The translations under genes were made by a program, and so were the position numbers. The notes beneath the pieces are model-generated. The model saw only the letters and a list, made by a program, of their open reading frames with translations, was not told the DNA's origin and did not search any database. 64,000 nucleotides of DNA, from NCBI RefSeq assembly GCF_000003815.2, contig NC_049979.1:14929459-14993458 (forward strand), read 5' to 3'. Of the stretch, positions 1 through 64,000 are shown in pieces. The DNA is from Branchiostoma floridae (lineage: Eukaryota > Chordata > Leptocardii > Amphioxiformes > Branchiostomatidae). Each line of letters starts with the position of its first letter. Position 1 is the first letter of the stretch.

Positions 1-285
1 AAATAGCTGAGGTCTATTACCAAGGGCTAACCTGTGATTTGGAAAGGATAGATTTTTGTACCCTTTGGTGAATCCCTTGTTTGTTGGCTTTTAATCTGTG
101 ACTTCCAATTACAACATGGAAGGCCCAAATGGTGCATGCTACTTTAGTGCCATCCCTTTTGGAGGCTAACTTAATATAAAGCTGACGTGTACCCTTCTTC
201 AGCCAGGTGTGATTAAACCTACAAAGAAGAATCTCAGCCTAAAGTTACTCAACAACAAGCATACAAAGTTATCTTTGTTACTCAC
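1..285 (-). other. BTBD9: BTBD9 intron 3 (partial)
   Basis: Intron downstream of BTBD9 coding exon 3. No other feature seen. Confidence 0.8.
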
Positions 286-556
286 TGAGAAAGCCCCTGT
301 AGTTGAGATCCATGTCGCGGCTCTCTGACCGGGTTTTGATGGCGTCCAGAATGTTGTCTGGTTCCACCAGGTTGGTGGGACGAACCACGTTCAGCAGCTC
401 TGCCAGGCTCATCAGCGGGAGGCGGATGGACTTGACAATATGCCGCACGTCCTCATTTTTATTTGGCTCTTCTTCGGACCAGCGAAGAGTGGCGGCAAAG
501 ATGTCTTTCTCCGGAGCGCAGAAGGAATCTCTACTTATAATCTCCTTCAAGGCATC
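286..556 (-). CDS. BTBD9: BTBD9 coding exon 3 (BACK domain)
   Basis: Starts after CTCCTCAG with DALKEIISRD and ends after GFLS plus one base before GTGAGT (plus 280-285). Contains the BACK core APEKDIFAATLRW and the highly conserved SESRDMDLNYRG. The next exon is outside the window. Confidence 0.93.
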
Positions 557-1814
557 CTGAGGAGAGAACAATTCAGATTGTACATTGACATAATGCTTCT
601 ACTGGTGCTAACTTTATCTTGACTTCCCAATCTACCCTAGCTTTCATTTTTCCAAGTATTTTTTGACTGAAGTACTACATGCTTGTTTTGATCTGAAATT
701 TTGTACTACTACTATTGCACATAGGATAATCCCATCCCTACTTGCTATTTAGATTCATGTAGTATGATGTACGTTATTCTGTTGTTTGCCCCAGAAAAAA
801 TTTATACATCTTATTGGCCTGTATGTCGTGATGCATAACTGCAATAAAATTCAAAACAAGAACCTATCAAAAATAGTTGATAAAGATTTACATTGAAATG
901 TGTATGTCCTTAATTTTTCTTTCCACAAAAACACATATAGAAGGCAGGACAATGAGTACAGATGAGAACTTACATGTGAGAGAGTGAGGAAGCCGTCGCT
1001 GTTCAGCACCTCCAGCGCGTTCTTATCCATGAACTCACAACAAGTGTGGCAAAGGGACAGTAGGGAGTAGAGTGTGGCCACGTCGTACACCATGCACACA
1101 TTACGGATGTTCAGGATGGCGCGGAGGTAGTCTGAGACGGAGGCCTCCAGCTCAAGGAAGCCGTACTTGTGTGCGAGACCGAGGACGTCCAAGATGTTAT
1201 CTTCCTTCAGATCTGCCAGGTTGATTTTGCCAGTGTAGATGTATCTCAGCAGGGCCTGGAAGGCGATGGCAGATGTCTCGGGGAGGGGGATCTCACCAGT
1301 ACCTGGCTTTGACTCTCTCATGCCCCCAAACAACAGCGCTCTGGGAGGGAATGGGGAGGAAATGGAGCACAACATCACCAAAAATCATAAAATCACAACA
1401 TTCATAATTTTGTATAGTTAGCAAAAAAATGACACTTTTGAAATGGAAAACATCAATCTCCCCACACAAATCCATACATACTGTACATTTGACTATCGTT
1501 TTTTTTTCAACCAACTAATACATGTACAACCGAATAACCGAACAACCCAATAACTGGGGCTAAACGCTTGACAGACGTAATAAATGTCATCAAAAGAAAA
1601 CAAGAAAAGCTAAACCAGGGTATTACCTGAAGTATTCACACCTGGCAGCCAGAATGATCCGATGTGCCGGGAACTTCTTGTCCTCCACAAGGAACGTCAC
1701 ATCACTGTACTCATCATTCAGAAACAGTGCACCGATGTGTTCTGACAGCACATGGGTATGTTCCACTTCCCCCACGGGGGTGTGCACATGTAGCTGGTTG
1801 TGGTTGTCAGACAT
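286..1814 (-). CDS. BTBD9: BTBD9, 5' part of gene (three coding exons; continues beyond left edge)
   Basis: Minus-strand gene. Coding exons are 1627-1814, 974-1340 and 286-556, with frames joining cleanly (phases 2, 0, 1). The product reads as BTBD9: an N-terminal BTB/POZ domain (about residues 25-130, with DVTFLVEDKKFPAHR and LLRYIYTG) followed by the start of the BACK domain (APEKDIFAATLRW, RLPLMSLAELLNVVRP, SESRDMDLNYRG). The family continues with two discoidin-like (F5/8 C) domains, which must lie left of position 1. BTBD9 proteins are thought to be Cullin-3 adaptors; the human gene is linked to restless legs syndrome. The start is the ATG at 1812-1814, which matches the family N-terminus. 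Identification is firm; function is by family. Confidence 0.93.
557..973 (-). other. BTBD9: BTBD9 intron 2
   Basis: 417-base intron, GT-AG on the minus strand. Nothing else recognised. Confidence 0.85.
974..1340 (-). CDS. BTBD9: BTBD9 coding exon 2 (rest of BTB, start of BACK)
   Basis: Starts after a CCCTCCCAG acceptor and completes the Arg codon (R|ALLFGGMRESK). Ends at LTLSH before GTAAGT (plus 968-973). Contains the BTB C-terminal helices (LLRYIYTG, LAHKYGFLELE) and the linker to BACK. The 367-base length keeps frame with both neighbours. Confidence 0.93.
1627..1814 (-). CDS. BTBD9: BTBD9 coding exon 1 (start of BTB domain)
   Basis: Encodes the first 62 residues, from MSDNHNQLHVHT to AARCEYF plus two bases of an Arg codon. 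The donor on the minus strand is CAG|GTAATA (plus 1621-1626). It contains the first strand and helix of the BTB fold. No good acceptor is seen immediately upstream of the ATG, so the exon probably extends into 5' UTR. Confidence 0.92.
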
Positions 1815-2483
1815 TGCGCAGTAACAATGCCTTTCTCCTCACGACTTTAAGCTTCTTATGACTCCCATTGCACACATGAACCTTCAAACACAAAACAATA
1901 TACTATTAGATATTCAATTGGTCAACTTAATGGCAATCTTGCTTTTGATCAACTCTGAATTTGCATCTGAACTGCCTAAACAAGAAAGCTTCAGATGGTG
2001 CAAGTCACCTGTGCAGTACTCTGTTGTGAGTACAAATTGTGTTTTAAGTTGGAATCCAAGCAAAATCAACTATGCTTATTGCTAAAAATTGGGGTCCCTC
2101 CCTGTGTGAATGGACAAAACCAGTTTGGTTGTATGTACAAAACTGTCTTGAGGCAGTTTACCAGTGATGCGAAACAAAACGAGATGCTTCCGGTCCAACT
2201 TTCCTTTAAACTGTACAGGATTCCGATTTACCAATGACCATGTGTCCAACGCCAGACTTTGTGATTCAGAGACAGGATTACTAATGACTTGATCTAGACA
2301 ACTATGTCCTACTGTCTGGCAAGGTAGGAAACCAAGTAACCAGACAGGTGTTTAAGTGGTCAAAATAATTACACAACTCTGTCACAGGCTGCAGTAAAAA
2401 TAGGTGTGTCACAGGATGGATTTTAAGCAGGGGTGAATGTGTATACATTGAAAAAAAATGTGCTGGACCTTTTCCTGGCACTC

Positions 2484-2535
2484 AGGATACTGTAAATGGT
2501 CGCTTGACCGCAAACTCAAAACCACTGCGAAAAGT
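2484..2535. repeat. Fragment of dispersed inverted-repeat element
   Basis: The block GATACTGTAAATGG followed by ACCGCAAACTCAAAACCACTG closely matches the element near 7473-7530 (TACTGTAAATGC, then ACCGCAAACTTAAAACCACTG). Two copies about 5 kb apart indicate a dispersed MITE-like family. No second terminal repeat is seen here. Confidence 0.5.
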
Positions 2536-3455
2536 TCCCTTCTGTCTTCTGCTCATGCTACCTATGGCACCCCCTTCTTGTACATGTGCGTACAATACAT
2601 CTGTCATGGTGTCTTGTAGATTTTCTGGAAGTGCCATTTGTAACTCATCCGAAATCTGTTGCTGTTTCTCCTGCTGTTTGGACACATTTGAGATAATGTT
2701 CACGCCACAAAAGCGCCACCTACATTGGCTACATATAGCGGTGAGAAGCAGAACTCCAGTCAGAAGCTCTGAGGAAGGTGTCTGATAGACACAGAAACGT
2801 AAGCAAGTTTACTTTTGCTTGTGTACAAGAATTCTCCTATATCCTATCTTTCATGGTACTATGATAACTTAGTACTTGCCATGGTAAAGACATACAAACA
2901 CGTACAATTATGTTGAGTACTGAGTAGTATAATAAATTTTATCTATTTGGGCATGTGACACAAGTCATGGTAATGTTATTGGTTCACGAACAAGTATCAA
3001 ACTTAAAACGCCAGGGAGGTCTTAAATTTTCTCTAACATGTCAGAGAACATAATTACATACCTTGTCTGCCCAGTCTAGGGGACCCAATGCTTATTCATG
3101 TGGAGTTTGAACTCAGTTGACCCCGCGTCATGTCAACACAACACCTTATTTGATTTTGTTACGGTGGGTAAGCTGTAAAAACCGTCTTACAGGTCAACTT
3201 GAACCATACATTTTTGTGGAGGTAATTAAACACCCACTCAAACCGGACGGCTGTCTGGCAAACGTCGTTTCATCATCAGTCGTCCAATATAGCGGTGGCC
3301 AAAGATGGAAGCAATTCTAGGAAATTCGCCAGTCAATATCGACGAATATGGCGATGAAGATCCAAGGAGGAGGGGCGGGGAAATTTTCGTTTTACAGAAA
3401 TTATAACAAGATTAGAGCAATATATACAGTACAAAGTGGTTCACAAGTCACTCAC

Positions 3456-3560
3456 CTAGGATCTAGGGTCTTGACGAAGTGAGATCGGCCGAAGAAATTC
3501 GAAGTTTAGGCCATTTTGTGCACACTTGTCATACTACGCCTCTTCCTGTTTCTCAGCTGA
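3456..3560 (-). promoter_or_regulatory. Possible BTBD9 noncoding first exon and promoter
   Basis: On the minus strand a consensus donor CCTAG|GTGAGT lies at plus 3450-3455, followed upstream by about 100 bases richer in CpG (TCGGCCGATCTC). A 5' UTR exon here spliced to the BTBD9 ATG exon would explain the 1.6 kb without coding sequence. A GC-box-like AGGGGCGGGG is on the plus strand near 3370. The exon end at 3560 is only a guess. Inferred; RNA evidence would decide. Confidence 0.35.
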
Positions 3561-4959
3561 ACCTCAGCACACACTGAAACTACAAAATCTACCTCCGCCA
3601 CATGTTTTACAGTATTTGTAACGAAAAAATAAATCAAGTCGAAGACTAACTACATATGTAATATGAAAAAGACTATTCTTATAACAATACATGCATGTAG
3701 TTTTTGTTTTATGATAATATATTGTTATTGAAACTAAATAAAAGAGTTTACTGTATAATAACATCAGTAAGATACATCCGCTCATGACCTTTGACTTAGT
3801 AGAAAGTAGTTACGGATGTCATGTTTCGCAAGGTGGAGTGTGGTGTATGGTGTCTGTCTGTGTCAACCCTCTTGACAAGCTTGATTACTTTGAAATAGAA
3901 GTACATTAAAATACCACAACATCAATTATCATAGTTGCCCTTGTTCAAACGTTGCCAACTAACCTAACGTTGCTAACGTTACGCCACCTAGCGATATGTT
4001 GTAGAGTATGCAAGATCATTTGAAGTTTACCGAATTGCATATTGGAAACAACGCATCGTTCAGCAAGCGAAAAGCAAGTCTAACCTCCTTGCAAAAAGCT
4101 AAGCCAGTGAAATTTTGCTGAAGATTCAATATCAAAATACCGTAGCTAATTTTCAAATATTCTGTGAACTTACAGCAACGTAAAAAGTAACGTGTTTTAA
4201 TAATGCCGTATAATATCTTTAAAATTTGCATTTTACATCGAGAAATGTTGTAAGATATTGAAAAAATGAATAAATGAAAAAAGATTCGAAAAATCGTTTT
4301 GTAGATACAACGAAATTACTGAATTCCGTCCCGTCTATGTATTTATCTCGTTACGAAAGTAAAATTATTATTTGCTAACTTCCCTACGTTTAACGTTATA
4401 ACGTTACATGAATGTATCTGAAAACAAGTCACGGATATACGAATTACTTTTTCTCATTTTTTGTCGTCATCGTTACACTGCAAAATACAGACCAGCTGAG
4501 ACCAAAAACAAGAAAAGGAAACGTGGGCGATATTTTACTTACGTCAGTTAAATTCTTGACAAAGGCTGGGATGGAACCCCTGTTGCTAAAAACATGGTTT
4601 ATATGGACCAAATTCAAGGCCAACTATCAACTTGGAGGCGTTTTCGGTGACAAATACTTTTCGAGGCATCTAGTTAAGGACCTGCAACTGACAGAAGTAT
4701 ACAAGCGGACGTGACCTATTTCATAGTTGAAGGTCACCACTGTGATTCAGAAGATAGCGCTACAACTGGCTAATTGTTGTTCCCAGACCTTTAGTAGACA
4801 GATAATGGGTATTTCCTGTCGAATCTCAGTTGCTGCCGTCAACGGGCAACAAAAATGACAATATCCTGGGCATCCTCAACGTCAATGCAGAGGCGGTCGC
4901 ACATCCCTGCCAATCCTCTTCCCTTCAACACCCTGTTCACCTGTCAATCTTATTTAGTG

Positions 4960-5075
4960 ACGGACCAATCAGGACGCGGGCCGGGGTTTATCAAACCACG
5001 CGTTCTTCGCCACATCCGTTCAAGTTGCCACAGTTTGGGGAGAGCTCCACAACAGACCTCGGCAGCGTTGCAACA
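4960..5075 (+). promoter_or_regulatory. Nidogen promoter / 5' UTR
   Basis: Just upstream of the nidogen ATG is a CCAAT box in NF-Y context (ACCAATCAGG, CCAAT at 4965-4969), then a CpG-containing stretch (GACGCGGGCCGGGG, CCACGCGTTCTTCGCC). No TATA box at a convincing distance. The transcription start is not determinable from sequence alone. Confidence 0.45.
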
Positions 5076-5273
5076 ATGTCACCGCTCGTTCTCTGGTCCT
5101 TCTTGTTAGGACTTTTAGTTCCCCTGACTTTCGGACTGACAAGAACTGATTTTTACCCGTATGGCGTGGAGTATGGAGACTCTGAGCTGCGCAAGGGCGA
5201 TGAAGTGAGCAGTGACCCCATCCCTCTCTTCTCCCCCGTCTACTTCTACGGAACACGCTACCAGTCCCTTTTT
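5076..5273 (+). CDS. nid: Nidogen exon 1: signal peptide and start of NIDO
   Basis: 66 codons. The ATG at 5076 opens a hydrophobic signal peptide ([17 protein letters not shown]) followed at about residue 21 by [10 protein letters not shown], the typical mature N-terminus of nidogens. It is preferred over in-frame upstream sequence because the signal peptide starts here. Donor TTT|GTAAGT, phase 0. Confidence 0.92.
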
Positions 5274-8200
5274 GTAAGTATCTGGAATATCTAAACTTGC
5301 AAACTTATCTCTGGCAATTATTATCGTGTATAATTTCCATGAGTTGTGACTCTGAAGTGCTGTTTACCTGAACTGAGTTTCAAGCTATTTTCCAAGAACC
5401 ATTTTGCCGGGGCGCTTGCATCAGGCTCCTTCGTCTTGTAGCGCTGCGCTGCAAGGTTTCCTCCACGCCAGGGCTTTTCCGGGCCGAGTCGTTTGTTTGT
5501 CTAGGCCGCAGAAGCCGGGCAAATGTCTGTGGGGTGACCCTGTGCCTTGCGTAAATAGTTTGTCTCGATTGCTATCAACATGTTAGGAGCCCTGTCCTGA
5601 TCCCACCCAGCTGCTAGACCACAGAAGACAAACATTTCCCAAACTCTTGAGTTTAGAAGCTCGTTTGTTGCGGCGTATTTGATCTCAATTCTTGAAGTCA
5701 GATGATTTGCATCCCAGTTCCCCAGCTTGTTTTCTCCCCGTCCCCCTTCACAGCTATGTGTGAATCAATCTGTCTTCTATTTTACGGATTTGCATTTTCG
5801 CTCCTTGAGTTCACGTTTCACCGCCAGACGTCCGAAAAGTGGCGCAGAAATTTCTTCCGTCAGGCGACTCCTCAGAAGTTTGCCGAAGTATTTTCGACGT
5901 CATTGTTCTGTTCTTTGATTTAGATACAGCTTCTTGTTTGCCCGAAAGAGGTTAAAACTTACTCGTTTGCACCTTTGTTTCTGGCTTCATCCTTTCCACA
6001 AACTCCACCAGGACCGAAGCAACACACATTATGGACCCAGATGCCAGTACATATGTATGCCAGCATGTAGCTTATTTAAAAGGCGATAAACTTTTGGCGT
6101 ATACAAAGTCAGGCCTGAGGCCAGACCCTTGGTTTAGGTTTCCTCAGTCCTACGGCAAATTATGCGCATTGTGTCAAATCAAATCGGTCAGTTTCTGGAA
6201 AAAAAAGGGATACCAGACTGGAAGAGAGTTGAGCTTACTTGTAGTTGTAAAGCATGTTAGGACATATAAATAGAGACTTCATCATGAAGTTCATGAATCA
6301 TGTTATCAAATCAATAGCCTCAACGTAATTGCAATCTGCAGTGAGAGCATGATCATGATGAAAATGGCCTGTTGTGTGATGGGAAGCACAGGCTTGCTTG
6401 TGTGGAATGGTCCTGTTGACAGGAACTGTATCCTGTGCTGAACACCAGAGAGATTTTTTTAACCTCCTTGGTCAGACCCAAATTAGATGTTTGCAGATAG
6501 TGTAAACTCCATTTTGACTATCTGCTTGATGGTTGTTGAATATTGATCCTTCCTTCATTTCTGGAACATCCCTTGTGCTTGAGGGCTGTGGAAATGGCTG
6601 TGGTCTCCAGTTTAGACATCAGGGGATGTGGTTAGGCCCTGCTGCTTATCAAACAGGACTTCCCTTTCCTCAGCTAACTCCTCCCCTAAAAGTCCCTGAT
6701 TCTGCGTACCTTCTACACCAGGGCAGGTTCTGTGGTTAGCTGACTTTTCATTGTTGTTGGCTCTTGACTGATTATTCGCAAAGTTTTGATAGGCTGAGGT
6801 ACTGTGGTCTGTGCTAGTACAAATGTATTGGCATGCTGGGAGTTTCGAACACCTGTCCTAAAAAAATAAACAGAAAATCAGAAAACACAATACAGTCAGG
6901 AGTGGCAAGAACTTGAAGAAGACTTGGGAAGTGGCAATATCAATTCAGCCATGGAGCCCATGGATCATGTACTCTAGATACTGCATTATACATTTTTGAC
7001 AAAAACTTCCTCAAAATGTGGGGTGATGATGATGTACTCTATTCTAGAGTCACCTTGTTTGAGGGGTTAGCCCAAAGCCTTTGTCAGATTTGTGTTCAGA
7101 AGTTCAGACACCCTATTCCATCCTAGAAGTTTCCCCATGGATTTTGCATTCCAAGCAGTTGTGTCTCTCCCTCTGCTTTATCCCCACATGGTTTGGGGGT
7201 ACTTCCAGGGTTGTTGCAAATGAGCTACAGGTCTCCCCCACATGTTTCCCTGTCAGTTTTGCCATCTGGTAAACTCCCAAATTAGTGAAGAAGTACCCTG
7301 GAACCAGACTGAACCCAGGGGCGACAGGCAGTTTCTTGGGTGGCTCTGTGCAGTCTTCAAATGCAGTCTTCTCACTGATACTATGAGTATGAGGTTTAGC
7401 CGGCCTGAGCAGTTTTGCCAGCTAAAACCACCTTTAGAACGAAAAATTTGCCATTTTAATTTGAGATTGCAATACTGTAAATGCAGAAACTTTTGCTCTC
7501 ATGTGGCTGCTGAACCGCAAACTTAAAACCACTGCAAATATTCATAATACAGTACGCGACTAAAGTACAGTACTGTAAATAAGTTTGCGGGATGGCGCTG
7601 CCACGAATTTAAAATCACCGTGAACTGTCAATTTTCCTACTGCCGTGAAATTAAAAACCCACTAACTTAAATGCATTTACAAATTACAGTATGCTACTAT
7701 TGTAGAGCAAGAGGGAATAAGCACACCACATACGTTTTACATAATTATATAGAACTGAAAACTGCAGAGAAGCCTGAAATCCCTGCTAGTACTACTGGCT
7801 AGTTTGAACTTTGTCCTTCATGGTCATTCCATAGGAATCAAACTAGAGACTGGCAGGAAGAGGAAGGATTGTTTTTAGTTGATAATATGTGATGCAGGAA
7901 GCTAAGTTGACCAGCTGTTTAACTACAATTGCGTGAATAGTGTCCGTATAATCTGTATTGCATGATACAAAATTTGGGAAAGTTTTCTATATGTAAAAGT
8001 ACTACAACTATTTTGTGTTGAATTGCACCCATCACTTTGAGTGCATTTTATCACGAATGACGATATTAGTTTACTGATAAATTCAAATACTAGTATGTAA
8101 CAGGTCTATTGTTTAACAGGTTTTATCTGCTCAAATATTTTTAAAAGTGATTGATACCATTCCAGATAAGCTATATTTTGTCCTGTTGAAGATGATCATT

Positions 8201-11200
8201 GATATAAGGAGTGTGAAATTGATTTATGTATTTATGTCATTATGATAGGCAAGAGACATTAGCAAGTCCCTCAGGGCTCATTGAGTAGCTTTACATAGAT
8301 CTACTTGATTGTTCTTACTTTTTCTTGAAAGTTCAAATCATCACTTCGAATTCCAACTTACTTTTCTCAGTTTTACTAAGTTTTACAAGATATTTGGGGC
8401 GGGACTCAACCGCTCTGGGTTTTCATTTTCCTTATCTGGACTCCCTTAGGAGAAAGCACTCTGGGTTTGTATCCTGGTTTCCTTTGGCATGTAGAATGTG
8501 TTTGTGTAGAATTCTCAGTGGTGGTATCTCAATTCTGCAAAAACAATCAGCCTTTCAGAGACATTTGTCCTGCAATCAGAGAACATGTGGTTTGATAAAT
8601 GGGAGGTCTGGGTGTGTCCCTCTCCCAGGAGCTCATCAATAGATTAAGATCAGAAAATGGGGTATTTGGGTAATTTAATGGCATCTCTTTGAAGGTATTG
8701 GGGTAAAAGATACTGGGATGCTTGTTCATGATTCCAGGCCTTCATAACACCTTGCTTCTCATGTCTCTACTACATCTCTTGTCTCTAAAAGTCTTATTAG
8801 AAAAAAAAAACATGCATCATGATGCTTTGTATCAAAATCAGATATCATTACCAATGTCAATCCCACCATTACATGTATAAAATGATCTCCCAGAAGTTGT
8901 AGACTATGATGTACTAATGTACTTTAATATATTAGACTACAGGACCGAAAAGGAGAAAGAGACCCAAAGAAATTCCATTCCTGGTCACTGGCCAAATTTG
9001 TAAGCCAGCTGAATGAATCAGAAACAGATGTACAAGTCAGGTGGAAGAGTATCCTGTGTCAAAAACATGGATTCTTCAGTCTTACAAGTCATAAACCCAC
9101 TGTTGTAGTTTGTTTTAGTAGAATGGCGGTATAGTACTTCACTGGCTGTTGAAAGGAAGTATTTTCAACAGGAAATGAAGTTTGTTCGAAAAGGTGAGCG
9201 GATGTTGTGTAATTGATAGATGCTTTCCATACAGAAAGGCAGGTCCAGACAAAAGTCTAACAATAGGCAGGGGTTCTCAGGTCATCTCACCTTCCCTTCT
9301 TAAGTTTGTCTGTCAAAACACCTCCTGACTTGTTTGAAAAACCACAAAATTACCTTGCTGGAGGAGATATGCCCAGTGCAACTGTGCAAGGGTATGATGT
9401 AATCAGCCCAGTACAGTTTCACATACACTGTGTACCAAGGTAGTAAAACTCGAAGACCCAGTTTGCGCTGAAAATCTGTCCGGTTCAATCATCAAATCGC
9501 TTCAGAATGTCTGAAAGAAAAGTGATGACATGAAAGTGGGGTTTGTTGAAAGTATACAGTCTTGTGACAAATGTGCTTTGTACTTGTTTGTTTATAATCT
9601 TGTTCTACAGAAGTCTGTAAACAGTAGGTTTAACATCAGGGTCACAGCCACGCTTGTTACAAGAAACGTTGTTTGTGTTCATGTACACTGTCTCACTGAT
9701 GGCTGCCATGGCAGTTTGCCAGAGGGTTAAGGATGAATCCTAAACAGTTGTTGCAAGTATGCCAGCAGTTCATTTGAAATGCCCTTGAATGTGCTTGTCC
9801 TGGTAAGAATGGATATAAACATGTTTTTCAACTCTAACACATTGTGTAAATCTATTGTAGTGCTCAAGTTGTTCACCTGATCAGGTACTATGACACTTTA
9901 TTTGTATAACATGCAGAAGCACAAAGATGACTATACTCAAGATAATGAAATGGTGTCCTGTCTCCAAATGTTGACTTTTCTTCCCTCAACTCAAACACAT
10001 TCCCCATTGATTAGTTTATGTAGCACTCAAGAGCTTTCAAGATAGATACAATGTCTTTTTCTGCACCAGTCTACTAGTCTCTACCAGACTCCCCCTTGGC
10101 CAAGTAAAAGGAGTGAACTGATCGGCAGGCAGAAAGACTATGGTAGCTAATTTGTACCACTTTTGGCCAAACTCTTCTCTTCTTCATTCAGCTGACACTC
10201 TGCTTTTAGTTTGAGACTAACAACAGCGGCCCTGGAGTTTTGGTCTGTTGAAAAAAAGCAGATGACTTGTGAGTTTTGACCTTCAAGGGCTAGAACTCCC
10301 ATACCTATTTATTGACATACATAAACATTATACTCGCTAAATTATTTTGTCATACAGGAGGAAACTTGCTGCCTAGTTGCTGGACATATGACAACAGCGT
10401 GCAACATAGTTTTATGTCCATGATTGTTGGGCCTTTCGTTGCTTCGTTTACATCAGCCCGCACTGTTGTACACTGGGCATATCTTACGATGATAACCCAT
10501 CATATGGCATCTCTGGGGTAGAGGTATGATGGGACATAAAATGCCCATCGTATGACACTGCAAGCCGATTTGCAAGCAGCAATAAGATGTGTTGTTGTAC
10601 GTTCAGCAATTTTACCATAATTCGGGCGGCTCAGGCCTATGCGCCTGCTTTCTCAGCCACTCCATGCAGCCTGGGGAGTTGGATACCGTCCAATGATCTG
10701 ACTCTGAGCTGCCCTTCTGTTCCCCTCAGGGAGACTTGGGGTTCCTCATGGAGCCTTGAGGTGAGAGGAAACGGGCCAGCTGGATGACCTTCAGATGGCA
10801 TTAGAATTGAATTCGGTCTTTCCTTTAATTCAATAAAATTTGTCATTAAACTGCTTTTTTGAAAAGTCTTGTTACGTCTTGAGATTTATTAATTTTATTC
10901 AACTTTGCTTATTGGGAATGACAGAACAGCTTAATTTTATAATTTTATGAAAGCCAGAATGCACTACTGTCATACGTTTCTCCTAGACACATTGTGGTCC
11001 AGTCTCGTACAACAATTCAACAAAAAAGTTACTCAGCGTCTCAGCCTTATGTACCTTTTCTGATTTTGCTATACCCTAAGTCAGTGGGGTTATCAGGAAT
11101 CAGGGTGGTGCTTGGCTTGGCGGATATCCTTCCATAGCCCTGGAATATTTACAGACTAGTCCAAGGTCTCCATACAGACACATCTGGTGCATGTTAACAT

Positions 11201-14200
11201 TAACGTAGAGCCTTTCTTTCTGTTCTTTGTGGCATACCTTGTAAAACGCCACCTGGGATAATGGATGAGTTGTATGTATAGGCTTCTAGCCATGGGTACA
11301 AACACTTGTATAGTATGACTTATAATTTTATATAGTGACTGAGTGGTCAGGTTACTCAAGATGGCAGGTATGCTGTGACTTATTTTTCTATTGGCTGTAT
11401 ATGCCTGGACTTACACTTGAACTTGATAAAGGACATAACTGACTTAATTACACATATTTGAGTAACCAATATCATTTTATGATGATTTTTTAATAGCTGC
11501 AGCAAGCTGCTAGTTGGAACTGCAAATAGCCTTGGTTGCATTGATGCATACTAGGATAGAGCAGATTTACAATTATGGCTAAAACATTGTTGGACCCCTG
11601 GTTCTTTAATGGTGCTGACACCGTGCTGTCATCACCTCCTTTGTGTCTGGTTGTTTATCTGTCCTGGTCTGTTTATCTTTGCTTCCAGCCCTGTTCAGGA
11701 TACTTCCTGTGCCACAGTCTGGTTATCTTAGCCTGGTATCCACCCATTTCAGGTTGTGTCCACTTCCCAACAGTTGCCACCTTGCTGTGGACCTGGAAAC
11801 GGATGTATACCAGGCTATGGGTTATCTTGCCTTCTGACACTTTGATCTCTATATGGAGGAAAGTGGACAAGTTTCCATTTTTTACCTTATTTATTAGTTA
11901 TTACTTGAAAGTGATTGACACTCTGTGATTGGTTTATTGATGATTACTTTATTAATGAGTGTAAATCTCAAACTCTTTTTGAACTCCCAACTGTTCACTA
12001 GAACCTTCATATATTCTAACTAGTAAGGACACATGATAGCCCTTTAGAGATTGTGAAAAATGCTGGCTTTGATTCTCTCAGATTATGGAAGCATGGAGTG
12101 GGCATAGTTGTGGTCTGTTGGGGTAGTTTTACTCTGGACCTCAAGGTCACGATATTGGTTAGTTTCTTTGACCATTGATAAATAGGGCTCAGTTGAGCTC
12201 TTTCTGACCATTTGAATGAGCAAGTTGGATTGGGTAATTGGAGATTTTGGGTGTTCTTTGTTGAGTAAAACTTTTGTTATTTGTTTGGGTTCAGATTCCA
12301 AAACACTGCCTTAGACTTTGAATAAGGGGATATCCCTTGAAAAGGTAAACAAAGACAGAGGTGGGCATTCCTTTGGGGATTGTTACCATAAACAGTTGGA
12401 CAATTCACATACATAAACAAATCTATTCAGCTCACAAATTGGTGCTTTTTCTGGTGACAATGGGTGTCAAATGGAAGAAGAAGAATGGTTTAGACCTGGT
12501 CAAATCAGAGAAAGAGCTTCTTTGTCTCGGCACACCTGCTATATCTTGTCAAGGAAAGGGTCTTCAGTGGCTTCTAGAGTTTCCATCTTTACTCCTTTGA
12601 CTCCTTTCAAGTTCCCTGTCTAATGTTTGTCAGTGCCAGGGGTTCTGTCTATTTGTAACCCTACTGACATGTGTTTCAACAGCACTGTATGTGTGTGTTG
12701 TGTAAATTGTTCACTCACTTGGGTATTGTTCATTTGTGGTTGGGTGGTAGAGTATTCATACATGCATTGTCAGGATAATTGTAGTGTCTGTAACAACACA
12801 CTTCTCATAATAAAGGGTGTCTACCTATAAGGCATAACTTAACAATGTCTGAGCAGTTGGCAAGAAGATTTCAATTCAAGATGAAGTTTCCTTGCTAGTT
12901 TACCATTTGAGAGAATTTATCAGTGGATGAATTAGTGGTTGGCTGTTGTATCTGTTATAGTAATTGACCAGAATGTAAGGGGAGGATCCGTACGTATATC
13001 CTGCTGGTAGATGGAACTGAAATTAAAGTATAGTCTATAGAACAATGCACAAACAACCAAATTCTTCCAAAAATTGTTGACTAGGGAATAACCGAGGAAC
13101 CCTTGCTTCCTGGAACATTTTTCTTCAGTCCTCATCAGAATTTTTCATGTAATCACATGTTTATGTAATATCTTTCCTTGCTTCACTTCCTATGTGGAAT
13201 TGTATCTATCTTCCATGCTTAAGTGCATTTTGTCTACTCAGCTGTTTGGTAAATTCTGTTACATGTTTAGATCACTGATTAAGAAGCCAGATATCACAGG
13301 AAACTGTTTTGCATTATGCTGGTTTCAAGACTTGAGTTGAGGAAATGGACTCAAAAGAATTTTATGAATTAACAAATAAATCAATGCACTTATAGACAAT
13401 GGAGAATTTATTATGTTGATCAAAGATGACTTGGTAAGGAGGTAGAATCAGCAGTCTTGGTTGGTTTATTTAAGATGTCACAGTCTTGTCTAAGCCTTGG
13501 ACTAAGGGAAACTTTTTTTTTTCACAGAATGAGATATGCCTGGTTTAAGGATTAGCTGAATTCCAGACAGTTTTTGGGTTCTAACTTTTGTTGGAATAAG
13601 AAATTTGCTGACCAGGCAAAAGTGACATTTTTATATCATGTTTATCTCTGGAAATTTTAGAATGTTCACCTCTAGAGGATGGGGCACTATTTCTGGTTGA
13701 GTTTGTGTGTTTGCACCCATAAGTCAAAATTGTTTATGTAGATTGTATAAATTTTTTAATGTTGGTAGTTATTGAGGTTCTAAGAAACATGGCAATTTGG
13801 GCCCCCTTAGCAGTATTTTGAGTACTGCAGTGTTATAGGTCAATGCTCCCTTCCTAAAAGTAGTGTGGTAGAGTCCATGGACAGCTGGTCAGCCCCTTTA
13901 CTGGAGGCAGGTAAAACAGATTGAAGGGGAAGATCACTAACATCTGCGGTGGCTAGGGCTATGAAATAAAAGAAATTCACAACAACTCAAATATTTTATT
14001 GAGTTGGGATGTCCCTATTTTCTCTATCTTTTCTTTTTTTGCCTCAATTTTTTATTTAAAAAAAAAAACTTCTTTTGACAAGAAATTTCTTTTATACAGG
14101 TGAGCACAAATGGCATCATCTCCTTTGGCAAAGCTGTGTCAGAATACATCACCGAACGCTTCCCGTTGGATGTGTCTGTCATCTCTGTCTTCTCCACTGA

Positions 14201-17200
14201 TGTGGACACTGAAGCAGCAGGACAAGTTTTCTACAGAGAAAGCACTGATCAGCAACTGTTGGTCCAGGCATCAACTGCTGTCCGGAAGTACTTCCCTGAC
14301 CAGTCCTCTGATTTCATGGCAAACGCACTATTCATCGTTACCTGGGTGGATGTTGGATACTACCCTGACGGAGATGACAAGGTATCAAATTTTTTTCTAT
14401 GTTTAACTGACATGTATTGGAGTTGACATACGTTAAGATGTAGGCTTATCATAGCATAGGGAAAACTTGTTGTTAGTCTTATCATTTAGTGTAAAGAACA
14501 AATTGCAGTACTTACTTAGATATTTCAATGTAAGTTTCTTTGCCTGCCCTCAGAGGAACACTTTCCAAGCTGTGATTGCCACTGATGGAACGAGGGAGTC
14601 CTTCGTGTTCTTCCATTACGAGGCGGATGGTATCCAGTGGTGGAGAACCATCCAGCGCCCTGGCAGGCGGTCCGCTGGAGAACTGCCAGCCCAGGTTTGC
14701 TGTCCTGTTTTGCTCTCTTTAGATATGGAATTTGTGTACGGTATTGTGAGTGACTGAGTATGGTATTTCCTGCAGTAGAATGTGGGTCCACAACAGTAGG
14801 AGTCACTCTGCTGCTGTTCTTATGTTTCAATTATATCAAGCAGCTGCATGTGTTGTTGGAAACATTGCATGTCTTCTGTCATCACTTAATCATAAGAGTG
14901 GAGACTAATTTACTTTCTGTAAATTTCAAGATGATATTCTATAACCTCCAAGCTTTGGTACCGTTTTCACTGATTTTGAATTGTCAGATATCCAATAAAA
15001 ATGTATGACCAAAAGATTCATGAAAGGAAAGAAATGATGTGCAAAAATCAGCTGTATCTAAAAGTATCTTCTTCAGTTGTCCAGTTAGTATTAGTTAAGG
15101 AGACTTCAATGCTGGCATGACTCCATGCTTAAGTAAAGAGGTATGTGCCCTGTAGCCCATTGGCACTATCTTCTGCTGAAAAGTCTTGCCAATTTAGTAC
15201 TTGCAGATGTTTGTAAGATTTCTAAGTATAAAGATGTCAGAGTTTAAGGCCTTAGCTAGTCCTTGTGGCACTTATATCAGTGATTTTAACTTGTGTTTAA
15301 AAGTTAAACATTACAAATGCATAATGGAAGGTTTCATCAATGGTATTTAATAACGTAGAATGATTCATATTTGGATCAACCAATGTTGCCATGTTTTGCA
15401 GGTGGGTTTCAATGCAGGCGATGGAGAGCGCTTCTATTTGGTTCCTGCATCAGGCACAGATGCTGTGAAGAACGTCAATGGGTAAACCACTTCCTCCTTA
15501 TGCAGGCCAGAAAATGCCAAGGGGTCTTGGGGACATGTGTGTCTGGTTTTTGCTCTTGTTTCCCAACCCTCTTTAGACATGCAATGGTTAGATATTGGCC
15601 TTGTACCAGACAAACACTGAGTCATGTTGTAACACTGAGCCAATTTTCCCTGGCTTTGGTATCTAATTTTGATTTTGTTGTGGCTGACAAGGATGAAAAA
15701 CTGTTTATGATTAATGCTTACAGGATGTTTGAAGTCCATGTAGTCAGTTTGACAATGAGTCTGACGAAGACAACCTCCTTTCTGTGTTTTTATTTCACAT
15801 GTATCTCCCATATCTTAATCTTTCATTGAAAGAGCAAACACAATCTTTTCCTTTTACCAGTTCTCAGGATTGGAGTTAACAGGGCATTGCCTTTAGAAAT
15901 GTAAGATTAAACTGTAAAATTGGAGCTGCTTCAAGTCAATATTAGCACAGAGGTCTTCAAGATGTTGTAGGTCACTCTGGGTCTGTGGCATGTCTTGACC
16001 CGTGGGACTGTTCCTTCCTCTTGCAATGTCAAGTATGCTTGGTTGGCCATGGCTAGTTAGTTCTTTGTTTCTCATGGTGGATGGTGTTAATTAGTGTTTA
16101 TCTCTAGCTACAGTAGATCATAACATTGAATGTTTTTGTTTGTCAAAGCACCAGAGAGAAAGATAACGTATCCCTGCATTTTATGTCTTACCAGCTGGCA
16201 CCTTTGTTTATTTTGCATACTGTTTTGCTTCCCTGAAAAGTCCAAGAAACATTTCCTTGTATTGTCATGTTAATCAAATACAAAATTTCATTCAGTCCAA
16301 TTTGCATATTAAAAAAACACAACTGGAACCACCAAAGAATCTGATGTGTCAATGAAGGTTTGACATCCAGGTAATTTTCACATTTATTCAGTTGCTTTTA
16401 TCAAGGATTTGACAGTGTTGAGGTTAGTTGTATACTCTTCCCTGATACTGTTGATGGTTGACATATATAACATCTATGATGTCCCATTTTACTTGCAGCT
16501 GGTCCAACATGAACACAGGAGGAGCCTGGCTCTTCCAGATTGGAGCCTTTGCTGGATTCCAGAACATCATCCCCGCGCAGCCCAAGCTGGAGTCCCCCAT
16601 CGTGGACAGCGACCGTTCCACAAGCTTCAACAGGAACAGGGAGCCTCTCGTGGAGGTAGCGCCTGCACCGGTGGACAGAACTGGTCAGTTCAACAGAGAT
16701 GAAACCCCCAGCAATCAGGACCCATTCCAAGGTGGGAGACTCAACATATTATATCCTGACACTGCTCAAGTCAGGGGACTACATGAAGATGAAAAGGCCA
16801 AGGTTTTATGTAGCCTTATTTGTGAGATTTCCTGTGTGAAAAAGGATTACAGTATTTTAAACAGTTCTTGGTGTGGGTGTCAACTGATTCTGAAAGTCAT
16901 TGCTTTTTTAGTGCATTATTGAGAATGCTTGATCTGTTGTATGACATATTACATATTACATTTTTCATGCCAATTATGTTGTAACAGTGGAATTTAAAAT
17001 ATCTAGAAGAGGTGATGCCACCTTTTTCTAAGGATTCCCTTGGCTTGGATTGTTTGGGAATTTCATGGTAGATATGGAGTATACTTCCACCCACATTGAT
17101 AGGCAGTGAGAAGTATGAGTTTGCCATACATTATGACATTAAGTCCAGAACTAGTTTTGATTCCAATAAGTACTGCTCTATATTATAAGGTCAGGTGTGA

Positions 17201-20200
17201 AGGTACTGCACTGTGGATCCAGAGCAGATGGTTTCAACTACATGTAGTTAGGTGAATGATAGTGGAAGTTGGCATCAGGGCCACTGACCTAGTCCTATAT
17301 AGCAGAAGGTCTGCAAGATGTTCTTTGGTGGGCTGCCAACTGGGTTATAATGTGGGTGAAAGTTCGGCAGGCAGACGGATGTTGGGGACAGTTATGGTAG
17401 ACAATTCAGTTGTCCTTGTGATAGTGAGTGACCTGTGGTTGTTTGTTACTTGCTTGAAACATGATGAAATATTTTTGCATGCCCAGTTCATCTGCCCTGT
17501 GTAATTCATAGAGAGATGTTGGAGTGGGCATGAAGAACCTCACTGAAAGGTGAACATGTTGCTAGTAGGAGATTTGGTAGACAACCATTGATAAGATGCA
17601 GATGGGATAAAGCAAAGACTTGAGTTTGTATTTGCTGGTCTGGAGGGCAGCTGTTTATAAATAAAGGTTGACATCCCAAACCTACCAACTCTATTGATCA
17701 ATGTTTGGAACATATCTGGATAGGAAGACACACCCATATCACCACTGCCTCTTCTTCTGGATCTATTCTTTATCGTTGACCGTGGGTCATTTTATGAACG
17801 TGAGATTTTGGGCCATGACATGATGTGCATGGCCTTTGTGCATGCAGGCAAAATACATATTGCACAAATTGTCTCCTTACCAGAATATGTCTATTGTGAT
17901 TCTGTATAGAACACGTTTTCTGCTATGTTGTTATGCTGTAACACTTGACAAACATTTTCTTCAGTGACCTTTTACAACCTGGATGGTCAAGGTCAGTCTG
18001 CGGGCTGTGACTCGTGCCACCAGAATGCCCGCTGTTCCAGACAAGGTTCAATCAGCTGCTGTCGCTGTCAGGAGGGTTACTATGGCAATGGCATCAACTG
18101 TCTTCCCGCAGGTGAGAAATTTCTCTTTTCATGTTCTTGATATGGTCAACTGAAAGAAGAAAAGTTATTGAAAAACATTTAAAAAATTTTGAAACTTCCC
18201 CGTTGTAATTCTGAGTGCACCATTTTGGAAGATGTCTTCCATTTCATTTCAGCATGTTACTGGATATACTGTTTCAGATGAAAGAACATCCTTCTGGTTT
18301 TTAGATTTTGCCTGATGTCTCCCTTTCTTGATTTCTTGCACGTTATTATATTTTTCTGTTCTGTTGTTGATCTTAACCTCCAGTGCACCGTTATGTGCTT
18401 TTTGCACCTCTGTTCTCCTTCAGGCCTTATGCTGTTCCTTCTAAGTTATTAGAAATAGGAAGTAGACATGGACTGCACCAATGTTACTGCATACCAGCGT
18501 TAATGCTATCCTGCTTTTGGTCCCAGGGTTTTTGTGAAACTCCTGTTTTTGTTTTGCATTGGCTAGGACTGCTGCTAAAATGGCACATTGCCAGACTGTA
18601 AGCATGTGAAAGGAAGACTGTTTATCATAAACAAGATTTACACCCACTGGACAAAAGAGCCTCACCATGAACCAGATTTTGTGACTCCCAGCAAATGACA
18701 GTGAACTTAAGATATGGCTAAAGTCCCATGATGAAACAGAACCACAGAACATGATGTTTAACAACAGACACATTTTGACAAGGACAGAATAAGAGCATGT
18801 TTAGTAAATATCTATCTGCCTGAGCAACTGCTCTTGCCCATGTGATGCCTCTTCTCTGTTCCACTGTGGGACAGGCAAGGGATGATCATGTATGTACAAG
18901 ATGACCCTAGAAAATTTCTCTGTCCTATGAACACAGGTGGTAGAGACAGCAATAATGTTGGTAAGTCGTCCCCAGATCTTCCCAAAATCTTACTGTAGAC
19001 GTAGCTGCCATGTAGGTGTCTGCTGTTGCTAACCGTGTTACCATGGCAACTAATGTCTACAGAACCTTTTCAACAAGCTGTGTTCCTAACCCAAAGAAAT
19101 GTCCACTTCATTTTGTTATTTCAGTAGTTGTTGTAGATTGAATAATCCTATTTAGTGTAGTTTTAAGATATGTAGATTAGAAACTAGAAGTTGGTATGTT
19201 GTTTTCATGACAAACTTATTACAAAGTCATTTGTTCACAACTATTCACCTTTTCACTTCCACTTCCACGACTTTATCACAATAACATTCATTATTATTTG
19301 CAGCAGCTCCACAGATACGAAGCATGTCTCTAATCCACATCACCATATGTTATATGTAACCACATTGAGTAACTTAACATCACACAGTGATCCAATATTG
19401 ACATTTTGAGTAGCAGGTTTAACTCTTAAATCTCACCATTCTTACATTTTTATTGTTGTAAAAATGTTGCACATATATTTACACATTGAAATGAAGTCAT
19501 CTAGAAACCTTCGTAAGAAGTTCCCAGCTTTTTATTCCCGTTAGTGCATGCATACAAGTTGCTGATAAATGTATTGCATAAAAACACCCAACAACCTATG
19601 CTTGAATAACTTAAATACACTTGAAGAACTACACTGATGATACATTTTTGCGCTGCAGTAAAAGTCTTTGAGATTACAGTTGAAGCAACTGCAGCCACAC
19701 AATAGAAATCTCCAGCTGTTTGTGGTTGTGTTGAGGTGGTGTGATATAGATATCACAAGATTTACAGTACGTTCTGTTGCATAATTATTGCTGCTGATTC
19801 TGTAGGCACCCCCCAAAGAGTGAACGGCAAGGTTGAGGGAACTGTGCGTCTGTCAGGTAAAGATGAGGTTGACCTCCGGGACATTGACCTCCATTCCTAT
19901 GTGGTGGTTAACGATGGACGTGCCTACACAGCGATGAGCAGGATTGAGGAGAATGTTGGCTACGCCATGCAGCCTCTGTCCACCATTGGTGGCATCATCG
20001 GATGGCTGTTTGGTCTTCCTCAGGCCAACGCTGTCAATGGATACACACTGACAGGTGAGGGGACTATATGTATAAGTAAATGGTCAGAAGATAGCTGATT
20101 AACTTTGAGGACACTATTCTTTACTACACTTGGTATTTTACATGTAAGTTCCTTTCCAAAAAAATTCAGTTTACAAAGAAAAGAACCTCTAGTATCAATG

Positions 20201-23200
20201 AGACACCCAAGTATGAAAGGACTTAAAGATAAAGCATATGATTTATTAAGCAAATTAAGACTAGTAACACCTTAAAGGTGTATCAGTAGATGCCCAGAGT
20301 GACAAAGGGCAATTTCAATTATAACATTTCTGTCCTTTAGAACTTTTCTAAGAATAAGGTATCATATGGATGAACTAAGATGAATGATTAAGTTACAAGG
20401 AAACTGAGACATGTAGTTGATAGAAGATGGGAAAATGGATTTACCTGGATGTCATCCCTCAGGTGGAGTGTTCAAGCGCTCTGCCGTGGTGACCTTCCGC
20501 CCTGGCAACCAGGTGTTCCAGGTGGAGCAGGACTTCCAGGGTGTGGACGAGTTTGGTTACCTCACCATGACAACCAAGCTGAGTGGAGAGCTGCCCCCCA
20601 TCGCTGCCGGAGACAAGGTCGTGGTCGGAGAGTATCAAGAGATCTACCAGAAAACTGCTCCTGGTAAATCAGATGGTCGTGATAATCGTGTATAGGGAAT
20701 TAAACTCTTCCTATTGTCACTCCATGGAAAGTTGGCGGTGATACGAATAATTCTGTTTAAAGTGATATTTTTGTATCTCATGGTATGGTCAAAATAGACC
20801 TCTGCATTTGTGGATGATGGTATTTTGGGTATTTCCCCTTCTTCTAATTCTGTTACAAGTTGAAAATGATAATGCTGAATTTAGACGCAAAAAATTATTC
20901 TTGTACAATTTAAATCTGGAAACATTGTGAATAAGCTACAACCTTGGAAATACTACAGTCCATGATTGATGCATGTATTTCAATGGCGATGTTCAGAAAT
21001 TGAACAATCCATAAAAGCTAACCAGTGAAGGGTTAATTTACTAGTACTGATAAAACGTTTGCTGCAGGTCTGATCAAGTCCATTGCCTCCCGTGGCTACA
21101 CCGTTGCCAACCGAGTTTACAACTACACCTGGGACCAGACTATTGAGTATGATGAGGCAGGTTGCAACCTACCAGCTGAAGGTCTGGTCACCGACTCCCT
21201 CCGTGTGGACGTTTCGCGCAATTTCGTGTTCTTTGACAACAAGGAGGAAATTGTGAGATACGCCATGACCACCAAGGTGTCACCCATGGCAGGTTGGTAG
21301 CAAGAAGTTGTTTGAAAGCTTGTTAATGATGTGACATGACAATTTGGCATAACCCATATNNNNNNNNNNNNNNNNNNNNNNNNNNNNNNNNNNNNNNNNN
21401 NNNNNNNNNNNNNNNNNNNNNNNNNNNNNNNNNNNNNNNNNNNNNNNNNNNNNNNNNNNNNNNNNNNNNNNNNNNNNNNNNNNNNNNNNNNNNNNNNNNN
21501 NNNNNNNNNNNNNNNNNNNNNNNNNNNNNNNNNNNNTCGTGCCCGCTGTGTGGCCCTGGAGGGGCAGCAGTACACCTGTGAGTGTGTGGGAGGCTACACT
21601 GGAGATGGGCGCAATTGTCAAGGTATAACAATCTTCTGACCCTCAATCTGTCTTTTTTTCAACAAGAAGATAACTCACTCATCACAGCAGAATTTCTGCC
21701 TAAGACTTGACTTAACAGAAAGGTGACATTACACTCTGTCTTGTTGTTAAAAGCAATCTATTGCTGTGACTGTTTTCAGATATCGACGAGTGCACTAGTG
21801 GAACGCCACCTTGTGCTCCCAATGCCAACTGCATCAACGAGATTGGAACTTTCCGTTGTGTTTGTCCTCCTGGCTATGAAGGGGATGGCTTCTCTTCCTG
21901 CACTGGTAAGTTGTTGTTTGGGATTTTTGTGTGATGTCTATGGTAGACTGAATGTCATAATGTTTATGTATAGATTTATCTGCACTTGTATTGCCACCTG
22001 TTGACAAAACAGTGCAATTGAGAGAAAATCAAATCTTGACAGAGATACAGCATGAAAACTTGTGTGCTGTTAGATGGTAGGTCTTGATACAAGCAAGTAA
22101 ATCCTGAACTGACCAAAATTGAAATCTGATCTATAAATATTCAAAACGTTAGTAACTACGAGAACCTTGTTTTCCAGCACTTTCTCCCCAGCCATCTCAA
22201 AACCCGTGCTATGACGGAACCAACGACTGTGATTCTCTTGAGCGTGCTCGCTGCATCCCTCTAGGCGCAGGGCGGTACAGGTGCGAGTGCAACCCTGGTT
22301 TCACTGGTGACGGCCGCACGTGTGTAGGTAGGTCATGGGTCACAGGTAAAAAGCTTGCTAAGCGTATTGTTAACTATGCTGTATGGTAAGTTGCTCGCCT
22401 TGGCTGGAAAGGGAGGGCATGTGATCACATGTTTGTAAATGTTACCTCCCTTCTTTCTTCTTGTGTGTGTGTTTGCCTGTTGCATGCCTGTTGCATGCCA
22501 ACTGCTTTTGCAGATTATGTTTCCTCAAAATGTTTGTGAGTATACCAGTCCCCTTTAAAGCTTAATTTTAGTCTTTTTTTTTTTACTTTGTTGTTCAGTG
22601 TTTCATGTAACATACTATAGCAAACTCTGCTTTCTAGAATAACAACTTATGGTAATTTTTGTTGAAACTAACGGTGCTTCATGCATGTTCTATTTGAATC
22701 TTAGCTTCTGAATAGATAATGGAAAAGACTAGTTGTGTTCACTCTCTGCTACTTTCCCCAATGTTTGCTACCTCCGATCGCATGTCCTCTCTCTCTTGCA
22801 TGGCGGTAAGCTATGGCGGGTGGTGGTGTTTGGTTCATCTACCCACATTTCCAAGCATGGGACCCTATCTGGTGATGATGCTTGCAAACTGGTGGTGACG
22901 CTTGTTGTTGTTGTTATCGTTGTTGTTGTTCCATGTGTCGAGTTGGTTCCTCCCCAGAGTTTAAGTTTGAGCACCCATGTGTGGAGGGCTCTCACGGCTG
23001 TGATGAGGAGACCTCCATGTGTGTTAAGAGGGCCGGTCTGAGGTACGAGTGTAAGTGCCTGCCAGGATACAGAGAGAAGGGCGACCACTGTGTTAAAGGT
23101 GAACACATGATTTAGGCTTGTAAAATCATATTATGTAAGACAGTTATGTAAGATACCTTTCCTTATGATCCATACTCAACTGCCATTGCTTGTCTTTTGC

Positions 23201-26200
23201 GTGAAGTTAAAACCATAATTTGTAAATTCTGTTTTTGGTTACATCTTCCCTTCTAATCTGCATGTTAAAAAATCTCATGTTGCCCTAATGTTGACTTCTG
23301 TTGCATGTTATATTGATGCACTTCACTTGCCAAAATAATCCTTACCTCATTCCCCCCCCCATATATTGTCATAGTTTGAACATTTGTTAGTACAACTACA
23401 AGTAGGTACATGTACAATAGGGCATAGTGTTGGAGCTAATAAGTAGTATTAAATCACTGACACTAGTTGTCTTCCATTGAAAGACTACCCCAACCCCTGT
23501 AACAAGACCAGTTGTGGCAGACATGCAGTCTGCGTTGGTCGTTATAACCCCGACAATGACGAGGCGTCACTCATCTGCAAGTGCAAGCCAGGGTTTGTTG
23601 AGGTGGCAGGGAAGTGCCGCCCCAAACAGTCTGTTGTCTGGAAGGGAGTCAACACGACAAAGAAGAACAAGAATAAGACAAGGAGAACAAAAAGAGGTTG
23701 GTGAATGGTAGAATTAAACTATTGCTCAAATGTTAGTCCCATACGTCTGTTGTATGATTCTAACCCTTAAGCAAGCTCACTTTATTTTTAAGTCAGCATG
23801 TTTTACCAGTGTTGAATTATGGTCCATGATACACAAATTTAAATTGAAAGTTTTCTCACATCACTTCCTTGCCAGCATGTCCAGTTGTAAGACAGCTTGC
23901 TAAATCAAAGAAGTATGCTGTTATTTCATGGTAATTGCACAGTATGACCACCTGTGACAATGGTAAGAAGGTGTGTTGTGAAACAGAGGACTTGTCTTGA
24001 TGCACCCCAGTAACACTGCCTGCCCTTTCCAGATGCTGGAAGAACAGACCCCTTGTTCTGCGACTGTGATGTTGGTTCCCCCTCGCGGGTGAAACGACAG
24101 CTCCGCTACACAGGTTCTTATTGACCTGGGGTAGATAGGAGGAAGTGGGCTACATCAATCTAATGTCTTGGTTCTCGGGTCTTTGCAGGAAGATTGGATA
24201 TATATGGAAAAAAAATTATGAAATGTTGAGACCCTTTTCTGTCCCATTGCATAAATAGGAAATGAATTCCTAGAACCAAGGTGTTAGATTTGTGTAGCAT
24301 TAGTTTAGTCTTCATCTCTAATTGTTAAATGTGATGGTGATAAGGGGGTGAAGGAAGGGCCTTTTCATATGTTAGGCCTTGAATAGTACTTGCACTGCAT
24401 GTCAAGTTCAAGACATTTATTGACTAATGTATTTATTCCTTTATCTATTATCACCACAAAGCAATGTTATGGTTGTCCAGGTATGGTTGCACAGCTAATG
24501 TTACAGGACACCACAACTTACTTGAATACAATTAACCAGATTTCATATTCAGAACTCTACTGGCAGGAACAGTACACATGGTTATCAATCCTGGATGTCC
24601 CTGAAAACAAGTTATTCAGCCAATAAGACAGTGGCTACATTTGGCTAGCAGAGCATGTCTGCTATTTGGTTAACACAGATAATGCATAGAAACATCTTGA
24701 CAGATGTTTTTGGGTCAATGGGGCTGCTGGATCAGTCTGTTGATATAAAGAAATTATGGCTGTCAATAAAGGTTTTCACACACATTTTTCATCTACTCTC
24801 CTTTAGATTTGATGAAGATTGACTCCATGAGCCCTGCCAGCCAGCTGCAGAACCCCTGTGTGGGGAACAGGTGTGATGTGAACGCAGTCTGCATCCCCAA
24901 CCCTGTACCCAGCGACTGCCCGTGTAAGCAAGACTACACCTGCATGTGTCAGCCTGGCTATACTGGAACTGGCTACAATTGCAGATGTGAGTATATCTTC
25001 TAGATTGTATTGCTGTGATACTCCAATGGAGAGGCAAAACAATTGAATTGTCAAATTGACATTTTGCATTTGTAATAATTTACTTCTCTGTAACATTCTT
25101 ATTTTGATTCAAATATACATATTATAAATATACATGTTATTTCAAAACAACATCAATTGCACCCCTGATCAAAATAGAATCATCCTCATGTAAGTTTTCA
25201 TCTCCAGCTAATGTAATCCTTATGTGATTTAAATACGATCCTTATGTAAGCTTTAAGTTTATATTAGTAAATTTGCCTTAAAAGTTCTGTCATCCTAATA
25301 GCTTACTCAACTGTGACAGACACTTGGAATTGTGTTTTAAATCAGATTCCCAAATGATTACAGAACACATCCATATCACCCCTGCTCAGAATAGAACGAT
25401 CCTTGTGTAACTTCCTAGAAGTTGAGTGGTCCTTGTGTAAGTGGTAACAGTGATGAGGTGGGTGCATGTATTTCCTTGGGCGGTAGCTGATCTGTACCAG
25501 ATAACGTACTTTCTAATAACACAATCAAGATGATCAGTACCAGTACTCTAGCACAGTATTAACCTTCATTTACTAATCTATACTGATAACCTCTTGGCCC
25601 TTGTGGCTCTGCTGAAAGGTCCAGTTACAGGTCCATGCATAACTTAGTGTGAGGATCAGGAACATGTTTGACCCACACACATGGTTATGTTTAACCCCTA
25701 GTGTCACCAGAATACCAGGTTGAGAGTGGACATCACAGTGCCTGTCCTGCTGCAGAAGTGATTCAGTGAACCAACCCTACTTCCTTTTCAGCCAACCCCT
25801 GCCACAGTGGAGAGAGCATGTGTGGCATCAACGGAGTTGTCAGGATGACCAAGAGTGCTTCCCTTCCTGTCAACCCCTGTTACACAGGGGATCACATGTG
25901 CGACATTAATGCGTATTGTGTAGCAGGGGTGGCCAATGAGTACGAGTGCAAGTGCATGCCAGGGTACTCAGGCACTGGATTCAGATGTGACGGTATGCGC
26001 AACATGTGTAGTGGTTGCCCCATGTCTAGATACAGATATACACCTTTCACTAATGTGTTGGTACAGTAAACTAAAATGTGTTGTCGTTTCTAGCATATAG
26101 ACATGCTGATTATTCTGCAGAAGAAGTCTTTCTTCACTTCAGATACACAGACTGACTTGCTTAGCTCAATTACACTGCAATTCAATGTTTTAAGCTCTTG

Positions 26201-29200
26201 CTGATCCAATATATTAGCTAATAGACTGCTTGTAAATCAGTAACAGGTATTGTTATTACTCACCTGAACAAAAGAAGTATTGAAATTTTGGCTAATAGAT
26301 TGCTGTATGTGGCACTGCAAACATTGTTTTTTCTTCAGAATGCATATTAAGCAGAAGCACGTATCAAAAGTAAGTGCATATATAATGCTTGCAGTGTTTT
26401 TCTTTTAATGCATGTTTGTGCCATTTGTGTTACAAGTACACAGCTTGCTTATGTAATCCCCCTGCTTCAGTCCTTCCTGCTCATGCTGCCTCTGCACCTT
26501 CCCCCTCCCCTGCTTTCAGCTGCCAGCCCCTGCTCAAACCATGACTGCCACCCTGCTGCTGACTGTGTAGAGATAAACGCCTTCAAGTTCATGTGTCTGT
26601 GTGGCCCTGGGTATGCTGGAGATGGACGCACATGCGTGCTCTGTAAGCATTTTTGTTGCCTTTACTTTTTATTACTTTTATGGACAAGAGTTTCAGTATT
26701 CCTTGTAGTTTTGATTTCAAAACTAAAGAACTCATCTCACTTTTTATCATTCCAATCTGTCTTGTTGACTTGCATCTTCATCACAAAATTTTGTTCTAAA
26801 TTTGTTGTAGCTTTTACTTTCAGAAAGAATGTTGTAGATGACTACTGACATTTTTGGTAGTGAAGTATCCTCATCCTAAGTGCAAGTTCTAATGTTATGG
26901 CTTTTCCTTGTTCATGAAATCAATAGCTACAGCGAGACACAGTTTACTGTCTTAATTTTCCATATTCTAATTATACAAGTTTTGTTTTCAGATTATTTTG
27001 TGTGGAAAGGGGCCATCTTTTGTGGCTTGGGCAGAAGAACAACATCGGATTAAATAACAGACATCAAACACAAATCTTAAGCATACTGCTGTATATGATA
27101 AAAGTTCCCTCATCTCCTGCGTCCTCCAGCTCTTGACTTGGCGACCTCGACTGACCCCTGTGAACAGAACAGGTGTGACCCTAATGCCCAGTGCATCCCA
27201 TACCAGGACAGGTACTCATGCAGGTGTAACCAGGGTTTCCAAGGAAACGGTCTACAGTGTACACGTGAGTGCAAACTGTAATAAGATATTTGGTCTTACT
27301 AGATTTTTAAGATGCACTTATGTTAGTGGTGCTTAAGTTATCTATGAAAATTAAAATGTTACAAATACAGGTCGGATATCAATCCTTACTGTATTCGGTA
27401 AAACAGGTTATGGTAGATGAAGGATCATACACTGAAGCTAATCTGTTACATGTGTATTTCTTTAAAGCTTGAGTATTCAAACCCAGTAGAGTATTCAAAC
27501 CCAGTAGACTAATTCTTATCAGTGTATCCATATCCCCCTGTTAAACTTTTATCATAAGAGATTGATTGCCTTTGCCCAAATTCCTGACTAAGTTCAGATG
27601 AGGACTGTAGGGACAAAGCGTCTACAGTACAATAAGAACTCTGTTTAATGACTTAGCCATGAAACTTCACATAATCTACCCATAGACCTGTAGTGTAATA
27701 ATAACACAGATTAGAGTTACAGTCCATGCTAGAATGACCACATATAGCCTGCCTCTAGTCTTCTGGAGCTCTACTCGATTCACCCTGCTGCTCCTGGACT
27801 CCATCTTTGGCCTGTTGGAAAGCAGCGAGCATTACGGTCATTCTGACGCTGGAGAATATGACAGTAATGCCCGCTGACTTCTAATGGAGCTTCCTCTCAT
27901 CACTTCTGGACACATCTCGGATCCTCTGCCTCTGCTTCTTCTGACTGAAGCAGGCACACAAGTAGCTTCCTACTTTTAGCCATCTGTACTGTAGTGCTGT
28001 CATAGGAAACACTCCTTCAGTAGCCTTCTGTAGTCACTTGCACTTAAATGTTTCACTGTAGCATGTTTAGTCCATAGTCATTTTCATGGATAGCATAAGA
28101 TTGAGTGTGATACTGTAGTCCATTTATGCACATTGGGTCATTTTTTGGTGGAAAATAGTCAGCGTTTTAGTTGCTTTTAAGGTGTACCTTGTCATCAAAT
28201 ATGCTATCCTTTTGTATATTTTTTTAAGGCCCTTGCATTCGGAAATGTTTCAGAATATAACTGATACCACAGCAAGATGACTTTTTGGCTCTTTATCCTC
28301 ACAGCTGAGTTGATTCAGCCCTATGATGCCTGCGCCCAAAATACCTGTGATCCAAACGCCGACTGCATAGCCATTGGGTCTGCCTACACCTGCAAGTGCC
28401 AGCCTGGGTACATCGGCGATGGGTTTGGCTGTTATCGTAAGGGAACCTTTTATGATATATTGAGACATTTCTTGGACAATTTAACCCATTGCGTGGTAAT
28501 TCATAACAAAGTGTTTTTCATGGAATTTAATATGCGTGAGAGGCTTTAAATTTTAACATTAACGTAATTGGTAGATTCATGGTAACACCCATGCTGTGTT
28601 GTGTGCAGCGGACAGAGGTGCTTTGACAGGAGAGACTAGACAGTCAGGTGTGTGCGGCTCATCGATCTGTGACGTTAACGCCATCTGTGTGGACCGCGGG
28701 GAGGGAATATACACCTGCGAGTGCAAGACTGGTTACCGCGGTGATGGCAGAACGTGCTCTGGTGAGACTTCCATCTTTGGTGTGTCTTTGATTGGTTGTA
28801 AGTTTCAATGGTAGTCACTTAAAAGCACTGCTCCAGCAGGGTGGACAACGTACCTAAGTATGGAACTTAATTACCTTCATGTTTCAAAACCCTAAGAATA
28901 TTAGGGGTGGGCATATGTTAACCTTTGCTTTTATGATATGTCATCATCAGCAGATGCACTTAACTGAGCATTAATTCGAATTGATGTCAGATCAGGCCTC
29001 ATGTGCTGCAGTGACATTATTTTTAATACTTCTCACCATTACATCAACATACTGACAAATATACAAGAAATAGTACATACTTATTCATGATGGATTTGCT
29101 AACCCTTTTTTGCTAAACTGTGCATGTCTGCATGCTTGGTTCAGCTGCTAATGCTTGTGAGCAGTCAAACCGGTGCCATGAGAGGGCGGAGTGCATCCCG

Positions 29201-32200
29201 CTTGGAAACAGTTACACCTGCCGCTGCCAGCTTGGGTACACGGGCGATGGTCTGACCTGCACCTGTAAGTTGAGCCAGGGCACTGCTTATACCACATGCA
29301 CTATTACCATGCATCTTTGTCCTGAATGTGGTTGCTCAAGAATGGCCATTATCAATTTTTTGGGGGCTCTTAAAGTACTTACTACTTTCATCAAAATTAT
29401 ATTTTAGGCCGCGTTTGTCTGTCTGTCTATGTATCTGTATGTTGGTCACCACAATATCTGAAAGATGGATAATCAATGACATCATGGATGGGTGGATTGG
29501 TTTTACATTTGGTTTGTGGTGACAAACTGGAAATACATGTAGTTTTGGGGCTCTCTGTGGCTGTCCACAATACTGCCAAGGAACTTTTGGTATTGATATC
29601 TCATGTGATTTCTCAACCACCTGTGATTTTGAATTTTTTGGTGGAAGATAGCTTCTGGTGTTAGGCCACAGAAGCTTGACGCTCTTGTTTGATGTTTGGC
29701 CAGTGGCTTTCCTTTGGCCATGTCAGTTTTCCACAAACATGGAATATTTGATGATGCAGTGTGTGTTTTACATAAGTACTAGTGATATATATATTTCTAT
29801 TGTATAGAACCAGATATATCATATGCAATCCAAAATCAGTTTGTAATCAGGACATTTGTTTTCTTCTTCCATTCTAGCTATATCCAGAGACCCATGCAAT
29901 CCGAACCCTTGTGGTGCAAGTAATCGCTGCCTTGCACAGGGTTCTACATACAGATGTCAGTGTTCCAATGGATTTCAGCTAGGACCAGCTGGCACATCAT
30001 GCTTACGTAAGTTTCCCTAATTTTTCAGATGATAAAAAGTTTTTACTGCAGTATCCAGAATAGAAACAAGGCAGTTCATCATTTTCCAGTAGAGTGTGAT
30101 GCTGTCTACAGGCACCAAGGGCTATCTACTATTCAACAATTACAAAATTTCATTTTAGGGACAAGCAGCTGATTTGTGCATGCAATTCAGAAAAGAGATG
30201 CTACAGATTTTTAGGCCATGATGTTTCTTCACTTACTTATGAATGTCATTCAGTAAACTGTATACTGATTTGATAGAGCAGTAAATATACAAGTAAAAAG
30301 AAACAAATATAGACAAAATGTTACTTGCTGCCATTAGAAATTTTTCCATGGCTATTTACTTTTTGTCATTGTTTGATGAAATGTTTTTTGGAGACGCATT
30401 TTAGCATCGGGAGTTTTGGTTTCTGATGACAACTTTCTGTTACAGGACAAGCAGTTGATCCGTGTAACCCCAACCCCTGTGATCCCAGAAATGGCCGCTG
30501 TGTGCCACAAGGCTCCACATACCAGTGTTTGTGTAACCCTGGTTTCCAGCTGTCTTCAGACAGAAGAACATGTACTCGTAAGTTTCAATGTTCACCTTAA
30601 GTTAAGACAACTTTCAGTCAGATGAAATATGCAAGGTACCAAAAAACGTGAATTCAGATCCATTTTTGCGAGGATTATATATATTTTACATCATACAATG
30701 CAAATAAGTTTATAATCAGGATATTTGTTTTCTTCTTCTATTCTAGCTATAGCCAGAGACCCATGCAGTCCGAACCCTTGTGATCCTACAAATGGCCGGT
30801 GTATACCACAAGGCTCAACATACCAGTGTACATGTAACCCTGGTTTCCAGCTGTCTTCAGACAGAAGAACATGTACTCGTAAGTCTTGGTGATTCCTTGC
30901 AAATGTTAAGACTGTTTTCTCATAGTCATCAGCCAGATGCGAACTGTATCACATGTGGAGTATATCACATAGCCAATATCTTGCCTAGTACCAGGAAACC
31001 TACCAATCCACCACTTGCTGTCGGAAGAATTGAGTTAAGAGAAAAGTCTATTTTTTTGTCGGTCTAATCTAATCTAAGCCTTTGTTTCTACTTCTAGGAC
31101 AAGCAGTCAACCCATGCAGCCCCAACCCCTGTGATCCCACAAATGGTCGGTGTATACCACAAGGCTCTACGTACCAGTGTACATGTAACGCTGGTTACCA
31201 GCTAGGAGCAGACAGAAGGACATGTACCCGTAAGTGGTTTCAGTGTTCAACTTAAGATAAGACAACTTGTCTTTGTCAGTCAGAATTCAGATTAATTTTT
31301 TGCTAGGATTATCCTTTCAATGGTCTTTCACCTTCCCGTTGACTTTTGTGCCCTTATGTATGTTGTCATCCTACAGGACAAGCAGTCAACCCTTGCAGCC
31401 CCAACCCTTGTGATCCCTCAAATGGCCGATGTATACCACAAGGCTCTACGTACCAGTGTACATGTAATGCTGGTTTCCAGCTAGGAGCAGACAGAAGAAC
31501 ATGTACTCGTAAGTCTTTTGGTTCTAACTTAGTTTTGGTCTTCAATACTGTTGTGAATGATTCTGGAGATTACACAGACCTGAAATCAGGTCCTATTTTT
31601 CTTTTCCCCAAATTGTTTTAGGTTACAAGCTTGATATTAGTGACCAAAGTGTTTCTATTATAGGACAAGCAGTCAACCCATGCAGCCCCAACCCCTGTGA
31701 TCCCACAAATGGCCGGTGTATACCACAAGGCTCTACGTATCAGTGTGCATGTAACGCTGGTTACCAGCTAGGAGCAGACAGAAGGACATGTACTCGTAAG
31801 TTTTAGTTATTGTCAAAGGAAAGATGACCTTTCCTTTTCAAGTTATTATTAAAAGATGTTCAATGTAATCAAAAGCTTTGTTATAATGTTTTCATGTTTG
31901 TCCTATGTACTAGTAACAAAATTTCTATATGTCAGGACAAGCAGTCAATCCCTGCAGCCCCAACCCCTGTGATCCCACAAATGGCCGGTGTATACCACAA
32001 GGCTCTACGTATCAGTGTACATGTAATGCTGGTTATCAGCTGGGAGCAGACAGAAGGACATGTACCCGTAAGTATTTGTGATTATCTCAGGGAATGTTAC
32101 ATTTTGTTTTTATCAGTAACAATATTGTGGAAACATTTTGATATTATGGTTAGTTTTTTTTTTCAATGTTTCAAAGTCTTTGCGTGCATGTGTTTTATTT

Positions 32201-35200
32201 TAGGTCATGTAAGTCCTCAAAATCAGGTCCAGTACAACTTTAAGTTCATTGTTCGGACCTTGGAGATTGTAAGAGCTAGCTCTATGTAACTTGCAAGAGA
32301 TTTTTTTGTGTTCTAACCAAAATGTGTGTGTTGCAGGACAAGCAGTCAACCCCTGCAGCCCCAACCCCTGTGATCCCACAAACGGCCGGTGTATACCACA
32401 AGGTTCTACGTACCAGTGTACATGTAACCCTGGTTATCAATTGGGAGCAGATAGAAGAACATGTACTCGTAAGTCTTTTCATGAATCTCAGTGGAGTGGA
32501 ATTTTTTAAGTCATCATGCACACTGTCTATAAATGTTTCCTTTTTTTGAATTGGTTGATAGGACAGGTCTCTGTGTAACCTAGTGTATTGTTGTGGTCTT
32601 ACTGTAATGTACAATTTACAGGACAAGCAGTCAACCCATGCAGCCCCAACCCTTGTGATCCCAGAAATAGTCGGTGTATACCACAAGGCTCTACGTACCA
32701 GTGTGCATGTAACGCTGGTTACCAGCTGTCTTCAGACAGAAGGACATGTACTCGTAAGTCTTTTGGTTGTGAACTTATATCTGATTGAACTAAACATTTT
32801 CTCCAGTATTCAAACCTTTCTAATGTAAAAAGACCTTCTTTCAAACCGGAATGCGTGTGTTTGTGTTACAGGACAAGCAGTCAACCCCTGCAGCCCCAAC
32901 CCCTGTGATCCCACAAATGGCCGGTGTATACCACAAGGCTCAACATACCAGTGTACATGTAACGCTGGTTACCAGCTGGGAGCAGACAGAAGAACATGTA
33001 CTCGTAAGTATTAGTCGGTTACTTCAACACAGAGAGTGGAAAATCTATGCGCGTCATAAAATTTTGTTAGTACTGTATCAGTTTCTGCTTTTAACTGAAA
33101 ACCCATGCATCCCTAATACCTGTGTTACTTGAATGGCTGGCGCATGATCCAATGGTTTATGCCAGCCCAAGTGGTCAGTCAGAAGTACTCATAAGTTTTA
33201 ATCATTCCTTGCAGTTATCAATAATTAGATTTTTGAATCCATGGAAGGAATGGACTGTGTATTGCGTAACCAACATACTACCATTCATCAGAAGATGTAC
33301 CAAAATACCTAATTGTCTTTTTGTCTTCTAGGTCAAGCAGTCAACCCCTGCAGCCCCAACCCCTGTGATCCCAGAAATGGCCGGTGTATACCACAAGGCT
33401 CTACGTACCAGTGTGCATGTAACGCTGGTTACCAGATGTCTACAGACAGAAGGACATGTACTCGTAAGTCTTGGTGATTCTTTTTTTTTTTTTAGGTCAT
33501 CAATCAGATTTTTGACAACACAAGTGGCGTGTATCACATAATCAGTGAACTGTCACCTATCAGGAAACCTACCAATTAACAGGAAAGGTCTATTTTTGTG
33601 TGTTTTGGTCTAAATTAAGCCTTTGTTTTCAACTTCTAGGACAAGCAGTCGACCCATGCAGCCCTAACCCCTGTGATCCCACAAATGGCAGATGTGTTGC
33701 TCAGGGCTCTGTGTACCAGTGTTTGTGTAACCCTGGCTATCAACTGTCATCGGACAGAAGAACGTGTACTCGTAAGTCCCAATCTTTCACTTGAACATGA
33801 TGTGGGGCCCTCTTGCAGGTTGATAGCAATTGTGCCAAAGGATGTTTAAGGCCACACCATAAAATCTGGGTTAAGTTTAATGTATGATTCGAAAAAACTA
33901 ATTTCAATGTGTTGTCTAAGTCTAACCAAATTGTCTAAACTGTCTGTCTTTCAGGACAAGTCTTTAACCCATGTGTTCCCAACCCCTGTGATCCTACCAA
34001 TGGTCGATGTGTACCTCTACAAGGCTTTCAGTACAGATGTGAATGTAATCCAGGTTTTCAGCTGTCTGCAGACAGCAGAACATGTCTTCGTAAGTTTTCA
34101 TCATTGGGTGTTACAAAATGCAAGGAAATGAAACCACGAGACATATTTTTCTGGTTATGGGTATGCCAGAGAAGAATGTTGGAAAGAGCACATTCTTTAG
34201 ATAGTGCAATGGGAAATAAGAAAAGTGATATGATTTAACACATTCATGGCATAACATAGAAGACAAAGAAGACAGAGCAAGTCTTTATTGCCTGTATTTT
34301 TCTTCTAACTTCAGTGACTCTTCAATGTGTTTGGAACCTGACATTTACCCAGGTAGATCAGTTTTTCAACTGGCCACCCAGACAGCCGATTATGTATCTA
34401 TAAGTTTTTTCGTCACTACTTGTTTCATGTAACTAACATTACTTTCAATAGTAATAGCATAGATAATTATACTCTAATTCTGTCCTCTTTGTGTGTAAAG
34501 CCGTACCCCCACCAAATCCCTGTTTCCCAAATCCATGCGACCGAGTCCGTGGACAGTGCATTCCACAAGGATCGACGTTCAGGTGCACATGTAGTGCAGG
34601 GTTCCAGCTCATGGGGGATGGACGGACTTGTGCCCGTGAGTTGCACTGACAATCCTGTTGGGCACCTGCTTGGCAAGAGGCTCTTCCTTTTGCTGGTTCA
34701 ATTCAATACAGGAGTAGCTGCTGTGCATAGGTGCTCAAATGTTAGATCTACTATTTCAAGTTTCCAGAATGTGCTCTTGATGTGACACGCTATTGTTTAA
34801 ACCCTAGAGCTGCGGAGAGACCCCTGCCAACCTAACCCATGTGACCCGACCAATGCCCAGTGTATCCCAGAAGGAGACAACTTCAGATGTGTATGTCGGC
34901 CAGGATTCCAGTTGGCTCCAGACGGAAGGACTTGTAATGGTGAGTCATCTCAATTCATTTTCCATGCTATCACAGTTAATGTGGCTTTTCTCTTTTACAT
35001 TGTGTGTTTTATAATTTGTGATTTGTAAAACATCAAAGCTCACACTGTACCCTTTTATGAAATAGCACAGTCAGGAAGTCTGATATTTCCATTTACAGAA
35101 TGATGGCCTTTTCCATCACATTATTAGTTAACCACTCACATTAATGTCATATTCTTGCAGCCATTACTATCCCCCCACTATTTAATCCTTGTGTACCGAA

Positions 35201-38200
35201 TCCCTGTGATCCAATCAATGGCCTGTGTACCCCGGAGGGAAGAAACTTCAGGTGCACCTGTAGGCCAGGGTTTCAGTTGTTACCAGATGGCAGGACATGT
35301 GCTCGTAAGTTCTGATGCAGTCTTTTTTACAGCTGGCAATCACTTCTGCCTTCACCACTGCCACTTGCTTACAGTCAGACCCACAATGGTACAACTGCAG
35401 TTGCTTTAAACTTTGACTAATCAAGCTTTTTTTTCTTTTACCAGATCTAGACAGTGCAAGCTTTCTTCTTGTGTTACTGCTTTGCAGTTGTCATATTCTT
35501 TTAATCTCCAAGCAGATCCTATGGTAGCATAAGATAGTATCAAAAGCTGGCAGAGGAGTGAAGCCGGCTTAGGAGTGTGTTTTTCTATTCAACATTGGTG
35601 TTGCTGCCCCTCCCTGTTGTCATGTGCTAATTATTTTACGAGCGACAAAGTCAGTGACCAGCAAATGCTCCAGTTGGAATTTAGCACCAAACAGGAAGGA
35701 GGGCAATTAGCACCTACACTTCAAGCATAGTTTGAATGGGAAACAGTTGGATGTTAATAGCCTTTGTTCTAGCCGACTGGAGGCAGATTCTACATGGCAA
35801 ATGGGCACCTCTTGGCTAACTATACTCCTTGGCCAGTTTGGTACTATCTTATGCCATTGTAGGATCTGCTTGGAGATTAATATTCTTTTGCTCCTGTCAT
35901 AGTCTTTTGACTGTTGGTATGTGTGCTTCACATTTGTCTATAGCCAGACAGGAAAAGCTTATAACTCCTGTTCCTTTCTTATTTATTTTTGTGAACCTTT
36001 ATTTTCAAAATCCAACCTGCTTAAAAATTTAGACAAAGCAACTTTGTTCTGGTTCAGACCATCTTTTACTTAGTAAACCATTTTCTTTCAAAATTAAACC
36101 AGGTTGAATTGAGACAATAGAAGCTTTCTGCTAGTCCATTTTTTCCTAATGCACAGCAATATCTCTTGTCCATTTGTCAAAATGGTGACCAGGCCAGGGT
36201 TTATATTCCTCTTGTACATAAACAAGTGAAAAATAATGGTCTTTTAGAGACATTTTACAAATCAGAAATGAATGGAATAAACCACTGGGAGATTTGCTTA
36301 CTGAACTCCAATGGCTTGTGTATAACAATTTTCTGCATTTCCTTAATGATATGGCTTTTTGATCTATATGTCATACATGTCTCTTGCAGCAATGGTTGTA
36401 CGAAACCCTTGTGTACCGAACCCTTGTGATCCAATCAATGGACAGTGTATCCCAGAGGGAAGAAACTTCAGGTGCACCTGTAGGCCAGGGTTTCGGTTGT
36501 TACCAGATGGCAGGAGGTGTGCTCGTAAGTTCTGATCCAGTTCTCCCACAGCTGGCGATAGCTTGTTCATAGCTTTGCCACTCACCCACCTGCTTGGAGC
36601 CATACACAGGAAGAGGCTTGCTGACTGCTTGTCAATAAAGTTTTTTCTTTCACCAGCTTTGACTTAAGTGCTTCTTTCAACAGCTTCTAGTGCTACTACT
36701 ACTGCTTCTGTATAGATGTCCTTTGAGATTCTGATTCATATACCTGTAACCTGTCTATGATGGACAACCAAGGGAAAGAGCAGAACTGATTCCTGTCCAA
36801 CATAGATCAGTATTGAAACGTTTGCTACCTGCCAGCCTCGGGCTATTTTTTATGCATCTGTGCTTTGGTGAAGCAATTTTTAAAATCATTATTTGCTCTT
36901 GAGGATGGACACATCCCACAACAAGACAGCTACAGTAGTGTTGCTCTCGTCGATTTTCGTATTGTAGAACTATGGAAAGCTAATAGATATGTTTTACTTT
37001 CCTTTGTTTAGAAATCGATCCTTGTGAGAACAACAACTGCGACTCTGTTAACGGCAGGTGTGTACCTGCATATGCTGCCGGAGGGGTGGTGTCCTTCAGA
37101 TGCGAGTGTAACCCTGGCTTTGCAGGAGATGGCATACAGTGCTTACGTAAGTTCTCTGTACAATAAGCAGTTTTTAGGCATTCCATTCATGATCAAAAAT
37201 GGAATCATTGACACTGATGAAGTCTTTTGAGTTTGATTTGCAAATGTCATGGGTACCATATCAAAAGTCTGACATTTCAGTTTGTTACTTAATGTACACT
37301 TCAGTTTCCCCACAGTCATTGAAAAGAGAATGCTTGTACTTGACCTTGAAAACGTCTATAATGTAATCATACAAGTTTATCAGACTTAGAGTTAGAATTT
37401 TATGTATTTTTGCACTCTTGGTGAAATGATGGTAAAGGAAAGGCAGTGATTTGTAAAGTTTTTTCATCCAGGTCAGGACCCATGCCTGAACAATGACTGT
37501 GACACTGCCAATGGCCGATGTATTCCACTAGGAAACACATTTACCTGCCAGTGTAACCCTGGTTTTCAAGGGGATGGAAGGACTTGTTTACGTAAGTTAG
37601 AAACTTGTTAGTAACTTTGTGTATGTCTTCCAGCCCATCTGCACATTTGTAGATCTGTGCTCTATCTACTTTGTAAGGAATGGATCATCAGAATTTTGCA
37701 TTTGGAACTAAGTCAAGATTGTACTATTTCTACATGCAGGGACTACCCCAGTAGACCCGTGTGAGAACAATGACTGCTCGGAGAATGGCAGATGTATCCC
37801 ACAAGGCAATAGCTACACCTGCGAGTGCAACCCTGGGTTCCAAGGAGATGGGAGAACCTGTACAGGTATGTAACAAACTTGGATAAAACAATACAGGAAC
37901 AATGGATATTCATGAAGGAAAAGCATCCACAATCAGTTAAGCTTAATGAGGAGCTAATCCTCTACTGGTGGTGACAAGATAAACACACAATAAGTACAGT
38001 TAAGTCCCCTCCTAAGGGCTACAACCTTTCAACTGCTTGATTTTGCCTGCAACTTGTATAACTGTACTTATAGTTATGCATATAACGCTGGGTGTTACAA
38101 ACTATCCGTGAATGTTAAACATTCAATTAAATTATCCTATGTTTTTTTTCTAGGGATTGCACCACCAACAGACCCGTGTGATGACAATGACTGTGACCCC

Positions 38201-41200
38201 AATGGTAGATGTATCCCACAAGGCAGTAGTTACACCTGCGAGTGTAAGGATGGTTTTCAGGGTGACGGGAGAACATGTACCAGTAAGTTAACTATTTAAC
38301 TGTGTTATTTTCCTCAAATCAGACATTTTGATTTCATTAACCTAACCCGACTGGTTTTGAATTCAAGACAGGAAATAGTAAATGCAAACCAGTTATCTTT
38401 GTTTGTTGAAATGAGTTCTTTCCCGTCTTTTTTTTTCATATTTCTTTGTCATACATACTGTAGGTTGAAGCAATATTGACTTGAGTTTCTCATGTTGCAT
38501 TGCATCTCAGCAGTCCCTGCTGTCCACTTTTATATTCAAGTGGTCCCTCTTTGTTTATAAGGAAGAGCAAAACAATAGATGTACATGTATATAATCTGAT
38601 AAGAAAAAGGTTGGGCATTGTGTTTTTGAGTCCATGAGTATGGCAAAACGTAACATTTCCCTTCTACATGCCCTAGACACACACTGTTTGTCCCTCATCT
38701 TTTCCCAATGCTTCAGTCCTGAACAGGATTCACAGCATACCTGCTTCTCTTTCTATGCTTCAACGCTTGTGTCTTAAAAGTAACTTGCAATACGCTCACC
38801 TTCTGTGTCCCATCCTTTAGCCATTAACCCTTGCCAGGTAAATGACTGTGATTTGGTCAACGGACACTGTGTCCCCCAGGGTGGCACCTACATGTGTGAG
38901 TGTAACCCTGGGTACAGTGGCAATGGAAGAAGCTGTACCCGTAAGTTACTTGCTCCAAGCCCTTTCCTTTCTACTTTCATCTTCTTCTGTCTTTGTCTTG
39001 TGTTTAATTTTTCAGCATCTCAGCCTAGCCACTGGCACCTACTGGCATGTGCCTGTCTCTAATATGTACTACTATACACAAGGAAAAGTAAAACATCACT
39101 TCTGGTTCTTTGTTTGCCTGGATAAGTGTTTCAAATGCAGATAAGTCTTACTGTTAGGTAGTTTTTAGATCAGACCATCTGTTGGTTTCCTGCCAAGCAT
39201 TTATTGTAACGAAGTAGGAAGATAGACCCTACATTTCCCATGTACTCCCATGTAATCTTGGAGAAAGGGGGACCTCACAAGCCCTTTTCTCCCCATACGG
39301 GTGAGTTGTTAGTCTCTTTGCTAGGCTAACCAAGTTTTGGTTTATTGTAGGAATCAGTGTGGACCCATGTGATGGGAATGACTGTGATACAGAGAATGGG
39401 TTCTGTGTACCCCAGGGGAACTCCTACACATGTCAGTGTAGACCTGGCTTCCAGGGAGATGGCAGGACATGCACACGTAAGTCGATTTGCTGGACAAGTT
39501 TTAATTTTTATGCAGGAAGCTGTCTGATGGGAAAGTTGAGAAAATTATGTAGACATTTTAATGATTGAATGTGAAGAGAACAGCTTTCCTCCCCTCCCTA
39601 CATTAGTACATCTTAAAGTTGAATTATATATTACTACTCTGTATTCTTTCATGCAGGGATTGCTCCTGCAGACCCATGTGCAAACAACGACTGTGACCCA
39701 ATCAATGGGCAATGTGTGCCACTGGGAACACCTTTCACCTGCATCTGTAATGCTGGTTTCACACTTCTGGCGGATGGCAAGACCTGCCTTCGTAAGTCTA
39801 AGCTGAATGTAGCATTTTGTTTAGTTTCCTCACAATTGACTTGTATCATGGTATGTAAGTCTTTCCACAATTCATATCTGAGGCTATAGAAGTCGTTCCA
39901 TAGCTAAGGTGTTAACAGTTTTCAATGGTTTAGTTGAAATGCTGACAGTTTATTATTGCTCAATGTAGTTGTCAAATGCTCATATTTTGATTATATTAGT
40001 TATTAGTTATATTTCTTCATCCTGACCAGGACAAGACCCTTGCCTTGACAATGCCTGTGACCGTAATGCCCGCTGTGTGGAGGATGCGAGCAGCCCGATT
40101 GGTTACCAGTGTGTCTGTAATGATGGGTTTCTGGGCAATGGCTTCACTTGCAGAGGTGAGGCTTCTGTTTGGCTCAGATTTCCTTAAAAACAATTTAGAA
40201 TGTTGCTGTGAGCATAAAAAAACAAAAATTAAACAAAATTCGATGTTGATGAGAGTTACTTGGCTAGCTGTGTGTTCAATACTATGCAGCATCAGCTTAT
40301 GTGTGTGTGTGTTTTGTGTGAGTATTCAATACTAGGCAGCATCAGCTTATGTGGTGTGTGTGTTTTGTGTGAGTATTCAATACTAGGCAGCATCAGCTTA
40401 TGTGGTGTGTGTGTTTTGTGTGAGTATTCAATACTATGCAGCATCAGCTTGCATGTGTGAGAGTGTGTGCGTGTGCACGCACAGGTGTGTGCATGTGTGC
40501 ACTACCTACAGATTGTTCAGAATTCTCAAAACTCATTATTTGTCCTTTTGCAGTCAATGATCCCTGTGAGAACAACCAGTGTGACCCTAATGCCAACTGT
40601 GTGCCTGCCGGAGACTCCTACAGATGTGCCTGCAAGCCAGGTTATCAGGGATCAGGATTCTCATGTACAGGTGAAAACTGGTATTCATCTCTGACTAAGA
40701 AGTTTGGTTTGGTTATACAGATCTCCATTAGTGACTGATGTCCAAGTCCGGGTGATTTGTGGAGAATCACCGATTCTAAACGGAAGGATTTGCACCATCT
40801 CCCACCGCACCATCGCACGTGTGGGGGTTCTTTAACATGCCTGGGGTACGGCTCTCCCCATACAAGGGACCTCCATTTAACGTCCTATCCGGGGGACGGC
40901 CCTAGTCGAAGCTAGGTACTCATTTACACCCGAGTAAAGTGAGGGAAGTCGTGTAAAGTGCCTTTCCCAAGGGCACAAGATTGGTGACACGGCAGCCGGA
41001 TTTGTAACTGCATCCTCTTGGTCTCGAGCCAAACACACTGCCGCTGCGCCACGCGGTCCCAAGTTAAACATCTGCCATTGATCTGTTGTTTGTCATTGAA
41101 TAGGATAGGTTTTCATTGTATCAAAAAGTCTAAATAGTCCTTGTCATAAGCACAAATGGAGGTGCTAATTTTAGAAATAATCAGTGTTACATCCTCATCC

Positions 41201-44200
41201 AGCAATTTTATTGCTGGGTTCTTAACCTGTACAACTTAGCAATTTGCCTTATAAATTGCCTTTTATATTATTACCATAAATTACATTTATATTGTTTTTA
41301 TACTTTTTTGCTTGGAAAGATGCCAGATAAAATGACACTAGTATTTCTGTTACAGTGTTAGAATCACAACACTATGTTATATGTTTGGAGTCTTAAATGT
41401 TTTTGTCTTTGTGTAAGCAGAGGAAGACCCTTGTGATGCCAACAACTGTGACGCAAATGCAGACTGCATCAGAGAGGGCTCGTCTTTCAGGTGTCAGTGC
41501 AAACCACCCTTCACTGGAAACGGATTCACCTGTACAAGTAAGAACAGATTTAGTCCTTATTGTTTGTTGTACATTTTTCCTTCTTTCTCTTATCTCTCTT
41601 TTGTTGTTCTCTCATATACTGGTCACTTTGAATTTGGAAAATCATTTCCCCAGTTTCAAGGGCACCTTGTTGGAATCCATTCACTTTTTTTTACTACTTC
41701 CCTATATGTCATTGCATCTTTACTTCGCATAAAAGTCCTATTCCCCATCCAGATTTTAAGTGACCAGTGTGTATTCTTTTTCCTCTGCCTGTCCTGATCT
41801 GTCCCCTTTTTTCCCTTTATTCTGTCTTGTGTAATTGTACACTCTGTCCCAGTCTCCTTTGCCACACTTCTTTTTCTACTTCTACCTTTGACTGGACAAA
41901 AACCATCACCAGTCATCCTTCCCAATGGAGGTAGTCAGCTTCTTTTGGAACATTTATCTTCCCTGTCCTATTGCAAACTTGTGGCACTGCAGGTACTTGT
42001 CTGTCTTTCACCAGATCATCATGGGTAGTTACAGTTGTCTTATTCTTTTGATTTGAGCAACTGATTCTTACTGAGCTGTATTATTAGTCCATTAGGTTGT
42101 GGATTGCATGCTTTGGCAGTAATTAAATCATGTTCATTGGACAACAAGAACAGAAATATAAGGAGAACAACAATGAAGTATGCAGTTTTGTAGGTTTAGT
42201 TTTAAGAAGTAAACAATCAGTCATTGAGACATACTTCTGATTATTCTATAGATAACTTGAAAGGTGTTTATGCAATGTATTTTGTAGACTTTGTTTCACT
42301 CTCCATCAGTAGATAGTTCTAGAGCTGTGAAATTTCTGTTTGTCAATGAAACATGTCTCCCTTCCAGTTCCAAATATGTGCATCTTCCAACCCTGTGACA
42401 TCAATGCTGACTGCATCAGCCAGCCTGGGTCCTTCAGCTGTCGGTGTCGTCAGGGTTACCAAGGCGATGGACACTACTGCAACCCAATCCGTACGTACCT
42501 TTAGACAGTTCTGCTATATATCAGTTCTGCTATATAGGCCTTATTTCAAATAATTACGTACTTCTGGCACTAAGGAGTATGATAAAAGGAAAACACTACA
42601 TATTGATCTTCAGCAGGAAATGCTGTGTGGCTGGATATTCCAAAGATAGAAGTTAAGACATACCATATAGAAGTAGAGACATTAAGTTCAAAGATCAGAG
42701 GTGGTATTTGCTGTGAGCTATCCCTACAATATTTCATCATGTGGTTGCATCTGGGCATGTCTGCCATTTTGTTGGTCAAATTTTTTGTCATTCACATGTT
42801 GTTAGGAAGCAGTTGTCTGTGCTGTTGGATCCGTTTATTGCAGTAAAATACTAAACTGACATAATGCTTTTGTAACAAATGTGTCTCCTTCTGCCTCTCT
42901 TACAGCGGATCCCTGCTCCCATCCTGACTGCAGCCCAAATGCCAAGTGCATCCCCAACATGGTAACAGGAGAGCATACGTGCGAGTGTCTCCCCGGATAT
43001 ATTGGCAACGGCATTGTCTGCACAAGTATGTATTTAGAACTTAACTGTTGACAAAATGTTTGTAACATGACCAAAAGTCAAAAAGAAAATTCAATGTTTC
43101 TGACCTAAATTAAACATTTTTACTGCTATTTTTACAGGTAACACCATTGACCCTGGACCTGTAGACCCTGACAACAAGGATACTGACAACAACGGAACCC
43201 CTCCTCAGTGTTCGACCAATGACTGTGATGCGAATGCCAACTGCATTGCAGTTGGGGATGGATACAGCTGTGTATGCAAGCAGGGGTATGTGGGAGATGG
43301 CAGAACATGCACAGGTAAGATGATGTACAGGTAGAGTTTGGACAATATACTATTTAATAGGTACAGATACAATGGTACATGTAGAGACATCTCTCTGATT
43401 GGTCATGGAATCAACCAATCAATGGCAACTTTTTTATTAAGTCCCTCAGCAATTTGAACTGTTCATCTTATAGTTAAGAATAGCATGTCAGACTTGTAGC
43501 TGAGATGATGAAAAATGTGTTGAGTTCAGCCATGAAGAGTTCTGTGCATACTTTGCAAGACTGATACAAATAACTCAATTTATGTTTGTGTATTGGTTGA
43601 TTGCTTGTTAAATTGATTGATATGTTGTTTGCTTTTCAGAACTGGATCCCTGCAACCCAGATCCATGTGGCCCCAATGCCTTCTGTTTGAAGCATGGCAC
43701 CCAGTGGAAGTGTCGCTGTAACAAGGGCTTCCAGGGCGAGGGTGACCAGTGCTTCGGTAGGTCACACTTTGAATATCAGTCACTCTGTGCGCCTTGATGG
43801 CTTAGGCAATGCAAAGTTTGTGGATGGCATCTTTTATAGACACCAAACTCAAATTAAAAAGAGTGAAAAAGAAAAAAATTGAATATGTTGATTATATGAA
43901 GGGCTGCTTTAGTATTTAACTCTACATTCTGTATTGTCTCATTTGATCGCAATTTTTAAATCCAATTGTTTAATAATTTAGTGCTGACTACAATTTTTCA
44001 GCATTTTGCTGCCAGTTATGCAATTCATATTTCGCAAACCTATTTGTAACTTATGTAACCTGGTTCCTCCCCAGTGATCGAAGGCCCGGATCCTTGTCGC
44101 ACCAGTGACTGCCACCCCAACGCCAACTGCCTTCCCACCAGCTCCTCCTACAGGTGTGAGTGCCGAGCTGGATACAAGGGAGACGGTCGTCTCACCTGTA

Positions 44201-47200
44201 ACCGTGAGTACTCTTTATTGTAGGGAAGGTACAGTGTGTTTGCATGTGGTTGAAGTGGCGAGCCCAATCATTCACGGAATCTACGGGAGGGCAGCCTTCT
44301 AAGGTACATTTTTGCACCTGTTTTGTCCTCCCTTTCACTATGGAAAAACCCAAATAAAGAAATAAAGGAATCTAAGAATGGACTTTGCATACTGATAGTC
44401 TGATGTCCGCTAAATATCCAGAGGTAAAAAGATGTGTCTGTTCAGAGGGAAGTAGTTAGTTACCAATTGAGCGATTTTGCTCAATGTTTTTGCTTATGAC
44501 ATGTTTTTAACACACAAAAATTTGTGTGAAATGACATCATATGGCAGCTTGCACACTTATGATATGCCCACATGGGGTTAAACTTACTAGTAAAAGGTGT
44601 GTCAGGAGGACAAGGAAAAAAAAAAAAAAATCTTACAGGACCTAAAAAGTTTTTTGGGTTGCGCAAATTATGTTGTTTTAATACTTAAGCATGTTGCCAA
44701 TTCGATTGAATCACAGCATATGGCAATCAGATCTTGACACAAAGAAAGAAGGAGAATGACTTGTGTTCATCTCATCCCATCCCTAGCTGCTGACCCATGT
44801 GATGACAACAAATGTGACAGAAATGCCATGTGCATCCCTGTCGGGCCGCGGTCCTACAGGTGCGAGTGTAAGAATGGTTACCAGGGCAACGGATTCTCCT
44901 GTGGAGGTAACTGATGTTCGATTTATGTCTTGTTCCTTGTTGCACGTCAGGAAAACCAGCTACAAGTTGAAATACAATATTGGTTAATAGAGGATATAAT
45001 ATTTAGTTCAAGACTTTCCCAGTCAGAGTGTAATGGTTTGTCATGGTAATGGTTGTTAGAATCCCACATGATTGGTTTTACCTTGACCTTTACCTTAAAT
45101 TGAACTGGAACAAGTTTGAGTTATCTAGTATAGTCTGTAAATAAGATGAATGAAGTTAAAGGTTTATTGAATGCTTTGACAGTGATGAAATTTGATATTC
45201 GACATCTTGCGTTTGTGGTGTAAAACAAACCTAAATTTTGTGTATTATGTGGCTCCAGCTGCTGCTTCCATTCGGGCTGGAGAGGACCCCTGTGGCCACC
45301 TGGTCTGTGATGTGAATGCACGCTGTCTGTTCTTGGGGGGCAGGCCGATCTGTCGCTGCAATCAGGGATATGTGGGAAATGGATTCTTCTGCAAACGTAA
45401 GGAGCTTTAACATATCAGTTTGCATTTTACCTATTGCAGCACTATTTGTGGTTTGCTTGTTTTGAAGTGAAGATGTTAGCAGGCCATCACCTTACCATAG
45501 GTGGAAGGGAGGAACGTCATGCAGGGCTCGAAATTCATTTTTGGGATTAGGTGCACTGGTACACCCAGCTTAAAAAATTGGGTGCACCAAAAATTTTTTG
45601 GGTGCACCACTTAAATTTAAGTAGAATGTCAGAAAAACCTAATAATAAAACATAGTTACATGCTATCAAATTCTTAAACAAGTACCATGACAGACATTTT
45701 TATTATCTTTCTAACCCTTAGATGTCAAGAATACGATGTATACTAGTACACTTTGATATCTTTACATACATAAACCCATGAAAATATTTGGGTGCACCCT
45801 GTGCACTCACAGAAAATAATTGGGTGCACAGCTCCAATTTTGGGTGCACCTGGGTGCACATGCACCCAGTATTTCGAGCCCTGTCATGGAATGTTTGGTA
45901 TTCCCTACTTTTGGTGACAGTGCATGTTCCTCCTCCAGCACATGGTGGGATCTGGCATGCCTATCAAAAAGAAGGAAGAAAAGACTTCACTGGTCACTAA
46001 ATGAAGCACTTCTTTGCTTTTAGTTATTTTTTATTGAAACCCTTATGTCCAATAACCAAAAGTTTGCCTTGTAAGGAATGCTAACTTTACAATTTGTAGC
46101 AACCATTCAGCACAGAAGTTAACAGGGTGGAGGAAATGCATGCATGTGTATTATCTGCGGGCTTGTCTATGACAAGTCATGGATAATGAGATTGTGGCCA
46201 ATCTTCAGGTCCAGATGGCACAAGCAACAAGTGGTTTTAAGTTTTTGCAAACACAAAGTATTTGAAGAATTTTGGCGTCTCCTCTGTAAGTACAGTGGAA
46301 CAGTGCATTCGTAATTGGCATCAGTTTTGTGTTGGTTACAGCTTGTTGTACAAAGAATGTTAAGCTAACATTGAATATCCTTTATGTTAAGTTTCTGAGG
46401 CAGGCTGGACTATGTGTTAAAATTTTTGTTTCTTTTTGTTACTGCTGCGCTGCTCTCCCTATCACCCTAGATACTGCATGTACAAGTATCGTGTCATAGA
46501 TTGCAGTAGTTTACTGCATATAAATGTACAATGTAACTTCTGTGTTTTTCTCACATGGAATTTTCACACTTTCTGGTGTGTAAAACTAGATAGACTCTTC
46601 TCACACTTGTCTTCTCTACTCACATGTCTGAGTGTCTCCCCTTCACAGGCTGATGTCTTAAAGGAGCTGATACCAGGATTATGAGAAGCTTGTATATTAG
46701 CGAGTCCGCAGCTGAAGAAGTAATATATTTTTGGACAGGTTGCTATGGCATATTAGGATGGATTTTTATGAATGGAAGCAAAAAGCTGTAATGAATGATA
46801 ATTTTGGAACTCATTTTAGATGCACAGTTTAGTTATAGTTTAAAAAGAAATCAATAACCTCTTTTAATATGTTATTCACATAACAGTTGGGATTACCTGT
46901 ATATTGAAGAGTTTTACTGGTAGATGATGTTTTAATTAATAAATCTAAATAAATGTTAGAGATATAATCGTAGAACTGTGCATGTTTGTTTTTTTGTATT
47001 TTCAATTTTGTCTGTCGAGTCTACTTTGGCACTTGTCTTTGTAATAAGTCATTTATTTCTGTTGGCACTTTTCTTCTCAGTTTTTCTTGTGTTAATTCGT
47101 CACCTTATTGTGATATAACACTTCAAACAATAATTTCTTTTTTCACTCTTGGTTGAGACACAAATAAACTTGTGGTTTCTTTCCTTTCTTCTGCTTTGTT

Positions 47201-50200
47201 TGAGTTGTTGTGTTGCATTGATTTCTAGCTCATACATGTTATGCTCTTTAGATGTCACACATTTTTTATCAAGACAGCATAAGTTTGGAAAGTTAAATAA
47301 AAGGTATGAAAGAACATGTTAAATTAATGAAGTTGAGCAAGAGATGAAATGCAATGGAGGGCCCCAAAGCATGAGCAATGTATATTCAGTAAATAACCAT
47401 GATAGGAGCCAACTATGATAACCAAGCTATCAACATAAGGAAATAGTTTTGTGGCTGGTGTGATAAGACAAGATTGATAAACATCTTATCTAAAAGTCTG
47501 AGCCAAAGCTCCCTATGGGACAGGGATTGCTATGTCACATCTCAGTTGTAAGACTTCTGAATCTCACAAGCAGCTGGACCAAATCTCTTCATACTGGTTG
47601 TTTTGATTGGTCTGTTCTTGGAAAGCTGTAGCATGCCAGATGGACTTGATTGTAACTATTGTCCCAAGAAACACCATGGTTGGTCCTGGTGGAATTAAAA
47701 GTTAAAACCCTAACATTTCTAAATGATATCTCTAGCAGTGATGAAAACTTTCATCTTAAAAAAAAAAAACTACTTCTAACTTGTTTTTCTAACGGGAACA
47801 TTAATTAGTTACAACGACTCATTAGTCAGTTACTCTTATAAAAGCTGGATTAATAAAAAAAGAATGTCCTGACTTCACAAGAATTAATTGCTCCCAGTTG
47901 CTGACCAGTAACTCTGACATAAGAAAGCCTGCTTGCTTGTAGGGGATCTCATGACCCTTAAAACCTACTGTAAAACTACTTACTGTTGTAGCAGTGAAAA
48001 TCATCCTCGTACTTTTGACCTTAACCATCTTATTTTCTGAACTGAAGAGGATTTTCAGCAAGGTGTGCCCTCCTTACATAAAGCAGTTTTGTACTACTGC
48101 AGAAAACGTAATGCTTTCTGCAAAAATAGCTGAGTTTTCTTGGCTCAAATATACTCTTTTGCAGTGGTCCTAATTAAGATAATTAGGCCCCCTGACTTGT
48201 GTCTCTGTTCTGTGTGTCCTGGTGTCCTTTTTGGCTGATATAACATGGCTTGCTGCCCAGACAGCCCAGCCAAAAGCTGGTCTCACTTATGGGGAGCTCA
48301 AAGGTAAAGCCGGGAATTGGAACCAGCTCTTACTTGTTTGACCTAATGCTGTCTTCTTAAATGAGTGGTTTAACTTCTCAGGATTTGCAGCAGGAGACAC
48401 TGTCTTGGATCTTGTCTTGTGACACGCATAGGTTGGTGTCTGGTATGTGTGCATGGCTCTTTGCAGGATGCAGGTAGACACTGGTTGCACAATCCTGTAA
48501 TTAGTGCAATCCAAGTGTTTCTCACAAAACTGTAATTTTGGTTACCAATTATTTCCTTCTGCAGCATGGAAGTTGGCCCACATTTTTGTCACAGCACACA
48601 TTTCCACAAATTAATGCTTGCAGGCACTTGAAGTAATCTATCAACGACTGTTGTCACTTATAAAAACAACTGCACTTTTTACAATGAAATATTGCAGCTG
48701 GTAGACAAAATAAGACACTTTGCAAATAACTCTCAATCAATTACATTGCTGGTGCACTTCACAATCGGGTGCTTACTTTTAGTGTCCTGAGTTTATTTTG
48801 CAGCGCTTCAGCAGCAGCTTTTTTCGCCTTTGCTCTTACTGCATGATCAGAGCAATATCCACCCTGTGCAGTGGTTGCAGCCAACAAAGCTAATTTTGAA
48901 AGCATGATATGCATGTGACATGCAAAAGATGTAATCCTGAATTATAGCAGCTATTCCTGTATATTTTCTCTTCTTTTTCAGCTGCAGTGCGGTATGCACC
49001 TGCAAATTGGCTGGACCCCTGCGCCAGCAATGAGCACGACTGTGACAGAGACTTCGGCAGATGTGTGTACGAGGGCCAGGGCAGGTACAGGTGTGAATGT
49101 GCACCTGGCCATGCTGGAGATGGGAGGACATGCAATGGTAGGCTACCATTTCAATTTTAATTTCATACTGCACTTGTAGAAAAACAGCATCAGCCAGATT
49201 CAGCCATTCTGGCCAAGTTCATGTTTTGGGGGGCAGGGGGAAGAAAATATCTTTGCCAGGAAAATTGTTCATGTCAACATCCTAATTCATGAATCTGTAA
49301 TCCACTTGATTCTTCTACTCACACACATTTAACAGTATCATCAGTTGTATATAACAGATTCTTGGCATTCCCCCAGACCAGTTTGGCTTTGTGAGATTCT
49401 TTGGCATTGAGTTTTCCTTAGCATAGCTATATTTCAATCACCCCCTCTTGTGGACCTTGCCTGAATTGCAATAAAACATGGCTTCAAGTCTGCTGGTGGT
49501 GAAAAGATAATGCTATATTTTCTTCTGATGTGTTACCTATGTTTGCAACCTAACAGAATATGTTTTAATAGCTATATTATGCTGACAACGTCAGCATAAC
49601 ATCAGCTGTAGTTCTAACAACATTGCTTATGACAGTGCAAGCCAATGTGACTCTTTCCTTGAAATGAACAGATTTATTCATGATCTTCTTGATCAATATA
49701 GCACATTTATGACATGTAATTTTCAGTCCAGCAGTCAACTTTAAAAAAAAACATGATTGAGTTTAGTGCTAAAAGAAGCAGATTTGAACCTCGATGTATA
49801 AATTGGCTGACTGATATATATTGTACAATGTTCTGCAACATGATGTACAAACATGTTATGTTAGATCAGTCCTGCGCTTCATGTGACACATGCTCAAGGA
49901 GTGTTTGCAGAAAACAAAAGTCATTCCGTTTTCCTGTACATGTCAGCTTTTCTGTGTCACAGTAAAGAGACACCCATATTACATATTGATGTTGGCATGT
50001 CCAGTCATGCTTTTATTGTCGGACTAATCCAGACACCTCTGTGTTTCCATTTTCAGATGCATGTTCCATGCTTCCCACTTACTTCTCTGCAGCAGCATAG
50101 TGCTCCCTGCACTTGCATGGCTGGCTGTCCTCCATCCACCCATCTCTCCATCCCTCCATCCTCCGTCACCACTCTGGTGCAGGTTTGTGAAGCCGTCCTA

Positions 50201-53200
50201 AGGTCAGTGGCTTGTGATGTGTGCTGTATGTCGGCAAGCTTCTAACCAATCTCACCTGGTGATCCTCCTGTCTGTCAGCTTGGTGCTGAGCTTTTTTTTA
50301 AATTTAAGAGATTGCAGAAAGGTTTCACAGAAAGTTAGTCTGGTAGAAAACCATTTGCAGGCACAAAGTGCACAACCAATTAGACAAACAGGAGAGAAGC
50401 CTTTGCTTGCATGCTGCGCTCCATGAGAAATGACACGTGCACTTTTCGTAATCTTCTCTCCGCACATAGCCATAGCGGCTCTCCCCAGCCCCTGCGAAGA
50501 GGGGAGTCACAACTGTGACGAAAATGCCGTGTGCATTAATGAGGGTGCAGGCAGATATTCCTGCCGCTGCAGACCAGGGTTGGTTGGAAATGGATGGACC
50601 TGTTACGGTAAGGATCCCATTGGTAGGTCCTGTCTATGAGCTTCTTATTGTTACATTGCATACCCATGCTTGCTGGCTTAATACTATAGTGTGCTTGAAC
50701 AAATCCATGGCACAGTCAAGTCTGGAAGTTTGTTCTACGACTAGACCCTTAAAAAGACCCCAAGAATTTTATGAAACTGAAACTGTTGTATCCCAGTTGT
50801 GGTTGGCAGGTTGCTCAAATTGAGTTTTTCTTGTGCCATGGATGCCAACTGTGGGTAGATGAACCTTCATGTGGGATTGTAGTTTCATGTATGGAGGTCC
50901 ATGTTTGCTTGCCCATCTGGTGGTACCGAGTATGTTGCAAATGGCTTTTCTTTTGATAAAACCAGCAAATTCTTTGCTAGGGATGAAGAATATAACAGAC
51001 AAATACCAGCTCACAGCTCACAAAAAAGTTTCAGATGGGCAGCAGCAGGATTTCTGTGTTAACAGTGTTCTGTAATAAAGCTCTTGTCCAAAATTGCTGT
51101 GTCTATGAGTAGTATCTCCTCCAACCCCCCTCCCCACAGCCACCCCTGTACAGCCCCCAGCCAACCCCTGTGATCGGGCAGCTTGTGCCCCCCCTGGACA
51201 GGGCTTCTGTGTGCCCGTCAGTCTCACACAGTATCGCTGTGAGTGCCTGCCTGGATTCAGGGATATAAATGGAGATGGAAGGGTTTGCCAAGGTTGGTTT
51301 TAAATTGTTTAGTGCTTGGACACATATATAGTGTACATGTAAATTCATTGTCAAGTATGATATGTGCAGAAATTCTCAACTCGGTGGCTAAGGCATCCTG
51401 TGTGTTAAGCAGTTATATCACTTCATGGAACAATATATATTAGTGTATAGTTAGCAAAAATAGGAGCTATGTGGCAAACTGTGGTCGTCATTTCCTAATG
51501 TACATAATTTACAGAAAATTATGTATTTGACAGAAATTTAAATCCATGCACATGTTACCAGTAGTACATGGGTAAGTAGTGGCTTTATGCCCCAAGCATG
51601 AGTTATGTAGAGAGCTGTACATCTGTCATGTCTGAGATTTTTCATTTGAGCTGAGACATAATGGCATGTATAACTAGTGCCTCTACCCCCATAGCCATCC
51701 AGCCCCCAGGCCCTCAACCCACAGGCAACCCATGTGACCGTGCCAACTGTGCACCCGAGGGGCAGGCCAAGTGCATCCCTCTGGGCCCCACTGACTACCG
51801 CTGTGAATGTCTGCCAGGGTACAGTGGTGATGGGAGGGTCTGTACAGGTATGGGTTTAACACTGTGTCAGTCCAACTGCCTTATATGTGCGTAGCGGAAA
51901 GTGGGTAGATATCAACACTTGTAAATTTAGGATCTTTGGAATCTTGGTAAATTTTGGAAGACTGGTGCTGGTAGCCCTCAAACTTTCTATGAAAGGAATG
52001 AACTTCAGAATGAACAAGATTTATTGAAGCATACTGTTTTACGAGACTTCTCATCCTGTTTCCTGCGAAGAAGGTAGTGAGTATGTACCACCCTATCAGC
52101 TAAACCATGCCATGTTTATTCCTGTCTTTATTTGTAATGATGATTGTATATTGTTGAGTATTGTAAAGTATTCATTTAGAAAAAGCAAAAACAAGTAGTG
52201 GTATGTTGTATGATGTTTTTTCTACTTTTAGACATGGATGAGTGTGACCTGCTTGACCCTGCCTGTGACCCCAACGCACGCTGCATCAACACATTTGGGT
52301 CATACCGGTGTGAGTGTGCGCCTGGGTTTGTTGGAGATGGCAGGACCTGCTCTCGTGAGTTGGATATTTTCTGTGTCTAAGAAAAAAGGTGTATTTAATG
52401 TTAATTTGATGTATTTTAATGTCCTGCCACTATGTTAAACTCTTAGATGAGGACCAGCCATTGGAATGCACAATATAGTCTTGTCACTGCAAATCACCTT
52501 GTGTGATTATACTACTCAAGTGACAGTTTTGCCATCCTTTTTTTACTGTACATGCATTAGACCTCCTGTGTTGTGTACAAGAGAATAAGGTTTGTCTTTC
52601 TCTCCCTCCCAGCTGTCGGCCAGGCACCCCAGGCCTCTCTCCTGTTTGCCCAGGGCATGTCCATCAGCCGCATCCCAGTCCCAGCCCAGGGTTACCGCGG
52701 GCAGATAGTCGGCTCCCAGTCTGCAGCCCGCGGGAAGAAGGTGCTGGTGAAGGCAGGCATGACCGCGGTGGGGATTGACTACGACTGTGTGGATGGGTAC
52801 ATGTACTTCACTGATGTCACCGGCAGGTCTATCAGCCGTGCCAAGATGGACGGCAGCCAGCCAGAGGTCATCATCAGCCAAGGTCACTATTTAGTTTTTA
52901 GAGTTTGGTTTCTGAATTATTCCCTCTAACAATGATGCTGATCTGGTCAGGATAATCTTCATTAGGCAGCTATGCCTGTCCATGCTTACCTCTTTCATAA
53001 CTCACCTCTCTACCCAGGCCTGAGCAGCCCCGAGGGTGTAGCTGTGGACTGGATCAGTAAGAACCTGTACTGGACAGACTCTGGAACTGATGTCATCGAG
53101 GTGTCCAAGCTGGACGGTACAAACCGTAGGGTGCTGTTTAGGGATGACCTTGTCAACCCCAGGTCCATTGTGGTTGAGCCATTCAGTGGGTAAGTACAGG

Positions 53201-55151
53201 TAACTTAAGGTTTCATTCATGTCTGGTTGGTGTATGGTCACAAGGATAGAGGCATGTATTTTTATGTATATTGGTTGTTGCTTTGAAGTGAAGGCCATTC
53301 TAAAGCCTTAAGCCTGAGTTGACAACTATCTCTTGAATATAAGGCAGTTATAGTCAGCCTCCAGATGAGACATAGCCATTTTCAGCTGGATGAAGTATCT
53401 TCTGGGTCTGTTAAGCTCCTACGATCTAAATGTTTCTGCATACACCATGCCCACAGTACCATGTACTGGACTGACTGGAACCGTGATAAACCAAAGATTG
53501 TAACGGCCAATATGGATGCCACCAACCGACGCACCTTTGTGGACAGTGAAATTGCCCTGCCTAATGGCATCACCATTGACTACCCAGCCAACCAACTCTG
53601 CTGGGCAGATGCAGGTATGGACTTTCATAGCTTTTGTTCAAGAGTTTGTCTCAGTTACAATAACTGAAGAGATGTTTCCCCATACTATAGCAATGGAAAA
53701 GGCACTTAAACATTTAGATTAGAATACCTGACCACCGATTCCTTTTGTTTGTATAGCCTGGCTTGGACTTAAAGGTACATGCAGGCCATCCCAAAACAAT
53801 TTATGCATGATGTATCAGGATGACCACATTAAGTTCAGTTGCAATAAGACTGTAGATTTGTAGCTACTTAATGTCCATGTATTAGGAAGTGGAAAAGGCC
53901 AACTATTGTATTTGAATGAATAGAAACTCTCCTTTTTAATGGAAGACATGATGAAGACCTACTTCAGATTTACATTTTCATCACAATATCTTTGCTATGT
54001 CCAGGCACCAAGAAGGTGGAGTGTGCCACCCTGGGCACAGCTGCCAACCGGCGCACAGTGTACACCCCGACTCAGTACCCCTTCAGCATGACATCTTACC
54101 AGGGCAGGCTCTTCTACACTGACTGGCAAAGGTGAGTAAGGCTGCAGTGAATGTAGTCTGTGGAACACAAACTCCTTTATCCAGGGCTGTAACTGGCCCC
54201 TCCCCAGATGTTGGGTGGGCTGATATAAGCGAGATTTAATCAGGCTACAGTGAATGGAGAGACTTCCATAGTCTTGTGATGTAATGTCATATTTCTCCTG
54301 AGCTCATTTTCTATAATTAGATACAATGTGATACTGTTCGATGCTGATTGCTGCTCCTTGTTTTTCAAAAGAATGATAAAAGATATGTCTGAAACAAACT
54401 TTAATGAGCAACAGAGAACATTACTGCATACTGCATGGATATTAACATGTGATGGCTGTATGTTTTGGCAGGGATGCAGTCCTTGCCATTAACCCCCAGT
54501 CCCAGACAGAACAGGGCCCCCTGCCCCTCCCCCTGGGCTCCAGTGGAAATCCCTACGGCATCACCACCATCACCAACACCTGCCGCAGGGGTATGTAGTT
54601 TTCTATTATGTCTGAATCATCAAAACATGTGCCTGGCTGTGACATTATTGAACACATCAAAAACTGTACTGCCTAACCTTGTAACCAGCAAGTGTCTTAG
54701 TCGAAAGAAGTAGAAACTTGATTGTACACTAATTAAGACATCAAGGCATGCTGTACTTTTTTCAGATTTTGTTTTGTCTTGATATATTTTACCTTCTTAG
54801 ATTACTGTCCAGGAACAAGGAATAATCTTTGACTAGGACCTTTTTGCTTATTCATGCACCTAATTTGCATTATTTACCAGTGGATAGATGGGGGAATAAT
54901 TTTGCCATTGCTCATTTGTGCATGCAGCATGTACACACACTTCCTTCACTCTTCAGGAACCTCCCCACAATAGATGTCTTTTCTATCCATGAAGTCAAAC
55001 TTTGCCCACCCCTTTGCCCCCTCCAGGTGCCAATGCCTGCAGCGTGCGTAACGGAGACTGCTCCCACCTCTGCCTGCCCAGACCTGGCAACCAGCGCTCC
55101 TGTGTCTGCCCCTCCAATCAGTACTCCAACGAAGCAGCCTGTGTGGAGTAG
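5076..55151 (+). CDS. nid: Nidogen (entactin) with a greatly expanded EGF rod; 67 coding exons
   Basis: Secreted basement-membrane glycoprotein that in known animals bridges laminin and collagen IV. Order: signal peptide and NIDO/G1 (exons 1-5), EGF (exon 6), G2 beta-barrel (exons 7-9), 51 EGF-type modules (exons 10-61, except 15), YWTD propeller/G3 (exons 62-66), terminal EGF (exon 67). Diagnostic stretches are [22 protein letters not shown] with [16 protein letters not shown], and [17 protein letters not shown]. Visible CDS is about 9,728 bases (about 3,240 residues) against about 1,250-1,380 in human nidogens. All junctions keep frame apart from the N gap at 21360-21536. Exons 6-61 are phase 1-1. 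No thyroglobulin type-1 domain is seen. Family assignment is firm; exon count could change by a few with RNA data. Confidence 0.95.
5274..14099 (+). other. nid: Nidogen intron 1 (8.8 kb)
   Basis: Largest intron of the gene. It contains an inverted-repeat element at about 7473-7690 and a weak palindromic patch at about 10400-10560. The rest has no recognisable coding exon; short ORFs look random. Large first introns often carry enhancers, but I see no specific site. Confidence 0.8.
7473..7690. mobile_element. MITE-like inverted-repeat element
   Basis: Begins ATACTGTAAATGCAG and ends with the opposed GCATTTACAAATTACAGTAT. Inside are further ACTGTAAAT and 'cgcaaactt / gtgaaatt' type motifs facing each other (7556-7650). 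A related fragment lies at 2484-2535. No coding capacity, so a nonautonomous DNA element is most likely. Exact ends are approximate. Confidence 0.5.
14100..14381 (+). CDS. nid: Nidogen exon 2: NIDO domain
   Basis: 94 codons, phase 0-0, starting [16 protein letters not shown] after TTTATACAG and ending DGDDK before GTATCA. Contains the NIDO-domain features [11 protein letters not shown] and [12 protein letters not shown]. Joins exon 1 as YQSLF|VSTNG. Confidence 0.93.
14554..14694 (+). CDS. nid: Nidogen exon 3: NIDO domain
   Basis: 47 codons, phase 0-0: [20 protein letters not shown], then [10 protein letters not shown], ending ELPAQ before GTTTGC. The acceptor is CTGCCCTCAG. Matches the central NIDO sequence. 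Confidence 0.93.
14695..16498 (+). other. nid: Introns 3 and 4 flanking exon 4
   Basis: Introns of 707 and 1,017 bases either side of exon 4. Ordinary intron sequence; nothing else recognised. Confidence 0.75.
15402..15481 (+). CDS. nid: Nidogen exon 4: NIDO domain
   Basis: 80 bases: [15 protein letters not shown] through KNVN plus two bases of Gly. The GFNxGDG motif is characteristic of nidogen and related NIDO proteins. Donor GG|GTAAAC, phase 2. Confidence 0.92.
16499..16731 (+). CDS. nid: Nidogen exon 5: end of NIDO and linker
   Basis: Completes Gly and reads [15 protein letters not shown], the usual end of NIDO, then a Pro/Asp/Asn-rich linker ([29 protein letters not shown]). This linker is the flexible, protease-sensitive link region between G1 and the next modules in known nidogens. 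Ends in phase 1. Confidence 0.92.
16732..17964 (+). other. nid: Nidogen intron 5
   Basis: 1,233 bases, GTGGGA to TCTTCAG. Nothing else recognised. Confidence 0.75.
17965..18111 (+). CDS. nid: Nidogen exon 6: EGF module before G2
   Basis: Encodes [15 protein letters not shown], then an EGF with [24 protein letters not shown]. This matches the single EGF that precedes G2 in vertebrate nidogens. First exon of the phase 1-1 series. Confidence 0.92.
18112..19805 (+). other. nid: Nidogen intron 6
   Basis: 1,694 bases with a possible 24-base micro-exon at 18937-18960. The remainder shows nothing recognised. Confidence 0.7.
18937..18960 (+). CDS. Possible 24-base micro-exon of nidogen
   Basis: Bounded by GAACACAG and GTAAGTCG, 24 bases, phase 1-1, open: it would insert GGRDSNNV between the EGF and G2. 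The donor is strong; the polypyrimidine tract is weak. Inferred only; likely alternative if real. Confidence 0.3.
19806..20054 (+). CDS. nid: Nidogen exon 7: G2 beta-barrel, part 1
   Basis: Phase 1-1, 249 bases. [35 protein letters not shown] and [15 protein letters not shown] closely match the start of the G2 fold (GFP-like barrel) that binds perlecan and collagen IV in mammalian nidogen-1. Confidence 0.95.
20463..20663 (+). CDS. nid: Nidogen exon 8: G2 beta-barrel, part 2
   Basis: Phase 1-1, 201 bases. [20 protein letters not shown] and [17 protein letters not shown] correspond to central G2 strands. Acceptor CATCCCTCAG, donor GTAAAT. Confidence 0.95.
21068..21292 (+). CDS. nid: Nidogen exon 9: G2 beta-barrel, part 3
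   Basis: Phase 1-1, 225 bases. [16 protein letters not shown] and [20 protein letters not shown] match the end of G2, which leads directly into the EGF rod. Donor GCAG|GTTGGT. Confidence 0.95.
21360..21536. other. Assembly gap (177 N)
   Basis: Run of N. It removes the acceptor and 5' part of nidogen exon 10 and the end of intron 9. Apparent reading frames through it are artefacts. True gap length may differ from 177. Confidence 0.99.
21537..21622 (+). CDS. nid: Nidogen exon 10: rod EGF 1 (5' part lost in gap)
   Basis: Visible part encodes [16 protein letters not shown] and [11 protein letters not shown], the last four cysteines of an EGF. The first two cysteines and the acceptor are in the N gap. 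Ends in phase 1 at CAAG|GTATAA. Confidence 0.88.
21780..21905 (+). CDS. nid: Nidogen exon 11: rod EGF 2, calcium-binding
   Basis: [18 protein letters not shown], then [12 protein letters not shown]. The DxDE start and the C-x-N-x4-F-x-C-x-C motif are the calcium-binding and Asn-beta-hydroxylation signatures. Confidence 0.93.
22178..22327 (+). CDS. nid: Nidogen exon 12: rod EGF 3
   Basis: Phase 1-1, 150 bases: [33 protein letters not shown]. Six cysteines, no calcium-binding signature. Confidence 0.92.
22328..22957 (+). other. nid: Nidogen intron 12
   Basis: 630 bases, including a (TTG)n-like tract at about 22898-22935 just before the exon 13 acceptor. Nothing else recognised. Confidence 0.7.
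22958..23098 (+). CDS. nid: Nidogen exon 13: rod EGF 4
   Basis: Phase 1-1, 141 bases: [17 protein letters not shown], then [16 protein letters not shown]. Six cysteines; acceptor TTCCTCCCCAG. Confidence 0.92.
23484..23696 (+). CDS. nid: Nidogen exon 14: rod EGF 5 plus basic tail with furin-like site
   Basis: Phase 1-1, 213 bases. An EGF ([28 protein letters not shown]) is followed by a basic tail, [16 protein letters not shown]. The tail has two N-glycosylation sequons (NTT, NKT) and ends in RTKR, a furin-type R-X-K-R motif. Such a basic tail is unusual for nidogen. Confidence 0.9.
24033..24113 (+). CDS. nid: Nidogen exon 15: 27-codon non-EGF cassette with second furin-like site
   Basis: Phase 1-1, 81 bases: [16 protein letters not shown], then [11 protein letters not shown]. 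Only two cysteines, so not an EGF. RVKR is a second R-X-K-R motif. Its symmetric phase means it could be skipped without shifting frame. Acceptor CCCTTTCCAG, donor GTTCTT (weak). Confidence 0.8.
24114..24806 (+). other. nid: Nidogen intron 15
   Basis: 693 bases; nothing recognised. Confidence 0.75.
24807..24986 (+). CDS. nid: Nidogen exon 16: rod EGF 6 with extra cysteine pair
   Basis: Phase 1-1, 180 bases: [38 protein letters not shown]. It has eight cysteines rather than six because a loop with DCPC is inserted before the usual C-x-C. Confidence 0.9.
24987..25791 (+). other. nid: Nidogen intron 16 with imperfect direct repeats
   Basis: 805 bases. Two imperfect copies of CACCCCTGATCAAAATAGAA with a downstream ATCCT..TGTGTAA-type motif lie at about 25160-25195 and 25377-25410. 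Cause unknown. Confidence 0.55.
25792..25992 (+). CDS. nid: Nidogen exon 17: rod EGF 7 preceded by a partial EGF
   Basis: Phase 1-1, 201 bases. [10 protein letters not shown] resembles the start of the full module that follows, [16 protein letters not shown] with [14 protein letters not shown]. Eight cysteines in total. The first piece looks like an internal duplication of the first EGF loop. Confidence 0.88.
26520..26642 (+). CDS. nid: Nidogen exon 18: rod EGF 8
   Basis: [33 protein letters not shown]. Phase 1-1, 123 bases; acceptor CTGCTTTCAG, donor GTAAGC. Confidence 0.92.
27130..27264 (+). CDS. nid: Nidogen exon 19: rod EGF 9
   Basis: [31 protein letters not shown]. Phase 1-1, 135 bases. 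Confidence 0.92.
27817..27882 (+). ncRNA. Hairpin in intron 19, possible pre-miRNA-like
   Basis: CAGCGAGCATTACGGTCAT (from 27823) pairs with ATGACAGTAATGCCCGCTG (to 27876) with a few mismatches, a two-base bulge and a loop of about 8 bases (GACGCTGG). Size and shape suit a precursor microRNA, but I recognise no known microRNA. Intron 19 (27265-28304) shows nothing else. Confidence 0.25.
28305..28436 (+). CDS. nid: Nidogen exon 20: rod EGF 10
   Basis: [31 protein letters not shown]. Phase 1-1, 132 bases; donor GTAAGG. Confidence 0.92.
28609..28761 (+). CDS. nid: Nidogen exon 21: rod EGF 11 with RGD
   Basis: [31 protein letters not shown]. The RGD sits between the fifth and sixth cysteines, the same kind of place as the RGD in mammalian nidogen-1. 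Phase 1-1, 153 bases. Confidence 0.92.
29145..29264 (+). CDS. nid: Nidogen exon 22: rod EGF 12
   Basis: [31 protein letters not shown]. Phase 1-1, 120 bases; followed by a 613-base intron in which I recognise nothing. Confidence 0.92.
29878..30006 (+). CDS. nid: Nidogen exon 23: rod EGF 13, head of the duplicated block
   Basis: [34 protein letters not shown]. Phase 1-1, 129 bases. The 35 bases before it are nearly identical to those before exon 25, so the intron was copied too. Confidence 0.91.
30446..30577 (+). CDS. nid: Nidogen exon 24: rod EGF 14 (132-base array unit 1)
   Basis: [37 protein letters not shown]. First of eleven consecutive 132-base exons. Confidence 0.93.
30747..30878 (+). 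CDS. nid: Nidogen exon 25: rod EGF 15 (array unit 2)
   Basis: [35 protein letters not shown]. It starts like exon 23 (ARD/SRD) but ends like exon 24, so it looks like a recombinant between the two. Confidence 0.93.
31098..31229 (+). CDS. nid: Nidogen exon 26: rod EGF 16 (array unit 3)
   Basis: [37 protein letters not shown]. The encoded module is identical to those of exons 29 and 32. Confidence 0.93.
31377..31508 (+). CDS. nid: Nidogen exon 27: rod EGF 17 (array unit 4)
   Basis: [37 protein letters not shown]. Differs from unit 3 at two residues (T to S, Y to F). Confidence 0.93.
31664..31795 (+). CDS. nid: Nidogen exon 28: rod EGF 18 (array unit 5)
   Basis: [37 protein letters not shown]. 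Differs from unit 3 at one residue (T to A in the C-x-C). Confidence 0.93.
31936..32067 (+). CDS. nid: Nidogen exon 29: rod EGF 19 (array unit 6)
   Basis: Encodes the same module as exon 26. I count seven base differences between the two exons, all synonymous. Confidence 0.93.
32337..32468 (+). CDS. nid: Nidogen exon 30: rod EGF 20 (array unit 7)
   Basis: [37 protein letters not shown] (A to P relative to unit 3). Confidence 0.93.
32622..32753 (+). CDS. nid: Nidogen exon 31: rod EGF 21 (array unit 8)
   Basis: [37 protein letters not shown]. It mixes the SSD loop of units 1-2 with the NAGY core of units 3-6. Confidence 0.93.
32872..33003 (+). CDS. nid: Nidogen exon 32: rod EGF 22 (array unit 9)
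   Basis: Encodes the same module as exons 26 and 29. Confidence 0.93.
33098..33195 (+). pseudogene. Decayed EGF exon inside the array
   Basis: ACCCATGCATCCCTAATACC TGTG at 33101-33124 aligns with the array start ACCCATGCAGCCCCAACCCC TGTG. GAATGGCTGG aligns with AAATGGCCGG, and the end AGAAGTACTCATAAG with the usual exon end and donor. It has a frameshift (about one base lost), a TGA, a shortened middle, and a donor changed from CGTAAG to CATAAG. Following intron bases resemble those after exons 25 and 33. Confidence 0.75.
33332..33463 (+). CDS. nid: Nidogen exon 33: rod EGF 23 (array unit 10)
   Basis: [37 protein letters not shown]. The MSTD loop is unique in the array. Confidence 0.93.
33640..33771 (+). 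CDS. nid: Nidogen exon 34: rod EGF 24 (array unit 11)
   Basis: [38 protein letters not shown]. Last 132-base unit. The intron before it is homologous to the one between exons 25 and 26. Confidence 0.93.
33955..34089 (+). CDS. nid: Nidogen exon 35: rod EGF 25
   Basis: [34 protein letters not shown]. 135 bases, one codon longer (PLQG) than the array units and a diverged relative of them. The following 411-base intron shows nothing recognised. Confidence 0.92.
34501..34635 (+). CDS. nid: Nidogen exon 36: rod EGF 26
   Basis: [34 protein letters not shown]. 135 bases; acceptor TGTGTAAAG, donor GTGAGT. Confidence 0.91.
34808..34939 (+). CDS. nid: Nidogen exon 37: rod EGF 27
   Basis: [35 protein letters not shown]. 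132 bases, phase 1-1. Confidence 0.92.
35161..35304 (+). CDS. nid: Nidogen exon 38: rod EGF 28
   Basis: [34 protein letters not shown]. 144 bases. Sister copy of exon 39: modules and downstream intron starts match closely. Confidence 0.92.
35501..35880. mobile_element. MITE-like element with long terminal inverted repeats
   Basis: Starts TTAATCTCCAAGCAGATCCT and ends AGGATCTGCTTGGAGATTAA; the imperfect inverted match runs about 75-80 bases at each end. It is flanked by the 7-base direct repeat TATTCTT (35494-35500 and 35881-35887), a target-site duplication. About 380 bases, no coding capacity. It lies in the intron between sister exons 38 and 39. Confidence 0.85.
36390..36524 (+). CDS. nid: Nidogen exon 39: rod EGF 29
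   Basis: [34 protein letters not shown]. 135 bases; sister copy of exon 38. The next intron (487 bases) shows nothing else recognised. Confidence 0.92.
37012..37146 (+). CDS. nid: Nidogen exon 40: rod EGF 30
   Basis: [32 protein letters not shown]. 135 bases, with a longer C3-C4 loop ([11 protein letters not shown]). Confidence 0.92.
37472..37591 (+). CDS. nid: Nidogen exon 41: rod EGF 31
   Basis: [32 protein letters not shown]. 120 bases, phase 1-1. Confidence 0.92.
37740..37865 (+). CDS. nid: Nidogen exon 42: rod EGF 32
   Basis: [31 protein letters not shown]. 126 bases, phase 1-1. Confidence 0.92.
38154..38282 (+). CDS. nid: Nidogen exon 43: rod EGF 33
   Basis: [31 protein letters not shown]. 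129 bases. The following 538-base intron shows nothing recognised. Confidence 0.92.
38821..38940 (+). CDS. nid: Nidogen exon 44: rod EGF 34
   Basis: [32 protein letters not shown]. 120 bases; acceptor CATCCTTTAG. Confidence 0.92.
39351..39476 (+). CDS. nid: Nidogen exon 45: rod EGF 35
   Basis: [32 protein letters not shown]. 126 bases. Confidence 0.92.
39657..39791 (+). CDS. nid: Nidogen exon 46: rod EGF 36
   Basis: [34 protein letters not shown]. 135 bases. Confidence 0.92.
40030..40155 (+). CDS. nid: Nidogen exon 47: rod EGF 37
   Basis: [31 protein letters not shown]. 126 bases. Confidence 0.92.
40276..40460. repeat. 51-base minisatellite
   Basis: Unit GTATTCAATACTAGGCAGCA followed by TCAGCTTATG and a (TG)n-rich end, period 51 bases, about 3.5 copies, merging into a GT-rich tract up to about 40500. 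It lies in the intron between exons 47 and 48. Confidence 0.85.
40554..40670 (+). CDS. nid: Nidogen exon 48: rod EGF 38
   Basis: [31 protein letters not shown]. 117 bases, phase 1-1. Confidence 0.92.
40749..41061 (-). mobile_element. SINE-like retroelement with tRNA-like head
   Basis: Read on the minus strand, the head has an A-box-like TGGCGCAGCGG (plus about 41041-41052) and a degenerate B-box region, followed by GGGAAAGGCACTTTACACGA and a body that recurs diverged at 58966-59169 in the same orientation. Two related copies plus the tRNA-like promoter suggest a tRNA-derived SINE. I cannot name the family. Confidence 0.6.
41421..41537 (+). CDS. nid: Nidogen exon 49: rod EGF 39
   Basis: [31 protein letters not shown]. 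The usual PG is replaced by PP. 117 bases. The following 830-base intron shows nothing recognised. Confidence 0.92.
42368..42490 (+). CDS. nid: Nidogen exon 50: rod EGF 40
   Basis: [30 protein letters not shown]. 123 bases; resembles a cbEGF but lacks DxDE and the hydroxylatable residue. Confidence 0.92.
42906..43025 (+). CDS. nid: Nidogen exon 51: rod EGF 41
   Basis: [30 protein letters not shown]. 120 bases. Confidence 0.92.
43138..43314 (+). CDS. nid: Nidogen exon 52: rod EGF 42 with acidic linker
   Basis: 177 bases. A linker rich in Asp, Asn and Pro ([18 protein letters not shown]) precedes the EGF ([28 protein letters not shown]). The linker breaks the otherwise tight spacing of the rod. 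Confidence 0.9.
43640..43756 (+). CDS. nid: Nidogen exon 53: rod EGF 43
   Basis: [31 protein letters not shown]. 117 bases. Confidence 0.92.
44075..44203 (+). CDS. nid: Nidogen exon 54: rod EGF 44
   Basis: [32 protein letters not shown]. 129 bases. The next intron (583 bases) shows nothing recognised beyond a poly-A run near 44617. Confidence 0.92.
44787..44906 (+). CDS. nid: Nidogen exon 55: rod EGF 45
   Basis: [31 protein letters not shown]. 120 bases; donor GTAACT. Confidence 0.92.
45259..45396 (+). CDS. nid: Nidogen exon 56: rod EGF 46
   Basis: [31 protein letters not shown]. 138 bases; donor GTAAGG. The longest intron of the rod (3.6 kb) follows. Confidence 0.92.
45522..45883. mobile_element. 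Inverted-repeat DNA element with CAGGG ends
   Basis: Starts CAGGGCTCGAAAT and ends ATTTCGAGCCCTG, perfect 13-base terminal repeats, flanked by the 5-base direct repeat TCATG (45517-45521, 45884-45888). The inside is dominated by repeated GGGTGCACC motifs in both orientations. CAGGG ends recall hAT elements, but those make 8-base duplications. Nonautonomous. Confidence 0.85.
46650..46960 (+). other. Possible alternative 3' terminal exon
   Basis: CCCCTTCACAG at about 46639-46649 is a good acceptor. Spliced to exon 56 it would give an immediate TGA. Tandem AATAAA signals follow at 46938 and 46948. This would end nidogen after rod EGF 46. Speculative. Confidence 0.2.
48982..49137 (+). CDS. nid: Nidogen exon 57: rod EGF 47
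   Basis: [34 protein letters not shown]. 156 bases. An internal CTGCAG could be an alternative acceptor a few bases in. The next 1.3 kb intron shows nothing recognised. Confidence 0.91.
50470..50607 (+). CDS. nid: Nidogen exon 58: rod EGF 48
   Basis: [33 protein letters not shown]. 138 bases, phase 1-1. Confidence 0.92.
51140..51292 (+). CDS. nid: Nidogen exon 59: rod EGF 49
   Basis: [36 protein letters not shown]. 153 bases; starts with a Pro-rich linker. Confidence 0.92.
51695..51847 (+). CDS. nid: Nidogen exon 60: rod EGF 50
   Basis: [33 protein letters not shown]. 153 bases. Pro-rich linker at the start; clear sister of exon 59. Confidence 0.92.
52232..52354 (+). CDS. nid: Nidogen exon 61: rod EGF 51, calcium-binding
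   Basis: [30 protein letters not shown]. Calcium-binding DxDE start and Asn-hydroxylation motif, as in exon 11. Last module before the propeller. Confidence 0.94.
52613..52882 (+). CDS. nid: Nidogen exon 62: YWTD propeller, blade 1
   Basis: [15 protein letters not shown] starts G3; [17 protein letters not shown] gives the first YWTD-type motif (YFTD). 270 bases, phase 1-1. In mammals this propeller binds the laminin gamma-1 LE module. Confidence 0.95.
53018..53189 (+). CDS. nid: Nidogen exon 63: YWTD propeller
   Basis: [20 protein letters not shown], then [13 protein letters not shown] and [12 protein letters not shown]. Canonical YWTD blade. Ends phase 2. Confidence 0.95.
53457..53614 (+). 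CDS. nid: Nidogen exon 64: YWTD propeller
   Basis: [19 protein letters not shown] and [19 protein letters not shown]. Phase 2-1, 158 bases. Confidence 0.95.
54005..54131 (+). CDS. nid: Nidogen exon 65: YWTD propeller
   Basis: [35 protein letters not shown]. Phase 1-2, 127 bases. Confidence 0.94.
54472..54590 (+). CDS. nid: Nidogen exon 66: YWTD propeller, last blade
   Basis: [33 protein letters not shown]. Phase 2-1, 119 bases. Confidence 0.93.
55027..55151 (+). CDS. nid: Nidogen exon 67: terminal EGF and stop
   Basis: [38 protein letters not shown], then TAG at 55149-55151. This is the C-terminal EGF of G3. Confidence 0.95.
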
Positions 55152-56160
55152 AGAGTGTGGAAAGAGCCTCTCCAGTTTTTAACTTTTAACTCAAGATTTT
55201 AATCTCCACAAAAGAAGTGGAACTTCACCAAAGCAACTCTTTTCTTGGCAGATGTGGAAAGAATTTTTAAAAATATCCGTATCAATTGCAACGTCTTTCA
55301 TAAAAGGGTTATAGTATTGTCTTGTTGGTCAGTCAAGTTTGATTGCTTGTTTATCAGGTTCTGATGACTTTTGACTAACTTAAAATCCATATGCCAAAAT
55401 ATGCAAGGGATCTTCAACTTGAAGCATCCCCCTTGAGGGATATAAACCACATCTTATAGCCTCTGCCAAATCAACTAAGTGGAACAGCTCTGTTTATGGG
55501 ATCACACAGTTTTCCCTCTTCAACTTTCCTGTTAAAACAACCAATTTAATTTGAATGGCCTTGGACATTCCTCACAAAAAAACACTATTTGCTGCCTCTG
55601 CTAGTCAACACAAGAGACAGTGCAGCAATGGTGTTATTCAGGTAAAGTGTAAGGTGCGAGTGTACGCCTGCACCAACCAGTATTACTGTCATTGCACTGC
55701 ATGCCAAGTAAGATTTTATCTAGCTTTTGTTAAATCTTATAGTGGACCTATAATGTAGGCACCAGATTTTTCACAAATGTATAGTAGTGTGTAATATCTT
55801 GCTGTGTTAAATGTATCCTTGTTTTCTTCTTTGCCTATTCTGTAAAATTAGTGTAGTACTTGTATTTTTTTCACTACAATTGTGGTAATACATTTGTTTT
55901 TATAATGGAACCTTTTTTGTATCAGGTGTATTTAGAGTCATGATTGTTTTTACCTTGATGTTTTAGCACTTTTCCAAGAACTTGTAGATTTTTTACTAAT
56001 ACATGGACACAGAGAATGAGCCTTAGGGATAGAAAAGTGCACAGTATGTTATTGAGCACTTGAAGAATGTAAGTTATCACTTGAACTGATGTATGGTGCT
56101 GTTTCAACTTGTCTCAATTTTTTTAGATAAAGAAAATACATCCATATGTCTGTTGTTTTG
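55152..56160 (+). other. nid: Nidogen 3' UTR
   Basis: No AATAAA on the plus strand. A variant signal AATACA at 56135-56140 is followed by a GT-rich stretch (TGTCTGTTGTTTTGTTGTC), suggesting cleavage near 56150. Other AATACA copies lie near 55887 and 55998. Confidence 0.5.
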
Positions 56161-56165
56161 TTGTC

Positions 56166-56171
56166 TTTATT
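56166..56171 (-). terminator. RTRAF poly(A) signal
   Basis: TTTATT on the plus strand reads AATAAA on the minus strand, about 580 bases past the RTRAF stop. It nearly abuts the proposed nidogen signal, so the 3' UTRs of the two genes meet or overlap. Confidence 0.5.
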
Positions 56172-56751
56172 ACTGCTACATTTTAGACTGATATCCACTA
56201 TGATAAGCCAAGGCTGTGGACAACTATCCCTTTCTTCAGTGCAGCAAGCTGTGAAAGTCTTTAGCCCGGTCTAAGGCAACTTAATATTCATCTTGTGACT
56301 GCATTTCTGATGCAGACAGAAGCTTTTCCAAGTGAAACAGTAGGTGGCCAGGTTACCACAAGATGAGACCCTACACTGTATAACAGGTCTATGGACTTGG
56401 GGATACACCTAGTTGTTCAAAGCCAATCTTACTAATTATCACTAGATATGCCTTGCAACTTTCAAAGTAACTTCTCTAGTTCCAATGAGAGTTTCTCTTC
56501 ATACAATTCTCAAAAAAAAAAAATCAAAGGCTATACAAGTATCTGGAAGGGACTTGAAGAACAGTCTGATTGGCGTTTAGCTCATGAAACCTTGGGCTGC
56601 CGGTGTCCAGTATAAGCAAAGCTGATATTACTGTTCCTATACAAGGTTGTGGTCGCTTTATAAGTCTGGCAGTGCCAAGGTAGCTCTCTTCTTTGTAATA
56701 CGGCTGCTGGGTTGTGATGCAGGTGTGCACAGGGACACCTGTCCAGCTGCA

Positions 56752-56906
56752 TCACCTGCCCACCTTTCCCAGGGCCTGGTCCGTCTTTGGGTTTGCTGTG
56801 ATGGCCTGAACAGACACGATGGCCTCGTTGATCTTAGTCTGCAGGTCCCTCAGCTCGTGGATGTGCAACAGCCGCAAGATCTTCGCTGCCTCGTTCACTG
56901 CAGGAT
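56752..56906 (-). CDS. RTRAF: RTRAF exon 8 and stop
   Basis: DPAVNEAAKILRLLHIHELR through LGKVGR, then TGA (plus 56752-56754). Acceptor TTTCTTTAG. The most conserved part of the protein. Confidence 0.96.
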
Positions 56907-59900
56907 CTAAAGAAATATCCCCCAAATTGAACAGGGGATCGTCATAGAGCCTAAACATATCAACACAAGGAAAATATGATGCTTGGTGGTTGCTGTTGCC
57001 TTTGTTAGAGCAATGTACATAAATGAATCATTACCCACAATCAAGTAGAAGTAGTTGACTTTCTTAAAACAGGTATAAAGGAATGCAAGGATTACATAAA
57101 CTTAACTTAAAATTGTAAATGTAATGAGGACAATGGTGTACAGCAACTGCTGTATAGGAAGCTCAAGTTTTCCTGGGTACCACAAAACGTAGAAACTTTC
57201 ACTGGACAAAGCAAAAGAAAACTTGCTGTAAGCTTACCTCCTGTGTCAAAACCAGCATCTAGGTTCTGCAGAAGGATTGGAACCCCCTGGAATACACAAT
57301 GGTATTATCTTCATGTCATCACGGCAAAGTAGAATTGTACCTACTGGTTTTCTCCAACAGCAACTCACTCTTCCGTTGGTTATAAACTATATAGTATAAA
57401 AGTTTGTGGTGGTTCTACGTTTTTTCCCATGACCTCTTTATCATGAACTTACCTTACTGAGTTGCGATTGTCCTAAAATGTGCCAGTGTTTTCTGTAGCA
57501 ATTCCGGAAGCAATATGTGAACACTCATGTATTTTGGTGAATACTACAGGGCTTGATACAGTGGAATCCGCTTTATTGTATCGCCTATTTGTCTGGGCAT
57601 TTTATCCAATTATCCGACCTATTCTAGAGTCCGAAGTTGGCTATATGACCAGCTTTAGCGGCATTGGTTGGGGAGGGGTGTAGTTTTGAAAACCAATACG
57701 CAAACATAACACACAGACGCTCATAGAGGTTACCACTCTAACGATACGGAACTCCGTTTACAAAACTTTAATCATATGTTCCGATACTGTGCGATTTCTG
57801 TGAGATGCTTGATCTAATAAAGAGTTCAAATCAGTGGCAAAATGCACATTTGGAAAAGTACGCTTGACTCGCACAGCCGTGCGTCGGCAATTTGGCGGCA
57901 TACCAAAACAGACGAACATGGCTCCGCTCGTATGCCGGAGAATATGACGTTACTTTCATAATTTTAAGTTAAAACAACGGTATTGGAGAGTGATAAACTC
58001 TTCACCTTCTTGTCTACAACTTGTGTCCACAAATTACTCTGAAATTTACGTCTTTCGCGGTGGAAGACGGAAAAAATTCACGTTCAAAACATTTAAAATG
58101 GCGGCGCGTGGGTTGAGACATCCGGCCATTCAATGCGCAAGATAGGTCATTGCGAAATCACACCCGTTGCATTACGTGCGTTGTTGTAAATCTACGCAGC
58201 GCAGCCGAAATCAGCTCAATTAATGAGACAGTGGATATGAAAAAACACATTTTTGTAGGGTAAACCAAGTTTAGACGTTGTCTGAAGGGGAAATATGAAC
58301 TCAAAAGCGTGTTGACGTTCCCATGACGTTCGCCCATCATACCTTGCGGCAACCTAACAAAATGGCGCCTAACTCCAAATGTTCGCACGATAGCACAGCG
58401 CTATCGGCTAGATTTTCTGTGGAATGTAACTTTCTTACGGTCCTTTGCATGGCTTTACACCTTTATACATACATTTACTAGTTACATTTGGACTCATTTT
58501 GTGAGTTTTAGGGCATATTTTCCCATTTTTAATTTGTGTGGCCTGACGTAATTCTATCCAAAAACCCGAAGTTTGAGACCGTGGGTTATCCAATTCTGCG
58601 ATGTTCTAAACAATAGAATGAATGGCAAATGTTTTGGGATTTCGTAATTCTATCCAATTACCCGAATTATCCAAAAAGGCGTAATACGAATAATTGGAAT
58701 CCACTGTATATTATAAAAACATGGAATGTTAGTTGTTTTTCAAGCATAAGCCCAAATCCTCTACTGATAAACAGCTGGGCTGGATGCTGTAGTAAAGAAC
58801 TAAGGTGGCTGTTTTTGGGTTGGCCGAATACTATCCAATGGGGCTGAATTGCAAGGGTTTGGAGGCTGAGATTTGGTACCAAGGTGACTTCAATACAATT
58901 GTCCCATATGTGCAGCTCTGAATGGTTGTAACACACCATGAAGAACCTAGTCTTTTTGACAAACGTGCTTGAGGTGTGGCTCTCTCAAACACAGAACCTC
59001 CATTTAACATCCTATCTGAGGAATGTCCCAAACCAAAGCTAAGCACAATGTACTCACTTCCCTGAGTGAAGTGAGGAAACTTACCAAAGGCACAACATCA
59101 GAGCATGTCAGGAGATTCAAACCCAGAACCTCTGGGCCAAACACCCATTTGCTATGCTACCATGCCACAAAGGTAAGTTGTGAGCCCTGCTCAACATGTA
59201 TCTTTGTACAACTTTCAGCATATCCCAAAACACCTCTTAGAGGAAAGGAAGGAAGGAAGGAAGTACTTGACCTTTGTCATTAGGGTAATTGACAACTAGT
59301 TTCAACTTCCAAAAAACTATCAGATTTTATGTCTTTCCTTACAGTGGCACATACCTCAATGGTTTTTTTGCAGAACTGCTTTAGAAAGTGTAAAATCATT
59401 GTGATTAAACAGGTGCCTAACTAGTGGCTATCATTCCATCTGATCATTCAAGAGTTAGGTGGATCCTCTACTTCATTTTGGAGTTACCATACATGCCTAA
59501 CTACATGCATGCCTAACTACAGATTGTATTTAAAGGGTGGTGAACCTTTGCTCATGGTTTCCTTGAACTGTACAGGGTCAGTCTGAATTTTTTATTGTTC
59601 CCAAAATTGTTAGTTCTGTTAGTCCACTTAACAAACTGCAAAGCTCAACTAACCATAGTAATCTGCAACAAATGAAATTAAAACATACCTCTGTCTTCTT
59701 GTTCTGTGATTCAGCAATTGCTTCTTTGGACAGTTTATCCTGGATAAGCTTCCTTATGGCCTGTACGAGGAAACAAAGAATGTGTGCAAATCATCTCAAT
59801 GCACACTAATTTTCTACAGAGATGACAAGAAAAGATGAAAATAAGGCCTATAAATTGTAGGAGAGAACAGTGCACCCAAAACCAAACAAAATGTTCATCA

Positions 59901-62900
59901 ACAACAGTGTTCCATATTATAAAGCTGGACCATAAAGGAATTTCTCAGGAATATGAAAATCTCAAGAAGTACTTCTGAAATCACACCATGAGAGGATAGT
60001 GGAGGTGGATATTCATAATTTACACCATTTACTCCTGTATGAACATGTGACAATAACGGGGAACCTTGCCTTAAGTAACATGAGCTGGTCGTCATGTTGG
60101 GGGATCTGTAGGAGTTGGGCTAGTGAAGCCACACCTGCCCTGAAGTCTGCACTGCTTGCTGCAAAGGCACAAACACATTTTGTTTGTCTTACCTTCACTT
60201 CTTATCCTATTTGCCAAAGAGGATGGCTGACATTTATCAAAGAGACTTTGTATAATCTCTATATTTGTTACGTCTTTTCCTAAGCAACAAGTGATTAAAT
60301 TTTTTGGAAAATCACAGCCAGATCCAGGATTTAACAATATTGCATATCTCAACATTTTGGATTTAAAATTTAGTTCTATGAAATACTATGAAATATGTTC
60401 TAGCTGAGTTTTGCACACCTTCAAGTGTATACTTTCTTATGCACTGAAAGGCATAAGCAATGGTAAAAATCAGCAAGAAAAAATTTAATTCCCTGCACAG
60501 AAAGCAAAATAACCATACAGGCATGTGAAATAGTCTTCTCAATTTTTGAAAGCTTTTATTAGTCAAACACCTTTCCCACATCCTGTTATTGACTGATAGT
60601 GTTGCCCAAGTAAGGGAGGAAGTGGCACTACAAAGAGCTCAGGACAATGAAGACAGTTTTGTTCGGAGTCACAGCCATACACAATCTCAACAACTCAAAT
60701 AGACGTCACACTATTCCTGACTTCTCTTTATGTTTCTTTAAGACCCTTCACATTTTACAAACAACTTGCTTGTGAACTTCCACTCACTGTAACGTTGTCT
60801 AACAAACTGTATACTGTGCCATTTTCGACACCTGAATGGGCAAACAAACTTTGTTGACCCTGAACGTGGACTGTGAATGAAACATGGTTTTCATCACCTT
60901 CTCTTAAAGAATCAGGTCTTTGTCTACTTGTTCAGGTAATCAAGACAAGGCTTCTTTCACTCTGGTCATCAATTAACAGAAGTTCTGACTTTCTCACAGA
61001 AGAAGATCTCACAGGAAAGTGTTTGTGTGCCAACAAGGGCATCCACGTCAGTAGCTCCATAAGCACCTTATGGGTGAGGCTTTGCTGACAATGTCTACTT
61101 GTTGTGCTGTTGTGGCAATGTTCAGTGGAGTCTGTCTGCCCACATCAGAAACACACAGATGTACTGTCCATAGAGTTTATCAACTTTGCCTTTGTACTTT
61201 CCTCAGCCAGAGGACCGGAAAAGGGGTAAAGTGATCTGATGTGGTACAACACTTCCTCTCAGCACTGGTGTTGACAATGGTGTAGAGAACACCGTACCTG
61301 TGAATGGTCTTACTCAATGGCTGTTTGTTCTTTATTTTAGAGCTGATCTGAGATATCCTATTCTCGGAGAGGGGATTTACCAGGTTTTGTCTTTCAGTTC
61401 TGTTGTTTTTCAAATCAGTCACAAACCCTCCTGATTTTTTTCATTCTTCATTCCTAACAAATACATTGCTTTTGACATGATTTTCATGAAACGTCATCAA
61501 AAGTAGTGCATGTACAATGAATTCCCCCTCCCTTATGTAAGTGGCAGGCTCCAAGCTGAAAATAATGTCCCAATCACCTTAAAGCGACTTCTATGAAGAC
61601 ATTGGGTAGCCAGCACACCAGTTAGGTTTGCAAAAGCCAGAGAAAAGAAGACCTACGGTCTATGCTGCCCAGCACATCAGAGCTGGGTGCCGGAACAGGA
61701 CTCTTCTGAACGTTGGCAGCCTTTACTTGTCGATACTTTTCCACTGCAAGAATCATCATACTGGTAAGTAACACAGTCATTTCAATTTCACTTTATAAGT
61801 TTGCAAACATGCAGTATAAGTTTGCAAACATGCAGTCAAGGCTTTCATACTTTTGGTTTAGGTGTCCTATAGGACAGATTTCAAATGAAAACTTTTTCAA
61901 GTCAAAACTTTTTTGTGAGTTTTTATGCAGATAACAGTACTAGGGTAGTTTGCTATCATACAAAGAAATGATAGGTGCATATTTTAAAAAGCGACAGATG
62001 GGAGAAGCTCCGACCCTACCATTGTCACCATACTCTAGCCTGACAGCATAACCCAGCAGCCAGTCCATCACAGCACTTTTGTCTCCATGGTTAACAGGAC
62101 ACGCTAGCTCCTCTAGATACTGCGGTGGAAGGAAGCAAGAAGAACATACAGTAAATGTTGTTATCCTGAAATGAATGATCATAATGAAAAAGTTTCTGTG
62201 TTTGGAGAACTGGACATGACACCTCCACTGACCATCTACATCATTGTATGAAATTAACACTCTCTAGTGATGAATATTAATCATTCTGCGATTGTCTACA
62301 AGTTAACTGATTCATTTCACGATACCACTTAAATTAATATCACTTTATCAGACTATATTTGTCTGCCTTTCACAAAGGAAGTTTGATAAAACCTCCTTGC
62401 TCACATGGAACCTGGCAGCTTGTTTTTGACCCAACAAGTGTTAAAAGGGAAAATGCAATGCCAACAAAGCAACACATGGAACTGTACACAAAGAGGTGGT
62501 CATGTTGGAAACATGTCAAGCGAATATCACATACCTGTTTGAATGCTGTTGGCCAGTTTTCACTCTGAATGTTGCGTAGATTTGCTCTGTCTTCTATTTT
62601 GTAGTGTCGTACTTTCTGGTCCTCAAGCCAAACTATCATATTTCGGAATTGAGCCTCTTCTGTTAAGTGTTGAAAATAAGCAGTTTAGCCAGAAGAAGAT
62701 ATTTATAACATTTTTTGTTAGTACTATGCTCTTGTGATGTACCATATTTTCTTAAATACGCACTCTTAAAATTTCCAAACATGAAAAGTTGCTGCAAGTT
62801 GTTGCCAAAGTCAGTGTGCTCAAGTGCATTAAGCATGGTTGAGAAGAGTGCCGACTTTATTTGGCTACCATTTTATGTTTCAGTTCCATAGATTTGTCTG

Positions 62901-63208
62901 AGACATGCCCCTAAGTCCCCAAATCAAATCAGGAGTGTGTATTTTATTTGGGGTGCGGACTTAAATAGATAAATAGAAGTTGGCAACTAGCAAGACCCTA
63001 TGTGCATATCTGTTATGTTGTGAATCAAATTGTATAGGAAAGACCCATAGTCTTAAAAAAAAATAAAGGGGGAGGGGGGCGTTAAGACTAGACAGTGCGT
63101 TTGGTTTCATCCAACTTCCACGCAAAGAAAACGCGCGCAGTGCCCACCTGCGATGTTGAAACTGTTCGGTTGGTGATATTCTAGAGCTGCGAGTTTCCTG
63201 CGGAACAT
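56752..63208 (-). CDS. RTRAF: RTRAF (C14orf166/hCLE/CGI-99), complete, eight exons
   Basis: Minus-strand gene of 738 coding bases (245 residues; the human protein is 244). Exons in order: 63148-63208, 62535-62659, 62020-62119, 61657-61743, 60070-60158, 59689-59760, 57238-57286, 56752-56906; all phases agree. Diagnostic stretches are MFRRKLAALEYH, VWLEDQKVRHYKIEDR, VMDWLLGYAVRLEYGD, LAQLLQIPQHDD and AKILRLLHIHELRDLQTKIN with C-terminal LGKVGR. In vertebrates RTRAF acts in the tRNA-splicing ligase complex (with RTCB, DDX1, FAM98B), in RNA transport and with RNA polymerase II. The fifth intron uses a GC donor. Identification is firm. Confidence 0.96.
57238..57286 (-). CDS. RTRAF: RTRAF exon 7
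   Basis: GVPILLQNLDAGFDTG plus one base; 49 bases. Acceptor TGTATTCCAG, donor GTAAGC. Confidence 0.93.
57559..58706. mobile_element. TA-flanked inverted-repeat element (pogo/Tigger-like ends)
   Basis: Starts TA|CAGTGGAATCC and ends GGAATCCACTG|TA, with the ends imperfectly complementary for about 60 bases (TATCCAATTA...CCGA type motifs on both sides). A TA target duplication and CAGTGG ends fit Tc1/mariner-pogo elements. No transposase frame. The core (about 57840-58400) is CpG-rich with AAAATGGCGGC and AAAATGGCGCC motifs. Confidence 0.7.
58966..59169 (-). mobile_element. Second SINE-like copy, diverged
   Basis: Shares CCTCCATTTAAC.TCCTATC, GTACTCA, AGTGAGG.AA and GGGCCAAACAC with the 40749-41061 copy, in the same order and orientation. 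On the minus strand a B-box-like GGGTTTGAATCTCC is better preserved here. Confidence 0.6.
59689..59760 (-). CDS. RTRAF: RTRAF exon 6
   Basis: AIRKLIQDKLSKEAIAESQN then KKTE; 24 codons, phase 0-0. Acceptor TCGTACAG, donor GTATGT. Confidence 0.94.
60070..60158 (-). CDS. RTRAF: RTRAF exon 5, ends at a GC donor
   Basis: PSSADFRAGVASLAQLLQ, then IPQHDDQLMLLK. The exon is followed by CTTAAG|GCAAGG, with no GT available; a GC-AG intron keeps the reading LLK|AIRKLIQ, as in the human protein (LKAIRIL). Confidence 0.92.
61657..61743 (-). CDS. RTRAF: RTRAF exon 4 (variable region)
   Basis: VEKYRQVKAANVQKSPVPAP, then SSDVLGSID. This is the poorly conserved middle of the family. Acceptor TCTTGCAG, donor GTAGGT, phase 1-1. 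Confidence 0.88.
62020..62119 (-). CDS. RTRAF: RTRAF exon 3
   Basis: YLEELACPVNHGDKSAVMDW, then LLGYAVRLEYGDN. Acceptor CCACCGCAG, donor GTAGGG, phase 0-1. Confidence 0.95.
62535..62659 (-). CDS. RTRAF: RTRAF exon 2
   Basis: EEAQFRNMIVWLEDQKVRHY, then NLRNIQSENWPTAFKQ. Acceptor ACTTAACAG, donor CAG|GTATGT, phase 1-0. Confidence 0.95.
63148..63208 (-). CDS. RTRAF: RTRAF exon 1
   Basis: Start ATG at 63206-63208: MFRRKLAALEYHQPNSFNIA plus one base. Donor CGCAG|GTGGGC. Confidence 0.94.
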
Positions 63209-63481
63209 GTTGTGGTTTTTGAACGATAAACTGAAGATGAGAAAATTGAGACTAAACTCATGCAGACGACAGCGCGAACTGCTCCCGGACACGGCTGGAC
63301 GGAACTGGGACCGGCATGCTTTGCGCCGGCATCGGAAAATCTGGCGGGAACATTTAAATTTGGATGTTTCGAAAGCACAACACTCTACATCCGCGACTGG
63401 TCTTGTTCTTGATGTGGTTTTATTCCTCCATTAAGATTTGTCTGCTAGTTGCGTATATCTTGATATAGACACGAGAGACTG
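63209..63481. promoter_or_regulatory. Bidirectional promoter region of RTRAF and a divergent exon
   Basis: 273 bases between two outward-facing start codons. CpG-containing, with CTGGCGGGAAC (E2F-like) and GCGCCGGCATCGG. No TATA box. Head-to-head layout suggests a shared promoter; the right-hand gene is unproven. Confidence 0.45.
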
Positions 63482-63664
63482 ATGATTAACTCTGTAGCCT
63501 ATTCACAGACTGGCCAGGGTGTGACAGACCACCCACTCAAGACGGGGAAAATCCGGTTGATCAAGTCTGTGAACTCTGACCCCCATTTTTCTCCAGACAA
63601 CCATTTTGAGGTTTTGTGCGACTTGCAAGTCTTACAACAAACGTCCAAAGTCGGATCACCGAAG
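63482..63664 (+). CDS. Possible first coding exon of an unrecognised gene
   Basis: 61 open codons from ATG at 63482 (MINSVAYSQTGQGVTDH, FSPDNHFEVLCDLQVLQQTS, KVGSPK) ending exactly in frame at CCGAAG|GTAAGA, a strong donor. Codon use looks plausible. I do not recognise the protein, and the gene would continue beyond the right edge. Confidence 0.4.
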
Positions 63665-63969
63665 GTAAGACCTATTGTTTCTGCAGCTGCAAGGACTGGT
63701 CTCATTCGTGGTAAACTCGATGTGTTTGTTGTTGTTATCAAGGACATTTTACTGGTAACGTTAACGTCCTTGGAATTATCCAGAGTTACCTAAGGATCTG
63801 AAGCAAGGAGGTCTATAACGTTATACTTTAGATCAAGGAGGTTTAATACAAGAAACCTGGGTTTTGGAAAATGCTGTGGGGGATGTAAAAGGTCATTATA
63901 TGACAATCAAGGAATGAGGAGTCATGGACTGTAAATCGAAAAAAAATTATCAAATTAGATTGGTTGCAT
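63665..63969 (+). other. Presumed intron or intergenic sequence
   Basis: Downstream of the possible exon. Contains several ATCAAGGAG or GCAAGGAG motifs; nothing else recognised. Confidence 0.4.
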
Positions 63970-63998
63970 CAAGGAGCTTTTATCATAAAAGCTCCTTG
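63970..63998. repeat. Perfect hairpin at window end
   Basis: CAAGGAGCTTTTA, loop TCA, TAAAAGCTCCTTG: a 13-base perfect inverted repeat. It may be part of a repeat continuing past the edge. Confidence 0.7.
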
Positions 63999-64000
63999 GT

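Follow-up and report, generated by a model that had tools for sequence, protein, structure and literature searches.

Nidogen joins the two main networks of basement membranes and is commonly presented as a short-rodded linker of laminin to collagen IV; in other nidogens, the G3 domain binds a laminin gamma LE module and G2 binds perlecan and collagen IV. The vertebrate rod is given as four EGF modules plus one or two thyroglobulin (Tg) modules, and the Drosophila and C. elegans rods as 12 and 11 EGF modules, respectively (PMC6177204). The latter two proteins, Ndg and NID-1, are described as having an EGF rod without Tg1 (PMC10972974, PMC6177204), so that long Tg-free EGF rods have precedents among invertebrates. 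The Drosophila protein needs its rod in order to localise to the basement membrane (PMC6177204). Echinoderm nidogens are also without the TY/Tg1 motif and most have a C-terminal EGF; the sections available from that study report a structure very close to that of the vertebrates and make no mention of a giant rod, and a Branchiostoma belcheri nidogen is included in its tree, the legend of which gives no size (PMC10381214). Among the open-licence literature matches listed, none gave, in the text offered, a nidogen with near 51 EGF modules or the size of any amphioxus nidogen.

The locus described here lies in a window of 64,000 nucleotides from Branchiostoma floridae (contig NC_049979.1), this being the whole stretch of DNA that was analysed. 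It resembles vertebrate nidogen-1 and nidogen-2 in the order NIDO, EGF-G2F, EGF rod and YWTD propeller, and shares a C-terminal EGF with nidogen-1, but differs from the vertebrate proteins in having 51 EGF modules in the rod with no Tg1 found. On this predicted count, the rod is an extreme case of the Tg-free invertebrate form, ∼4 times the length of the fly rod and ∼13 times that of the vertebrates. The earlier note on this DNA had taken about five or six EGF modules as its vertebrate yardstick, which needs correction, and had reasoned that the rod would be several times longer. A precedent for module amplification in lancelets may be provided by tenascin, which is likewise an extracellular matrix protein with a big repeat array (35 FN3 modules in B. 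floridae and 41 in B. belcheri; PMC11401434), although it is a different protein and its modules are FN3 rather than EGF.

Gene model and nidogen identity

The gene structure, known from the sequence of one genome, was assembled as a hand-curated splice model. It gives a single open frame of ∼3,226 codons in 66 exons on the + strand (5076–55153), with no internal stop, encoding in order a signal-like N-terminus (hydrophobic as judged by eye in the exon 1 translation), NIDO (G1), an EGF and G2F (G2), the 51 EGF exons, the YWTD propeller (G3), a further EGF and the stop codon (Table 1). All 65 introns have a GT donor and 64 have an AG acceptor, the remaining acceptor being inside an assembly gap which also conceals the 5′ half of rod module 1 and the phase at which it begins. 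Each of the 50 complete rod exons is symmetric (phase 1-1). For 46 of these, choosing the best-scoring splice sites with no regard to phase still gave phase 1 at both ends, whilst for the other four the choice of splice site required phase.

The globular domains were identified by a Pfam scan and by comparison with solved structures. NIDO matched PF06119 (E 1.2e-56, profile positions 2–185 of 186) and G2F matched PF07474 (E 2.1e-61, 1–180 of 184). The G2 region aligned with the mouse nidogen-1 G2 structure 1gl4 (E 1.2e-57), and also with 1h4u, and five residues which we take to be the perlecan contacts of mouse nidogen G2 (H429, Y431, Y440, E616 and R620) are identical in the alignment with 1gl4. 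The G2 EGF alone scored 24.1 bits against EGF_3, under the cut-off of 28.5. For G3, Pfam gave Ldl_recept_b (E 1.7e-38; three stretches at 0.001). Compared as single domains, the best match among the propellers scored was that of nidogen, 1npe (240.6 bits, E 2.4e-70), ahead of the best of four LRP4 domains (214.3 bits), the first propeller of LRP6, the one LRP6 propeller included (192.8 bits), and the best LRP2 domain (163.1 bits), although by summed score the multi-propeller chains rank above nidogen. A search with only the 75 N-terminal residues of G3 found nothing in the PDB at 1e-5. By its domain order, and by G2 and G3 matches that stand above those to the other solved structures scored, the predicted protein is a nidogen, as had been proposed.

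The nidogen gene looks undamaged and is apparently one gene. If it were instead two, an N-terminal half (NIDO, G2 and EGFs) would be followed by a neighbouring C-terminal half (EGFs and propeller). The longest rod intron, 3,585 bp between modules 46 and 47, does hold seven polyA-like hexamers, and the rod introns contain three signal-peptide-like, phase-1 candidates for a first exon (strongest at 22439), equal to the maximum of 50 shuffles (mean 0.6). However, the antisense scan gave one such candidate, so the three on the sense strand are at most a weak excess, none of the three falls in the 3,585-bp intron, and a further 15 rod introns contain polyA-like hexamers as well. Phase and frame are continuous across all exons, and either part would be half a nidogen. 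Two separate genes thus seem to us very improbable. As a check for nested coding genes, ten unexplained ORFs, picked out of many by length and place, were compared with Pfam and gave no match at 0.01.

Table 1. Positions in the window of the features of the nidogen gene
Feature	Position	Strand	Evidence
Exon 1, with the start codon, a hydrophobic signal-like N-terminus and the beginning of NIDO/G1	5076..5273	+	sequence read; open spliced model
NIDO/G1 exons 14100-14381, 14554-14694, 15402-15481, 16499-16731 (last with G1-G2 linker)	14100..16731	+	Pfam NIDO PF06119
EGF module opening G2	17965..18111	+	loose EGF scan; EGF_3; alignment with 1gl4 EGF
G2F beta-barrel exons 19806-20054, 20463-20663, 21068-21292	19806..21292	+	Pfam G2F PF07474; 1gl4
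N run, assembly gap	21360..21536	.	sequence read
Rod EGF 1, 3′ part outside the gap, with four of its six Cys	21537..21622	+	exon model
Rod EGF 2, calcium-binding type	21780..21905	+	peptide; EGF_CA match; consensus scan
Rod EGFs 3-13, divergent	22178..30006	+	exon table
Module 5, basic tail ending RRTKR	23484-23696	+	motif scan
Module 11, RGD	28609-28761	+	motif scan
Rod EGFs 14-25, alike exons, likeness highest in 16-23	30446..34089	+	exon comparison
Rod EGFs 26-29; 28 and 29 also alike, pS 0.26	34501..36524	+	exon comparison
Rod EGFs 30-36	37012..39791	+	exon table
Rod EGFs 37-46	40030..45396	+	exon table
Rod EGFs 47-50	48982..51847	+	exon table
Rod EGF 51, calcium-binding type	52232..52354	+	EGF_CA 36.8 bits; consensus scan
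G3 YWTD propeller exons 52613-52882, 53018-53189, 53457-53614, 54005-54131, 54472-54590	52613..54590	+	Pfam Ldl_recept_b; 1npe
C-terminal EGF exon and stop codon	55027..55153	+	FXa_inhibition-type EGF 35.1 bits

EGF modules of the rod

An EGF pattern search in six frames of the window returned 51 matches on the + strand and none on the − strand, against a mean of 0.2 and a maximum of 2 in 20 first-order Markov simulations. Fifty of the matches fall in the stretch from G2 to the propeller, the remaining one (55038) being the C-terminal EGF; the 50, together with the half module beside the gap, make up the 51 rod exons. A looser scan for further EGF exons, covering the opposite strand and the 3.6-kb intron, gave just the G2 EGF (18006) and the gap-edge half module. 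Fifty modules are complete, 48 of them with six Cys. The others, both exceptions to one module per exon, are module 6, with eight Cys, and module 7, in which an extra half module brings the count to eight. The earlier note had described 51 EGF exons from 21537 to 52354, all in frame, nearly all with one module per exon and in phase 1-1, and this description holds, the first position being the end of the gap and the second the end of module 51.

The Pfam scan of the rod covered modules 2–51 and gave, at 0.001, eight EGF_3 stretches in modules 2–12, 16 cEGF stretches in modules 13–29, 17 EGF_3 stretches in modules 30–50 and one in module 51. The Tg1 motif CWCV was absent from all six frames of the window, three looser Tg motifs gave in six frames a single match (CFC at 36703, within stop-broken intron sequence), and PF00086 was not among the Pfam matches at 0.001 for the protein pieces scanned. 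In these searches, then, the rod lacked the thyroglobulin type-1 module by which the vertebrate-type subfamily is defined. Of the 50 complete modules, only two contain the hydroxylation consensus; these are modules 2 and 51, the heads of which read DIDEC and DMDEC. In human nidogen-1, the calcium-binding EGFs of the rod are the second and fourth. From the restriction of the calcium-binding and hydroxylation signature to modules 2 and 51, the ends of the rod look ancestral. The middle looks amplified.

The tail of module 5 bears on whether the chain stays whole. Across the 3,226 residues of the model, RX[KR]R occurs only there, at residue 831 in a Lys/Arg-rich stretch where RRTKR precedes DLM, and of the four N-glycosylation motifs found, two (820 and 827) are no more than 12 residues from this site and another (770) is encoded by that exon too. 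A furin-type protease could thus cut the chain after module 5, leaving G1-G2 with five EGFs and a separate piece of 46 EGFs and G3, in which case the protein would not be a laminin-to-collagen linker unless the pieces reassociate. However, a four-letter motif is short, the basic tail could equally be a heparin-binding patch, and its inclusion needs a weak GTTGGT donor, though the same hexamer ends the last G2F exon and module 49. We consider such cleavage unlikely.

Exons and introns in the centre of the array

The exons of modules 16–23 have a mean pS of 0.23 and a mean pN of 0.036 (28 pairs), compared with mean pS values of 0.65–0.81 in five other module blocks, and the EGF cores encoded by exons 16, 19 and 22 are identical. 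Their introns were compared by local alignment over introns 12–29. Only three of the 153 pairs exceeded a z of 4, at 8.5–9.6, where 306 unrelated pairs of the same gene reached a maximum z of ∼3.5 and 600 shuffles a maximum of ∼6.1; the other 150 look unrelated. BLAST among the introns likewise matched three pairs (12-14, 15-23 and 14-16). Global alignments gave identities of 0.73–0.98 over aligned positions, with matching columns making up only 0.20–0.58. These high identities arise because gaps are cheap in such alignments, and we therefore relied on the local scores and BLAST. Introns 15 and 23 match, yet the adjoining exons are just 0.837 (15-23) and 0.791 (16-24) identical, whereas exons 23 and 21 (0.953) and exons 16 and 18 (0.969) are closely alike and the introns of those pairs do not match. 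The exon and intron histories in the array conflict.

The identical cores, and the presence of a gap within the rod, might suggest that the array consists in part of false tandem copies or merged haplotypes introduced during assembly. For the block of alike exons, the unrelated introns speak against assembly duplication, which was rejected, since a false copy would bring its introns along. The introns between alike exons vary in length as well as in sequence, the exons themselves have diverged at synonymous sites (pS 0.10–0.38), and the gap lies ∼9 kb upstream of the block. For the array as a whole, we regard an assembly artefact as the most improbable of the explanations considered. The pairing of alike exons with unrelated introns suggests instead exon-bounded gene conversion, and conversion halting at the exon edges is most likely what keeps the central copies alike, an explanation that is favoured, not proven. 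Introns may also lose their likeness through indels, which offers an alternative to conversion.

Since the rod exons are symmetric, modules could be skipped without a break in frame, any subset of the complete ones preserving it. Most transcripts might then omit many of the 51 encoded modules, giving nidogens of varied rod length tuned by tissue or stage. The alike exons and the short introns among them (118–328 bp for introns 14–24) would invite such variable joining. Against this, 37 of the 51 rod donors match GTRAG, the commonest being GTAAGT (23/51), and in each of the seven blocks tabulated the mean pN is lower than the mean pS, as expected for exons that are used. Extensive skipping is a possibility to be taken seriously, albeit one that we lean against.

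Proposed reach of the linker

We think it likely, from the sequence features above, that this is a single nidogen gene in which the G2-G3 spacer has grown to 51 EGF modules and acts as a lengthened tether. Repeated duplication of phase 1-1 exons would have extended the middle of the rod, with the old modules kept at its two ends and the added modules between them, and conversion ending at exon edges would hold the central copies alike. If G3 has kept its hold on laminin, and G2 on perlecan and collagen IV, as in other nidogens, the insert would be a long flexible tether. An EGF module is roughly 2.5–3 nm long, from which the extended rod could reach ∼130–150 nm; the long arm of laminin measures ∼77 nm. 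With 51 modules in the spacer, the linker could therefore reach several times further, and the longer rod would alter its reach. Both globular and linear shapes have been reported for vertebrate nidogen-1 (PMC4227867).

A fuller reading, which we put forward only tentatively, is that a chain of ∼350 kDa has replaced the short linker. Its rod, when extended, could exceed the laminin long arm and might tie laminin to perlecan or collagen IV across the thickness of the basement membrane, not at one spot. Exon-confined conversion would keep the central modules uniform, and the unrelated introns would shield the array from unequal crossing-over.

The central exons are a good case of copies staying alike beside diverged introns, and this bears on the stability of long protein arrays. 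For the nidogen family, a natural spacer ∼4 times that of the fly and ∼13 times that of vertebrates would allow the role of rod length to be tested directly.

Gene model and EGF rod

Exons were joined manually from the sequence, splice signals and phase, giving a nidogen model of 66 exons with a single open frame of ∼3,226 codons, in which the N gap is padded with 11 unknown residues. Donors are GT in all 65 introns and acceptors AG in 64, the remaining one lying inside the gap. The encoded order is a hydrophobic N-terminus, a NIDO domain (G1), a linker, an EGF and G2F barrel (G2), 51 EGF exons (the rod, modules 1–51), a YWTD propeller (G3), an EGF and the stop. Since BTB/BACK reading frames lie on one side and RTRAF (RLL family) frames on the other, the gene is bounded at both ends. 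Neither AATAAA nor ATTAAA was found within ∼1.9 kb past the stop (55154–57100).

Feature coordinates in the window
Feature	Position	Strand	Evidence
BTB/BACK reading frames	281–1384	-	Pfam
Nidogen gene	5076–55153	+	
N gap	21360–21536		
Signal-peptide-like frame, phase-1 donor	22439–22555		
Module 5	23484–23696	+	
Module 7 exon	25792–25992	+	
Module 11	28609–28761	+	
Modules 14–25	30446–34089	+	
Tandem repeat	40275–40450		
RTRAF (RLL family) reading frames	56755–62684	-	Pfam

A Pfam scan, with rod modules 2–51 in its input, identified NIDO (E = 1.2e-56), G2F (2.1e-61) and Ldl_recept_b (1.7e-38). Against solved structures, G2 matched mouse nidogen-1 (1gl4, E = 1.2e-57). For G3, nidogen 1npe is the best single propeller among the scores examined, with 240.6 bits against at most 214.3 per domain for LRP4, 192.8 for the first propeller of LRP6, 173.8 for LRP8, at most 163.1 per domain for LRP2 and at most 142.5 for LDLR, although the summed score puts multi-propeller LRP chains higher. 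Searched by itself, the N-terminal 75-residue stretch of G3 gave no match to solved structures at 1e-5.

The EGF pattern search found 51 places in the window, all on the plus strand, whereas 20 simulated sequences averaged 0.2 each. Of the 51, 50 belong to the rod and one is the C-terminal EGF; counting the half module that borders the gap, the rod has 51 exons. With the best acceptor and donor picked blind to phase, 46 of the 50 complete rod modules had phase 1 at both ends. With the spliced model open, these results uphold the earlier note, which had described 51 EGF exons between G2 and the propeller in a single frame, nearly all phase 1-1. Division into two separate genes has little support: a signal-peptide-like frame in the intron after module 3 is the strongest of three candidate second starts, but is possibly due to chance, and nidogen heads flank the rod on either end in one frame.

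Six cysteines are present in 48 complete modules and eight in modules 6 and 7; the module 7 exon, uniquely in the rod, has a truncated extra EGF (a half module with two cysteines) fused ahead of the complete one. Module 11 carries an RGD triplet in the loop preceding its last cysteine; a rod EGF of vertebrate nidogen-1 also contains an RGD. The intron after module 37 contains a 51-base tandem repeat (3.5 copies, 97 per cent).

Probable growth of the rod

The hydroxylation consensus occurs in only two of 50 rod modules, 2 and 51, which also have acidic calcium-binding heads (DIDEC and DMDEC, respectively). The calcium-binding EGFs of human nidogen-1 are the second and fourth of the rod, so the expansion looks to have replaced, or arisen from, the third rod slot, with the old ends retained.

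Between exon pairs, the mean synonymous difference (pS) is 0.65–0.81 in modules 2–12, 26–29, 30–36, 37–46 and 47–50, 0.38 in modules 14–25, and 0.23 in modules 16–23, where the nonsynonymous difference (pN) is 0.036; outside the 14–25 block, pair 28–29 is also low (pS 0.26). Ungapped identity among modules 16–23 drops to 0.26–0.36 once the comparison moves more than 20 bases outside the exons, and among introns 12–29 (numbered by the preceding module) z exceeds 4 in only 3 of 153 pairs. The introns separating the alike exons 14–25 look unrelated to one another. False copies would include introns, so an assembly artefact is rejected, whichever account of the alike exons holds. Introns 15 and 23, one of those three pairs, do match, while the flanking exons are only 0.837 (15–23) and 0.791 (16–24) identical; exon 23 is nearest to 21 (0.953) and exon 16 to 18 (0.969). 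This intron pair and its adjoining exons have conflicting histories. The conflict suggests exon-bounded gene conversion as its best account, the alternative being that introns turn over very fast and synonymous sites are constrained.

Proposed working and place among nidogens

G3 would hold laminin and G2 would hold perlecan and collagen IV, the rod setting the distance between the two networks. The G2 residues that we take to be perlecan contacts are conserved in alignment with mouse nidogen-1 (1gl4). When extended, the rod might reach perhaps 130–150 nm on the per-module length that we assume. This is an upper bound, because vertebrate nidogen-1 is described with globular as well as linear shapes (PMC4227867). 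The Drosophila rod is described as needed for localisation (PMC6177204), so the rod may bind partners too; candidate sites are the RGD in module 11 and, in module 5, the basic tail. That Lys/Arg-rich tail ends in RRTKR, the sole furin-like motif in the model, so cleavage of the chain there is counted as a rival; N-glycosylation motifs adjoin it, and its exon has a weak GTTGGT donor. Because the rod exons are symmetric, variable splicing of modules is another.

In calling this a giant nidogen, the earlier note had the kind of protein right, but its vertebrate yardstick of 'five or six' EGFs needed replacing: as described in a Drosophila study, the vertebrate rod combines four EGFs with one or two Tg repeats (PMC6177204), whereas here there are 51 EGFs and the Tg1 signature CWCV is absent from the six frames of the window. 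The same study gives 12 rod EGFs for Drosophila and 11 for C. elegans. Reviews describe the nidogens of these two (PMC10972974) and of echinoderms (PMC10381214) as without Tg1, so an EGF-only rod is a form known from invertebrates; module number, not this composition, sets the amphioxus rod apart. A predicted nidogen-like protein of Ciona is described with three Tg1 motifs (PMC3464141), and the tree in the echinoderm review includes a nidogen of Branchiostoma belcheri (PMC10381214). Lancelet tenascins, described with 35–41 FN3 domains (PMC11401434), are likewise extracellular matrix proteins with a large module array, though of FN3 and not EGF. The predicted 51-EGF protein is an unusual variant within the known nidogen family.
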